Below, one piece after another: positions 1 through 49,089 of a stretch of DNA of 49,089 bases. Below the pieces are notes generated by a model, which did not search any database, was not told the DNA's origin, and saw only the letters and a list, made by a program, of their open reading frames with translations. The DNA comes from Acidiphilium sp. PA (GTDB lineage: Bacteria > Pseudomonadota > Alphaproteobacteria > Acetobacterales > Acetobacteraceae): assembly GCF_026191915.1 (NCBI RefSeq), contig NZ_JAIMBY010000022.1, positions 1 through 49,089 on the forward strand, in the 5' to 3' direction. The translations under genes and the position numbers were made by a program. The number at the start of each line of letters is the position of its first letter. Position 1 is the first letter of the stretch.

Positions 1-1
1 G

Positions 2-145
2 ATGACATTGCGCGAGATGCGGAACGGCTCGTGCAACGTCGTCATCCATGGTCACGATCTGATCCAGTTCGACGTTGCCAGTCGTCAGGAAGGTCTCGAA
101 CGGATCGACATGATCTTCGACAAACTGGTCATCCGAAAAAAATAA
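2..145 (+). CDS. 3' end of an unidentified CDS (partial)
   Basis: An open frame enters from the left edge and stops at TAA 143-145, giving 47 residues ending in LVIRKK. An ATG sits at base 2, but the gene probably starts outside the window. The fragment looks like the C-terminal tip of a soluble protein. It lies 70 bases before dotD on the same strand, so it is probably another gene of the transfer operon. No family could be recognised from so short a piece. Confidence 0.5.
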   Translation: MTLREMRNGSCNVVIHGHDLIQFDVASRQEGLERIDMIFDKLVIRKK

Positions 146-215
146 TGCGCACCCCCGGAAAAAACCGATCCCGTTTGCATCGTTTGGCGGCAGCTTGCCG
201 GCGAGGAGGATGACC

Positions 216-842
216 ATGCGTATTGGATCGATCATCGGCGTGGCAGGGATCATCGGACTGACCGGCTGTGCCACGGCGCAACCGCTCGGAGCACCAGCTG
301 TTGCAACACCCGGCATGCCGAACATCCAAACCGCGCTGAACCGGGCGATCGCGCGCACCGATGCGGCAGTCCGGCAACTCAACGGCGTGCCGGTCACCGA
401 ACTGGCTTCCGCCCGTCTGCCCGCCGTCGTTCCGGCCGAACTCCAGCAACCGATCGGCTGGACATATCACGGCCATCTCGTTCCCGCCGTGCGCGCGCTC
501 GCGAAGATCGTCGGCTACCAGGCCCTTGTCGAACGCGCCCGGCTGCACCGCCCGATCCCGGTTGCGATCGATGTCCATCACGTCCCGGTCATCACCGTCA
601 TCCGCGAACTCGGCATCCAGGCCGGATCCAGCGCGGATGTGTCGATCGACCCGCGGAACCATAAGATCTCGGTCATCGAATCTCCTCCTGGCAACGCGGC
701 GACGGGCGCGGTCACGCCGGTTCCGGCTGCAGCTCCCGCCAACCCGGCTGCGCGCGATGTCGATCCCGGCGGCCCCATGATCCGCGCCCAGCCGGTGCCC
801 GCCTTGTCCGGCACCGTCCCGCAAAAGCTTCAGTCCGATTGA
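216..842 (+). CDS. dotD: DotD-like lipoprotein of the type IVB transfer apparatus
   Basis: The 208-residue protein starts with a short hydrophobic signal ending in a lipobox, LTGC, with the lipid-anchored cysteine at residue 18. The body has an alternating beta/alpha pattern near residues 110-150 like the DotD fold (related to secretin N domains). DotD (TraH in IncI plasmids) is an outer-membrane lipoprotein that, with DotC and DotH, forms the outer ring of Dot/Icm systems. I chose ATG 216 because GAGGAGG (203-209) lies 6 bases upstream; TTG 195 and ATG 210 are worse placed. The gene order dotD-dotC-dotB-icmT that follows supports the call. Family sequence conservation is low, so identity rests partly on context. 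Confidence 0.7.
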   Translation: MRIGSIIGVAGIIGLTGCATAQPLGAPAVATPGMPNIQTALNRAIARTDAAVRQLNGVPVTELASARLPAVVPAELQQPIGWTYHGHLVPAVRALAKIVGYQALVERARLHRPIPVAIDVHHVPVITVIRELGIQAGSSADVSIDPRNHKISVIESPPGNAATGAVTPVPAAAPANPAARDVDPGGPMIRAQPVPALSGTVPQKLQSD

Positions 843-854
843 GAGGCATGAGAT

Positions 855-1223
855 ATGGAAATTGAGTCCCGCCCGTCCGACCACCCGGTCGATCTCGATC
901 CGCCCGGCTCGGTAACCCGGTTTTTCGAACCCGTTGGCGAGCTTGCCGCATTCGCCGGCGATATCGCGCTCTCCGGCACACGCTACGGGATCGTGGTCGG
1001 CGGTTTCGTGGCGATGAGCTACGCGGTGTATGCCCCGTATTTCAGGAATTCATTCTCCACGCTCCTGTCGCGCCAGGATATACGCGATGTCGTCCTGAGC
1101 ATGGGCGTCGGCGTCCTGATCGGCATCATCCGCGCGGTGCGCGACGAGCGCCTCGGCGCCGGGGCGGTCACCGTCCGCTCCGCATACGCCATGGCAAAAA
1201 CACGTCCGGATCGGGAGGATTGA
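855..1223 (+). CDS. Small membrane protein in the dot operon, unknown
   Basis: A 122-residue protein with two hydrophobic stretches, at about residues 42-62 and 80-97, and a basic C-terminus rich in Arg. It starts 12 bases after dotD and ends 1 base before the next ATG, so it is part of the same operon. It resembles no Dot/Icm subunit that I can name. Its membrane topology and position between dotD and dotC suggest an inner-membrane accessory part of the transfer channel, which is inference. Confidence 0.75.
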   Translation: MEIESRPSDHPVDLDPPGSVTRFFEPVGELAAFAGDIALSGTRYGIVVGGFVAMSYAVYAPYFRNSFSTLLSRQDIRDVVLSMGVGVLIGIIRAVRDERLGAGAVTVRSAYAMAKTRPDRED

Positions 1224-1224
1224 G

Positions 1225-1761
1225 ATGGCAACGTGGGTAAAGCCGCCGATCCTGTCTCGCCGCAAACCCGCACGAGGGCGGTACTGGCTCGCCGGCCGGA
1301 TCGGATTGTTCTCACTGATCACGGTCACCGCCACCATGACCCCGATCCCGCGCGCCGCGGCGAACATGCTCTATGACCCGCATGTCGTCATGTACACTTT
1401 CATGTCCTCGGGGGTGGATTACTTCGTCTCGGAATCCACAGATGGAATGCCCGCGGTCGCGCGAGACGTCCGCTCCTGTTACGCGGTCAATGACCATCCG
1501 GGATGGTTCGGGCGGTTCGTGACCTGCAATGCCGAGGACGTCGCGGCCTATCTCTACAGCCAGTATCTTCTGAAGACGCGCGGCATCAACCCAGTGCCGT
1601 ATTTCCAGGAAACCGCGTTCGAACGCCGGCAAAACCAGGTGCTCGAGATCTACCAGATGCCGCAAGCGCAATGGTCCTCATGGATCACGGCGATGCGCCA
1701 TCGGGTCTGGCGCCTGCTCGTCGTCAAGATCGACGCCGGCTGGGTTGTGCCCCCCTCATGA
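1225..1761 (+). CDS. Exported protein of the dot operon, unknown
   Basis: A 178-residue protein with a long basic N-terminus, a hydrophobic segment at about residues 26-42 and a likely signal peptidase site after RAAA (about residue 49). The mature part has two cysteines (in RSCYAV and VTCNAE) that could form a periplasmic disulfide. A GGGAGG ribosome site sits just upstream. Its stop overlaps the dotC start as ATGA, which implies translational coupling. No known family was recognised. Confidence 0.75.
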   Translation: MATWVKPPILSRRKPARGRYWLAGRIGLFSLITVTATMTPIPRAAANMLYDPHVVMYTFMSSGVDYFVSESTDGMPAVARDVRSCYAVNDHPGWFGRFVTCNAEDVAAYLYSQYLLKTRGINPVPYFQETAFERRQNQVLEIYQMPQAQWSSWITAMRHRVWRLLVVKIDAGWVVPPS

Positions 1762-2774
1762 GAAAGCGTGGAAACATGCCGACAACCCCGCATCTGCGCC
1801 GCATTGCCGGTCTCGGGATCACCTTGCCGATCGCCCTGCTTCGGGTTCACGCAGCCTGGGCCGGGGCGGGACCGGCGAGCGTACCACCCTTTCCGCAATA
1901 CGGGCTCTCACCCTCGGTCGGCGCGGTTGATCGCGGCTATGCCGCGAACGCCAATCCGCTCAACACGCCGATCGCCGGCGCACGGATCGACGGGCAGATC
2001 GTCGGCGGACAGGCGCCGCCCTCGCTCGCCGCATTGCAGGCGGCACGCCCGGGCCAGATCCCCGGCAAGACGATTTCCCCGCTTCGTCTTCACGCGCTGC
2101 GTCAGGCCGCTCTCTCCTATGGTGCGCGCGGCGGGCTCGCAGCGGAAAGCTACACGATCAATATCGATCTCTCGCAATACCGCCACACGCTCGACAAGAC
2201 CTTCGATTTCAGCCGGATGGTCCAACCGATCGGCAACGATCAGACCCTGCTCGTGCCGCCAATCGTCACCGAGGCCCAGTTCGCCTTCGCTCTGGCACCC
2301 GGTGGTCAGGTCGCGAAACAGACGGACAAGGTCTACGAGATCACCCAACAGGCGAGGCTCGCCTCCGCATCGCCCAACTGGCGCGAGTTCCTCGTGCGCA
2401 GCTGGTCGGCGCCGACCCCGCCCCCCCGCAACCTGATGCCGCACAACGCGACGGAGGCGGCCGACTGGTCGCGCTGGGTCGCGCAGGGCTGGGCGCTCGG
2501 CGAGCAGCAGGCGGTCCAGATCTTCCTCGATGATCTCGATCGTCTCCAGACTGATTATATCGGCATGCTGCGCTACGCCGTGCTGCTCCGCGCCGGGCTG
2601 GTCGAACCGCCCGACACGGAGAGCCATCGCCATTACGTCTCCGGCGGGCGTGACCGCATGCTCGTCGGCAACCAGGTGGTTCGTATCACCGACCAGCCCG
2701 GCCTCAATCCGGACATCGCCGACTGGCATCCGGGCTATCTGCCGTCCGGTGGTCCGATCGGGGAGGCACCGTGA
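1758..2774 (+). CDS. dotC: DotC-like protein of the type IVB transfer apparatus
   Basis: A 338-residue protein with an N-terminal signal segment (LGITLPIALL) and the DotC-type core, where a run like LRLHALRQAALSYGARGGL is followed by conserved Trp/Leu-rich helices (WALGEQQAVQIFLDDLDRL). DotC (TraI in IncI plasmids) is an outer-membrane partner of DotD and DotH. I chose ATG 1758 because it forms an ATGA overlap with the preceding stop; an in-frame ATG at 1776 is the alternative. Legionella DotC is a lipoprotein of about 300 residues; no clear lipobox is visible here. Confidence 0.75.
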   Translation: MRKRGNMPTTPHLRRIAGLGITLPIALLRVHAAWAGAGPASVPPFPQYGLSPSVGAVDRGYAANANPLNTPIAGARIDGQIVGGQAPPSLAALQAARPGQIPGKTISPLRLHALRQAALSYGARGGLAAESYTINIDLSQYRHTLDKTFDFSRMVQPIGNDQTLLVPPIVTEAQFAFALAPGGQVAKQTDKVYEITQQARLASASPNWREFLVRSWSAPTPPPRNLMPHNATEAADWSRWVAQGWALGEQQAVQIFLDDLDRLQTDYIGMLRYAVLLRAGLVEPPDTESHRHYVSGGRDRMLVGNQVVRITDQPGLNPDIADWHPGYLPSGGPIGEAP

Positions 2775-3238
2775 TGGCCCGGATCCGTCAGGCTGCGATG
2801 GTCGCCTTCATCACCGTTCTGCCCGCCCTGATACTGGTTCCAGGAGCGGCACAGGCTCGGCTGGCGGTCCATCCGATCGTCCCACCATCGCAGCATGGTG
2901 TGCGGATGGTGCCGCCCTCGTGCCGCTCCACGGTGCAATATTTCGGTAAAGGGTCGCTGACGGCGGACTATCCGCTTGAACATGTGGCTGGCCAGTATCC
3001 CTGGATGGTGCCGCCACACGCCTTGGTCCGTCTCATCAGCCACACCGGGCCGATGCGGGGCGGCGCTTTCTTCCAAAGCCAGCGCTGGCAGATAGTTAGT
3101 CAACTCGGCGCCGGCGCTTGCCGGTTTCTGAGCCGGCGACGCCCGGTCATGCGCATGACCGTCACCGACCGCCATGGGCGCCGGGCTGGCCTGATCATCG
3201 CCCTGCTGCGGGGCGATGGCGAGGAGACGACGCCGTGA
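2774..3238 (+). CDS. Small exported protein between dotC and dotB
   Basis: A 154-residue protein with a clear signal peptide (VAFITVLPALILVPGAAQA, cleavage after AQA). The mature part is basic, with two cysteines (PPSCRST and AGACRF). ATG 2774 overlaps the dotC stop by one base and has GGGAGG 7 bases upstream. Its 3' end overlaps dotB. It is probably a periplasmic accessory protein of the transfer machinery. No family was recognised. Confidence 0.7.
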   Translation: MARIRQAAMVAFITVLPALILVPGAAQARLAVHPIVPPSQHGVRMVPPSCRSTVQYFGKGSLTADYPLEHVAGQYPWMVPPHALVRLISHTGPMRGGAFFQSQRWQIVSQLGAGACRFLSRRRPVMRMTVTDRHGRRAGLIIALLRGDGEETTP

Positions 3239-4401
3239 ACGAAATCATCACGATGGTGCCGGACCACGAACCGCCCCGCCGGAGCGGTCTCCTCTGGCCG
3301 GGCGAGACGATCCGGATCACCGGATCGGAATTCGACGATCTTCTGGCCTGGGCGACCGCGCAGGGCGCATCGGATATCCGCCTGCAGAACAACCTGCCGG
3401 TCTGGATCCGGATTCACGGTCGGGAAATCCCGGTTACCAGCCGCACCCTGATCGACGCCGAGGTCGAGGAGGCGATCAACCGGCTCTACGGCGCGGACGG
3501 GCAGGCAAGGTTGCGCGCGGGCGAGGATTTCGACGTCAGTTACGAGTTCCGTCCGAGCCGCCGTCACTTGCTTCGCTTCCGGGTCAATGCGACTGCCGTG
3601 CGGGCGCGCGGCAATGACGGCGGGTCCGTAACGCTGCGCACCCTGCCAGCCGTGCCGCCCCGCCTCGCCGATCTCGACGTCGAGCCGGACATCCTCGCGA
3701 ACTTCAAGATCCGGCAGGGGTTCGTGATCGTCAGCGGCGGGGTCGAGAATGGCAAGAGCACCCTGCTCGCGGCGATGACGCGGGCGATCCTCGAAGATCC
3801 CGACAGCAACCGCTGGATCATCGAACTCGCAGCCCCGATCGAGTTCGTCTACGACACGATCATCAGCGTGTCCTCGGGGATCAGCCAGTCCGAGATCCCG
3901 CGTCATCTGCCGAGCTTTGCCGCCGGTGCGCGCAACGCGATGCGGCGCAACCCGAAGATGGTGATCGTCGGCGAGTGCCGTGATTCCGAAACGATGGTGC
4001 CCGCCTGCCATCTCTCGATCGCCGGGTGCGGCGTCTACACGACCTTGCACGCTGGCAGCATGGTCGAGACGATCCAGCGTGCGGTCAGCTTCTGCCCGGT
4101 CAACGAACGCGAGGCGGTTGCGGTGCAGCTGGCGCAGTCGCTCCGCCTCGTCGTCAACCAGCGCCTCGTCCCCTCGGCGGACGGCAAACGCACGGCATTG
4201 CGTGAGTATCTGGTGTTCGACGACGCGCTGCGCCGCAAGTTGCTGAGCGCAGCCCCCTCGGTCTGGCCCGAGATCGCCCATGATGCGCTGGCCAGGCATG
4301 GCCAGTCCTTCCGGGTGGCAGCCCAGCGCGCGCTCGCGCGGGGCAAGATCACCGAGGAGACCGCGTACCTGATCGGCCGGGAATTCGGCGATGTCGGCTG
4401 A
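3235..4401 (+). CDS. dotB: DotB-like secretion ATPase
   Basis: A 388-residue AAA-type hexameric ATPase of the VirB11/PilT superfamily that powers the type IVB transfer channel from the cytoplasmic face (TraJ in IncI plasmids). Walker A is GGVENGKS at residues 168-175, the acidic Walker B-like strand is MVIVGECRD (242-250), and the His box is TTLHAGS (269-275). Length matches Legionella DotB (377). I chose GTG 3235, which overlaps the preceding stop and has GAGGAG 8 bases upstream; an in-frame ATG at 3118 would overlap the previous gene by 120 bases and add a Pro/Arg-rich, non-conserved extension. Confidence 0.88.
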   Translation: MNEIITMVPDHEPPRRSGLLWPGETIRITGSEFDDLLAWATAQGASDIRLQNNLPVWIRIHGREIPVTSRTLIDAEVEEAINRLYGADGQARLRAGEDFDVSYEFRPSRRHLLRFRVNATAVRARGNDGGSVTLRTLPAVPPRLADLDVEPDILANFKIRQGFVIVSGGVENGKSTLLAAMTRAILEDPDSNRWIIELAAPIEFVYDTIISVSSGISQSEIPRHLPSFAAGARNAMRRNPKMVIVGECRDSETMVPACHLSIAGCGVYTTLHAGSMVETIQRAVSFCPVNEREAVAVQLAQSLRLVVNQRLVPSADGKRTALREYLVFDDALRRKLLSAAPSVWPEIAHDALARHGQSFRVAAQRALARGKITEETAYLIGREFGDVG

Positions 4402-4413
4402 TGTCATTCCCGC

Positions 4414-4429
4414 AGAAAGGAGGTGATCC
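4414..4429 (+). promoter_or_regulatory. Full-length anti-Shine-Dalgarno complement before icmT
   Basis: AGAAAGGAGGTGATCC lies directly before the GTG start of icmT. It is complementary without mismatch to the last 16 bases of a typical alphaproteobacterial 16S rRNA. Ordinary sites in this operon match 5-7 bases. It may boost, or by overbinding pause, initiation at the GTG codon after dotB. Confidence 0.75.
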
Positions 4430-4678
4430 GTGTGGCGCTATACCATGTCGCCCTTCAGGCTGTACGTGATCGATGCGCGCGCGCTGGTGCCGCTGATGAT
4501 CTTTCTTGTCCATTGGAGCTTGCTGACGCTGAAGATTGCCGGCGTTGGTGTGCTGATCTTCGCCGGCGTGGAATATGCCGGTGTCCGGTTCACGGCCGCG
4601 TTCCGTATCATCCGGGGCTGGATCTTCGGTCCCATCCGGCCGGCCCGGCGCGATAGCTGGAAACGGGACCACGCATGA
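4430..4678 (+). CDS. icmT: IcmT-like membrane protein
   Basis: An 82-residue protein matching IcmT/TraK. It has the conserved start (W-R followed by FRLYVIDARALVPLMIFLVH), two hydrophobic segments at about residues 17-33 and 36-50, and a basic C-terminal end. IcmT is a small inner-membrane component of Dot/Icm systems, and in IncI plasmids it directly follows the dotB homologue, as here. The GTG start is fixed by the perfect ribosome site ending immediately before it. Its stop overlaps the next start. Confidence 0.82.
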   Translation: MWRYTMSPFRLYVIDARALVPLMIFLVHWSLLTLKIAGVGVLIFAGVEYAGVRFTAAFRIIRGWIFGPIRPARRDSWKRDHA

Positions 4679-5157
4679 GTGCGGCACTCGATCTCACCCG
4701 GGTCAGCCGCGTTCTCGAGGCGGTGCTCGACCGTGACTCCCGCCCGGTGATGCTGCGTAGCATCGCGAGCTGGCAGCTTCACCGGGTGCCGAGCCATGTC
4801 GCGGCAGCCCCGGCCGGGCTGCTGCCGGCCTTTCTGGTCGCCGGCGACGCGCTGCTGCGCGAGGCGACCGGCAAGGGGGTCGAGACCGATCTCGCGCCAG
4901 AGCGGGTTTCTCTTCTGGGCTTTCGGGTGGCTGCCGTGCGCCATCAGCGCTTCAGCGACGTCATTCTGGCGATGATGGAAGCGACGGATCAGATCGCGCG
5001 CAATGGCCGCCTGATGGCTGACGATCTCAAGCTCGTCGTCGAGTTGTCGCGGACGCGATTGATCCGTATGACGGGGGCGGCGGGTCTCGACGCCGGTTCC
5101 ACTCCCAGCGTCGAGCAAGGTCCGGAACAATCCCCCCTGTCAGGACCGTCGCCATGA
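4675..5157 (+). CDS. Soluble helical protein downstream of icmT, unknown
   Basis: A 160-residue, mostly helical protein without a signal or membrane segment. Its C-terminal 25 residues are low-complexity (Ser/Pro/Gln). It overlaps icmT by 4 bases and the next gene by 4. It occupies the position of traL/icmS in IncI plasmids, so a chaperone-like role is possible, but I see no sequence signature of IcmS and the protein is longer than IcmS (about 114). Confidence 0.75.
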   Translation: MSAALDLTRVSRVLEAVLDRDSRPVMLRSIASWQLHRVPSHVAAAPAGLLPAFLVAGDALLREATGKGVETDLAPERVSLLGFRVAAVRHQRFSDVILAMMEATDQIARNGRLMADDLKLVVELSRTRLIRMTGAAGLDAGSTPSVEQGPEQSPLSGPSP

Positions 5158-5753
5158 GCAGGCAGCCGCGCGCCGCGTGGCAGTTGTCCCCGATCAGGGC
5201 ATGGTTGGTGGCGATGGCCTTGGCCGGTTGCCTGCTCGCCTCACCTGCCTCGAGCGCGTCAACCACGATCACGGCGCAACCGCTGCCATCTCCGGACTCT
5301 CCATCGCCGATCGCCCGCCCCGATCCCGATCGGCAGATCGCGGCCTGCATCGAAGCCGCGGCCTCGACCTGGCACATCTCCCCCATCGTCATCGTCATCC
5401 TGCTGCATGTCGAGGGGGGCGCGCTCGGCGCGGTCCACCCGAATGCCAACGGCACCGTCGATATCGGCCCGATGCAGATCAACCAGATCTGGCTCCCCAC
5501 ACTTGCCCGTCACTGGCGGTTGACGGTGCCGCAAACCTACGCCGAGCTCGAGAACAATTTCTGCGCCAACCTCGTCGCGGGGACGTGGATTTTGCACAAG
5601 GCGATCAAGGCGGCGGATGGCCATCTCTGGCGCGGCGTCGCCTACTATCATTCCCACACGAGAGTTTTCGAGAGCGAGTATCTCCGCGCGGTGCTGGCCG
5701 AAGCCCGCCACCTTCAGGCCGAGATGCGCGCGCATGAAAGCAGGACCTCATGA
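5154..5753 (+). CDS. Lytic transglycosylase (conjugation-associated)
   Basis: A 199-residue exported protein with an N-terminal signal (AWLVAMALAGCLLASPASS) followed by a transglycosylase SLT-like domain: the catalytic Glu in LHVEGGALGAV (about residue 84), the glycine/polar loop NGTVDIGPMQIN, and a C-terminal YYHSH motif. Such enzymes open the peptidoglycan to let the transfer channel pass. It overlaps both neighbours by 4 bases and is clearly part of the dot operon. A second, different transglycosylase lies at 13.8 kb. Confidence 0.85.
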   Translation: MSRQPRAAWQLSPIRAWLVAMALAGCLLASPASSASTTITAQPLPSPDSPSPIARPDPDRQIAACIEAAASTWHISPIVIVILLHVEGGALGAVHPNANGTVDIGPMQINQIWLPTLARHWRLTVPQTYAELENNFCANLVAGTWILHKAIKAADGHLWRGVAYYHSHTRVFESEYLRAVLAEARHLQAEMRAHESRTS

Positions 5754-6958
5754 GCGGCAGTCTTCGCACCCGGCAGAATTCCCTCGAGGAGGCCGGGCTT
5801 GCCCTCGTCTTCATGGTGATCCTGATTGGCGGCCTGCTGTTCTTCGGCTGGTTCAAGGAACACGCGATCATCTCCCTTGTCGTACTGGCTGTCCTGCACG
5901 CGGAACTCTGGCCCGCCTCCCTCTGGACCCACAGCGTCGACCAGGCGCGCCAGGCCATGGCAACCGCCCATCCCGCGACCGTGACGCTGCATCAGATCGT
6001 CCTCGCCTGCGCTTTCGTCGGGCGGGTGTACCGTATTCCGGTCACCCTCTTCCTCGCCGGCCTCGCTGCCCTGACGATCTGGAAGGCCCCCGGCGAGCGC
6101 TTCGCGCGCCCGCTGGATTTCGAGGGGTTGATGAAGCTGCAGGTGTTGAATTTCCCCTCGATTGCCGCCTTCCTCGACCGGCGGCACAGTCTCGTCCGGC
6201 CCGGCACGGAGGCGGTCAGGCAGGCGGATTTCGCGCTGCATCTCGGTGAATGGATCGGCCTGTTCGCGCTCGATGCCGAAGGCCGCTACGATCCGATCGC
6301 CGCCCATGGCGCGCTGGTCGCCCAGCTGGGACCGGTATGGCGCGGTCTCGACGAGGCGACCCCGCAGGTCCGCGCCATGGTCGCGGTCTTTGGCCTGCAT
6401 GCCGCACGCGAACGCGACGAAGCCCGCGTGCTGCTCGGTGTCCTTTCCACATCCCTCGCCCCCCTCACGCCCGAAGAGGCAGCCCAACAGGATAGGAAGG
6501 CCGATCCGCTCGCCCGCACCGGCCCGACAGCCCCGCTGGTCCTGTCGCCCGACGCCGTCGCCGCGGTCGATGCGGTCCTGCATCGTCCCGAGATCGTCCA
6601 CCCCGCCCTTGCGGAAATGGCGACCTACGCCTTCACCTCTACCGCGCTGATGGGTCTCCTGATGCACGCCAGGGCGCGCGCCGGGGTTCTCGCACCCGGC
6701 CAGTTCGCCTTTCTCAAACTGGTCGATCGCCCGCTCTGGTACGCGCTGCATAGTCTCGGGTTTCCCCTGACCATCAGCGATTACGGGCCCCAGCCGAACG
6801 CCCGGATCGAGGCGCTCGGCAGCCGTGCCCATTGGGAGGCCGAACGGGCGGTGCGGCAGAGACTCCCGCGCCCCCGGATGGAGATGGCGATGGAGGCGAT
6901 CAACCAGCGCCTGCGCGATGCGACCAATCGCGGCCGGCCGATCAAGGAGATACGCTGA
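5750..6958 (+). CDS. dotM: DotM/IcmP-like coupling-complex membrane protein
   Basis: A 402-residue protein with two N-terminal membrane helices (about residues 16-34 and 38-54) and the DotM-type C-terminal domain. The signature is PLWYALHSLGFP followed by G-S-R-AHWEAE near residues 325-365. DotM (TrbA in IncI) binds DotL and forms the type IV coupling complex. Legionella IcmP has 376 residues. It sits two genes upstream of dotL, as trbA does relative to trbC in IncI plasmids. Confidence 0.85.
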   Translation: MSGSLRTRQNSLEEAGLALVFMVILIGGLLFFGWFKEHAIISLVVLAVLHAELWPASLWTHSVDQARQAMATAHPATVTLHQIVLACAFVGRVYRIPVTLFLAGLAALTIWKAPGERFARPLDFEGLMKLQVLNFPSIAAFLDRRHSLVRPGTEAVRQADFALHLGEWIGLFALDAEGRYDPIAAHGALVAQLGPVWRGLDEATPQVRAMVAVFGLHAARERDEARVLLGVLSTSLAPLTPEEAAQQDRKADPLARTGPTAPLVLSPDAVAAVDAVLHRPEIVHPALAEMATYAFTSTALMGLLMHARARAGVLAPGQFAFLKLVDRPLWYALHSLGFPLTISDYGPQPNARIEALGSRAHWEAERAVRQRLPRPRMEMAMEAINQRLRDATNRGRPIKEIR

Positions 6959-7503
6959 TGCTGATCCACCTGCGCTCGATCGACGGGAAACCCCAGATCA
7001 CCATCGACTCCGAAGGTGAGCCGCTCCCCTGCATCGAGACCTTGCCGTGGCGCGACTGTTCATTCCGTCTCAGCTGGCCTTCGTCAGGCGGGGGCGGCAG
7101 GGATGCGTATTCCGGCGATCCCCGCGCAAGGATGCATCCAAAGGATGATCCGGCACCGATCACCACGCCCGCGCCATCCGGCGGTCGTCTCGGGCGCTTC
7201 GCTGCGATGACCGTCACTTTTGCCGGGTTCCTCGTCGTCGGCATGGTGATCGGTTCGGTCTTCCGGCTGGGACCGTCGCGGGGCAGCGAATTGATCCCCC
7301 GCGACATCGCGGCACCCGCACGGGGCCCAGACATTCCTTCGATCGTCGCGCCCCCTCGCTCGGCAGAAGTCGCCGCTCCGTATCCCGCCCCCTTAGAACT
7401 ACACGTGCCGGTCGGACGTTCCGAACCCGCCCGCATCGCGGCACCGCCTCCGCAGCTGCCGCCGCCCCCCGATCCGGGCGCGCTGTTCGGATTGCACTCA
7501 TGA
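6958..7503 (+). CDS. Bitopic proline-rich protein between dotM and dotL
   Basis: A 181-residue protein with one membrane helix (about residues 85-103, VTFAGFLVVGMVIGSVF) and a long Pro-rich tail ending in QLPPPPDPGALFGLHS, probably periplasmic. It starts at the base where dotM stops and overlaps dotL by 4 bases. Its position corresponds to IncI trbB, but it lacks the thioredoxin-like features of TrbB. No family was recognised. Confidence 0.75.
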   Translation: MLIHLRSIDGKPQITIDSEGEPLPCIETLPWRDCSFRLSWPSSGGGGRDAYSGDPRARMHPKDDPAPITTPAPSGGRLGRFAAMTVTFAGFLVVGMVIGSVFRLGPSRGSELIPRDIAAPARGPDIPSIVAPPRSAEVAAPYPAPLELHVPVGRSEPARIAAPPPQLPPPPDPGALFGLHS

Positions 7504-9848
7504 GCAAGCGGGTCGTCATCGGTCCGGACAACAATACCGAGCGCACCGGCGCGCAACTCTATCGCGACGTCCGCCCGGGATCGACGCGCTTCCTCGATCT
7601 GGTACGGACCGCGTTCGGTGGCTTCCTGATCATCGGGCTTGGCTTCATCGGCGTGATCGAACCCGCCTCACTGAACCTCGCCCTGCTCGGCAGCCTCGGC
7701 ATCGCCCTCTACACGCTCTCCGGCGCCGTCGTGCTGCCGTTCCGCCTGCCCGTCCACTCCAAGCTGAAGGACCGCAACCATCCGCTGCCCGGCTCGCGCA
7801 AGCCGCGCCCGGCCGCAGGGACCTATTATCTCGGCCATATCTGGAACTCGCTGAAGCAGGTCTGGGCCGCGGATGACGATATGCGCCAGGGCATTCCGAT
7901 CCTCGGCACCACCGGCGCCGGCAAGACCCGCGCCATCATCAGCATCCTGAGTAACTCGCTCCTGCAGGGCAGCGGCTTCACCATCGTCGACGGCAAAGCG
8001 CAGAACCGGGTCTACAGCGATGTCATCGCGCTCGCCCGCCGCACTGGCCTCGAGGACAACGTGCTGACCCAGAACTACCTCGTCGCCAGCGGCAATCGCG
8101 ATACCAACACGTTCAATCCCTTCGCCACCTGCAACGCCGACGTGCTGCGCGAACTCCTGGTCAGCCAGATCGAGGAAAACCCCTCGGGCGGCGGTGACAG
8201 CAACGGCGTCTTCCGCGCCGGCGCGATCGCTCTCCTCGGCTCCCTCGCCCCCGTCCTCGTCTGGGTCCGCGACAACAAGCAGATCCCGATCGATATCGAG
8301 CGCATCCGCTACGCCACCGAACTCCGCTCGGTCGCAGCCATCGCGGCGAAGAAGAAATTTCTCGTTCGCATCTCCGACCGTGACGAACCGCACGCGATCG
8401 ACATCGCGGATATCCCCGATGCGCTGCTCTATCCGCTCCGCGCCTATCTCGGCGAGACCGGGGATTTCAATCTGCAACTCGACTGGAACCGCCAGAAATC
8501 CACCGAACCCTCGCGCCAGCACAGTTTCGTGCTGCTGCATTTCCGGCAGACATTCACCCAGCTGGCCGTCACACTCGGCCACATCTTCAAGTGCCAGAAC
8601 GGCGACATCGATATGCGCGATATCGTCCTCAACCGCCGCATCCTCGTGGTCAACCTGCCCGCCCTCGAGAACGCCGGCGAAACCACCGCGGCTCTCGGCA
8701 AGATCGTTGTCTCGGCCATGCGTAACATGATGGCGCAGGTCCTCGGCGTGAACCTCGAAGGCGACATCGCCGATATCATCGATAACGATCCGTCCTTCTC
8801 CCCCTCCGCCTATCCGGTCGCCCTCGACGAGGTCGGCTATTATGCCGTCGCCGGCATGGACAAGATGCTCGCCATGGGGCGCGGGCTCGGTTTTGCATTC
8901 ATGCTCGGCTTTCAGGAAATCGCCGGTATCCGCGCCCGGATCGGCGATGCGCTCTATTCCTGGCTCGGCAATCTCAATCTCCAGATCCTGATGCGGACTC
9001 AGGAAGGCGGCCCAACCCGGGACTATGTCGAGAACACCGCGGGGGACAGTTTTGTTACCCAGGTCGCTGGCTATGATTCTTCGGGGGTTGGCGGATATCT
9101 CGAAACCTCGCGCGCCGACGTCCAGCGGACCAAACGGGTGGATTTTGCGGATCTGCGCGGGCAGATTGAAGGCGAGGCGGTCATCCTGTTCGGTGCGATG
9201 CGGATGTACGCCAACCTGATCTACGTCAATCCCGCCCCGAAGGGCGTCTCGCGGATCAACCGCCCGATCCAGATGGCGATGGCCGATCGCGCCGTGCTGA
9301 TCGCCTCCTGCGAAGCCACCGAGACCGCCATCCGCAGAGCCGGCCGGGAGTTCGACCCCTTTGCCCCGCTGCCCCGGAGCAACGCGCTCGATGTAATCCT
9401 CGCCGGCATGCGCGAGGCCGTCGCGACCGGCAAGGTCATCGACGGGACGGATGTCGCCGACACGCTCTGCCGCCACGTGCAGGATCTGCCCGAAACCCAG
9501 GTGCCCGCTCTCGACGACGGGGCGGGTTTCGAAACGGTCGCCGGTCCCGACGAAGCGCCGAAGACGATCCTGCAACAGATGTTGAAACCGGCCCCGGTCG
9601 AGATTGCGGCATTGCGTCAGGAACCGATGGATCCCGTTCTCGACGCGGTCTGCCGCGCGATGATCGAACAGGCGGAGGCCTGGGCGCGCGGCGATGCCGC
9701 GGCGGCATCGCAGGCGGTCGAAGCGATGCGGGCACCGCAGCCGCGTCGTCAGCGCACCAGATTGCCGCCGATGTCACTGGCAGAATTCCATCAGATGATC
9801 ACCTCGCTCAACCAGCAGATCGAGGCGATCGCGCGAGGCGGCCGATGA
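7500..9848 (+). CDS. dotL: DotL/IcmO-like type IV coupling protein
   Basis: A 782-residue FtsK/VirD4-superfamily ATPase that recruits the relaxosome and substrates to the channel. It has two membrane helices (about 38-58 and 62-80), Walker A GTTGAGKT (136-143) and a Walker B-like strand PVALDEVGYYA near residue 440. The C-terminal region (about 590-782) is acidic and helical, as in DotL where it binds adaptor proteins. Length equals Legionella DotL (783). It closes the tight dot operon: all junctions from 1.2 to 9.85 kb overlap or nearly touch, apart from the gap before icmT. Confidence 0.9.
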   Translation: MSKRVVIGPDNNTERTGAQLYRDVRPGSTRFLDLVRTAFGGFLIIGLGFIGVIEPASLNLALLGSLGIALYTLSGAVVLPFRLPVHSKLKDRNHPLPGSRKPRPAAGTYYLGHIWNSLKQVWAADDDMRQGIPILGTTGAGKTRAIISILSNSLLQGSGFTIVDGKAQNRVYSDVIALARRTGLEDNVLTQNYLVASGNRDTNTFNPFATCNADVLRELLVSQIEENPSGGGDSNGVFRAGAIALLGSLAPVLVWVRDNKQIPIDIERIRYATELRSVAAIAAKKKFLVRISDRDEPHAIDIADIPDALLYPLRAYLGETGDFNLQLDWNRQKSTEPSRQHSFVLLHFRQTFTQLAVTLGHIFKCQNGDIDMRDIVLNRRILVVNLPALENAGETTAALGKIVVSAMRNMMAQVLGVNLEGDIADIIDNDPSFSPSAYPVALDEVGYYAVAGMDKMLAMGRGLGFAFMLGFQEIAGIRARIGDALYSWLGNLNLQILMRTQEGGPTRDYVENTAGDSFVTQVAGYDSSGVGGYLETSRADVQRTKRVDFADLRGQIEGEAVILFGAMRMYANLIYVNPAPKGVSRINRPIQMAMADRAVLIASCEATETAIRRAGREFDPFAPLPRSNALDVILAGMREAVATGKVIDGTDVADTLCRHVQDLPETQVPALDDGAGFETVAGPDEAPKTILQQMLKPAPVEIAALRQEPMDPVLDAVCRAMIEQAEAWARGDAAAASQAVEAMRAPQPRRQRTRLPPMSLAEFHQMITSLNQQIEAIARGGR

Positions 9849-10006
9849 GCCTCTTCATCGAACCCGGTGCAGGTTCCGCACCGATCGTCCGTTTCATCGA
9901 GACCGCCCGGCATCCTGCCGATATCGAGGTCTATTATCTGTCGATACGTTACGGGGAGGGAATTTCGTGCGGATTGGAGACGTGCCAATGTGGGACGCTG
10001 ATTTGA
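9845..10006 (+). pseudogene. N-terminal remnant of a phospholipase D-like protein
   Basis: A 53-residue frame overlapping the dotL stop (ATGA). Residues 1-33 resemble the start of phospholipase D-superfamily nucleases (pattern LFIEPG-G-AP-VRFIE-AR then EVYYLS). The resemblance stops after YYLS; the remaining 20 residues (Cys-rich) look unrelated and end at TGA. The HKD catalytic motifs are absent. The likely explanation is a deletion that fused a truncated gene to other sequence. It could instead be a genuine small peptide. Confidence 0.5.
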
Positions 10007-10027
10007 CCGGATCAGGGGAGGAAAGAC

Positions 10028-10204
10028 ATGCATTACCCGACCGTGATGGTGCTGCACGCGATCGTCTATGGCGTTGTATTTCAGCTTCTGCGAGATCTGA
10101 CCGAACCGGACCTCGTCGGTCTCGGTGTGACCTGCCTCGCAGGCCTGTTTCTCTTCGGCCGAACGCCCATCATGCGTCGGCGATATCGTGGGCAGTATTG
10201 GTAG
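10028..10204 (+). CDS. Small two-helix membrane protein
   Basis: A 58-residue protein with hydrophobic stretches at about residues 6-20 and 29-44, and a strongly basic tail ending in RRRYRGQYW. A strong ribosome site (GGGGAGGAAAG) precedes ATG 10028. It follows the truncated phospholipase D-like remnant. Function unknown; its size and topology resemble small inner-membrane accessory or entry-exclusion proteins, but nothing proves this. Confidence 0.6.
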   Translation: MHYPTVMVLHAIVYGVVFQLLRDLTEPDLVGLGVTCLAGLFLFGRTPIMRRRYRGQYW

Positions 10205-10210
10205 GCTGTC

Positions 10211-10735
10211 ATGACCAAGCATCTCTTGTACGGCCCACGACGCACGGCCCGGATCGAGATCTATCTCCAGCGCAATCCCAGGGATCGCCTGATCGCGTAT
10301 CTGGGCAAGAATTACGATGCGATCGAACGGATCATTGCCAAGACGGAAAGCATGGACTTCATTCTGGGCGTGATACGGAAAAACGGTATCCGCGATCGCG
10401 ACGGCAACGAGGTCACGCTGGAGACGCTCACAAGCGCCTGGGAGACGATGAACGCGGCTCTTTTGAGCGGGTTCGGAACTCAAAGACCATCCCCCGGCCT
10501 GCCCGATCTTTCCAACCCGACGCGCCGCTTCAAGGAGCGGAAGAGTTACAAATGGCCGGTTGTGCGGCGAGGGAGACGTCGCCGCGACGATGCGCCCGGG
10601 GATCCGTCAGCCGGGGAGACCGGTCATGAGACCGCAGGAGATGGCGAACCCGAACGCGACCAATCCGGAAACGACGAAACCGGAGTGGGCGAACACCACC
10701 AACCTGGATCCGGAAACGACGAACCGCCCGACTGA
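10211..10735 (+). CDS. Protein with one copy of a repeated HTH-like module
   Basis: A 174-residue protein. Residues about 28-78 form a module (pattern NYD-I, then F-L-V-NGI-D-G-VT-L-AW) that occurs twice more in the next protein. Its layout, a helical stretch then a turn with GI-D and a recognition-like helix after VT, resembles the HTH modules in TraK-like plasmid proteins and the DNA-binding tail of serine recombinases. The last 60 residues are low-complexity and acidic (Gly/Glu/Asp/Asn). It overlaps the next gene by 110 bases within that tail. A DNA-binding relaxosome or stability role is inferred. Confidence 0.65.
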   Translation: MTKHLLYGPRRTARIEIYLQRNPRDRLIAYLGKNYDAIERIIAKTESMDFILGVIRKNGIRDRDGNEVTLETLTSAWETMNAALLSGFGTQRPSPGLPDLSNPTRRFKERKSYKWPVVRRGRRRRDDAPGDPSAGETGHETAGDGEPERDQSGNDETGVGEHHQPGSGNDEPPD

Positions 10736-11774
10736 TCACGCCGGGGGCGAGGGCGGCCATCACAGCGCGGGATCTGCGCTTGCTCGCATTCTGGACGAAA
10801 ATTACGAGACGATCGCCGCCCGACGTAGCCGGGGCGATTCCTGGCAGCCGGTGCTCGACTGGCTGGCCCACAACGGCATCACCGACACGCGCGGCAGGCC
10901 GGTCACACCGCAACTGCTGGCGGCCACCTGGGCAAGAGTGGGGGCGATCCGGGACGCGCGCGGTCTCGGCCGGCCCCGTTCGTCAAATATCCGCCATTCG
11001 ATACCAGAAGGGAATGCAGCCATGGCTTCGACCGAGGTTCCGCGACGTGTGGCGTTCTCCGAGGCTTTCTCACGGGCCCTCGAAGACACCGACCGTCACT
11101 CGCCGCTCTACCGCTTCATGGTCGAGCACCACGATGCCATCGCCGAGAAGCGGTCGCGATACGGCAGCTGGGACAAGTTTCTGGAACTGGTCAACGAAGC
11201 GGGCATCCGGGATGGGCAGCACAGGCCGGTGACCGTTCGCGTCCTCTATCGCACCTGGGAGCGTGTCACTCGGGCGGTGAAGGCGTCGCGGTCCCGCCCG
11301 GCCGCGCGGATCGTCACGCCTGCCAACACGCCCAGCCCGCCGCAGATGTCCGAACCTCCGGCGCAGACGATTGCGACGCCCGCAACAACCCGACCGCCCC
11401 CGATGGTAGGGAGCGTCGTTTTCCGACCGGGAAAACCGCCGATGATCGTCACGAAGAAGTGGCAGGCTGATACTGCCCCGTTGGCGCGAGAGCCATTACC
11501 GCCCGGGAAATCCGCCAAGCTGTCCTACGAGCAGGCGTGGGGCGTGCAAACAACGCGCAACGGGATTCTCATTGATGATCGGCACACGCCGTTCGCCACG
11601 CTGCAGCAGGACCTGGTCAACGATCTCACCGACGCGGGATTTGCCGTTTACATCGCGCGGTTCGACGCTGATGCAACCGGCGAGCGTGTCCTGGCGCACC
11701 TCACGGAAATACAGAGAATCATGGACGAAGTGAAGAAAGGTGAGAACTATGGACCTCAACGATCACGATCCTGA
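10626..11774 (+). CDS. Protein with two copies of the HTH-like module (TraK-like)
   Basis: A 382-residue protein. Module copies lie at about residues 53-105 (starting ILDENYETI) and 145-200 (starting FMVEHHDAI), each ending in W-R-V. A Pro/Thr-rich linker (about 205-260) separates them from a C-terminal alpha/beta domain that includes GILIDDRHTPFATLQQDL. I chose ATG 10626 because GGGGAG lies 7 bases upstream. It is followed by a ParA-like gene and a coiled-coil membrane gene, an order seen in traK-traL-traM-type blocks of other plasmids. Binding near oriT or a partition site is plausible but unproven. Confidence 0.65.
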   Translation: MRPQEMANPNATNPETTKPEWANTTNLDPETTNRPTDHAGGEGGHHSAGSALARILDENYETIAARRSRGDSWQPVLDWLAHNGITDTRGRPVTPQLLAATWARVGAIRDARGLGRPRSSNIRHSIPEGNAAMASTEVPRRVAFSEAFSRALEDTDRHSPLYRFMVEHHDAIAEKRSRYGSWDKFLELVNEAGIRDGQHRPVTVRVLYRTWERVTRAVKASRSRPAARIVTPANTPSPPQMSEPPAQTIATPATTRPPPMVGSVVFRPGKPPMIVTKKWQADTAPLAREPLPPGKSAKLSYEQAWGVQTTRNGILIDDRHTPFATLQQDLVNDLTDAGFAVYIARFDADATGERVLAHLTEIQRIMDEVKKGENYGPQRSRS

Positions 11775-12579
11775 ATTAGGTGTGGAACTCGCGACGCACG
11801 CGTCGCCGGCTCGACCGCCCGTACTCTTCGTGCGTCGCGGGCGCGGACGAACGGGAGGCAGTACACTCTGTGACTGGCTGATCCAGCGCGCCCGCCGAAA
11901 CGAAAGGCGGGCTCAGGCGCTTGACGGTGATTTGCGGAGCTGCACGCTCAAAACTTTCTATCCTGCCCATGACGCCGATGGGATCCCGGTTCAGGATGGT
12001 GCCAGCGTCCCTGTGAATGAGGCACTGGGCACGATCCGCGACTGGCTAATGGCCGAACTCAACTCGATGGCCGAAGACCGGGTATCGCGCGTACTCGACC
12101 TGGGCGGTGGAGATCGGATTGTTCAGGAATTCGTCCAGGACCTCGACCTCGCCAATTTCGCTGAGCGATTCGAGATCGTGCTGGTACAGGCCTTCTTTCT
12201 CGGACCTGACGAGGAGGATTTCCGGCACGTCCTCGCGACCATCGACGATTCTCAGTTCGACGCTCGCCGGACCATCCTTTACCTCAACAGTGGCGTGCTT
12301 CGGACCAGCCAGGATCCCGCGTCCGTCTTTCTGCCAGTGACACAGCATCAGCAATTCAAAGAGCTCGAGGCAGCCGGTATCAAGGCGGTCAGTGTTCCAC
12401 GGATCATCTGCCTGGATGAGATGCGCGCACTCGGTCTGTCGATCAACGACGTGCTCACGAACCGGCCGGGCCGAAACGGTCGCCGCGCGCCTCCGACCAT
12501 GCAGATCATGGTCGAAGACTGGAACCGCAAGCTTGAAATGCAGCATCGTCAAGCCGGGGTTGAGGACGTGCTGCCGTGA
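11749..12579 (+). CDS. ParA/TraL-like P-loop protein with degenerate Walker A
   Basis: A 276-residue protein of the plasmid ParA-like TraL/StbC type. The P-loop region reads GRGRTGGST, where functional relatives have GKGGTGKST, so both lysines of the deviant Walker A are lost. A Walker B-like strand RVLDLGGGD follows near residue 115, then a C-terminal part with VFLPV and VPRIIC strands. The rest of the fold appears intact, so the protein may bind partners without hydrolysing ATP. ATG 11749 has AAAGGTG 6 bases upstream and overlaps the previous gene by 26 bases. Confidence 0.65.
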   Translation: MDLNDHDPELGVELATHASPARPPVLFVRRGRGRTGGSTLCDWLIQRARRNERRAQALDGDLRSCTLKTFYPAHDADGIPVQDGASVPVNEALGTIRDWLMAELNSMAEDRVSRVLDLGGGDRIVQEFVQDLDLANFAERFEIVLVQAFFLGPDEEDFRHVLATIDDSQFDARRTILYLNSGVLRTSQDPASVFLPVTQHQQFKELEAAGIKAVSVPRIICLDEMRALGLSINDVLTNRPGRNGRRAPPTMQIMVEDWNRKLEMQHRQAGVEDVLP

Positions 12580-13277
12580 ATGCGATCAATCCCGCCGACC
12601 AGACCATCCCGCCGCTGTCGTCGCAGGCGCGGCTTGCTCAGCAACTTCGGGCGGAGGCCGTTCATCTTGTCGAGGATCTCCGCGCCAAGGGGGTGGCCGA
12701 AGATGATGCAGCGTTCACCTGGTCGAGCGGGATTGCCGTCAGCTTCATTCATTTAGCAGGTCTCCTCGACGGCATCGGGACGGAACTCGGAACCATCGCA
12801 ACGACTTTTGCCGACAGTCGTGCGGCGTTCCGCCGGGATGTCGTCGATGCGTCCCGCGCCCAGCATGAGGTCCTCCGCACGGAGATCGACAGGCTGCGTC
12901 TGAAGCGCGCAGAGATGGAAACCGACCTGCAGGCGAAGATCGATGCGACCGTCAAGAGACTTGGCCAGCAAATCGTCGAGGCGAACAAGAGTGCCAACGT
13001 GATCTTCCAGAAACGTTGGAACCTTCGACACAACATCATGGGCGCAGCCATCGCCGGCGCGGTGCTCCTCGCCTGCGTCATCGGCGGGTATGCGTGGCGT
13101 TCCGTCCAGGAAGGCAACGCGGTCTCCGGTCGATATGCCTGCGAACAGGCGCCTCTGACCATCGCAACGGCCAACGGAGACTTACTGGCTTGCCCGCTTC
13201 GCGATCTCGTCAGCACCACGACACTTACCCGCCTCAATCATCGTTTTCTCAAAGGGGCCACGCCCCCCATCCCTTAA
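12576..13277 (+). CDS. Coiled-coil membrane protein (TraM-like position)
   Basis: A 233-residue protein starting at GTG 12576, overlapping the previous stop by 4 bases. A long Arg/Glu/Lys-rich helical stretch (about residues 80-150) looks like a coiled coil. A single membrane helix follows at about 153-172 (IMGAAIAGAVLLACVIGGYAW), then a short region with two cysteines. Its place after the ParA-like gene fits a third member of a TraK/L/M-type block, possibly anchoring the ParA-like protein at the membrane. Confidence 0.65.
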   Translation: MNAINPADQTIPPLSSQARLAQQLRAEAVHLVEDLRAKGVAEDDAAFTWSSGIAVSFIHLAGLLDGIGTELGTIATTFADSRAAFRRDVVDASRAQHEVLRTEIDRLRLKRAEMETDLQAKIDATVKRLGQQIVEANKSANVIFQKRWNLRHNIMGAAIAGAVLLACVIGGYAWRSVQEGNAVSGRYACEQAPLTIATANGDLLACPLRDLVSTTTLTRLNHRFLKGATPPIP

Positions 13278-13299
13278 GCTTCACCATGGGAGACCGACT

Positions 13300-13809
13300 A
13301 TGAACCTGTCCAAAACGAAACTTCTCGCCGCCCTGTCGGGTCTCGCGCTGCTCGCATCGACCGGGTGCGCGCTGGCGCAATCCGAGACCCCGCCGCAGCC
13401 GATCCAGCCGCATATGGGCCGGGAGATGAAACAACTCGATCAGCTTTCCAAAGAGAACAACGCGCTGGTTCACCGCAACTGGGGGCCACCCCAGCCGCAG
13501 AGTTCGATTCCACACACGAAATTCACGCCCGCGCATGGATTCTGGCAGTGCCTGAGTGTCGATGACTACAAACACATCCATAGCGCCCCATCCGCATCGA
13601 GCCCGGCGGTGGGTATTACTTACGGCTGGCTGGCAGCGGGTCCGGAGACCGCGGGTTTCACGAAAGTTCACCTCGCCCGAGGCAAAATCGGCTACGTCCG
13701 ATCATCCTACATCCATCCCTTTCACGACAAACTTGCGCCGCATGCGATCTGCACGTTTGACGGGGATCAGCCCTCGGGCATCAACTTATTCGACATAAGG
13801 ACGCCCTAG
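13300..13809 (+). CDS. Exported SH3-like domain protein
   Basis: A 169-residue protein with a signal peptide ending near STGCALAQ. The Cys could be lipidated, although the -3 residue is Ser rather than Leu; signal peptidase I cleavage after ALA is the alternative. Residues about 80-140 resemble a bacterial SH3 domain (HSAPSASSPAVGI, then GFTKVHLA-GKIGYVRSSYI), which usually binds cell-wall peptides. It lies next to a lytic transglycosylase, consistent with a cell-wall role during transfer. Confidence 0.65.
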   Translation: MNLSKTKLLAALSGLALLASTGCALAQSETPPQPIQPHMGREMKQLDQLSKENNALVHRNWGPPQPQSSIPHTKFTPAHGFWQCLSVDDYKHIHSAPSASSPAVGITYGWLAAGPETAGFTKVHLARGKIGYVRSSYIHPFHDKLAPHAICTFDGDQPSGINLFDIRTP

Positions 13810-13811
13810 CC

Positions 13812-14582
13812 ATGAGAAATATGGCCTTTCGTGGGCTCGAGTTTGCAGTCGTTCTGGCAAGCTCGACAGGGGCTGTAGCGCTCGCGCAAAATCTCGGTCC
13901 GGTCGTGAGTCAACCCGCCATGGTGGTTCCCGTTTATCCCGAACTCGGCACCGGCATTGTCGTCCCTGCGCCGCAGTCACCGTATCAGTGGCCCATGGGA
14001 CAAGGCGCTGGCAGTCCCGGAACTAGTGGCGGCACCGGATCCGGAAGTTCGAGTTCCGCAATGACGCTGTACGAACAGGCGGGGTATGCGGCCGGCGGTG
14101 AAGCGATTGCTTCCCAGCTTGGTTTGAATGCTGAAGCGCTCGCCGGGATTGCTGAAGCGGAGAGCCATGACACGAACGTGGCTAACGCGAACGGTAGCAC
14201 GTCGGCATATGGGGTCTACCAGATCACGCAGCCGACCTGGAATTCCACCGTCTCAAAGTATGGTTTGCCCTACACTTCCGCAGACATGACTAACCCAGCC
14301 GACCAGACGGTTGTTGCAGGTTATATCCTCCAGAATTATTCGCAAAGCGTCGCGACGGCCATTAACGCGCCGCCCACAGTCATTCAAAGCTACGGCGCCT
14401 GGGTCTTCGGGGCGGGTCCTGGCAGCGAAATCGCAACCGCGTCTGCGGATACACCGCTCTCCCAATACGTTACCGCGGAGGATCTCGCCAACAATGGCAT
14501 GCAAGGATGGACGGTCGGCGAGTTCCAGCGGAACGTGGCGCAGCGTCTTGGCGGCACGGCCAACGATCTGGTCTTTGGCTGA
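13812..14582 (+). CDS. Second lytic transglycosylase-like protein
   Basis: A 256-residue exported protein with a signal peptide (residues 1-25), a Gly/Ser-rich linker (about 60-80) and an SLT-like domain. The catalytic Glu is in IAEAESHDTN (about residue 118), followed by NGSTSAYGVYQITQPTW. It starts two bases after the SH3-like gene and both look like peptidoglycan-targeting partners. It is unrelated in detail to the transglycosylase at 5.15 kb. Confidence 0.75.
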   Translation: MRNMAFRGLEFAVVLASSTGAVALAQNLGPVVSQPAMVVPVYPELGTGIVVPAPQSPYQWPMGQGAGSPGTSGGTGSGSSSSAMTLYEQAGYAAGGEAIASQLGLNAEALAGIAEAESHDTNVANANGSTSAYGVYQITQPTWNSTVSKYGLPYTSADMTNPADQTVVAGYILQNYSQSVATAINAPPTVIQSYGAWVFGAGPGSEIATASADTPLSQYVTAEDLANNGMQGWTVGEFQRNVAQRLGGTANDLVFG

Positions 14583-14607
14583 AACATGGAGGGAGCGGCA
14601 TTCACCG

Positions 14608-16707
14608 ATGGATAGCCTCCCCTCAGCCGCCGGCAGCGACGATCACCCGGTTACTTCGGGCGATCGAGACCCGTTCGCCGATCTGACAGACTCCCAGCGG
14701 GACGCGGTCTGGCAGGACGGGCCGGTTCTCGTGCTGGCCGGGGCCGGAACCGGCAAGACGAAAACGCTGGCCGCCGCGATCGTTCGCCGGATCCGCTATG
14801 GCGGTATTTCACCATCCCGCGTTCTCGCGGTGACCTTCACCAACAAGGCAGCGCGAGAGATGACCGCGCGGATCGAGAAAGCACTCGGCGCCGGGACCCG
14901 CCCGAAATGGGTCGGCACGTTTCATGGACTCTGCGCCCGGCAGTTGCGGGCCGAACCGGAAGTCGCCAGCCTGCGGCCGGATTTCGAGATATACGACGCT
15001 GATGACAGCCGTCGCGTCGTGCGACGCGTGCTCAAGGCCAGGAATATCGAGGCGGGAGAGGGTGCGGGCGACTCCGATCCCGATCTGCTCAAGCAGATCT
15101 GCGGCAGGATCGCTCGGTTCAAGGATAATCTCATCGCGCCCGGGGACGCCGCTGTACGGGTCGAGGGGCTGATCGTACAGGCGTCGCGCGAGGGAACCCC
15201 CGTCGATCAGATCGGCATGCGCGCGGCCGTCGGCATCTATCAGGAGTACCAGCGTTACCTGCGCGACGCGAACGCAGCGGATTTTGGGGACCTTATCCTC
15301 TGGCCGACACTCGCCATGAGCCGCAACGCCGCCTATCGCGCACGATGGGCGGACCGGTTCGATTGCGTGCTGGCAGATGAATATCAAGACGTGTGTTTCG
15401 CCCAGTACCGGTGGATCAACCTGCTCGCCGGTACACACCGCCAGCTGTTCTGCGTCGGGGACGATGACCAGGCGATCTTCGGCTGGCGCGGCAGCGACAT
15501 CCGGTACCTGCGGCGGTTCCTAACCGACTACCCGCGCGGCTCGCAGGTCCGGCTCGAAGAAAACTTCCGGTCCACCGGCCTGATCATCGCAGCGGCCAAT
15601 GCCGTGATCGCCCACGATAAGGAACGGATGGGCAAGACCCTATTCACCCGGAAGGCCGCCGGCCATCCGATCGAGGTGGTTCGCTTCCGCGATGGCACGG
15701 CCGAGGCTGACGGCATCGTGGATCGGATCCTCTGCCGGCATGGCGAAGGAGCCCGGTTTGGAACGATGGCCGTTCTCTATCGTAGCAATTTCCAGTCACG
15801 GGCGATCGAGGAGTCGCTGATCCGCAGCCGGGTGCCCTATGTGCTCGTTGGCGACGTTGGGTTCTACCAGCGCGCCGAGATCAAGGATGCGCTCGCCCTG
15901 CTGCGGATCTCGGCATCGCCGGATTCCGTCCAGTCCGACGAGGCGGTCAGGCGGATGATCAACGTGCCAGCGCGCGGCTTCGGAGAGAAGGCACTCGCCT
16001 GCCTCGAAGGCGAGGCGAGCTGGCGGCAATGCTCGCTGCTCGCGGCGATCGAGACCGCGCCGCTGCCGCCGCGCAACCGTGCAATAGCGCTCGCGTTCGC
16101 CGATGCGATCCGCGGTCATGGGGAGGCCCTGCCGGACACTCTCGCCGACCGGCTGTTCACCCTACTCCAACGAACGGGATACTGGCAGATGTGGCGGGAC
16201 AGCCGCGCCGAGGAAGCCGCCGAGCGGATCGAGAATCTGCGCGAGCTCATCATGATCGCCGGCGGTTTTCATGGGGCGCGGGATCTTCTCGATCATGCCG
16301 CGTTGGCGAGTGGTGGTCCGGGGGATGAGCGCGACGTCGACGACCACATCCAGATGATGACGTTGCACAAGAGCAAGGGGCTCGAGTTCGACCATGTGTT
16401 CCTGCTCTCCTGGGAACAAGGCGTATTCCCGCCTTCGTTCGGCGACCTCGCAGAGGAACGCCGCTTGGCCTATGTGGCGCTGACCCGGGGTCGGCAGTTG
16501 GTCACGGTGTCCCATGCCGGGTTCCGTTACGGAAAAATGCAGCCCTCCATGTTTCTCGACGACATCCCGGCGACCTGCCGCGTGGATGGATGGCACGGCA
16601 AAAATGGAGGCTTCCCGTTCTCCTCCGATGCATCGATTGCCGCCAAGGAACAAGCATTCCAGACCGGTGCCGAGCCAACGTCCTCACAGGATTTTTCATT
16701 CCGGTAG
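14608..16707 (+). CDS. UvrD/PcrA-type superfamily 1 DNA helicase
   Basis: A 699-residue 3'-5' helicase with the canonical SF1 motifs: Q-motif LTDSQRDAV, Walker A AGAGTGKT (44-51), DEYQD (257-261), GDDDQAIFGWRG, LEENFRST, LHKSKGLEFDHVFL and VALTRGRQ. It is complete and near the usual 700-750 residue length. ATG 14608 is chosen because GGAGGGAG lies 12 bases upstream and the Q-motif begins within 30 residues. It probably aids plasmid replication or repair. It ends the + strand block that starts with the dot genes. Confidence 0.9.
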   Translation: MDSLPSAAGSDDHPVTSGDRDPFADLTDSQRDAVWQDGPVLVLAGAGTGKTKTLAAAIVRRIRYGGISPSRVLAVTFTNKAAREMTARIEKALGAGTRPKWVGTFHGLCARQLRAEPEVASLRPDFEIYDADDSRRVVRRVLKARNIEAGEGAGDSDPDLLKQICGRIARFKDNLIAPGDAAVRVEGLIVQASREGTPVDQIGMRAAVGIYQEYQRYLRDANAADFGDLILWPTLAMSRNAAYRARWADRFDCVLADEYQDVCFAQYRWINLLAGTHRQLFCVGDDDQAIFGWRGSDIRYLRRFLTDYPRGSQVRLEENFRSTGLIIAAANAVIAHDKERMGKTLFTRKAAGHPIEVVRFRDGTAEADGIVDRILCRHGEGARFGTMAVLYRSNFQSRAIEESLIRSRVPYVLVGDVGFYQRAEIKDALALLRISASPDSVQSDEAVRRMINVPARGFGEKALACLEGEASWRQCSLLAAIETAPLPPRNRAIALAFADAIRGHGEALPDTLADRLFTLLQRTGYWQMWRDSRAEEAAERIENLRELIMIAGGFHGARDLLDHAALASGGPGDERDVDDHIQMMTLHKSKGLEFDHVFLLSWEQGVFPPSFGDLAEERRLAYVALTRGRQLVTVSHAGFRYGKMQPSMFLDDIPATCRVDGWHGKNGGFPFSSDASIAAKEQAFQTGAEPTSSQDFSFR

Positions 16708-16805
16708 CAGCGAGGATCGTGCCGCATTGCGTGGTGTAGGATTAGCTACCTCATCGCGCTCTCCGGCTGGGTTGGTCGGGCTTATCAGCCAGCCACTGCG
16801 GGCAG

Positions 16806-17296
16806 TTTGATAACGAGTTCATCGCACAACCCGGCGATGGTTTCCAGCGTCATATAGCGTCAGCGCTGAACCCCCTCCGCTGCCTTTCCACCGACTTTGT
16901 CGGCGGAACCTTGGGCTGCTTCGCCCACTCATCGTCTTGTGCGAGCAGGATGGCGCCGACGAGGCGACGAATGGCGGCTTCGTTGGGGAAGATGCCGACG
17001 ACATTGGTGCGGCGTTTGATTTCGCCATTGAGCCGTCCGATGGGGTTGGTCGAGTGGATTTTGGTGCGGTGTTCCTTGGGAAACCTCATATAGGCCGTAC
17101 CCATCCGTTGAGGACCGCGGTCCATCGCCTCCAGGCGTTCGGGCATGTCGAGCAATTTGAGCGCAGCGGCGGTCAAGGCTTCAGCGATCATCGGATAGGT
17201 TTCGGCCGAGCTGATTGAAACGCCGTCGCCCGGGAAGGTCACCGTTGCTTGGAAGCCATTGCCCTTGGGCGTGGCAGAGAGGGTGATCGTCGGCAT
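16806..17296 (-). pseudogene. Chimera of a plasmid ORF and an IS256 transposase 3' fragment
   Basis: On the - strand an ORF starts at 17296 with a good ribosome site (GTGGAGG). Residues 1-60 look like a small plasmid protein (MPTITLSATP, SSAETYP-IAEALTAAALKLL), similar in style to the gene at 47401-47700. From about residue 69 (base 17092) it becomes the C-terminal part of an IS256 transposase (FPKEHRTKIHSTNP, RRTNVVGIFPNE, DDEW). The frame then breaks: an insertion or frameshift leads to a stop at 16850, and the expected transposase end (YMTLETIAGL) continues in another frame to about 16806. The first two thirds of the transposase are missing. Confidence 0.7.
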
Positions 17297-17468
17297 GTCA
17301 GGGCCTCCACCTGTCTCGTTTCTCGTCGCCAGACTCTGCGAAGGAGGCCTGCAACCTTAGCGCAATCTTCGGATCTGAGACAGCGTCGTCCAAGCTGCCC
17401 AGGCCCCTGGGTGCGGTTGGTCCCCATGACTCCTAAATTCCGGAGCCTTCGGTGTCCTGGGCATCAGG

Positions 17469-17503
17469 TTGCAAACTGTCAGAAAGCCGCTTATGTTTCT
17501 AAC
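17469..17503 (+). promoter_or_regulatory. Promoter and inverted-repeat operator of the AbiE pair
   Basis: TTGCAA (17469-17474) and TATGTT (17492-17497), 17 bases apart, could be the -35 and -10 boxes. GTCAGAAA (17478-17485) and TTTCTAAC (17496-17503) form an inverted repeat with 7 of 8 matching pairs that spans the -10 box. AbiEi antitoxins repress their own operon by binding inverted repeats at this place, so this is a likely operator. Confidence 0.55.
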
Positions 17504-17515
17504 AGGAGAATGGTC

Positions 17516-18109
17516 ATGTCGCGCCTAAGCGAACAGATTCTGGCATATGCGGAGAGGCAGTCCGAAGGGGCGCCCACATCTGCTAAGAGCTTGCTTCACC
17601 TTGGCAATCGCGCTGCGGTGGACCAGGCCTTGTCGCGTCTGGCCGACCGCGGGCAGCTCATCCGCGCCGGGCGGGGGGTCTACCTTCGCCCAATCACGTC
17701 CCGGTTTGGCACGCGAGCGCCTTCCGTCGAACAGGCTGTTGAGGCGCTTGCCGCCCAGCGAGGCGAGGTCATTGTCTCGAACGGGGCGGCTGCGGCCAAC
17801 GCCCTTGGCCTGACGACGCAGGTGCCGGTTCGGTCGGTCTATCTGACTTCGGGCCGCAGCCGGAAGATGAGCCTCGGCAAGCAGGTCGTGGAACTGCGCC
17901 ACGCGCCACGCTGGCAGTTGACCCTGGGGACCCGGCCGGCGGGGGAAGCAGTGCGCGCCCTCGCGTGGCTAGGTCCCGACAAAGCCGAGGAAGCGCTCAT
18001 GACGCTGAAGCAGAAGATGCCGCCGGGCGTCTTCGGCGAGTTGGTGGCCGCCGCACCGCAGCTTCCGACGTGGCTCGCGCGGAGCGTGGGAAAGGTCGCC
18101 TATGGCTGA
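17516..18109 (+). CDS. abiEi: AbiEi-like antitoxin and autorepressor
   Basis: A 197-residue protein with an N-terminal winged-helix region (VDQALSRLADRGQLIRAGRGVYLRP, about residues 40-65) and a C-terminal AbiEi-type domain (VSNGAAAANALGL, VYLTSGRSR). It is the antitoxin of a type IV toxin-antitoxin/abortive infection pair and normally represses the operon. ATG 17516 is chosen because AGGAG lies 7 bases upstream. It overlaps the toxin gene by 8 bases. The system probably stabilises the plasmid and may protect against phage. Confidence 0.82.
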   Translation: MSRLSEQILAYAERQSEGAPTSAKSLLHLGNRAAVDQALSRLADRGQLIRAGRGVYLRPITSRFGTRAPSVEQAVEALAAQRGEVIVSNGAAAANALGLTTQVPVRSVYLTSGRSRKMSLGKQVVELRHAPRWQLTLGTRPAGEAVRALAWLGPDKAEEALMTLKQKMPPGVFGELVAAAPQLPTWLARSVGKVAYG

Positions 18110-19118
18110 CGCTTTCCTCCCCCTGCCGGTCGAGGACCGCCGTGAGGCCCTGCGCGTCGCCGCCGATCGATCCGGCCGCCCGGCACATCTTCTCGAAAAG
18201 GATGTGTGGGTCGTCTGGGCGCTGGCGACCTTGTTCGGATCGGACATCGGCGCGCACTTGGTGTTCAAGGGCGGCACCTCCCTGTCCAAGGCTTATGGCG
18301 TCATCCGGCGCTTTTCCGAGGACGTTGACCTGACCTACGACATTCGCGCCATCGCGCCCGACCTTGTCGGCGAGAACGGCGAAGCTCTGCCGAAGAACCG
18401 CAGCGAGGAGAAGCGGTGGTCGAAGGCGGTACGCCAGCGCCTCCCCGAATGGATCGCCGAAACAGTCCAGCCTGTCATCGCTGGCGAGATCGACGCGCAG
18501 TCGCTCGCGGCAACCCTCAGAGCAGAGGGCGATCGGCTCTACATCAACTATGAGGCCACGGCGGCGGGCTCCGGGTACGTAGCTCCCAGCGTAATGCTGG
18601 AATTTGGCGCCCGGTCGACGGGAGAGCCGGCAAGCTTTCGCGACGTGACTTGCGACGCTGCCGGATTGATCAACGGCGTCGACTTTCCATCGGCCCGGCC
18701 CCGCGTGATGCACGCCGAGCGGACCTTCTGGGAGAAGGTCACGGCAATCCATGTCTTCTGCCTGCAAGAGAGGCTGCGCGGCGAACGCTTCGCGCGGCAC
18801 TGGCACGATGTCGTTCGGCTCGACGAGGCCGGAATCGCCGCCGCGGCCCTCGCGGATCGCCAGCTCGGTAGTGCTGTCGCCCGCCACAAGAGCATGTTCT
18901 TCGCCGAGAAGGGGGCGGATGGCACGCTGGTTGACTATGACGCCGCCGTGAATGGGGGGCTGCGCCTCGTCCCGGCAGGCGAAGGGCTTGCGGCGCTGAG
19001 CAAAGACTACGGCCAAATGGTCGATGATGGCTTATTGCTCGATGATGCAGAGCCCTTCAAGGCGCTGATGGATCGGTGTGCCGACATAGAAGCGCGGGCC
19101 AACCGCGCGAGTGAATAG
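18102..19118 (+). CDS. abiEii: AbiEii-like nucleotidyltransferase toxin
   Basis: A 338-residue protein with the nucleotidyltransferase core of AbiEii: KGGTSLSKAYG (GGTSLSK 57-63) and SEDVDL (72-77), which carry the two catalytic acidic residues. Downstream motifs (AERTFWEKV, RHWHDVVRL) are typical of the family. AbiEii toxins transfer nucleotides to tRNA or use GTP and are held in check by AbiEi without direct protein contact. Length is near the family norm. All visible catalytic motifs are intact. Confidence 0.87.
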   Translation: MADAFLPLPVEDRREALRVAADRSGRPAHLLEKDVWVVWALATLFGSDIGAHLVFKGGTSLSKAYGVIRRFSEDVDLTYDIRAIAPDLVGENGEALPKNRSEEKRWSKAVRQRLPEWIAETVQPVIAGEIDAQSLAATLRAEGDRLYINYEATAAGSGYVAPSVMLEFGARSTGEPASFRDVTCDAAGLINGVDFPSARPRVMHAERTFWEKVTAIHVFCLQERLRGERFARHWHDVVRLDEAGIAAAALADRQLGSAVARHKSMFFAEKGADGTLVDYDAAVNGGLRLVPAGEGLAALSKDYGQMVDDGLLLDDAEPFKALMDRCADIEARANRASE

Positions 19119-19239
19119 GGGGCATCCGCGCACATATGCGCAGGCCTCTTGATGATCGTAAATTGCCTATTTACCGTCCAAAGAAAGATGCGCCTATGTT
19201 CGGCATAGATTGTTTGGCCGATCTGCGAAAGTGTCGGTA

Positions 19240-22200
19240 TCACTGGGGTGTCGGCCCATTCGGAGCGGAGCGTCGGCCATCCAGTTCAGCTTGGAAGCCG
19301 AGGGCAAGATGTTGCAACGTTTCTGGAAATTTGTCCAAGGCGGGGATGAACCGCCTTTCGATGTCGGTTCCGAGTCTTTCCTGCCTGTCGAGTGTCTCCC
19401 GGAATGCGGACGCCTGATCCCTGAAGGCTTCAAGGCATAGATCGCTCCGGCGGCGCGCCATGTTGTTCTGGTTGATGCGCCTGCCGTTCTGTTCCGCCAT
19501 CTCAAAATGATGGCGCAGCCGGAACAGCGTGGTCGTTTGCCGGACGTCGCTGTCCTCGCGATCCGCCTGCTCCACATCGCTCGCATTCGCCTTGGCGGGG
19601 TGATCGGCCATATCGGCGGCAACCCGGCCCCAAAGATCTTCGATCGTGATCGGTTTGTTGTCGCCCAGCGCGCGGCCTAGCTTGATCGATTCCATTACCG
19701 CCGCCTCGGAGATCATCGTAAAGGATTGCCTGACGTGCCGGCTTTCGGCGGTGTACCCTTTGAAGGAGGTGATGCCGCTGCTACCGCGGGGCAGGGCGTT
19801 GATATGCTCGTCGGACGTGACCCCCTGGGCGCTGTCGATGGTCAAAGCGTGGCCGTGACCGAGCATGACCCGCCCCGAAGCCTGGTCGGTCAGAAAATCC
19901 CACGGCACGAAGGCGCGGCGCTGCTTCATTCCCTCGAGGACCAATCCGTCCGACCTTCGCTCGATTACGGTTACGATCGTACCATTGTTGCCGATCGCCA
20001 CCGTGCCGCGCGACCGACCATTTCGTTGGGGCGCGTCGACCGGGGTACCCCTGACGCGCCGGAACAAACGGAGCTTATCGCCTGCCGCGATCGGTAGGTC
20101 GTGATGTTCGCCTTTGCCATCTCCCATTGGCATGAGCGCCGGCACGATGATTTCATCCTGTGCGACGTCGCCACGTGCCTTCAGGCGTTCACGCACGGCG
20201 CGGCTGATATTGCCGGCGTCCTCGTTGGTGAGGGCGGAGATCGTGATGCCCCGCCATGCGCCGGCCGCGCGCAGAATATCCCGCCGCTCAATGTAGAAAT
20301 CCGCGATGCGCTGCACGACCTGATCGTAATCACCGCCGACCAGGCGCGCCGTCCCGTCCTCGCGTTTCATCGTCAGGGCTTTCGCCGCCATGCCGTCTCG
20401 GAACAGGGTGGCGATCTGGCGTTCCCGCACGGAGTTCTGGCGGATCGTGGTGTCGATGTAGGGGAGGCTATCGGGCGGCAGGATCTCCTTCAGCAGCTTG
20501 ATGGTGTTGCCGGCATCGATCGTCTGAACCTGCTCGGGATCGCCGATGCCTTTGATGACCATGCCGGTTCGTGCTTGAAATTCGAGCAGTTTCAGGAAAG
20601 GTTTCGGGCCGATCTGGCTGATCTCGTCGAGGATGAGCACCGTTTTGTCGTTGACCACCAGTTCGCCCCGCTCGATCGCGCCGAGGAACGGGGTCAGCGC
20701 CATGCAACCGCCGGCCATCAAGCCGGCTCTATCGACTGATCGATCGATGCCGGCGTCGGCAAGGGCGTCCGCCTGCCGCCAGGCGGTGGCCACACCGAAC
20801 ACCGATCGCCCATCCTCTTTGTAAGCCTGCACGAGCGGCGCCAGCAGGGCGGTCTTGCCGGAACCCGCCACACCGATGAGGATCGAAAGATCGCCTCCGG
20901 TGCCAAGGGCGTACATCGCCGCTATCTGCGCCTTCGCTTGCTCCGGTTCACTGGTCAGATCGAGGTCTGAGTTGGCGATCGCGCGCTGGATCGCTGCCGT
21001 GGTCAGCGCGCCGGCGCGACTCGATGCAGCACTCCGCGCCCGTTCCATCAGCGCCTCTTCAAGTCTGAGTTGGGCGGTGTGGGTCACCCGCAGGGGCGAC
21101 GGCGTCTTTTCGGCGGGCTTGCCGGGAATTTCATTCATCTCCCGGCCGACGATCAGTTCCGATTGGACGCCTTTGACCTCGATCCCCCGGTCGATCAGCA
21201 GGTTCACCACTTCATCGATATCGTGCGGCCCCCTGATACCGGTACCGATAAACCCGCGCGCGGCGTGAATGCGCAGTTTCTCGAAATCCAGAACGGCCGC
21301 GGTCCGGAACTCGATCTCCAGGTGGCGGGCTGCATAGGCGTAGGCGCGCTCGTATCGTTCGATCGCTGGCACGGATGACACCGGGCGGTCGGGATCCATC
21401 ATCGACTCCGGCGTCCAGCCGATCGCCTCGGCCTGCGCGCGCCATGATGCACGATCGTCTGCATCCCCGGTCTTCTTCAGTCGGGCGGTGAACTCGGCCG
21501 CCTGCAGCATCGCGTATTTCCGGTCGGCGGGCAGGCTTTCCCAGTCCTCTCCGTGGTCCGCTGCATAGGCCTTGGCGTTGCGCTCGACCGACTTGCGGCC
21601 CTTGGAGAATGTGTCGACCGCGATCTGCGGGATGCCGGCGATCGTGACCGCCTGCTCGCGGGCGTCCATGCCTGTTTCGAACCCGAGATTGCGCAGATAG
21701 CCGCCGAGCCGGGCCTGGAAATACGCACCGAATTCATGGACGCGGCTGTGCAGCCGGTTGGTGTCGAGCGACCCCGCGCGCCCCTCGTCGGTCAGCACGA
21801 AATTCAGCAGGACGTTATGAATGTGTTCATGCGGATCGCCGGGGATGGGGATATCGGCAAGGTAGGTGACCCCTTTCGTCTTGTCCTCGATGTGGACAGT
21901 CGGGCGGGCGGTATGGTGATAGAAGGAAATCCAGGCGACGTCGCCCGGATCGGCACCGTCTCCGCCGCCCTTGCCCTTGCGTGCCCAGCCCAGTTCTTCT
22001 CCGACGAAGCGCATCGTATCGTCATTGGCCAGCATGATCGCATAGCGAACCGCCTCGCGTTCAGCTGCGGTCGTGCCGAACTCCGCCGCAAGGGTCACCG
22101 ACTTATGCGGCGCGATCGTCAGATCGTAGCCGCTGATCTCGCGCTTGTGGCCGGACCATGCCTCGCCGGTGTCTGCGCGCTTGCCTTCGAACAGGTGGGC

Positions 22201-22449
22201 GAGTGCCGCGTTGCTTGGGCCTTTCATCCGGTCGATGCCGAGGGAAGCGGCAATCTCGGGCGAGATGTCCGGGCCCCAGGAGGCCCTCGTGTCCCGACCG
22301 GTGTAGTAGTTCGTCATCCGGCCGCCGCTATCGACCTGTCCGCGGAGGTCCTCGATGGTCTTGGGCGCAGGATCGGGGGTATTTTCGGTGAAATACTGCA
22401 TGATCAGTTGGCCGTTGCTGTCGGCCATGATCTTGCGGAACGAGATCAT
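19240..22449 (-). CDS. MobF-family conjugative relaxase-helicase (TrwC/TraI type)
   Basis: A 1069-residue protein that nicks oriT and unwinds plasmid DNA for transfer. The N-terminal relaxase domain has the catalytic-Tyr region (Tyr19, then NYYTGRD) and a metal-binding His cluster, H207-E-H-I-H211. The C-terminal part is a RecD-like helicase with Walker A GVAGSGKT (526-533) and Walker B LILDEISQIG. ATG 22449 overlaps the upstream gene by 4 bases. It is the last gene of a three-gene - strand operon and converges on abiEii. Pairing a MobF relaxase with a Dot/Icm-type channel differs from IncI plasmids, which use a MobP relaxase. Confidence 0.88.
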   Translation of the reverse strand: MISFRKIMADSNGQLIMQYFTENTPDPAPKTIEDLRGQVDSGGRMTNYYTGRDTRASWGPDISPEIAASLGIDRMKGPSNAALAHLFEGKRADTGEAWSGHKREISGYDLTIAPHKSVTLAAEFGTTAAEREAVRYAIMLANDDTMRFVGEELGWARKGKGGGDGADPGDVAWISFYHHTARPTVHIEDKTKGVTYLADIPIPGDPHEHIHNVLLNFVLTDEGRAGSLDTNRLHSRVHEFGAYFQARLGGYLRNLGFETGMDAREQAVTIAGIPQIAVDTFSKGRKSVERNAKAYAADHGEDWESLPADRKYAMLQAAEFTARLKKTGDADDRASWRAQAEAIGWTPESMMDPDRPVSSVPAIERYERAYAYAARHLEIEFRTAAVLDFEKLRIHAARGFIGTGIRGPHDIDEVVNLLIDRGIEVKGVQSELIVGREMNEIPGKPAEKTPSPLRVTHTAQLRLEEALMERARSAASSRAGALTTAAIQRAIANSDLDLTSEPEQAKAQIAAMYALGTGGDLSILIGVAGSGKTALLAPLVQAYKEDGRSVFGVATAWRQADALADAGIDRSVDRAGLMAGGCMALTPFLGAIERGELVVNDKTVLILDEISQIGPKPFLKLLEFQARTGMVIKGIGDPEQVQTIDAGNTIKLLKEILPPDSLPYIDTTIRQNSVRERQIATLFRDGMAAKALTMKREDGTARLVGGDYDQVVQRIADFYIERRDILRAAGAWRGITISALTNEDAGNISRAVRERLKARGDVAQDEIIVPALMPMGDGKGEHHDLPIAAGDKLRLFRRVRGTPVDAPQRNGRSRGTVAIGNNGTIVTVIERRSDGLVLEGMKQRRAFVPWDFLTDQASGRVMLGHGHALTIDSAQGVTSDEHINALPRGSSGITSFKGYTAESRHVRQSFTMISEAAVMESIKLGRALGDNKPITIEDLWGRVAADMADHPAKANASDVEQADREDSDVRQTTTLFRLRHHFEMAEQNGRRINQNNMARRRSDLCLEAFRDQASAFRETLDRQERLGTDIERRFIPALDKFPETLQHLALGFQAELDGRRSAPNGPTPQ

Positions 22450-22820
22450 GCGTCTCCCCGTCCATTCGCGAGCGGCTCGCCGCTATGCCGATCGGCGCGA
22501 AGATATTCGTCCCCGCCCTGACCCTGTCCATCCCTGAGCATGCGCAGGACGGTAGCCGGGACATTCTCGCCGAGGCTGGTGACGGACACGAGGAGTGCGC
22601 GGATCATCGCGGTCTGCCGATCGATCCGGTTCATCAACTCCTTGATGAGGTCGTTCGAGGCGTTCTTGTCGTCTTCGCCCCTGAGCATGGTCAGGATCGC
22701 GATCAGGATCTCGCCGTGCTGCTGCTGCCGCTGGTTCATCGCGAGGAGGAGGGCCCCGAAATCAATCGGTAACCTCCCGCCCGGTTCTTCGGGCGGGTTG
22801 CCTGTGACAAGGTCGGTCAC
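22446..22820 (-). CDS. Small helical protein of the relaxase operon, unknown
   Basis: A 124-residue protein, helical in the middle (about 25-95, MNQRQQQHGEILIAILTMLR) with disordered, polar ends. It has 4-base overlaps with both neighbours, so it is translated together with the BRO-like protein and the relaxase. It could be a relaxosome accessory protein. No family was recognised. Confidence 0.7.
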   Translation of the reverse strand: MTDLVTGNPPEEPGGRLPIDFGALLLAMNQRQQQHGEILIAILTMLRGEDDKNASNDLIKELMNRIDRQTAMIRALLVSVTSLGENVPATVLRMLRDGQGQGGDEYLRADRHSGEPLANGRGDA

Positions 22821-24706
22821 GATTCAGCCTCCTTGTCTCCTTCCGGCCGCTCGGTCGTATTTTGTTTCGATCCGGTGTCTGCGGCGTTGTCTCCTGCGGG
22901 ATCTGTCGATTTCGGGTTCTGATCCGGTTGCTCGTCGCTTTTCCCGGTCGTCGTCTGTTCGCCGTCGGTCTCATCGAGCGGGATGGGCGTCGGTGCGTCG
23001 TAGAGCGTCTGCCGCAGCTTCTTTGCCAGGCGCCCGGACGGAAGCACCGTTTGCTCGAGGAGATACCCTGAAACGGAAATGAGGAACTTCGCGAGCGGGA
23101 TATCGAATTTGAATATCTCATCGACAACATCGTGGTCCCCCGGGAGATAGCGGAGCACGCCGGCGCTGCCATACATCAGCAGAACCTCGCTGGCATGGAT
23201 GATGCTCATCGCAGCAACGCCTTCGACGCGAGGCGATATGAAGCCGATGCCGCGCCAATGCGTTACGTCGAGGTCGCCATCTTTTTTGGACGCGATGTAC
23301 AGCTCATCCTCGCGACCTTCCATCAGCGATTTTGCCAGCCTCATAGGATCCTTCGGTCCCTCGATCAGCGGCGCGCGACCAGACGGTCCGTGGAAGCGGC
23401 CAGTTCTGCGGATTTCCGGGAGGACTGTCCCGGTCACCCAATCCCTGAACCGCGCGGCCCTGGGAAGCGTGGTTTTCAGTGCGATCCGGTACAGGCCGCT
23501 CTCGCTGATGAACTGGATGCGCTGATGCCCGCCCTCTGTCGGAAAATACTCGTAGCGAACGTCGTCCCGGTCGGCCATTTTCGCCATGACCGAATGGTTC
23601 GAATGACCGATCGCGGTTGCAATCGACACTGCCGCCATCCACAGAAGACCGCGATCCTCGAATGTCTCCAGCATGACGCGTTCAAATTGAAATTTCCTGA
23701 TCTGGTGGGGTGAGAGATCAACGATCCGGCGTTTGTTTCCGACCATTTCGACAGACGTGTCGACGATCGGGCCACCGAGTAATTTGGCCGTGCCTTTGAT
23801 CGCCTCCTGCAATTTCGAGACCTCGACCTCAAACGCGATGAGGCGTTCCCGATCAAGGACGTATTCCCCGCTGTCGTCAGGTTTGATAAACCCACCCTGT
23901 TTGAGCCTGACGATGGCTACGTCTTCCCGGAATTCCGGAAACTCTTCCTCCCTGTGTTCGAACCGATACCGGGTTTTTAGGGCCTCCATCTCCTTCGCGC
24001 GATCTGGATGGAGCAGGACGCATCGTGAAACCACGTCTTTCAGACCCGGCAGTAGTACTCTCGATGCCGTCATGATCAGCATCGTGATCGCTTTTAGGCC
24101 GGGAGCATCGGGGGGGACGTATTCGGCGATAACGTCGTCCGTGAAGTGTGCGAGCGCCCGACTGATCGACAGATAGATCAAATCGAAGATTGTCCGGTCG
24201 ATCACGGTCAGGAAACTATATTTTTCCCAATCGACGATCCGGAATTCGCCGTTGATCATCCCGCAAACGTAAGCACCATCCTCGCGGGTCTGCAGCGCCG
24301 CCTTGATCAGTCCCACGATATCGGGGGGCGTTACACTCTCGTCCCCGAGAGCCGCGAAGCTGCCAGTTCGGCGGATCTCCGGGAGAACGGTATGCGTCAC
24401 CCATCGGCTGAATTCCTTCGCCTCCGGACGCTCGCTGTTGAAAATCGCCGTGTAGAGGCCTGCTTCACTTGTAAAATTTACCCGTTTTTTGCCTCGGGGA
24501 GTCTGACGCGATTTTTTTCTTACCTGCTGCCGATCGACCATTTTCAGCATGTCGTCTGGGCTTCGATAACCCAGGATACTGGCAACGGCTTTTACCTCCA
24601 CCCACAACACTCCCACCTCCTGAAATACCTGAATGGGCTGGTTGTTGAACTGTATGGTTACGATTGGCCGCTCGGCGGCTGGCGTATTCTGAGCTCTCGT
24701 CGACAT
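22817..24706 (-). CDS. Tandem BRO-N domain protein, first gene of relaxase operon
   Basis: A 629-residue protein with two BRO-N-type domains, at about residues 18-115 (VWVEVKAVASILGY, FTSEAGLYTAIF, TVLPEIRRTGSF) and 330-440 (MAAVSIATAIGHSN, FISESGLYRIAL, TVLPEIRRTGRF). Each is followed by a similar region of about 130 residues, so the protein looks like an internal duplication. BRO-N domains are DNA-binding and best known from phage antirepressors and large DNA viruses. The last 70 residues are disordered (Gln/Asp/Thr/Glu-rich). GAGGG precedes the start by 7 bases. It overlaps the next gene by 4 bases. A regulator of the relaxase operon or an oriT-binding protein are both reasonable guesses. 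Confidence 0.8.
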   Translation of the reverse strand: MSTRAQNTPAAERPIVTIQFNNQPIQVFQEVGVLWVEVKAVASILGYRSPDDMLKMVDRQQVRKKSRQTPRGKKRVNFTSEAGLYTAIFNSERPEAKEFSRWVTHTVLPEIRRTGSFAALGDESVTPPDIVGLIKAALQTREDGAYVCGMINGEFRIVDWEKYSFLTVIDRTIFDLIYLSISRALAHFTDDVIAEYVPPDAPGLKAITMLIMTASRVLLPGLKDVVSRCVLLHPDRAKEMEALKTRYRFEHREEEFPEFREDVAIVRLKQGGFIKPDDSGEYVLDRERLIAFEVEVSKLQEAIKGTAKLLGGPIVDTSVEMVGNKRRIVDLSPHQIRKFQFERVMLETFEDRGLLWMAAVSIATAIGHSNHSVMAKMADRDDVRYEYFPTEGGHQRIQFISESGLYRIALKTTLPRAARFRDWVTGTVLPEIRRTGRFHGPSGRAPLIEGPKDPMRLAKSLMEGREDELYIASKKDGDLDVTHWRGIGFISPRVEGVAAMSIIHASEVLLMYGSAGVLRYLPGDHDVVDEIFKFDIPLAKFLISVSGYLLEQTVLPSGRLAKKLRQTLYDAPTPIPLDETDGEQTTTGKSDEQPDQNPKSTDPAGDNAADTGSKQNTTERPEGDKEAES

Positions 24707-24802
24707 CGGATATCCCTCAAATGGAAATGGTGGGTCGCTACGCCACGATGGCGAATAGCGTCAGCCGACGTCCAAACGATGAAAACGGGAACGCTGAAAC
24801 GA

Positions 24803-24818
24803 TGCCATACCGATGGCA
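24803..24818 (-). promoter_or_regulatory. Palindrome upstream of the relaxase operon
   Basis: TGCCAT-accg-ATGGCA is a perfect 6-bp inverted repeat about 100 bases upstream of the BRO-like gene, next to an A/T-rich stretch (AAATAATAACAA on the + strand). It could be an operator for the operon. No convincing -35/-10 pair was found. Confidence 0.3.
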
Positions 24819-24859
24819 AAATAATAACAAGCTCGTGAACGATCAGCTCACAGCATGAC

Positions 24860-25340
24860 GTCTCCTGCATGCAGCCGCCATCGCATCCGAAAGAAGAATG
24901 GATAGTAACAGTTGATATAGGTGTCGGAAATGGGCGCTTTTCGCTTACCCCCTTTGAAAACTGCTAAAACAAGTCGTTTCGCATCCGGAATCGGGTGCAA
25001 TGGTGTATGGAAAGTAAATAATGAAATTATATTGCTGAGAGGATGGGGGGCGTGATTGGTTCGTGATCGGGGCGTTAGCCGTGCGTGAGGGGGGTAAACT
25101 GTGATCGGCTTGGGCCGCGATACTGTGGCGCTGGCGTGCCAGTGTGGCATGGGTGGCACGGCGCGGGGCGCTTGAGCGCTGACGGCACAATAGTGCCGGG
25201 GCTGCGCGGAGAGCAATCGAAAGTCGGCTGGCAGGTCTCGGCGCAGCGGTCATGCTGGCACATTGCACGCAAATGTGATGATCCGGGCTGCCGGTGACTG
25301 TGACCGGGCGAGTGCGGGCGTGCTGCGGATGAACGCAAAG
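24860..25340. other. Gene-free, hairpin-rich region: oriT candidate
   Basis: No convincing gene lies between the relaxase operon and the DUF4326 gene. The left part is A/T-rich around 25010-25035. The right part has three close hairpins: TGCCA-gtg-TGGCA (25137-25149), GCGCT-tg-AGCGC (25168-25179) and CGGCAC-aata-GTGCCG (25183-25198). Origins of transfer for MobF relaxases usually sit beside the relaxase operon and contain such inverted repeats. The strand bias of flanking genes also points here. No known nic consensus was recognised, so this is inference. Confidence 0.4.
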
Positions 25341-25360
25341 GGGCGGCGCTGAGGCCGCCC
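25341..25360 (-). terminator. Hairpin terminator after the DUF4326 gene
   Basis: GGGCGGC-gctgag-GCCGCCC is a perfect 7-bp stem. On the - strand it is followed by CTTTG, 56 bases beyond the stop of the DUF4326 gene. The short T-run makes it a moderate intrinsic terminator. Confidence 0.5.
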
Positions 25361-25415
25361 TTGTCCGGTCATGGTTGGGGGAAGGTGGGGCGGCTGGTGC
25401 CGCCCCGTTGTGGTG

Positions 25416-26046
25416 TCAGTGTGCCACCCGCATTTGCTTCCACCATGCGATGCGGTCGTCTCGGCTGGCATTGGCCAATTTCAGGAGGATGTGACCATGG
25501 CAGGCGAGGGGGGTGCAGTAGCAGACCAGATCGCGGCCTTTGGGTTCGTCGATGGTCCGCAAGAGGTCGTTTTGACGGGATAGCCAATGCTCATGCTTGG
25601 CGATGACATCATCGCGGGCGCCATCGCAACCGATGACGAACGGGTTTCCCCACTTCGAGCCCCTGCCGATGTAAACTGCATCGGCGGGGAGCACGCGGGC
25701 GTAGGTCTTTCTATTCAGAACGCGGTAGGTGCGGGTCGGTTGGAGGGGGGCGCGTTCGGTCTGGGGTTGTGCGGCGCGATCTGCGGCGAGGGCGTAGGTT
25801 TCGAGGTCGAGGTAGCGTTCGGTGGCGTTCAAGTCCTGCCATTCGAGGATATCAACGGGCGACCATTCCGGGCGTTCTGCCGGGGGGAGGCCATGGGCGG
25901 CGCGGTCGGCATCGAGGCGGGCGTAGAGGGTTTCGATCTCGCGCAGTTCTGATCTTTTCAACCGTGCGCGGGCGAGGCGGGGGAGGTAGTGCTCCTGTGC
26001 TTCATGGGGGCGATGGCTGGGGGGCTGTTTCAAGAGAGACGGACAT
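25416..26046 (-). pseudogene. DUF4326 protein gene with frameshift near its start
   Basis: The C-terminal 100 residues carry a DUF4326 domain (VLNRKTYARVLPADAVYIGRGS-WGNPF, LVCYCTPLACHGHILLKL), a family often found on phages and plasmids and of unknown function. The natural start seems to be ATG 26046 with AAGGAG 8 bases upstream, but that frame runs off after a run of six C (26019-26024 as G on the + strand). Removing one C joins MSVSLETAP to the DUF4326 frame. Otherwise the open frame extends upstream into the IS256 end (to 26141). Either the gene is broken, slippage restores it, or the base run is miscalled. Confidence 0.65.
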
Positions 26047-26079
26047 TTGGGTAACTCCTTCTTTGATAATCCAGAAAAA

Positions 26080-27460
26080 GGTAGTGTCCGGGGTCGTGGT
26101 GGACTTTTGGGCTCCGTAACGGTGTAGTTTGAGGTGGCCATCGGATCAGTCGGCTATGGTGGAGTTGCGAGACTTCAACCTGAAGCCTGGAGAATTCGAT
26201 GACCGAAGATAGATTACCACTGGCTGAGCTACTGGCCAAAGCCGGGGACGGCGATTTTCTGCGCAGCGTCGCGGAGGCGGTGGTTCAACTGCTGATGGAG
26301 ACGGATGTGGATGGGCTGATCGGCGCCAGCCGCTACGAGCGCAGCGGCGAGCGCGCGACCTATCGCAACGGCTACCGGGAACGCGCATTGGACACGCGGC
26401 TTGGCAGCTTGCAACTTCGGATCCCGAAGCTGCGGCAGGGGAGCTACTTCCCGCCGTTCCTGGAAGCTCGCCGGACCTCGGAGAAGGCGCTGGCCGCGGT
26501 CATCCAGGAAGCCTGGATTGGCGGCGTCTCGATCCGGCGGGTAGACGAGCTGGTGCAGGCCATGGGGCTGACGGGGATCAGCAAGAGCACGGTCTCGAAA
26601 CTGTGCAAGGACATCGATGAGAGGGTGAACGCCTTCCTCGACCGGCCACTGGCCGGCGAGTGGCCGTATCTGTGGTTGGATGCGACCTATCTCAAGCAGC
26701 GCGAAGGTGGGCGGATCGTCTCAGTTGCAGCGATAATCGCAGTGGCGGTGAACACCGACGGTCGGCGCGAGATCGTCGGCCTGCACATCGGCCCGTCCGA
26801 GGCGGAGACCTTCTGGTCGACCTTTCTCAAGAGCTTGGTCCGCCGTGGGTTGCGTGAGGTGAAACTGGTGATCTCCGATGCTCATGAAGGGTTGAAGGCG
26901 GCGATCCGCCGGGTGATGGGGGCATCCTGGCAAAGATGCCGCGTTCACTGGATGCGCAACGCCTTGTCCTATGTGCCGAAGGGGCAGCAGAGCATGGTGT
27001 CTGCAGCGTTGCGTCAGGCGTTTATCCAGCCGGATCGCGTCAGTGCCAGCCAGACCCTGCGCCATGTGGCCGACCAGCTCCGGGGCAAATGGCCAAAACT
27101 TGGCGCGTTCATCGACGACAGTGAAACCGACGTGCTGGCGCACATGGACTTTCCCGCCCAGCACCGAACCAAAATTCACTCGACGAATCCGCTCGAACGC
27201 CTGAACAAGGAGGTCAAGCGCCGCGCCGATGTCGTCGGCATCTTTCCCAATGAAGGTTCGATCATCCGCCTGATCGAGGCCGTGCTGCTCGAGGCCAACG
27301 ACGAATGGCAGACACAGAACCGCTATATGCAGATCGAGGGAATGGTCGAACTCATGGCACCCGCCATCGATGCCGATACACCACGAATTTCCACCGTCGC
27401 CGCGTGACCATTGGCCGCTTCAGCTACACCAGAATTTCCACCACATTGACGGACGCTATC
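26080..27460 (+). mobile_element. Complete IS256-family insertion sequence (1381 bp)
   Basis: Imperfect terminal inverted repeats of about 26 bp bound the element. The left end starts GGTAGTGTCC and the right end, read inward, starts GATAGCGTCC; both share a GTGGTGGA core. CAGAAAAA at 26072-26079 and 27461-27468 is an 8-bp target duplication, as expected for IS256. The target is one arm of a 26-bp palindrome (27460-27485). The single transposase gene is intact. The insertion separates the DUF4326 gene from its upstream leader. Confidence 0.88.
26199..27407 (+). CDS. IS256-family transposase (mutator type)
   Basis: A 402-residue DDE transposase. The first catalytic Asp is in YLWLDATYLK, the second in LVISDAHEGL, and the Glu in the conserved block HSTNPLERLNKEVKRR. 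The Cys/His region CRVHWMRNAL is typical of the family. It is full length and has a hydrophobic C-terminus. The fragment at 16.8-17.1 kb is a related but distinct IS256 transposase. Confidence 0.93.
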   Translation: MTEDRLPLAELLAKAGDGDFLRSVAEAVVQLLMETDVDGLIGASRYERSGERATYRNGYRERALDTRLGSLQLRIPKLRQGSYFPPFLEARRTSEKALAAVIQEAWIGGVSIRRVDELVQAMGLTGISKSTVSKLCKDIDERVNAFLDRPLAGEWPYLWLDATYLKQREGGRIVSVAAIIAVAVNTDGRREIVGLHIGPSEAETFWSTFLKSLVRRGLREVKLVISDAHEGLKAAIRRVMGASWQRCRVHWMRNALSYVPKGQQSMVSAALRQAFIQPDRVSASQTLRHVADQLRGKWPKLGAFIDDSETDVLAHMDFPAQHRTKIHSTNPLERLNKEVKRRADVVGIFPNEGSIIRLIEAVLLEANDEWQTQNRYMQIEGMVELMAPAIDADTPRISTVAA

Positions 27461-27485
27461 CAGAAAAAACGCACGTTTTTTCTGG
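27460..27485. repeat. Palindrome at the IS256 insertion point
   Basis: CCAGAAAAAACG and CGTTTTTTCTGG are perfect 12-bp arms around CA. Before the insertion this palindrome lay between the GC-rich leader at 27.5 kb and the ribosome site of the DUF4326 gene. On the - strand it ends in a T6 run, so it could act as an attenuator-like terminator, or it could simply be the preferred IS target. Confidence 0.7.
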
Positions 27486-27535
27486 ACGCCCTGCGGCGAG
27501 CAGCGGGAGAGGAGGGGGAAAATGCATGCGTGAAT

Positions 27536-27642
27536 GGTCGGGCTGCGGCAGCCGCGGGCCTCTTGGGGCCTGCGGATGACGCGGCCCTGCCACTTCTAAG
27601 GATGCGTTTTGGGGAGGAGAGGGCAGACAGCCCTCTCCTCCC
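27536..27642 (-). promoter_or_regulatory. Leader inverted repeat L1 (for DUF4326 gene)
   Basis: Arms 27536-27560 and 27567-27591 form a 25-position stem with 19 Watson-Crick and 3 G-T pairs around a TCTTGG loop. A second perfect 13-bp stem lies at 27612-27624 and 27630-27642. Without the IS the stem would start about 101 bases before the DUF4326 start. The apical 25 bases (27553-27577) are repeated exactly in leader L2. Proposed as a single-stranded-DNA promoter or structured leader RNA. Confidence 0.55.
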
Positions 27643-27782
27643 TCTTACTTCCTTCTGGACGATCCTGCGGCACGGTGATTGGGGGTGGTTGTGAGGGATC
27701 CACACTGTTTCCCCAGGTGGTGGCCTCACCGCAGATGCACTCATCTGCTGCGGGCGGTGGGGGCATTTTGCTGTGGAACGGC

Positions 27783-27813
27783 AAAAGGGCCGAACCCTTT
27801 TGGGGTCCGGCCC
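27783..27813 (-). terminator. Intrinsic terminator after the 59-residue gene
   Basis: On the - strand, GGGCCGGACCCC and GGGTTCGGCCC form a strong stem around AAAA, followed directly by TTTT. It starts 7 bases after the stop of the gene at 27820-27999. Confidence 0.8.
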
Positions 27814-27819
27814 TGTCGG

Positions 27820-27999
27820 TCAGTAGGGGATCTGATCCTCCGGTACGTCTCCGGGCATGCTGGGGCGGCTCCAGACCACGACCGTCTCGGGTCCGTGGGC
27901 GGTGCGGCGTGTCTCGATATACTCGATCTCGAAGCCACCTGAGGCCATGCGGCGGCCATCGTGGCGGGTCAGGCGGTCAGTCGTGCGGAGGTATGTCAT
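27820..27999 (-). CDS. Small plasmid protein, unknown
   Basis: A 59-residue soluble protein starting MTYLRTTDRLTRHDGRR with a C-terminal VVVWSRPSMPGD. ATG 27999 has AAAGGGATC upstream. It is framed by leader L2 on one side and a strong terminator on the other, so it is a single-gene transcription unit, which supports it being real. No family recognised. Confidence 0.65.
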   Translation of the reverse strand: MTYLRTTDRLTRHDGRRMASGGFEIEYIETRRTAHGPETVVVWSRPSMPGDVPEDQIPY

Positions 28000-28049
28000 C
28001 TGGATGATCCCTTTCTGCATCAGCGGAATTGCTGGTGATCAGCGGGAAA

Positions 28050-28231
28050 GCCGGCCTTCGTGGTGGCTCAACCCTGAAGCTACGCGAGCGCGCGAGGTCG
28101 GGTTGCGGAAGACGCGGGCCTCTTGGGGCCTGCGGATACCGCAACCTGGCCTCGCGATAGCTGGCGTGGCTGAACCGCGCTCTTGCGCGGCGCCCGAAGG
28201 GCGGGGTTGAACCAGCACGACCTTGGCCGGC
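28050..28231 (-). promoter_or_regulatory. Leader inverted repeat L2
   Basis: Outer arms 28050-28074 and 28204-28231 (GCCGGCC, CGTG, TCAACCC matched) enclose an inner stem 28091-28108/28139-28156 with 16 of 18 pairs. Its apical hairpin (28113-28137) is identical over 25 bases to the one in L1. The structure ends 51 bases before the start of the 59-residue gene. Confidence 0.6.
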
Positions 28232-28399
28232 TTTAGAATAGGAAGACCAGCAGAAGTGTCAGGCAAGATCGGACGAACAACCGGCGGTGATCGGGCGCAT
28301 CTGATGGCGAGGGTGATGACGAAACTGGCCCCGCGTTTCCTTCCGGTCGCCCGTGTGTCAGGTGGGACCAAAACCGGTCAACGACATTCTGACACATGG

Positions 28400-28429
28400 A
28401 AAAGGGCGGAGACCTTGCGGTCTCCGCCC
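28400..28429 (-). terminator. Intrinsic terminator after the 197-residue gene
   Basis: GGGCGGAGACC and GGTCTCCGCCC are perfect 11-bp arms around a 4-base loop. On the - strand the hairpin is followed by TTTT. It lies 16 bases beyond the stop of the gene at 28445-29038. Confidence 0.85.
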
Positions 28430-28444
28430 CTGGGTCTGGCCGGG

Positions 28445-29038
28445 TCAGGCTCCGAAGGCACCCAACTCGACGTCAGCCGCCTGCCGTTGGACGTTGCGGG
28501 ACGATGCACCCGAGGGGGAGTAGGGCTTCCAGTCCGAGCCGATTACGGTTTCATAGGCGTCGATGGCTCCGGTGACGGCGGCCATGAGGGCGTAGGCGTT
28601 AAGGCCAGCCTTAGCCGCGAACTCCCGGACCCGTGCCGCTCTGCTGTCAAAGCCGAGAACCGGATCGCGATCCTCGTCGCGGTGGTCGTTGGCGAGTTTG
28701 GCGGTCTCCATACGGGCGTCGCTGACCTTCGCGCTGTAGAAGGTGGCGGCACCATGGGCTGACCGGGCAAAGGCGTTGACGATGCGATCGAGGTGGATCT
28801 GCAGCGCCTTTTCATCGAGATGCTCTTCCAGCGCCCGGGCCGAGAGGCCGATCTGTTCTTCGGTGCTGGCGCGTATGCTTTCGAAGTCGACGGGATCGAG
28901 GGCGTAGGCTGAGCTGATCTTGTCGGCCTGAATGTGCGTGGGGGCGATCATCCGGATCGTCTCGAGGGTGATCGGCGTGTCACCGCGCGGGGTGCGGGGG
29001 GTGGCGGGAGCGTTCTTCGGGGTTTTCGTCTTCGACAT
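28445..29038 (-). CDS. Helical plasmid protein, unknown
   Basis: A 197-residue soluble protein with a Lys/Pro/Thr-rich N-terminus and a helical body (about 45-165, with IGLSARALEEHLDEKALQ and FAAKAGLNAYALMAAV). I start it at ATG 29038, inside a longer frame, because the basic MSKTKTPK start is typical. It is a single-gene unit with leader L3 upstream and a perfect terminator downstream. No family recognised. Confidence 0.7.
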   Translation of the reverse strand: MSKTKTPKNAPATPRTPRGDTPITLETIRMIAPTHIQADKISSAYALDPVDFESIRASTEEQIGLSARALEEHLDEKALQIHLDRIVNAFARSAHGAATFYSAKVSDARMETAKLANDHRDEDRDPVLGFDSRAARVREFAAKAGLNAYALMAAVTGAIDAYETVIGSDWKPYSPSGASSRNVQRQAADVELGAFGA

Positions 29039-29163
29039 CTGACTGATCTCTCTACAAAGCCGGGGGATCGCAGGCACCTTGCCTGCTCTACCGCCGCGGT
29101 GCCGATCTGAAGGCCGGGCATAGAGACCGGAGGCATACCCCTGAGGGCCGGCTGGCGCGGGCA

Positions 29164-29268
29164 GCGACGCGTTCTATACGCGTCGCAACACGGGCCGGCC
29201 CGAACCGCAGGCGCTTCGCCCGTCCTGACAGGCGCGCACCAGGCGCGCCTGTCAGGACGGGCGAAGCG
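29164..29268 (-). promoter_or_regulatory. Leader inverted repeat L3 with a perfect 26-bp stem
   Basis: Arms 29212-29237 and 29243-29268 are perfectly complementary over 26 bases around a 5-base loop (ACCAG). A smaller perfect 9-bp stem, GCGACGCGT-tctat-ACGCGTCGC, sits at 29164-29186. Together they lie 126 bases before the start of the 197-residue gene. Confidence 0.65.
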
Positions 29269-29339
29269 GGGGTTGCCGCTGGTCTCGCCCGGCCTAGATC
29301 GGGCACCTCGCGCGGCGGGAAGCAGGCAATTGTCAGCGG

Positions 29340-30036
29340 TCCCGTGCGATGTACGGAGAGATCGGCGATGGCGGGGCAGAGACCCCGAACGTCTCCCGCA
29401 ACCCGCACATTCCGCACCTTGATCAGCCTCACCAATGGCGGCCGCTGATCGGATCCCACGCCCGGCTGGGACTTCTGCACCACCGCTGCCCGGATCCCGA
29501 CTGAAGATATCCACGACGGTAACGGGCGAGCGGACGCGACGGGCTGACGGGGGATGAGACCGTCTCGCATGATGCGGCTGGCATCCGCCGATGCAATCCG
29601 AACGCTGCTCCGGCTCGCTGGCGCGGACCACCGGCAGAGCGGAGGTCATCCAGCATCCGTGAGACGCCGAACCGTAGTCACACCGCGACTGGTCGGGGAC
29701 GGTCTCGGATCGACGGAGACGCGGGGCCGTGATCGAGCGGCTGGCTGACCTTGCCATGCCCTGAAGATCGCAGCGGAGCCAAGGCTTCGAACCGCACTGG
29801 CCGGATATGGGACCCGCATCCCGGGTGCTTGTCACCTCATGTTCGCGTGGCTGGTGACCGTCGGAGATGGTCCGGCTTCAAGCGTAGGCCGCAACTGAGG
29901 CGTGATCCACTTCGCTCGACCAAGGAACATGAGCAAAAAATAACATTCATTGTGGTCATCACACCCTGACGCCACTGCCGCCCGTCAGCGCCAACTGGGC
30001 TCATGAGAAAATTTTGATGACACCGCTGCCGACATC
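29340..30036. other. Gene-poor spacer, nothing recognised
   Basis: Several short open frames exist on both strands, but none has a good start, recognisable motif or family. The segment turns A/T-rich near 29930-30020, just before the cargo island border. It may hold decayed sequence. Confidence 0.4.
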
Positions 30037-30093
30037 ATGAGTCTAAGCCGAGAAACCCCACTGGTCGCCATCACAATCCCGCTCACAATGATC

Positions 30094-30153
30094 GTCCTGG
30101 ACGACGATGCCGACCGGTCGACCGATCTTATCATCGCTGGCCCGGTTTGCCTG
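30094..30153 (-). pseudogene. Fragment of an AAA-type ATPase gene, left island border
   Basis: These 60 bases match 37715-37774 at 52 positions without gaps and in the same orientation. Read on the - strand both encode nearly the same peptide (QANR-SDD--RP-GI-VQDD), and most differences are silent, so both were once coding paralogues. The match stops sharply at 30153, where the molybdopterin oxidoreductase fragment begins. Confidence 0.6.
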
Positions 30154-30154
30154 C

Positions 30155-30348
30155 AACAGCAGACCTTACACGCCCTCGATTTCCTCGGTGTGCCCCTCAC
30201 CGCCTCCTTCGGTGCACCGCTCCGCCTGCGCATCCCAACCAAGCTCGGCTACAAGAACGCAAAATCGATCGTCGCAATGGGCGTGACCAATCAGTTCCCC
30301 AGCGGTTACTGGCAAAAACAGGGCTAAAACTGGTTCGGCGGGTCGTGA
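30155..30348 (+). pseudogene. C-terminal fragment of a molybdopterin oxidoreductase
   Basis: About 60 residues match the end of sulfite-oxidase-like molybdopterin enzymes (LDFLGVPLTASFGAPLRLRIP, KLGYKNAKSIV, GYW). An in-frame TAA (30325-30327) stands where the family has Tyr in a GYNWF motif; after it the frame continues NWFGGS to TGA 30348. The upstream catalytic part is missing. It is a relic captured at the island border. Confidence 0.6.
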
Positions 30349-30468
30349 GTCCGAATATTCTGCGCATCGGCATCCAGCCTGTTGCGATGATGAATGACCG
30401 TTCTGCTAACATCCGACCGATGTCCTAACCGGCCGCGACCAACATGATCAAACCCCGATCGCCACTCC

Positions 30469-30496
30469 TTGACGGTTGTGGTTCGACCGGTATGCT
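30469..30496 (+). promoter_or_regulatory. Promoter giving a probably leaderless amidohydrolase mRNA
   Basis: TTGACG (30469-30474) and TATGCT (30491-30496) are 16 bases apart. The GTG start of the amidohydrolase at 30503 is 7 bases after the -10 box, close to the expected transcription start. No ribosome site precedes it. Confidence 0.45.
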
Positions 30497-30502
30497 GATT
30501 GC

Positions 30503-31381
30503 GTGAGCCACGATGCCGCGCCAACCTGCCCGGGGCCAAACCCTCAACCACGAGGCCCCCGTGCCTACTCGATACCATCCGGCGCCGTCGATACCCACGC
30601 CCATGTCATCGGCGCGGAGCCGCGATACGCGCTAGTCGAGGCCCGCAGCTACACCCCGCCACCGGCATCGGCCGAAGCCTACCTCGCCATGCTGGATGCC
30701 ACGGGCATGACGTTCGGCGTACTCGTGCAGGTGAGTGTGCACGGCACCGACAATACCTTGCTGCTGGAAACCCTCGCCGCCCATCGGCACCGGCTACGCG
30801 GAATCGCCGTCGCACCGCCCGACCTGCCAGCCGCGGCCTGGCGGGTCATGGCAGAGTCTGGGATCACCGGGCTGCGCATCAATACGCTGTTCGGCGGCGG
30901 AATCGGCTTCAAGCATCTCGACCGCTACGCGGCGATCTGCGCCGATCACGGCTGGCACCTTCAATTCCTGACCGACGTCCGCCATCTCGGCGGGCATGAA
31001 GATCGAATCGCCCGGCTCCGGGTTCCCTGCGTGATCGATCACATGGGCCACTTCCCAGTCGATGACGATGCGGATGGAACTGGGTTGGCGACCATGCTTC
31101 GCCTGCTCGACGCGGGCGGGTGGGTAAAATTATCGGGCGCCTACCGGCTGCAAGCCGAACCGCCCTACGAAGGCACGATACGTCTCGCACGGGCGCTGGT
31201 CGCAGCCGCGCCGGATCGATGCGTCTGGGGCTCGGATTGGCCGCATGTCGCGCAGTGGGGCAAGATGCCGAATGTCGGCGATCTGCTCGATCTGCTGGCG
31301 GAATGGGTACCGGATGCAGCGCTTCGCGACCGCATCCTGACCGCCAACGCCCACCGGCTTTACGGTTTTACCTCCCCATAG
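30503..31381 (+). CDS. Amidohydrolase (2-pyrone-4,6-dicarboxylate hydrolase-like)
   Basis: A 292-residue TIM-barrel metal-dependent hydrolase of the amidohydrolase_2/PDC hydrolase type. It has DTHAHV (His32, His34) at the N-terminus, CVIDHMGHFP in the middle and WGSDWPH near the C-terminus, which supply the metal and substrate ligands. Related enzymes open lactones or lactams of dicarboxylic ring compounds. Its last 22 bases overlap the converging hydantoinase gene. GTG 30503 is chosen from the promoter position; no ATG fits. Confidence 0.8.
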   Translation: MSHDAAPTCPGPNPQPRGPRAYSIPSGAVDTHAHVIGAEPRYALVEARSYTPPPASAEAYLAMLDATGMTFGVLVQVSVHGTDNTLLLETLAAHRHRLRGIAVAPPDLPAAAWRVMAESGITGLRINTLFGGGIGFKHLDRYAAICADHGWHLQFLTDVRHLGGHEDRIARLRVPCVIDHMGHFPVDDDADGTGLATMLRLLDAGGWVKLSGAYRLQAEPPYEGTIRLARALVAAAPDRCVWGSDWPHVAQWGKMPNVGDLLDLLAEWVPDAALRDRILTANAHRLYGFTSP

Positions 31382-34300
31382 CCGCCGCCGCCGGGCGTTT
31401 CGATAACAATAGCATCGCCCGTCCTCAGCTTGGCCTGGTCGCAGCCGCCAATCGGCTCGACACTGCCGTCCGCACGTTCCACCCATTGCCGGCCGGTTGC
31501 ACCATCGCCCCCACCCTCAATTCCGAACGGCGCCACGCTGCGGCGCGATGCCAGCACGGTCACAATCATCGGTTCGAGGAAACGCAGCCGCCGGATCGCG
31601 CCATCGCCACCACGATAATGCCCGGCACCACCCGAACCGCGCCGGATCGCGAACATCTCGACACGCGCCGGATAGCGCAATTCCAGCACCTCGGGGTCGG
31701 TCATCCGGGTGTTGGTCATGTGGGTCTGCACCGCATCGCAGCCGTCGAAACCCGGCCCGGCACCGGCACCGCCGCAGATGGTCTCATAATACTGGTACCG
31801 CTGATTACCAAACAGCAGGTTGTTCATGGTCGCCTGCGCCGAGGCACAGACCCCGAGCGCGCCGAGCAAGGCCGCCGTCACCGCCTGACTGACCTCGGTA
31901 TTACCGGCGACCACGGCAGCACCTGGGTGCGGATTGAGGAAACTGCCCGGCGGGATGACAAGGGTCAGCGGGCGCAGGCAGCCTTCGTTGAGCGGAATAT
32001 CGTCGTTCACCAGGCAGCGAAACACATAGAGCACGGCGGCGCGCGTCACGGCCGGCGGCGCATTAAAATTGCCCCGGTGCTGGCCCGATGTGCCGGTAAA
32101 GTCGATCACCGCCGTCTTCGCCGCCTGATCGACGGTAATCCGCACCGCGAGCGAAGTGCCGTCATCCATCCGGTAATCGTATGCGCCGTCGCGCAGTGTG
32201 CCGATCGCGCGCCGCACCGAGGCTTCGGCGTTATCCATCACATGACCAGTATAAGCCGCGACCGTGGCAAAGCCGTATTGCGCCACCGCCGCCTCGAACG
32301 CGGCGATCCCGGCAGCGTTTGCCGCAAGCTGGGCCTTAAGATCGGCCACGCATTCATCGGGGTTGCGCGCCGGGTAGCGCGCACCGCCCAGCACTGCCCG
32401 GATATCATCCTCGCGAAACTCTCCCGCCGTCACCAGCAAAAAATCATCGATCACCACGCCTTCCTCTTCAAGTTTGGTCGCGAACGGCGGCATCGAGCCA
32501 GGGGTGAGGCCGCCGACATCTGCATGATGACCCCGTGAAGCGACGAAACCGCGCAGAGTGGTCCCGGCCAGATCGAACATCGGCGTGATCACGGTAATAT
32601 CGGGCAGATGGGTGCCACCGTTGTAGGGGTTGTTCAGCGCCACCGCATCGCCTTGCCGCAGCGTCGCCCCGCGCCGCGCCAGCACGATCCGCACGCTTTC
32701 GCTCATCGCGCCCAGATGCACCGGCACATGCGGCGCGTTCGCGATCAGACCGCCGGTGGGATCGAACAGCGCACACGAAAAATCCAACCGCTCCTTGATG
32801 TTCACGCTACTCGCGGTGTTGCGCAGCACCGCACCGCTCTGCTCGGCGATCGCCATGAACAGATTGTTGAACAATTCGAGCCGCACCGGGTCGACCCGGG
32901 TTGCAGCCTCACCCGTCCCCACCTCACCCAGCTCCGCGGATCGGCCGGCGTGATGCGTCATCACCAGATGATTGCGCAGCGTGATCGTGCCGGACCATCC
33001 CGGCTCGATGATGGTGGTGGCATTGGCCTCGCGTAGCATCGCAGGCCCCATGATCACGTCCCCGGCGCACAAGGCGTCGCGATCGAACACCGGCGCGTCC
33101 TGCCAGGTGTCTGCCGCGTAGAACCGTAGCCGATCCAGCGGCACTGGCGCGCCGGCTTCACGCGGCGCCAGTACGGGCTCAATGATCGTCTCACCGGGTG
33201 CCATCGCCTCGACTACGATCGATTCCGCGATCAGCTGGCGATCGGTCATGACGAAGCCGAACAGCCGCCGATGCGCGGCCTCGAATGCCTCTCGCATGCT
33301 TGCCGCATCCGCCAGATCGACGGTAATCGGCGTGTCGGTGCCGGCATAGCGCAGATGCGCGCGGCGTCTTGTCATGATGCTGTCGGGTACCGCGCCCTGT
33401 GCCGCTAGTGCTGCAACGCAAGCCGCACCGAGTTGATCGGCTACCGCCTCCAGCGCCGCGATCGCCGCCGGATCGACCTCGCATTCCACCGCCTGCTCGC
33501 GCAGCACGATCTGATCGGCCAGACCCATGCCATAGGCCGAGAGCACACCGGCCAGAGGATGGATCAGGATGGTGCGCATCCCCAGCGCCTCGGCGACCAG
33601 GCAGGCGTGCTGCCCACCCGCGCCGCCGAAACAGGCCAGGGCAAAATCCGCCGGGTCGCGACCTTTCTGAATCGTGATCTGCCGGATCGCCTGCGCCATC
33701 CGCGCCACCGCGATCGCGATATATCCGGCGGCGACGCGTTCGGGCGTCTGGTCGGTAGAGGTTGCCAAAGCAATCTCGCGCGCGCGCTCAGCGAAACGCT
33801 CGCGCACGATCGCGGCATCGAGCGTCTGGTCGTGATCGGGGCCGAAAATCGCCGGAAACTGCGCCGGTGCCAGCTTACCGAGCAGCACATTGGCGTCCGT
33901 CACGGTCAGCGGCCCACCACGCCGGTAGCAGGCAGGCCCAGGATCGGCGCCCGCGCTGTCCGGCCCTACCCGTAGGCGTGCGCCGTCGAAACCCAGCACC
34001 GAGCCCCCACCCGCCGCCACCGTGTTGATCGCCAGCATCGGCACCCGCAACCGCACACCGGCGATTTCGGTCTCCAGGGTGCGCTCGTAACCCCGATCAT
34101 AGATCGACACATCAGTCGAAGTGCCACCCATGTCGAAACCGATAATCCGGTCGAACCCGGCCATCGTAGCGGTGCGCGCGGCCCCCACAATCCCGCCCGC
34201 CGGTCCAGACAGGATCGCATCCTTGCCGGTGAACTGGTCCGCCGCGGTCAACCCGCCAAGGGATTGCATGAAATACAGCGGCGCGTTCGGCATACCAGCG

Positions 34301-35004
34301 GCAACATGATCGATATAGCGGCGCAGGATCGGCGACAGATACGCATCCGCCACCGTGGTATCTCCGCGCGAGACCAGCCGCAGCACCGGGCTGGTCGCAT
34401 GGCTGGTGGAAATCTGGGTGAACCCTTCCGCGACCGCCAGTGCCGCAAGGCGCTCCTCATGGGCCGGATAGCGCCAGGCATGCATCCGCGCGATCGCGAC
34501 GCTCTCGATCCCGGTGAGGCGCGCGGTTCGCAACGCCTCTTGCGCCGTCTGTTCATCGAGTGTCTCGACGATGGTTCCATCCGCACCGATCCGCCCGCCG
34601 ATTTCAACGACCCGTTCGTAGAGCATGCTGGGCAATCTGATATCGAAGGTGAATAGATTTGGCCGAGCCTGCGTGCCGATCCGCAGCAGATCACCCAGAC
34701 CACGATCGATCAGCAGCAGCACCCGCGCCCCCTTGCGCTCCAGCAGCGCATTGGTCGCAACCGTGGTCCCCATCTTCACCGCCTCGATCGCGCCATCCGG
34801 TATCGGCTCACCCGCACCGAGCCTCAGGCAGGCGCGAATCCCCGCGATCGCGGCATCGGCATAGCGAGATGGATCGTCCGAAAGCAGTTTCAGCGTCCGC
34901 CGTGACCCATCCGGCGCTGTCGCGACAATATCGGTGAAGGTGCCCCCACGATCGATCCAGAACCGCCAGCCCGCGTCTCGTCGTTCGGGAGCCGTTGCCG
35001 TCAT
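31360..35004 (-). CDS. Fused hydantoinase A/B (5-oxoprolinase family)
   Basis: A 1214-residue protein joining the HyuA-like ATPase half (about 1-690: [23 protein letters not shown]-like [34 protein letters not shown]) to the HyuB-like half (about 700-1214: [28 protein letters not shown] end). This is the layout of ATP-dependent 5-oxoprolinases, which open cyclic amides such as 5-oxoproline or hydantoins. Both halves appear complete. It is transcribed divergently from a MarR-like regulator. Confidence 0.87.
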
Positions 35005-35066
35005 GGTTGAACCTCATTCCTTGAAACGCACCATCGAGGCACTCAGCCTGCCACAGCGAAATTTGA

Positions 35067-35096
35067 TTGACAATCTATCGGTAATTTGTCGATATA
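35067..35096 (+). promoter_or_regulatory. Promoter and palindromic operator of the regulator
   Basis: TTGACA (35067-35072) and GATATA (35091-35096) are 18 bases apart in the divergent gap between the hydantoinase and the regulator. TATCG-gtaatttgt-CGATA (35076-35094) overlaps the spacer and -10 box and is a candidate binding site for the MarR-like protein. Confidence 0.5.
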
Positions 35097-35125
35097 AAGT
35101 TTCATTGCGGCACGGGGTACGTGAC

Positions 35126-35701
35126 ATGAAAGCGAAAATCGATCCCAGTAGCGGCGCCATGCTACCCGACAAAGCCGTCCGGAAAGACGGCCGTCGGGCG
35201 AGCGCCCCGGTCGTGTCCTCCGCCCACCTCGCCGCCGGGCGATCCCCCGCATTGTCGGAAGTGGAATTCGGTCTCAACCTCGCGGCGATGGCCTATCAAC
35301 GCTGGATGGTCCGCTGCATGGCCGCCGCGGGTATGCCCGGTCTGTCACCGCTTGAAGTTCTGGTGCTGCACACAGTCCGTCATCGCGACCGACCCAAGCG
35401 CTTCGCGGACATCATGCTCGTCCTCGACATCGAGGAAATCCATCTGATCACCTACGTCATCCGCAAACTAACAAGCGCCGGCCTCGTGACCGTGACACGC
35501 GCTGGCAAGGACAGGCTGATCAGCACCAGCCCATCCGGCGTCGCGCTGTGTGCGCGCTATCACGAAATCCGCGAGGATCTGCTGGTCTCCGCCATCGGAG
35601 CCGTCGGGCCGGGCGATGCGATGCTCAGCGAAATGGCCGCATTACTGCGCGGACTTTCAGGAACCTACAATCAGGCGGCCCGCGCCGCGACAACACTGTA
35701 A
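35126..35701 (+). CDS. MarR-like winged-helix regulator
   Basis: A 191-residue protein whose residues about 75-165 form a winged-helix pattern of MarR type (LSPLEVLVLHTVRHR, FADIMLVLDIEEIHLITYVIRKLTSAGLV, then the wing TRAGKDRLISTSPSG). The N-terminal 45 residues are basic and probably disordered. It lies between the divergent hydantoinase and the co-directional transporter, so it likely controls both. An in-frame ATG at 35161 is an alternative start. Confidence 0.72.
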   Translation: MKAKIDPSSGAMLPDKAVRKDGRRASAPVVSSAHLAAGRSPALSEVEFGLNLAAMAYQRWMVRCMAAAGMPGLSPLEVLVLHTVRHRDRPKRFADIMLVLDIEEIHLITYVIRKLTSAGLVTVTRAGKDRLISTSPSGVALCARYHEIREDLLVSAIGAVGPGDAMLSEMAALLRGLSGTYNQAARAATTL

Positions 35702-35733
35702 TCCGCCCTCAGACCCGATACGGAAGGACCACC

Positions 35734-37011
35734 ATGGCCGATAACGGAATAACGATCGAGACCGCGTCTCCTATCGCCGAGAGCGGCAGCCTCGCGGCCT
35801 TATTCCGGGCGATGAATCCCACTGAGTGGCGCACCTTCCGGGCCTGCGCCGGCGGCTGGGGGCTCGATGGCATGGATTTCATGCTCTACCCGCTGATCAT
35901 CGGCACCATCATGCACCAATGGGCGGTCGCCCCCGGCCCCGCGGGTTTCGCCGCAACCCTGACCCTGCTGGCCTCCGCGATCGGCGGATGGCTCGCCGGC
36001 TACGTCTCCGACCGGATCGGCCGCGTGCGGGTGCTGCAGATCACCATTCTGTGGTTTTCCCTCTTCAGCCTGTTATCGGCCTTCGTGCAGAATTTCGACC
36101 AGTTGATCATCTGCCGCGCCCTGCTCGGCTTCGGGTTCGGCGGTGAATGGGCGGCGGGAGCCATCCTGATGGGCGAGACGATCCGTCCGCAATTCCGCGG
36201 CCGCGCGGTGGGGTCCGTGCAGTCGGCCTGGGCGGTTGGCTGGGGGATCGCGGTGCTGGCGCAGGCGATCATCTTTTCGATCCTTCCGCCCGCCATCGCC
36301 TGGCGCGCGATGTTCGCGGTGGGCGCCCTCCCGGCCCTTCTGGTACTCTATCTGCGCCGCAACGTCGCCGAACCCGCCATCTCCGTTGCCGCGCGCCGAA
36401 CCGGCACGCCCGGCATTCTCACGATTTTCGGGCGTGAGACGATCATGATCACCCTGCTCGGCAGCCTACTCTCGACCGGCGCGCAGGGCGGTTATTACGC
36501 GATCACCTTCTGGCTGCCGACCTTCCTGAAAGTCGATCGTCACCTCAGTGTCGTCGGCAGCACCGGCTACCTCGCGATCCTGATCGCCGGTAGTTTCATC
36601 GGCTACCTGGCCGGCGCGTGGCTATCGGACCGTCTGGGTCGGCGCAAGGTATTCCTGATTTTCTCGGCGGGCGCGATCGTCACCATCCTCGCCTACACCC
36701 AGCTCACGATTTTGAACGACGCGATGCTGGTGCTCGGCTTTCCGCTGGGATTTTTCGCAAGCGGCTATTTCTCGGCGATGGGCCCGTTTCTTACTGAATT
36801 GTTCCCCACGCGTCTGCGCGGCTCGGGACAGGGCTTCACGTATAATTTCGGTCGCGGCCTCGGCGCCCTGTTTCCCGCTTTGATCGGCTACCTCACCCAG
36901 TCGATCGGCTACGGTAACGCGATCGCGATTTTCGCCGTCGCCGCCTACGCGCTGTTCTTCCTCGCCGCCTTCGCTTTGCCCGAAACGCGGGGCCGCGTGC
37001 TGACGGCGTGA
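35734..37011 (+). CDS. MFS transporter (aromatic/organic acid symporter type)
   Basis: A 425-residue protein with about 12 membrane helices and the MFS loop signature GYVSDRIGRVRVL between helices 2 and 3, repeated as AGAWLSDRLGRRKVF in the second half. The start GLDGMDFMLYPLI resembles aromatic and sialic acid symporters. GGAAGGA precedes ATG 35734. It is probably the uptake system for the substrate of the neighbouring hydantoinase and amidohydrolase. Confidence 0.87.
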   Translation: MADNGITIETASPIAESGSLAALFRAMNPTEWRTFRACAGGWGLDGMDFMLYPLIIGTIMHQWAVAPGPAGFAATLTLLASAIGGWLAGYVSDRIGRVRVLQITILWFSLFSLLSAFVQNFDQLIICRALLGFGFGGEWAAGAILMGETIRPQFRGRAVGSVQSAWAVGWGIAVLAQAIIFSILPPAIAWRAMFAVGALPALLVLYLRRNVAEPAISVAARRTGTPGILTIFGRETIMITLLGSLLSTGAQGGYYAITFWLPTFLKVDRHLSVVGSTGYLAILIAGSFIGYLAGAWLSDRLGRRKVFLIFSAGAIVTILAYTQLTILNDAMLVLGFPLGFFASGYFSAMGPFLTELFPTRLRGSGQGFTYNFGRGLGALFPALIGYLTQSIGYGNAIAIFAVAAYALFFLAAFALPETRGRVLTA

Positions 37012-37096
37012 CCCTAATGGCTCGCCTTCCCCGCTGACCCAGGCGTCAGCTTCCTCACGATGATCGGATCGTCGCCGGCTAGGAGCTTGTCGGACT

Positions 37097-37895
37097 TCAC
37101 CGAAATTTACGATTTCGTAGAATTATACGTCTTATCGACCGCGGCTTGGTACGAGCGAATTCCGCCGCGATGGCTTCGATGATCGAGGTCTTGCCGGTTC
37201 CCGGTGGTCCGGCGAGCGGGATCTTCCAGATGCCGGGCTGATGGTGCCGGTTCCACCAGTCGATCCGCTATAAGAATGTCGGAATTTCCGCCTTCACCTG
37301 ATCGAACATCGGATGGATTTGAAGTCGGGCCGTGTTCTCCAGATCGACTCTCTCGCGGCGGTAGTGGAAGGTTTCTTCCCCGTTGCTGCTGAACATATCC
37401 ACCGTGTGGATCCCCTTGTTGTCGAGCAGTTTCAGGATGAGACGCCGGTTCAACCCCATCGGGATCCGGTTCAGGGCGTCGATCGAAGCGTGATATCCGA
37501 TCAGATATGTGACGATCTGTCAGCTGAAACTGCAGGAAATCACGAACATGGGCGGGATGCCGGTGATCGTGATCGTGAAGGTTCGGGGCATTGAGCCGTC
37601 GAACGTTGTCTGCCACCGACCGATTTTCGTCATGCCCATGGTGGTGCGGACATAGCGGCGACCTTTATGCCGCTTTCTATTGGCAATCTGCATGATCCTC
37701 GCCACCATGCCGTCGTCTTGGACGATGATGCCGAACGGTCGATCGTTCCCATCATCGCTGGTCCGGTTTGCCTGATACCATGCCCCGAGTTGATGGCTGA
37801 CGCTCGGTTTGTTTCGTCGGCGCAAGCCGGTATCGGACTGGCTGAGCCAGTCCGAGATCAGGCGAGGGACGATGAAGGAGGGGGGTCTCTTGCAT
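37097..37895 (-). pseudogene. Decayed AAA-type ATPase gene, right island border
   Basis: The - strand encodes an ATPase with Walker A LAGPPGTGKTSIIEAIAAEF near 37200. It has an in-frame TGA (37520-37522, probably former Trp), a TAG (37268-37270) and loss of the C-terminal half after 37097. The start ATG 37895 has AAGGAG 6 bases upstream. The first codons run out of frame after a run of six C (37880-37885 as G on the + strand); removing one C gives a continuous MQETPSFIVPRLISDWLS start. A BCS1-like ATPase is the closest type I can suggest. Confidence 0.65.
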
Positions 37896-37905
37896 CATCA
37901 TCTCC

Positions 37906-38298
37906 TTATGACCAACCGATGTGGGTGGCACCTATGGCGCGGCTTTCGCGAGCCATGACGGCGAGCTGGTGCAGGCGTTTCTGGACATACCCCTCCACTC
38001 GCCCGCCGATGATGATCGCCATGCCGTAATCGGTCTGGCTGGTGCGGACGTCCATCGCGGGCGAGGGGTGATCGATCGATCCCCGCAGCGCGCGGGTCGT
38101 GCGATCGAGGAAGTTATCGATCGGAACCGGGACGTCGCTGACGCTTGTCTCCGGAAAACCCAGTTTCTCCAGCACATCAAGCGCATTGGCGTTGCACATG
38201 TTGATGCTGAACCGGTCATCGTCGGTGTCGCAGCCCGCCGGGATGCGCCAGATGTTTTCGGCCGCGTTGAACACATACGGCATGAAGTCGATGCTCAT
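37906..38298 (-). CDS. Plasmid protein, unknown
   Basis: A 130-residue soluble protein starting MSIDFMPYVFNAAENIW, with CNANALDVLEKLGF in the middle. ATG 38298 overlaps the upstream stop by one base and has GGAGG 7 bases upstream; a GTG one codon earlier is possible. It is the second gene of the L4 unit. The decayed ATPase followed it directly. No family recognised. Confidence 0.7.
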   Translation of the reverse strand: MSIDFMPYVFNAAENIWRIPAGCDTDDDRFSINMCNANALDVLEKLGFPETSVSDVPVPIDNFLDRTTRALRGSIDHPSPAMDVRTSQTDYGMAIIIGGRVEGYVQKRLHQLAVMARESRAIGATHIGWS

Positions 38299-38516
38299 CA
38301 CACGGCCTCCGGGAACAGGGTGGCGAGGCTGGTGCCTGTGACTTCGATCTTGCCGATGCCATCACCGCTGATCGCGTAGCCGCGACCGATTTCGGGATGT
38401 CGGCCAAGCCAGTATTGGGCGTATTCCCGGGCCGGTTCGATCGTGTCGAACTCGCGGGTCTCGCTGTGGCGATCCACCGAGCTGTAGCGGACCTTGATGC
38501 GGGTTTGGTCGGTCAT
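38298..38516 (-). CDS. Small plasmid protein, unknown
   Basis: A 72-residue soluble protein (MTDQTRIKVRYSSVDRHSE). ATG 38516 has AAAGGA 9 bases upstream. The 27 bases just above its ribosome site (CGATGG, TCTTCA, AGATAAC) resemble those above the gene at 39121-39564, so the two share a duplicated promoter or leader end. First gene of the L4 unit. Confidence 0.68.
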   Translation of the reverse strand: MTDQTRIKVRYSSVDRHSETREFDTIEPAREYAQYWLGRHPEIGRGYAISGDGIGKIEVTGTSLATLFPEAV

Positions 38517-38569
38517 CGTTGTGTTCCTTTCGATGTTATCTTCTGTTTGAAGACCCCATCGAACGGCCG

Positions 38570-38697
38570 CCGGCCGGAGAGGCAGGCAAGGGCGCGGTCT
38601 CGCCCCACTTGGGGGGCCAGCCGCGGGAACTGAGCCACGCGCAGCCTGCCCCTTGGCAGGCAAGCATGGCGAAACCCTTGCCGGCCCGGCCGGCCGG
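38570..38697 (-). promoter_or_regulatory. Leader inverted repeat L4
   Basis: Arms 38570-38592 and 38675-38697 pair through CCGGCCGG and GGCAAGGG blocks separated by an unpaired 7-base segment on each side. An inner perfect hairpin GCCTGCC-cctt-GGCAGGC lies at 38644-38661. The structure starts 54 bases before the 72-residue gene. Confidence 0.6.
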
Positions 38698-38719
38698 TGG
38701 CAGTGATGATGTTGTTTCC

Positions 38720-39120
38720 TGTTGCTTATTGATTATCGATCAACTTGTTCTTTTCTGACTGCCGTTCTGCCGGATGATTGGCTGGTTTATCTGGCATTCA
38801 GGGTTTGCTGCGACGGATGATTGCTCCGTGCATTGCGTATCGTCTGATATATTGACGAACCGTAGCGTCCTGTCAGAATAGTTCCGACAATTTCTTCCGC
38901 CGGCGATTCCGGTAGATCGGCGACCTGCCCGTTGGAAGCTCCGACACAATCGTGGCCTACCCGGAATGCTGTGCCGGGAAAGACGTTGTTCAATGCGTCC
39001 AGTATGGACGCGTCGATACGACCGGCGAGTATTCGGTCTCCATTCCGTCCGGGAGCAGTTCAGCCTTGCCCCGACGGAATACTGGAATGGGACCGGGCTC
39101 GATGGCGACGTGTGGCCCGA
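38720..39120. other. Gene-poor spacer with a possible promoter
   Basis: No convincing gene. The left part is A/T-rich and contains TTGAT-tatcg-ATCAA near 38730. TTGACG near 38851 followed 16 bases later by CAGAAT could be a + strand promoter, but no good reading frame follows. Possibly decayed sequence. Confidence 0.35.
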
Positions 39121-39564
39121 TCAGGGGAACACGCCGACGCGTGATCCAATCCGGCGGCCGGTTTCATCCTTCAGGGCCGGATCCGGATCGTCGGCGATGC
39201 CGAGCGTCGCGGTCTCGGCCGTGATCCGCGCGGCGAAGCGAAGCGTGCGGCCGACCTGATCGAGTTTGTTGATCGGGAAGGGCACGAGATCCAGCACCCT
39301 ACAGGACGGCCACTGGCGGATGACTATGGTGTTGCACACCGCGTCGAGCGACCAGGTGATATATCCGGCCAGCGCGCCGTTGGAGACGTCGGCACGGATC
39401 AGGCGAAGCAGCGTCAGTTCGGCAGGCGATTCTGGCGCATCCAGCATGGCGCGAAAGGCCTCCGTCGTGCGGACGTTGGGTGCTTTGTTATTCCGAGCGA
39501 CGTGGGACGCAAGGAGGGCGGTCGGTGTCGGGTGTAGCGCGACCACATTGTAGGTGCTGCTCAT
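39121..39564 (-). CDS. Plasmid protein, unknown
   Basis: A 147-residue soluble protein starting MSSTYNVVALHPTPTALLA, with a central WSLDAVCNTIVIRQWPSCRVLDLVPF. ATG 39564 is chosen because AAGGA lies 7 bases upstream; an in-frame ATG at 39582 is the alternative. It is the only gene of the L5 unit. No family recognised. Confidence 0.68.
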   Translation of the reverse strand: MSSTYNVVALHPTPTALLASHVARNNKAPNVRTTEAFRAMLDAPESPAELTLLRLIRADVSNGALAGYITWSLDAVCNTIVIRQWPSCRVLDLVPFPINKLDQVGRTLRFAARITAETATLGIADDPDPALKDETGRRIGSRVGVFP

Positions 39565-39636
39565 TTTCTGATCCTTGATCATGGGGTTATCTTTTTCCTG
39601 AAGACAACCATCGCGCGGCCGCGGCCTGACCGGCCG

Positions 39637-39695
39637 GGCAAGGGCGCGCGCCTCTATCGGCGCGCGGGCCGCCCTATGCGGCCTACACCCTTGCC
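39637..39695 (-). promoter_or_regulatory. Leader inverted repeat L5
   Basis: GGCAAGGG (39637-39644) pairs with CCCTTGCC (39688-39695), the same base sequence as in L4. Inside are two perfect hairpins, CGCGCGCC-tctatc-GGCGCGCG (39645-39666) and GGCCGC-cctat-GCGGCC (39667-39683), giving a clover-like shape 73 bases before the gene. Confidence 0.6.
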
Positions 39696-39857
39696 GGGAC
39701 GTGCAGGGCCGTGGCAGGCGGGCAGGGACTCTGATTGACCGGCCGGGGTCAGGTGAATGAATCGGCCCGATTGCCTGTCAATATTCACTGTCCGCCTAAG
39801 CGGCGGTGTATCGGTGGTCTGCTATATGACGTGGTTCGTTTACGATGAGGTGTTTCA

Positions 39858-40142
39858 ATGGCGCTGGAAGGCACCAAACCCGCTGGGCTCGGTCATCGCT
39901 GGACCGAGGCCGAGGACCGCATTCTCTATGAGGGGTTTCTCTTCAACGAGAAGCCAAGGACCATCAGCATAAGATGCGGCAGGAGCCTCTCCGCAATCCG
40001 TCAGCGCCTGATCCGTCTTGACCTGATCGACGGGCAGGGGGTGCGCAACAACAATCCGCCACTGTTCGATCAGATCCGTGCCACGTTTCATGCCAACGCG
40101 GTATCGGGTGGCGGAAAATCTGCCGGGGAGACCAATGCCTGA
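39858..40142 (+). CDS. Small SANT/HTH-like protein, unknown
   Basis: A 94-residue protein with a Myb/SANT-like or HTH pattern (RWTEAEDRILYEGFLF, then IRCGRSLSAIRQRLIRL, about residues 14-55). GAGGTG lies 6 bases before ATG 39858. It overlaps the SRAP gene as TGATG, so the two are coupled. It probably binds DNA. It is one of the few + strand genes of the leading region. Confidence 0.65.
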   Translation: MALEGTKPAGLGHRWTEAEDRILYEGFLFNEKPRTISIRCGRSLSAIRQRLIRLDLIDGQGVRNNNPPLFDQIRATFHANAVSGGGKSAGETNA

Positions 40143-40849
40143 TGTGCGGCAGGATTGCCCAGAGCTTCCCTGACGGATCGCTGGATCGCCTGATTGGCAT
40201 CCCCGGTGCGAAAATCCCCCGTGCGTTGCGATGGAACGTCTCACCCGGTCAGAGTGTCGTTGCGATCCACCAGGGCGACGGTCGCAAGCGGCAGTTCTGC
40301 ATGCCGGAGTGGGGCTTCGTGGCACCCTGGGAGAAGGTTGCCGAGCTCGCGCGGATCAAGCCGATCAACGCCAAAGCGGAGACCGTGGCGGCGAGCAAGC
40401 TGTTTGGCAGCTCGTTCAAATCGCGCCGCTGTCTGGTGCCGGTGCGCTGCTGGTATGAATGGAAAACGATCGCTCCCGGCGTGAAGCAGCCGTACGCGCT
40501 CGGCCGCACTGACGCCGAGCCGATCACGCTGGGCGGGATCATCTCGTTACGCCGGCCCCACCGGGATTTTCCGGTGGAATTATCGCTGGCGATCATCACC
40601 ACGCCGGCACCTGATTCACTCGCGGATATCCATGCTCGGGCGCCGCTGGTGATCGATCAAGCGGATTGGCCGGTCTGGCTTGGCGAGGTTTCGGGGGATC
40701 CGTCCGGTATTCTCAAGCGAAGCACGGTAGGCGCGGTGGGCGCGTGGCCCGTTTCCGGCGCGGTCAATCGCGCGACGACTGATTGTCCGGATTTGGTCGA
40801 GCCGGTTGAGATCGTGGCCTCGGCGATGGCGGCTGAGGGTATTGCATGA
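40142..40849 (+). CDS. SRAP/YedK-like abasic-site protein
   Basis: A 235-residue SOS-response-associated peptidase (HMCES/YedK) family protein. Cys2 (MCGR) is the nucleophile that crosslinks to abasic sites in single-stranded DNA. Conserved features include NAKAET (Asn and Glu of the active site), CLVPVRCWYEW and the His in IHARAPLVI. Such proteins protect abasic sites in ssDNA and fit the arrival of single-stranded plasmid in the recipient. Confidence 0.87.
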   Translation: MCGRIAQSFPDGSLDRLIGIPGAKIPRALRWNVSPGQSVVAIHQGDGRKRQFCMPEWGFVAPWEKVAELARIKPINAKAETVAASKLFGSSFKSRRCLVPVRCWYEWKTIAPGVKQPYALGRTDAEPITLGGIISLRRPHRDFPVELSLAIITTPAPDSLADIHARAPLVIDQADWPVWLGEVSGDPSGILKRSTVGAVGAWPVSGAVNRATTDCPDLVEPVEIVASAMAAEGIA

Positions 40850-40915
40850 GGAATGAGCCGGTTGCGGCCGTGACGGCCGTGACCTCCATTGGCCTCCTGA
40901 TCCGCGCGGGGCAGA

Positions 40916-41929
40916 TCATCCCACGCTTGCTCTCGTCAGGGCTTCGTTCCAGTCCTTTGCCGCGTCGGGTGGCCGCAACCTTTCGATGGTCACGGCGATC
41001 GATGCGATCGTCGCCTCGATCCGTGCGGCATGGCGATCCCCGGCCGCATCGGCATCGGTAGCGATGACCAGAGTGCCGCCGGCGGATCCGAGCTCCCCGA
41101 CCAGCTGACGCAGCGCCGCGACGGTGCCCGGCCCCAACCCGCCGGTGGTGGCAACATAGATCGTGTCCGTCCGGCTTGGCTCAAGGGCGGCGAGGCTCAA
41201 GGCGTCGATAGGTGCTTCGGTCACCGCGACCCGCCGGGGATATCCGGTCGTGTCGCCGGGCGCGAACCGGAACAGGCTCTTCTGTCCGCCGCGGAGAACG
41301 CCCCGGTAACCCGGGCCGCGCGCCTCGATGCCGGTCAATCTGCCCTCGTGGTCCCGATGGGCGAACCAGGCGCAGCCGAACCCGCCGGCACGGATGCAAT
41401 CCTGTGCCGCGGCAGCGGCGAGGATGGTGGCGGGCAGATGCCGTTCCCGAGCGAGATAGCCCCAGGCTTTCGTAGAGGGGCGCAGCGCAGGCTTCGCCTG
41501 CCAGCGGACCAAGGGACAGACCGTCTCGATCCGATCCGACATTGAGCCGGCAACAGCGACCGGTCCTGACGGGGCAATGCCGGCGATCGCGCGGAGCGTC
41601 TGGCGGACATGGCCGAAGTTGCGATCGGGGTGGAGGAACTGGATCAGGCTGAAGCAATCGCCTTTCTCGTCGCCGAGCGGGTTCCACCAGCCCTTGTCGT
41701 CATGGGTGACGATCAGGATCTCGCCGGAGCCGCGGCGGTATTTCACCGCGCGCCGGGAACTTTCAGCCGGATCGACGTGCCATCCTTCGCGTTCGAGGAT
41801 GAGGGCGCAGGAGACGGTCCGCCGCAGCAGATCGACCTCGCTGGCGTTGTTGTCACGGTCGCCCCGCCGGGTGCCGGATCGCTGGCCGGGCAGGGGCGGG
41901 TATCCGGTGGTGTCGGTGGATGAGATCAT
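40916..41929 (-). CDS. DUF3991/Toprim-domain protein
   Basis: A 337-residue protein with an N-terminal region like DUF3991 (about 35-125, GWWNPLGDEKGDCFSLIQFL) and a C-terminal Toprim-like domain: VAVTEAPIDALSLAALE (catalytic Glu) and LVIATDADAAGDRHA (DxD). Proteins of this type are common on conjugative plasmids and are thought to act on DNA during transfer or replication, like plasmid primases. AGGAG precedes ATG 41929. Only gene of the L6 unit. Confidence 0.82.
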   Translation of the reverse strand: MISSTDTTGYPPLPGQRSGTRRGDRDNNASEVDLLRRTVSCALILEREGWHVDPAESSRRAVKYRRGSGEILIVTHDDKGWWNPLGDEKGDCFSLIQFLHPDRNFGHVRQTLRAIAGIAPSGPVAVAGSMSDRIETVCPLVRWQAKPALRPSTKAWGYLARERHLPATILAAAAAQDCIRAGGFGCAWFAHRDHEGRLTGIEARGPGYRGVLRGGQKSLFRFAPGDTTGYPRRVAVTEAPIDALSLAALEPSRTDTIYVATTGGLGPGTVAALRQLVGELGSAGGTLVIATDADAAGDRHAARIEATIASIAVTIERLRPPDAAKDWNEALTRASVG

Positions 41930-42014
41930 GGCGAAGCTCCTGGTCTGGGTTCATCGTCGGAAGGCGGTCGCGCCTTTCGACGGACGCCACGCTGCGAGAT
42001 GCGGGAGGGGTGGG

Positions 42015-42105
42015 TGAAGCGCAGTCGGGCGGGGCCGGCCTGCGAGCGCGCGGGCCTGTGGGCCAGCGCGGTGAGCGACGCTGCCCCGCTGTAGGCTGCG
42101 CTTCA
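42015..42105 (-). promoter_or_regulatory. Leader inverted repeat L6
   Basis: TGAAGCGCAG (42015-42024) pairs perfectly with CTGCGCTTCA (42096-42105), and GCGGGGC (42029-42035) with GCCCCGC (42083-42089). It lies 86 bases before the Toprim gene. The rest of the 412-base gap, toward the ProQ/FinO-like gene, shows no gene. Confidence 0.6.
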
Positions 42106-42342
42106 GGGAGGGGAGGGCGGCGCTCTCCACTCCTTCAGGCGCGCGTCGGCGCGAGCAGGGAGACCGGGTCATCGGAGATTGGCGGTTGTCGAAATCGATG
42201 GGCGTTGTGGGGGTGATCGCCCGAAGACCGGTGAGGGCCACGGGAGGAAGCGCTCTTGCGGCTGATCGTGTGGTGTGCAGAAATCGGAACACTGCCGGTT
42301 CCGACGCGTAGGACCGGACCCGTTTGATGAGGTGAGGTGACG

Positions 42343-42891
42343 ATGGCGTGGCAGTGGCGGACGCTCGATCGGGATAAATGGAACGAGGCGAGCGAGCTGC
42401 TCGACATCGTTGCGGCCCGCTATACTGTGCTCGTCGCGCGTCCAGCCAAGCCGCTGGCGATCGGGACGGGCGATCGGCTCAAGACAATGCGAGCCGAGGT
42501 CGGGCTGACCGAAGAGCAGGCAGACCTTGTGCTGGTGCGGGTTACGAGGACATCGAGCTATCTTGCCGCACTGGCGCGGGGTGGTCCGCGCTATGACCTC
42601 GAGGGTGAGATTGCCGGTGAGGTCAGTGAGGCGGAGCGGAAGGCGGCCGGGGCGGTGCTTGCCGCCCGTCGCGCGCGCCGGCGCGCGCGGATCGATGCCG
42701 ACAACGCGTGTCGATCCGCAGAGAGTGACCAAGCGAATGACGCTGGCGAGGGTTCAGCAGAAGCGGCTGACACAACCGACGTGCGTGGTGCCGAGACGAA
42801 CAAAGCGGGCGATCCGGTCGATGCTGGCGGGGCAACCCAGGCCGGCGCGGTGAGTGACGCGGGCGGCTCGGACGATCGGGCCGCAGCCTGA
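42343..42891 (+). CDS. ProQ/FinO-domain RNA-binding protein
   Basis: A 182-residue protein whose residues about 25-105 match the ProQ/FinO fold: ARPAKPLAIGTGDRLK, then a helical stretch with the aromatic/Ser pattern of RY, and GPRYDLEGEIAGEVSEAER. The C-terminal 75 residues are low-complexity acidic (Ala/Gly/Asp/Thr). FinO-type chaperones bind the base of stem-loops with single-stranded tails; FinO of F-like plasmids controls transfer through an antisense RNA. ATG 42343 is chosen because GAGGTG lies just upstream. It is divergent from the Toprim gene. Confidence 0.7.
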   Translation: MAWQWRTLDRDKWNEASELLDIVAARYTVLVARPAKPLAIGTGDRLKTMRAEVGLTEEQADLVLVRVTRTSSYLAALARGGPRYDLEGEIAGEVSEAERKAAGAVLAARRARRRARIDADNACRSAESDQANDAGEGSAEAADTTDVRGAETNKAGDPVDAGGATQAGAVSDAGGSDDRAAA

Positions 42892-43128
42892 TCATACCGG
42901 GTCGTGGTAGTGGCGCTCGATCCGCTCCAGATGATCGTGGTGCTGGCGTTCCTTGACCTGAAGCTTCGGGGTATCGACAACGATGCGCGACCAGTACCGG
43001 CCGCGTTCGTCGTACACAAAGCCGAGGCGGTCGAGATCGATACCTGAGGGGCGATCCCCTTTCGTGCGGGTGATGACGCATCTGAAGCCCTCGCAGTCGA
43101 ATTCGTCGCGAGGTTTGAGCACGGCCAT
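42892..43128 (-). CDS. Small plasmid protein, unknown
   Basis: A 78-residue soluble protein with a charged, His-rich C-terminal helix (QHHDHLERIERHYHD). It is the third gene after ssb1 and the Mom-like gene, 24 bases downstream of the latter. Its stop abuts the stop of the converging ProQ/FinO-like gene. No family recognised. Confidence 0.68.
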   Translation of the reverse strand: MAVLKPRDEFDCEGFRCVITRTKGDRPSGIDLDRLGFVYDERGRYWSRIVVDTPKLQVKERQHHDHLERIERHYHDPV

Positions 43129-43152
43129 GTTCCTCTCCTTTCATGTGCCGGT

Positions 43153-44025
43153 TCATGGGCCGATGGTGTTCATCGGGTCGGCGTGGGTGGGGTAGGGGCC
43201 GCCGTTGCACAGCGAGGCGGCGAGGGATACCCGGCTGGAATGTGAGCCGAGGGTGAAGGCGTAGACGTGGTTGCCAGGATGCTGCACCGCCCGGAACGGC
43301 CCCTCGCGCAGGGCGCGACTGACGTAGGCCGCATCTGGTTCGCCGCTGGCGCGATGCGGCGCACCGTGGCGCCGTAGCTGCTCGTAGGTGTAGGCGGCAC
43401 CGTTACCGCCGGTCCGCAGCTTGGACAGGGCGCGATCGGAGAGGCCGGTGCCGTCCGGCGTGAGCCAGATCCGTCGCCGTGTCGCGCGGCCGAGGTAGAG
43501 AGCGGATTTCTCGCGGTAGATGCCGCCGAAATGACCGTTGAACCGGATATTGCCGTGCGCATCGGTACGTGGCACCGGATCGGAATACGCCAACACGAGC
43601 GGGTATTTCGGGCGGCGGTGCACGTCCTGATGTTCGGCCGCGAACAGGCTCAGGGCGCGGCGGAGCGTCCAGGTCTCGGCGTTGCCGCCGACGCGGTCGG
43701 CGAGCAGGAACCGGCCGAGGTCGCAGAAGGGGGTCTTCCCGGCACCATAGGCTGCGGCGGCCTTGGCCTGGACGGGGATCGAGAAGACCACGACGCCGAC
43801 CAGCAATTGTTGCTGCCAGCCGGTACGTTCGAAAAGCCCGTAGCAGGCGAGGGCGACCGGGAACGTGCCGGAGTAGTGGTGAGCCAGGACGAAGTCCTTG
43901 GCGACCCTTGTGTGGGGTATTGGGGCGACCTCGTAGCAGTGCGGGTCGAACGGCTCGCGCTGCGGTCGCCAGGTTGTGCTGCGGTGTGACCACCGCTGGG
44001 CGACGGTCCGCAGGTCGATGACCAT
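43153..44025 (-). CDS. Mom-like DNA-modification protein (putative)
   Basis: A 290-residue protein with a GNAT-like layout found in proteins annotated as Mom-family adenine methylcarbamoylation enzymes: FVLAHHYSGTFPVALACYGLF, LLVGVVVFSIP, CDLGRFLLADRVGGNAETW, LAYSDPVPRTDAHGN, FGGIYREKSALYLGRA and QHPGNHVYAF. Phage Mu Mom modifies adenines and blocks host restriction; a plasmid copy would be an anti-restriction factor. ATG 44025 is chosen because GGAGAATTG precedes it. It follows ssb1 with an intrinsic terminator in between. The assignment is from remembered motif pattern, not an alignment. Confidence 0.6.
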   Translation of the reverse strand: MVIDLRTVAQRWSHRSTTWRPQREPFDPHCYEVAPIPHTRVAKDFVLAHHYSGTFPVALACYGLFERTGWQQQLLVGVVVFSIPVQAKAAAAYGAGKTPFCDLGRFLLADRVGGNAETWTLRRALSLFAAEHQDVHRRPKYPLVLAYSDPVPRTDAHGNIRFNGHFGGIYREKSALYLGRATRRRIWLTPDGTGLSDRALSKLRTGGNGAAYTYEQLRRHGAPHRASGEPDAAYVSRALREGPFRAVQHPGNHVYAFTLGSHSSRVSLAASLCNGGPYPTHADPMNTIGP

Positions 44026-44044
44026 GACAATTCTCCAATGAAAC

Positions 44045-44069
44045 GACGCCCCGGTGCGACCGGGGCGTC
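44045..44069 (-). terminator. Hairpin between ssb1 and the Mom-like gene
   Basis: GACGCCCCGGT and ACCGGGGCGTC are perfect 11-bp arms around GCG. On the - strand the hairpin is followed by GTTTCATT. It lies 12 bases after the ssb1 stop and 20 bases before the Mom-like start, so it may lower expression of the Mom-like gene relative to ssb1. Confidence 0.65.
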
Positions 44070-44080
44070 TGGTCTGAATT

Positions 44081-44569
44081 TCAGTCGACGCAGGGCGCGA
44101 AGGGGATTTCGTCGTCGAGATCGGCACCTGCGCCGGGTGTGAAGCCACCCGTTTCCCCGGCGGTCTCGCGCTGACGGGGGGTTGCGGCGCGCTCTCCGTC
44201 CTCCCGGCGAGCACCGTTAGGTGAGCCAAGCAGGATCAGCTGACTGTCGTAGCCGCTCAGGACGATTTCGGTCGTGTAGCGTTCGTTCTCGTTCTGATCG
44301 ACCCATTTCCGGGTTCGCAGCGTGCCTTCCACCAGGACCTTGTCACCCTTCGCGCAGTATTTCTCGATCACCCCGATCAGGCCCTCGTTCCACACCACGA
44401 TCCGGTGCCATTCGGTGCGTTCCTGCCGCTCGCCGCTGTGCTTGTCGGTCCAGCTTTCGCTGGTCGCCAGCGACATCGAGGCGACCTTTCCGCCCGACTG
44501 CGTGATGCGGATTTCGGGATCTTGACCGAGGTTTCCGATCAGGGTGACGCGATTCATTGATCCGGCCAT
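44081..44569 (-). CDS. ssb: Single-stranded DNA-binding protein, copy 1
   Basis: A 162-residue SSB with the OB fold (MNRVTLIGNLGQDPEI, WTDKHSGERQERTEWHRIV, GDKVLVEGTLRTRKW). It coats incoming plasmid ssDNA in recipients. It is nearly identical to copy 2 over the first 120 residues. The usual acidic tip DDEIPF is followed by five extra residues (APCVD), so the tip is no longer terminal and its contact with host repair proteins may be lost. Start ATG 44569 has CAGGAG upstream. First gene of the L7 unit. Confidence 0.93.
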   Translation of the reverse strand: MAGSMNRVTLIGNLGQDPEIRITQSGGKVASMSLATSESWTDKHSGERQERTEWHRIVVWNEGLIGVIEKYCAKGDKVLVEGTLRTRKWVDQNENERYTTEIVLSGYDSQLILLGSPNGARREDGERAATPRQRETAGETGGFTPGAGADLDDEIPFAPCVD

Positions 44570-44617
44570 ATCCAGTCTCCTGTTTTCATTTCATCACTCA
44601 GGAGGCGGCTGGCCCTT

Positions 44618-44784
44618 GCCAGCGACGTCCCTCGTGTGCGGTCCAGGAGAACCGGGCCGGGCGGCCGGTCAGGGCAGAGGGCGCCCTATCGCGCCCGAAC
44701 CGCTTGCGGCGCGAGCGCAGCGAAGCGGCCTTGACCGGCTGGCCGGCCCCGGTTCAGACCGCAGAACACGAGGGCGCGGCTGGC
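44618..44784 (-). promoter_or_regulatory. Leader inverted repeat L7 (ssb1)
   Basis: A long compound hairpin. CCCTCGTGT (44629-44637) pairs with ACACGAGGG (44766-44774), GCGGTC with GACCGC (44757-44762), AACCGGGCCGG with CCGGCCCCGGTT, GGCCGGTCA (44663-44671) with TGACCGGCT (44732-44740), and an apical CCGCTT/AAGCGG (44700-44728). A 3-base bulge (AGA) interrupts the outer stem. It ends 49 bases before ssb1. Confidence 0.68.
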
Positions 44785-44835
44785 GAGGACAATTGACGAC
44801 ACCGCCGCAGGCTCATCTGGTCATGGTTTGTTCCA

Positions 44836-45123
44836 TTATCTTGGCCCGGTCGGATTTTCCCACTTCCGACGATGCGTCTTTTGCTGCGGTCCAGCAGCCG
44901 CTGCTGTTGGGGCGGCGATGATCCGGCGTTTGAGTTCGGCCACTCCTGCATCGAGTGCGGATGCGCCGGGCAGATGGCTGAAAGGCAGCCAGAAAGCAGT
45001 TCGATCTTCCGCTGTGGGTGGGATGCCGGCGAGTCTTTCGATCTCCCCGATTGAGCCGGCGCGTCGGATCGCCTCGCTGACAGCATCGATACGGCACTGG
45101 TGCCAATGATTGGCGGGTTTCAT
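44836..45123 (-). CDS. Small plasmid protein, unknown
   Basis: A 95-residue protein (MKPANHWHQCRIDAVSEAI, then IERLAGIPPTAEDRTAFWLPF), helical with a basic Lys/Arg-rich tail. ATG overlaps the upstream gene by 4 bases. Last gene of the long L8 unit. No family recognised. Confidence 0.7.
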   Translation of the reverse strand: MKPANHWHQCRIDAVSEAIRRAGSIGEIERLAGIPPTAEDRTAFWLPFSHLPGASALDAGVAELKRRIIAAPTAAAAGPQQKTHRRKWENPTGPR

Positions 45124-45596
45124 GAGCCCTGTCCTCCGCGCGCTGTCCCCGTCGTTGCCGGCGCGCCACTCGCAATCGGACCGTTGATGGACCGCTCCCG
45201 GAAATGCCAGTCGTCGTTCCAGATCGCGTGCAGATCCGTCCCCGGCATGAACGGGTTCTCGTCAGCGCGGAACCCGCGCCGATGCGCGATGTCGCCGTCG
45301 CGTGGGACGATCGCATTGGTGGATTGACCCGGCTTCTGGCCCAGATCGGCGGCAAGGCGTTCGTGCACCAGTGCCGAGAAGGCGATCAGCGCATCCAGGG
45401 CGGCTTCGCTGCTACCAGCTTCGGGCAGACCTGGTACGAGAAGGGTGTTGGTGTCGTAGGATTGGCGCGCGAGGGCTGCAATGGCACCTCGGAGCAGGGC
45501 GTCATGGGCGTGGCTGGCGATCGGCAGGGTGCCGTCCGGGCAGGTGGCTCGGCAGAAGCCGATCGTGCCCGATCGGTCGCAGTATGCGGTGAGCAT
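45120..45596 (-). CDS. Host-nuclease-inhibitor-like protein
   Basis: A 158-residue protein whose first 75 residues follow the pattern of proteins annotated as host nuclease inhibitors (Gam-like) on alphaproteobacterial plasmids: MLTAYCDRSGTIGF, PDGTLPIA, ARQSYDTNTLLVPGLPEA, AALDALIAF. Inhibiting RecBCD/AddAB-type nucleases would protect incoming plasmid DNA. It is co-transcribed with ssb2. The name is by recalled similarity and its activity is untested. Confidence 0.55.
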   Translation of the reverse strand: MLTAYCDRSGTIGFCRATCPDGTLPIASHAHDALLRGAIAALARQSYDTNTLLVPGLPEAGSSEAALDALIAFSALVHERLAADLGQKPGQSTNAIVPRDGDIAHRRGFRADENPFMPGTDLHAIWNDDWHFRERSINGPIASGAPATTGTARGGQGS

Positions 45597-45608
45597 GGCG
45601 GGATCCTT

Positions 45609-46223
45609 TCAGGGGGAACGGGAAGGAGGAGATGCGGTGAGGTCGATCGTGCCGGATGCGACAAGCCAGTGTCGGAGCGATTGGCGCATGCGGCCGATCA
45701 TGTCGTTGATGATCGTGAGCGGTGCGTTCGGTGCGATCCAGCCGGATTTGATGAAGCCCGGGACCCAGCTGCGGGCGACGTCGATGTAGAGGTGGCCGCC
45801 GGCGATCGCGACGTCTGTGAACGGGCCATCGATGGCGCGGGTCATCGAGAAGATTTCCGCAGCGGGCGCGATGCCGAACGTGTCGGGCAGGCTTCGGCGC
45901 GGTGGCCGGGGCCATCGTGTTGCGATCCCGCCTGCGATCATGGCGTCGGCCCGATCGCGGGTCATCATCTGATCGTAGTGGCGATCGGCGATCTGTTCGA
46001 ACCGGGCGTCGCGCAACCCGTAAAGGGCGGACAGCACGGCGACCTGGGCGTGGGCGCCGGCGTGGTCGATGGTGCGCAGGGTTTGCCAGAGCGGTCCGTC
46101 GTAGAAGTCGATGGCGAGCGGGCGGGCGAGATCACGCCGCTCGCGTTGCGAGCAGGCGAGGATCAGCAGACGTCGGGATTTCGCCATGCCGGTGGTGATT
46201 GGGAGTTCCGATGCGCCGCTCAT
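45609..46223 (-). CDS. DUF6884-like protein
   Basis: A 204-residue protein with LLILACSQRER, then ARPLAIDFYDGPLWQTLR and VAVLSALYGLRD, the pattern of the DUF6884 family, which is distantly related to YaaA and queuine tRNA-ribosyltransferase-associated proteins. The C-terminal half (SWVPGFIKSGW) is less typical. ATG 46223 overlaps the upstream gene by 4 bases. Its function is unknown; on phages such genes sit near DNA-modification genes. Confidence 0.62.
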   Translation of the reverse strand: MSGASELPITTGMAKSRRLLILACSQRERRDLARPLAIDFYDGPLWQTLRTIDHAGAHAQVAVLSALYGLRDARFEQIADRHYDQMMTRDRADAMIAGGIATRWPRPPRRSLPDTFGIAPAAEIFSMTRAIDGPFTDVAIAGGHLYIDVARSWVPGFIKSGWIAPNAPLTIINDMIGRMRQSLRHWLVASGTIDLTASPPSRSP

Positions 46224-46654
46224 GCCGCTTTCCTGCGCGGCTCATGGCGATGACGACGGCGGTTGAGGAAGCGCTCGACCAGGTGCGTGGCGGGATGATC
46301 GGGATAGGTGGGCCAAATCCGGTGATGCCCTTCGTCGTCGGCAAGTTGGAGAACGCGGACGGTGACGGTCTGCCGTTTGCCGGTGCGGAGGGATCGGACG
46401 ATTGCGAGGTCTGAGCGGCCGGCGATGTAGAAATTCTCCCATCGGCCGGAGTCGGGATTTCGGCGGGCCGCGGTGTAGACGCCATTGAGGAAGGCTTCGA
46501 CGATCCAGGGGTTGCGGCAGATCGGTGCGCCGCGATAGCCATCGCGCCACCAGCCGTCATCCTGAATGTAGTAAATGTTGCCGACGGCAAGGGTGCCGAT
46601 GCGCAGCGGGTTGTTCCCGCCCATGAAGCGGGACGCGAAGTATTGGCGGAGCAT
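46220..46654 (-). CDS. Plasmid protein, unknown
   Basis: A 144-residue soluble basic protein starting MLRQYFASRFMGGNNPLRIG, rich in Trp/Tyr/Arg (YYIQDDGWWRDGYRG) and with a strongly basic C-terminus. ATG 46654 has AAAGG 8 bases upstream; an in-frame ATG at 46681 is possible. It overlaps the DUF6884-like gene by 4 bases. No family recognised. Confidence 0.7.
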   Translation of the reverse strand: MLRQYFASRFMGGNNPLRIGTLAVGNIYYIQDDGWWRDGYRGAPICRNPWIVEAFLNGVYTAARRNPDSGRWENFYIAGRSDLAIVRSLRTGKRQTVTVRVLQLADDEGHHRIWPTYPDHPATHLVERFLNRRRHRHEPRRKAA

Positions 46655-46727
46655 GGGATTGACCTTTCGGGCATGCGACAATGGCCGGATTAGGCCAGCC
46701 TGTCCGGTTCAATCGGTCGCAGAGGAT

Positions 46728-46753
46728 GTGGGAGGTGGATGTGGGAGGTGGAT
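46728..46753. repeat. Tandem 13-bp repeat
   Basis: GTGGGAGGTGGAT occurs twice in a row (46728-46740 and 46741-46753) in the 100-base gap between two genes of the L8 unit. Probably replication slippage. Confidence 0.85.
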
Positions 46754-46785
46754 GTGATCAGCCCCGGAAGGGGCGGATCATCGGA

Positions 46786-47145
46786 TCAGTGAAATTTGAG
46801 AAGCAGGCCGATGATGCCGAGGCCAAGCGTTCCGAAGCCCAGGATGCTGCCGACAGTCCATCGGAGGTTGGAATTCAATCCTGTTTGCAATTCGGTCCGA
46901 ACGGATTGAACCTCGACGCGAAGGTCGGCGATGGCCTTGTCTGTCGCATAGAATTTGGTGGCAATGGCTTTATCGGACGCATCGAACTTGGCGAGCACGG
47001 TATTCGTGAGATCACGAACCATAGCCTTGACCTCGCGGATCTCGTATTTCAGTTCCGCGGTCGAGTGCTCGAGGATGGCAACCCGGGTTTCCATCTCATG
47101 AGGGTAGTCTGGGGGGCTTTGTTTTTCAACAGGTGAATCAGGCAT
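46786..47145 (-). CDS. Coiled-coil protein with C-terminal membrane helix
   Basis: A 119-residue protein with a coiled coil at about residues 17-85 (METRVAILEHSTAELKYEI, FDASDKAIATKFYATDKAIADL) and one membrane helix at the C-terminus (about 97-116, SILGFGTLGLGIIGLLLKF). The layout resembles XhlA/DUF1640-type membrane-associated proteins. ATG 47145 has GGAGAG 3 bases upstream. Its role on the plasmid is unknown. Confidence 0.72.
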   Translation of the reverse strand: MPDSPVEKQSPPDYPHEMETRVAILEHSTAELKYEIREVKAMVRDLTNTVLAKFDASDKAIATKFYATDKAIADLRVEVQSVRTELQTGLNSNLRWTVGSILGFGTLGLGIIGLLLKFH

Positions 47146-47185
47146 GGTCTCTCCTATCACATTGGAGGGTGCGGATGAAGGCGCT

Positions 47186-47401
47186 TCAGATATCAAGAGA
47201 CATCTGAAGCGCGGATGGAACGGCCACCATGCCGCCGCTGCCGAACTCATAACGGCAGCGTTCGGCGAGGCTTTCGAGCGCCTGGTCGGTCAGGGCATGC
47301 AGTCCAAGTTCGGCGAGGATGTCGCAGGCGACATTGAACCCTTCACCCTTGTTGCGGGCACAGATCGCCTCGATATCGTCGATCAGCTGGTGGCGGGGCA
47401 T
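47186..47401 (-). CDS. Small plasmid protein, unknown
   Basis: A 71-residue soluble protein (MPRHQLIDDIEAICARNKGEG), helical. ATG 47401 overlaps the upstream stop and has GGAGGAG upstream. Part of the L8 unit. No family recognised. Confidence 0.68.
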   Translation of the reverse strand: MPRHQLIDDIEAICARNKGEGFNVACDILAELGLHALTDQALESLAERCRYEFGSGGMVAVPSALQMSLDI

Positions 47402-47700
47402 CACTCGGGCTCCTCCATTTTCATGTATGTTTCCTGTCCCAATTCGTGCTTGTTCTGTGCCGCATCATAGCCGTTGGGCTTGCGGCAGCCTTTGGCGATC
47501 GAGACCGAGATATAGAACGACTCATCGGGGTGGGCTTGGTGAACCGCTTTTCCGAAATCGGCCACCGCGCTCTTTATGTCGTTGACCGTGCTGACAACCT
47601 CGATCGTCCTGCGATCGAGGGATTTTCCCATCAGCGCGAGGGTCATGCCGAATGGGGTCTTACGGCCGGGGATGGTCGAGAGGGTGATGGTGCAGGGCAT
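47401..47700 (-). CDS. Small plasmid protein (MP-TITLS family), unknown
   Basis: A 99-residue protein starting MPCTITLSTIPGRK, a style shared with the N-terminal part of the chimeric ORF at 17.3 kb. The body alternates strands and helices (FYISVSIAKGCRKPNGYD). It overlaps the next gene by 1-4 bases. Part of the L8 unit. A perfect GGCCGGGC-atc-GCCCGGCC hairpin lies just upstream in the gap. Confidence 0.7.
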   Translation of the reverse strand: MPCTITLSTIPGRKTPFGMTLALMGKSLDRRTIEVVSTVNDIKSAVADFGKAVHQAHPDESFYISVSIAKGCRKPNGYDAAQNKHELGQETYMKMEEPE

Positions 47701-47750
47701 CGGTTAGTTCCTTTCAGGGGTGTGGCCGGGCATCGCCCGGCCGGGGAAAA

Positions 47751-48002
47751 TCAGTCGGCGTCGGCAGGAGAGCGCCGGGCTGTGGTGAAGCCGCAGGCGA
47801 ACGCGAAATCTGCGCTGCTCTCGATCAGGCGGGCACCGATCATGGCGGTGGTGCAGAACCGTCGCAGATCGCCGGCGGTGATTCGGTGTTCGCCCCACGA
47901 CATGATGACCTGATGGTCGGGGTAGCGGTTGACGTTCAGCAGATTGGCGAGATGCCGGATTTCGGCTTCGGTCACGAAACCTGGTGCGATGGCGTGAGCC
48001 AT
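47751..48002 (-). CDS. Small plasmid protein, unknown
   Basis: An 83-residue helical protein starting MAHAIAPGFVTEAEIRHLANLL. ATG 48002 has CAGGAG upstream. It follows ssb2 by about 100 bases, which contain a GATCGGC-gtgtg-GCCGATC hairpin without a T-run. Second gene of the L8 unit. No family recognised. Confidence 0.68.
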   Translation of the reverse strand: MAHAIAPGFVTEAEIRHLANLLNVNRYPDHQVIMSWGEHRITAGDLRRFCTTAMIGARLIESSADFAFACGFTTARRSPADAD

Positions 48003-48100
48003 GGTCGTCTCCTGTCGAGGTCGGAGGAAGAGAGGGGCACGCACGGGGGATCGGCGTGTGGCCGATCGCCCGCTCTGCATGGGTCAGTGGACGGATGAGC

Positions 48101-48574
48101 CTAAAACGGGATCTCATCGTCGAGATCAGCGCCCATACCCGGCTTGAAGCCGCCTGTGGCGCCGGCGGTCTCGCGCTGACGGGGGGTTGCGGCGCGCTCG
48201 CTGCCCTGTCGGCCAGCGCGGCTCGGCGAGCCGAGCAGGATCAGCTGACTGTCGTAGCAGCTCAGGACGATTTCGGTCGTGTAGCGTTCGTTCTCGTTCT
48301 GATCGACCCATTTCCGGGTTCGCAGCGTGCCTTCCACCAGCACCTTGTCACCCTTCGCGCAGTATTTCTCGATCACCCCGATCAGGCCCTCGTTCCACAC
48401 CACGATCCGGTGCCATTCGGTGCGTTCCTGCCGCTCGCCGCTGTGCTTGTCGGTCCAGCTTTCGCTCGTCGCCAGCGACATCGAGGCGACTTTCCCGCCC
48501 GACTGGGTGGTGCGGATTTCGGGGTCTTGACCGAGGTTTCCGATCAGGGTGACGCGATTCATTGATCCGGCCAT
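48101..48574 (-). CDS. ssb: Single-stranded DNA-binding protein, copy 2
   Basis: A 157-residue SSB, almost identical to copy 1 in the OB fold and differing mainly in the linker (about 125-145). Unlike copy 1 it ends exactly in the canonical acidic tip DDEIPF, so it can recruit host partners. Start and ribosome site match copy 1. It is the first gene of the long L8 unit, which continues with eight small genes down to 44836. Confidence 0.94.
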   Translation of the reverse strand: MAGSMNRVTLIGNLGQDPEIRTTQSGGKVASMSLATSESWTDKHSGERQERTEWHRIVVWNEGLIGVIEKYCAKGDKVLVEGTLRTRKWVDQNENERYTTEIVLSCYDSQLILLGSPSRAGRQGSERAATPRQRETAGATGGFKPGMGADLDDEIPF

Positions 48575-48633
48575 ATTCAGTCTCCTGTTTTCATTTCATC
48601 ACTCAGGGGGCGGCCGGCCCTTGCCAGCGACGT

Positions 48634-48779
48634 CCCTCGTGTGCGGTCCAGGAGAACCGGGCCGGGCAGCCGGTCAGGGCAGAGGGCGCGCTATCGCGCC
48701 CGAACCGCTTGCGGCGCGAGCGCAGCGAAGCGGCCTTGACCGGCTAACTGGCCCGGTTCAGACCGCACAAACACGAGGG
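48634..48779 (-). promoter_or_regulatory. Leader inverted repeat L8 (ssb2)
   Basis: A close copy of L7. CCCTCGTGT (48634-48642) pairs with ACACGAGGG (48771-48779), with the same internal stems. Some differences from L7 keep or improve pairing: AGCCGGTC now pairs fully with GACCGGCT, where L7 has a G-T pair. The bulge is 4 bases (ACAA) instead of 3. The duplication with L7 extends to about 48805. Confidence 0.68.
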
Positions 48780-48809
48780 CGCGCATGGCAAGGACAGTTG
48801 ACGACCGCG

Positions 48810-49089
48810 CCAAAGGCGCAGTTCGTTGGTTTTAAAGTTCGTTTGATATTTTTGATTGTTACGGTTCGTTCGAGTGTAATTTGGTGAGAGGATGATATCT
48901 CATCGCGATCTGCAGGTGCTGGCAGGGGTGGCGGATTATTTTCTGCTGGTTGGTGATTATCTTCGGGGTGCGACCACCGAGGTAACGCACGAAGCGTAAA
49001 AAGTGCCGAAGGTCGATTTTGCAGGTGTCGAAACTATACTTCATCTTAATGATTGAATGCCATACTCCGTTCCGGCTTCGGCCCACATA
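48810..49089. other. A/T-richer end of window, nothing recognised
   Basis: After the duplicated L8 block the sequence becomes A/T-richer. A - strand frame of 75 residues exists but has no ribosome site or motif that I trust. The region may contain the start of another unit outside the window. Confidence 0.35.

Follow-up and report, generated by a model that had tools for sequence, protein, structure and literature searches.

The closest described counterparts of the elements analysed here are the ssi elements of plasmid ColIb-P9, the Frpo elements of plasmid F and a set of Frpo-like candidates from other plasmids. ColIb-P9 possesses more than one ssi element, and Nasim and colleagues reportedly described in 2004 a leading-region single-strand promoter of this plasmid whose activity depends on secondary structure. 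The ssi elements are leading-region single-strand promoters, as the leaders examined below probably are. Like these leaders, Frpo1 and Frpo2 of F are described as long hairpins of the transferred strand that precede ssb and other leading-region genes, which are read toward oriT, with two copies per plasmid (PMC9849209). According to Samuel et al. (2024), anti-defence islands carry predicted ssDNA promoters before several units, an arrangement similar to that of the leaders, and these Frpo-like candidates were found by BLAST with five known sequences together with the E. coli -35/-10 consensus (PMC11541004).

The window, a 49,089-nucleotide stretch of Acidiphilium sp. PA, contains eight long inverted repeats (L1 to L8), each a leader of a transcription unit (Table 1). 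No account of these elements was found in the literature searched, which included passages of PMC11541004, PMC9849209, PMC12826799 and PMC7314908, with preprints and most subscription papers outside the search. A preliminary description had proposed that the repeats form one family of promoters active on single-stranded DNA.

Hairpin leaders of the window

Folding strength was scanned along the window in 200-nt tiles (978 tiles at a step of 50), with DNA parameters and 24 dinucleotide shuffles per tile; the z values have a mean of -0.5 and a standard deviation of 1.5. The 14 lowest z values (-14.2 to -5.3) all belong to tiles that overlap L1, L2, L3, L4, L5, L7 or L8. L6 is weaker, its best tile coming 22nd (z -4.5), and three non-leader tiles are about as low, with 25001 and 4701 ranked above that tile and 25051 just below. 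When the score is regressed on GC, the sole peaks below -3.5 are L1 to L5, L7 and L8, and L6 falls short of this cut-off. All eight leaders therefore fold better than shuffled controls, L6 less strongly than the others. The dot operon, said to lack such a repeat, indeed has no GC-regressed peak past the cut-off at 1.5-9.8 kb.

The gene order and the minus-strand orientation of the DUF4326, Toprim/DUF3991, Mom-like and two SSB genes also agree with the preliminary description. Because the Mom-family ORF as listed overlaps ssb1, its true start is probably lower. NCBIfam returned nothing for 10 leading-region proteins. A leader had been claimed before each unit; all eight are present, but L1 is cut off from DUF4326 by an IS256-family ORF, whose matched region is 99.0-99.3% identical to four Acidiphilium records. 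On the contigs C8 and C24 and in the genome G005, L1-type hairpins lie 75, 38 and 38 nt from DUF4326, respectively.

Table 1. Positions of the hairpin leaders and of associated genes in the window
Feature	Position	Strand	Remarks
L1 hairpin	27513..27645	+	R2 family; leader of DUF4326 unit, parted from it by IS256 copy
L1 second hairpin	3' side of L1		13 bp, G-rich
L2 multi-stem hairpin	28047..28234	+	core in R2 family; leader of 59-aa unit
L3 hairpin	29079..29329	+	perfect 26-bp apical stem; leader of 197-aa unit
L4 hairpin	38557..38711	+	leader of 72-aa + 130-aa unit
L5 hairpin	39614..39720	+	related to L4; leader of 147-aa unit
L6 hairpin	42010..42137	+	R2 family; leader of Toprim unit, start 80 nt away
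L7 hairpin	44612..44793	+	R1 family; leader of ssb1, start 42 nt away
L8 hairpin	48617..48798	+	R1 family; leader of ssb2, start 42 nt away
DUF4326 ORF	25416..26141	-	Pfam PF14216
Toprim/DUF3991 gene	40916..41929	-	
ssb1	44081..44569	-	Pfam PF00436
358-aa ORF, Mom-family match	43153..44229	-	Pfam PF25680; downstream of ssb1
ssb2	48101..48574	-	
TrwC-type relaxase/helicase	19240..22449	-	
Gap, relaxase side to DUF4326	24707..25415		read as non-coding; inferred oriT region
IS256-family transposase ORF	26199-27407		between L1 and DUF4326
DotM, T4SS_TraI, coupling protein	1.5-9.8 kb	+	

Sequence families and conserved pairing

Rather than one diversified family, the leaders comprise four sequence groups, namely {L1, L2, L6}, {L7, L8}, {L4, L5} and L3. 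Two covariance-model families are distinguished below: R1, modelled on L7/L8, and R2, modelled on L1/L6 and including the L2 core. The L1/L6 model recovers L2 and has matches in at least 20 of 299 genomes of the family. In such family-wide searches the best 8-11 candidates per genome were scored under stricter filters, so genome counts are lower bounds. Within the genome of the window, where the best 150 candidates were scored for each model, every match to either model at E 0.001 falls on one of four contigs (C8, C15, C18 and C24). This result supports the preliminary description; matches on some chromosome-size contigs in the wider searches count in part against it. L3 is found in close relatives only.

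For {L1, L2, L6} and {L7, L8}, stem pairing is kept by compensatory change across genera. In the R2 alignment of 31 distinct rows, which was fitted to the model, 30 of 41 pairs show double changes. It has 228 double-changed cells, compared with 66 after shuffling, and none of 500 shuffles reaches 228; pairing is 94.6% in register as opposed to 45-49% when slid. An unfitted MAFFT alignment of eight L1/L6 rows already has double changes at 15 of 44 pairs. The corresponding figures are 36 of 62 pairs and 98 cells against 23 shuffled for R1 (20 rows, model-fitted), and 24 of 70 pairs and 53 cells against 18 shuffled for L2 (10 rows, MAFFT). For L4/L5, RNAalifold gives a poor consensus owing to apices that fail to align with each other, and realignment is little better (double changes at 7 of 29 pairs; 19 double-changed cells, compared with 6.7 shuffled; five G-T and five A-C pairs). 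Because the alignment is poor, no covariance claim is made for L4/L5.

These patterns bear on whether the repeats act in duplex DNA, as cruciforms or as operators of a plasmid regulator. Inverted repeats frequently serve as operators; operators, however, are not expected to be multi-branched, strand-biased and variable in sequence with pairing kept, and a duplex-level role is very improbable.

The strand that folds

Because G-T pairs outnumber A-C pairs in all three alignments that allow a judgement (R2, R1 and L2), it is apparently the plus strand that folds, rather than the sense mRNA. Counted as column pairs, the ratios in the three alignments are 25:6, 26:12 and 20:6, among pairs picked by a fold that disallows G-T; the R1 and R2 matches were themselves selected by models built on the plus strand. 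Taken by themselves, the leaders of the window show a non-significant excess (8:3, p 0.23), and a control based on F (7:5 and 2:1) is too small to inform. C-to-T change on an exposed strand could partly account for a G-T excess, although columns dominated by A-T hold 17 of 83 (R2), 10 of 47 (R1) and 20 of 46 (L2) of the G-T cells.

The strand preference also bears on two RNA-level explanations. If the leaders were structured long 5' untranslated regions of sense mRNAs transcribed from upstream duplex promoters, the strong folding of their sense RNA would be accounted for. Nonetheless, plus-strand G-T, which is A-C on the mRNA, exceeds the reverse in three alignments, and a search of Rfam returned no family at gathering score, only two chance-level matches (E 0.059 at the L3 apex, and 0.38); this role is therefore quite improbable. 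Small structured RNAs encoded on the plus strand would agree with the apparent folding strand, but the placement of one element per unit, directly before start codons on the opposite strand, and the same Rfam result make them extremely unlikely.

Relaxase and the transferred strand

From the side and strand of the relaxase, the plus strand would be the transferred strand and oriT would lie near 25 kb, so placed that the leader-bearing part of the plasmid probably enters the recipient first. An R388-like nic core, searched with at most one mismatch, gave no match. Hairpin and TrwC relaxase lie on opposite strands in 13 of 13 contigs that have TrwC within 50 kb. A TrwC match is absent from 7 of 26 genomes with hairpin matches, and on the two chromosome-size contigs that carry both, the relaxase is far off, on one of them on the same strand.

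Genes behind the hairpins

The leaders lie upstream of leading-region genes, ssb included, as Frpo and ssi elements do. Of 20 R1 matches on the T-strand, 18 precede ssb, one precedes Toprim and one neither; the gene that follows lies on the complementary strand, and the distance to ssb is mostly about 40 bases. All five ssb genes on C8, C15 and C18 have the hairpin; for the sixth ssb, which is on C67, no R1 match within its 3.3-kb loci improves on E 0.04. In relatives, the seven R2 matches tested with Pfam precede N6_N4_Mtase, DUF932, ParB_N (three), ArdcN and DUF2958 genes, and genes annotated beside the F oriT include those for SSB, a DUF932 protein, a ParB-family protein and a DNA methylase. 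Two hairpin families also replace one another: Toprim is preceded by an R2 element in the window, on C8 and in the genome G006, and by an R1 element in G005.

This placement helps to separate gene promoters from ssi sites at which RNA polymerase, a primosome or a plasmid primase (e.g., the Toprim/DUF3991 protein) would prime the complementary strand. Priming sites would likewise have to form their fold in the strand that is transferred, the region includes a Toprim gene, and Frpo is said, in work of Masai and Arai from 1997, to be both promoter and primer site. Priming, however, requires neither a hairpin per unit near the start codon nor re-use before the same kinds of genes across genera, and priming sites that are not gene promoters are rather unlikely.

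Promoter-like features

E. coli-type -35/-10 pairs do not exceed shuffles in any of the eight leaders, in a scan without power, since both F elements fail it as well. In R1, TTG lies 14-16 nt ahead of a conserved (T/C)TCA in 17 of 20 rows, five of them from distant relatives. The internal loop of R2 keeps an A in 30 of 31 rows and the following G in 31 of 31, and no conserved -35-like element is seen in R2 where the spacing would call for one. The idea that the TTGAC of L7/L8 serves generally as a -35 element fails for R2.

A model of early expression

Taken together, the leaders are probably cis-acting single-strand promoters of the transferred strand, one per leading-region unit, and most plausibly work like Frpo and ssi. 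The plus-strand fold, covariation, placement and TrwC strand favour this reading of the preliminary description, while the genomes without TrwC and the matches on chromosome-size contigs weigh partly against it. By computation, the case is best for {L1, L2, L6} and {L7, L8}, in fold, covariation, strand, placement, relaxase strand and kinds of genes. The plus strand as the transferred one, oriT, promoter activity itself, the polymerase, the start site and the same action of L3, L4 and L5 are what we infer.

In the proposed mechanism, the plus strand would enter the recipient 5' end first, and each leader would fold back on itself as a long hairpin, its arms pairing to recreate a short duplex promoter. 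RNA polymerase would bind this stem and read the 5' arm as its template, the 3' arm being the non-template strand, and melting would begin at the pre-opened internal loop. Transcription would leave via the hairpin foot toward oriT and into the gene, ahead of second-strand synthesis. The plasmid would therefore equip every leading-region unit (that of SSB, Toprim, DUF4326, the Mom-like protein and others) with an element of its own. The conserved folds in relatives suggest that these genes are switched on before the incoming DNA has become double-stranded.

Comparison with known systems

If this reading is correct, early expression from incoming ssDNA extends beyond the enterobacteria, and covariance modelling can detect elements of this kind that searches by sequence miss. 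The presence of eight elements in one plasmid, with pairing kept and sequence changing, would allow the requirements of the polymerase to be learned, and the 59-aa, 72-aa, 147-aa, 197-aa and DUF4326 proteins would be encoded by candidate early establishment or anti-defence genes. More tentatively, alphaproteobacterial conjugative plasmids may use a separate class of single-strand promoters that has no sequence relationship to Frpo. Its several covarying hairpin families would be interchangeable before the same genes and share an invariant unpaired element on the non-template side, and a polymerase or factor without need of E. coli-type boxes would read them, possibly together with a plasmid-encoded helper.

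When the two F Frpo elements were searched against the window, no leader matched below E 0.2, and hence none at the published E 1e-6; this lack of similarity by BLAST sets the leaders apart from the candidates of Samuel et al. (2024). In contrast to the AT-rich rod end of F Frpo, the leaders are GC-rich with branched apices, and, unlike the F elements, they number eight and fall into several unrelated sequence families.

Folding and families of the leaders

The long hairpin leaders L1-L8 fold beyond shuffled controls, as the preliminary description had anticipated. The 14 lowest folding z-scores among 978 window tiles all lie on leaders, and the sole window peaks of a GC-regressed folding score are seven of the eight. 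L6, the Toprim leader, stands out less, its best tile ranking only 22nd of 978, with tiles from outside the leaders (4.7 and 25 kb) ranked around it. Placement immediately before the first gene fails for L1 in the window, where an IS256 copy parts it from DUF4326; an L1-type hairpin stands 75, 38 and 38 nt ahead of DUF4326 on contigs C8 and C24 of the same genome and in genome G005, respectively.

A single covariance model had been envisaged for all leaders, which do not form one family. Pairwise comparison yields the pairs L7/L8, L4/L5 and L1/L6, and ties L2 to the apex of L1. Models were built family by family, R2 from L1/L6 and R1 from L7/L8, the two ssb leaders; R2 also picks up L2, unseen in training.

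Covariation was counted against shuffles that ignore the relatedness of rows, so its numbers are not probabilities: both-sided changes occur in 30 of 41 pairs across 31 distinct R2 rows (228 cells against 66 shuffled, 0 of 500 shuffles being as high). In this R2 alignment, which was fitted to the model and leans towards structure, 94.6% of cells are paired, compared with 45-49% when one side is slid. An unfitted MAFFT alignment of eight L1/L6 rows has double changes in 15 of 44 pairs. For R1, the fitted alignment of 20 rows has them in 36 of 62 pairs (98 cells against 23); these rows were kept from 39 matches, the 19 dropped being 13 weaker reverse readings of the same hairpins and six weak matches to other leaders or hairpins, none above 31 bits. 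Corresponding figures are 24 of 70 pairs (53 cells against 18) for ten MAFFT-aligned rows of the L2 family, and 7 of 29 (19 against 6.7) for a poor L4/L5 alignment.

Folding strand and hairpin anatomy

Where one strand can form a G-T pair, its complement has an A-C mismatch. Among column pairs taken from a G-T-free fold, G-T and A-C number 25 and 6 in R2, 26 and 12 in R1, and 20 and 6 in L2; the L4/L5 alignment is even (5 each). Counted in single sequences, isolated G-T mismatches outnumber A-C ones by 8 to 3 in the eight window leaders (p 0.23) and by 61 to 7 in 48 relatives, of which many are near-identical; the two F elements give 2 and 1, and 226 other tiles from the window show the opposite order, 21 to 33. 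Together, these counts speak for folding of the + strand, the presumed transferred strand, and not of the sense mRNA. C-to-T change in exposed single-stranded DNA may contribute to the G-T excess, but 17/83 G-T cells in R2, 10/47 in R1 and 20/46 in L2 are found in mostly A-T columns.

R2 consists of a 9-bp foot, a C-G pair (31/31) beside an asymmetric internal loop, a 13-bp stem and a free apex. The 3' side of the loop reads TGTA in 16/31, its final A being present in 30/31 and followed by G in 31/31. In R1, a long foot is followed by a 3'-arm bulge, a bubble that comes after conserved GGTTC or GGCTC, and a free apex. Of the 20 R1 rows, 17 carry a TTG 14-16 nt upstream of (T/C)TCA; 12 come from close and five from distant relatives, and in the latter five the stem between the two motifs has diverged. 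These conserved positions may serve as polymerase contacts: such a site would need fixed points roughly a promoter spacer from each other, with one already open.

Distribution

Genome counts are lower bounds, the family and class searches having scored 8-11 candidates per genome. R2 matches at least 20 of 299 family genomes and at least 14 of 102 genera, and R1 at least 8 and at least 5, respectively. In a draw of 385 class genomes, at least three match R2: the source genome and two from another family. Within the 4.5-Mb source genome, 150 scored candidates yielded five R1 and nine R2 hairpins, all on the window contig (C15) and C8, C18 and C24, which carry related sequence; each R1 hairpin also reads in reverse at far lower score. 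A DNA pattern from the R2 alignment gave 13 matches in 11 stretches of a species genome collection, in Falsiroseomonas, Acidomonas, two Gluconacetobacter, Brytella, Acidocella, an Acidiphilium MAG and two Methylobacterium. The searches overlap, the matches in Acidomonas, G. diazotrophicus and Brytella being the same places as R2-model matches in G073, G248 and G115. R2 hairpins also occur, perhaps in integrated elements, on large, apparently chromosomal contigs of G. diazotrophicus (locus L101, 3.9 Mb record) and G007 (locus L081, C6).

Genes served by the hairpins

Eighteen of the 20 R1 matches on the presumed transferred strand are followed by ssb on the complementary strand (13 by blastp and five by tblastn, one of these five also annotated ssb). 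Of the other two, one precedes Toprim in G005 and one, on a 3.6 Mb G011 contig, precedes neither. Hairpin and start are separated by 38-44 nt at loci with a clear start; two loci (L047, L049) have an uncertain start codon. In the source genome, all five ssb genes of C8, C15 and C18 have an R1 hairpin, and the surroundings of a sixth (C67) hold no R1 match better than E 0.04.

Within the genus, R2 matches stand before DUF4326 and Toprim. The next gene could be named for only part of the R2 matches, several having no name; Pfam assignments in the seven relatives examined are N6_N4_Mtase (G073), DUF932 and ParB_N (Falsiroseomonas), ParB_N (G285, Acidocella), ArdcN (Methylobacterium nonmethylotrophicum) and DUF2958 (Acidiphilium MAG). 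Gluconacetobacter and Brytella have additional methylase-like proteins, identified by eye alone. The window, C8 and G006 have an R2-type leader before Toprim and G005 has an R1-type one, a leader exchange; therefore, either family can take the other's place before Toprim.

Plasmid layout and orientation

A TrwC match is present in 19 of the 26 genomes with hairpin matches and absent from seven. Fifteen contigs hold both, at most 50 kb apart on 13: G000 (source genome) C15, C8 and C24, G005 C19, G006 C37, G206 C72, G114 C161, G200 C38, G147 C20, G165 C64 and C68, G201 C857 and G283 C2. These 13 related, non-independent contigs all have hairpin and relaxase gene on opposite strands; on 12 of them the hairpin lies upstream of the relaxase gene. 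The exception, G206 C72, is probably circular because it has a 95-base terminal overlap. The two contigs left out are chromosome-size with the relaxase at least 0.8 Mb off (G248 C1, same strand; G011 C18, opposite strand).

The genes between L3 and L4 are probably an insertion, because the gap is about 2.5 kb on C8 and 9.2 kb in the window, and look like cargo in the leading region.

Features of the window and of related loci
Feature	Location	Strand	Remark
dot/IncI-type transfer genes	window, left of 25 kb	+	
TrwC-type relaxase	window, left of 25 kb	-	
IncI/dot-type transfer genes with TrwC (MOBF) relaxase	window 1500-22449		to our knowledge, an unusual pairing
DUF4326, Toprim/DUF3991, two SSBs, Mom-like protein	window, right of 25 kb	-	
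SRAP and ProQ-like genes	window, right of 25 kb	+	
Match to part of F Frpo1	window 25390-25426		37 nt, 84% identical, E 1e-4; DUF4326 end, outside leaders; probably chance
IS256-family copy	window 26079-27460		between L1 and DUF4326; 99.0-99.3% identical to copies in four Acidiphilium plasmid records
1214-aa ORF	window 29400-38000		between L3 and L4; matches hydantoinase B/oxoprolinase regions of Rhizobium plasmids
Amidohydrolase-like and transporter-like ORFs	window 29400-38000		same interval; both named by eye
R1-type Toprim leader	L039 7680-7865 (G005 C19)		
Extra long hairpin	L039 10400-10650 (G005 C19)		apex L4/L5-like; no counterpart noted among L1-L8
Two adjoining very long near-perfect hairpins	L038 13760-14230 (G006 C37)		other kind; -207 kcal/mol over 471 nt

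Comparison with known single-strand promoters

Samuel et al. obtained their candidates by BLAST searches with five known sequences, at a 1e-6 cut-off, and by E. coli boxes (PMC11541004), and a 2026 survey likewise relied on BLAST (PMC12826799). An RP4 study saw zygotic induction and found no such promoters (PMC7314908). Early expression in recipients is reported to require Frpo1 and Frpo2 of F (PMC9849209). The leaders show no sequence similarity to these two F elements, which is why they are not classed as Frpo. Like the genes served by the leaders, those annotated beside oriT in F include SSB, methylase, ParB-family and DUF932 genes. The leaders are best regarded as new, structure-conserved elements that probably work as Frpo does.
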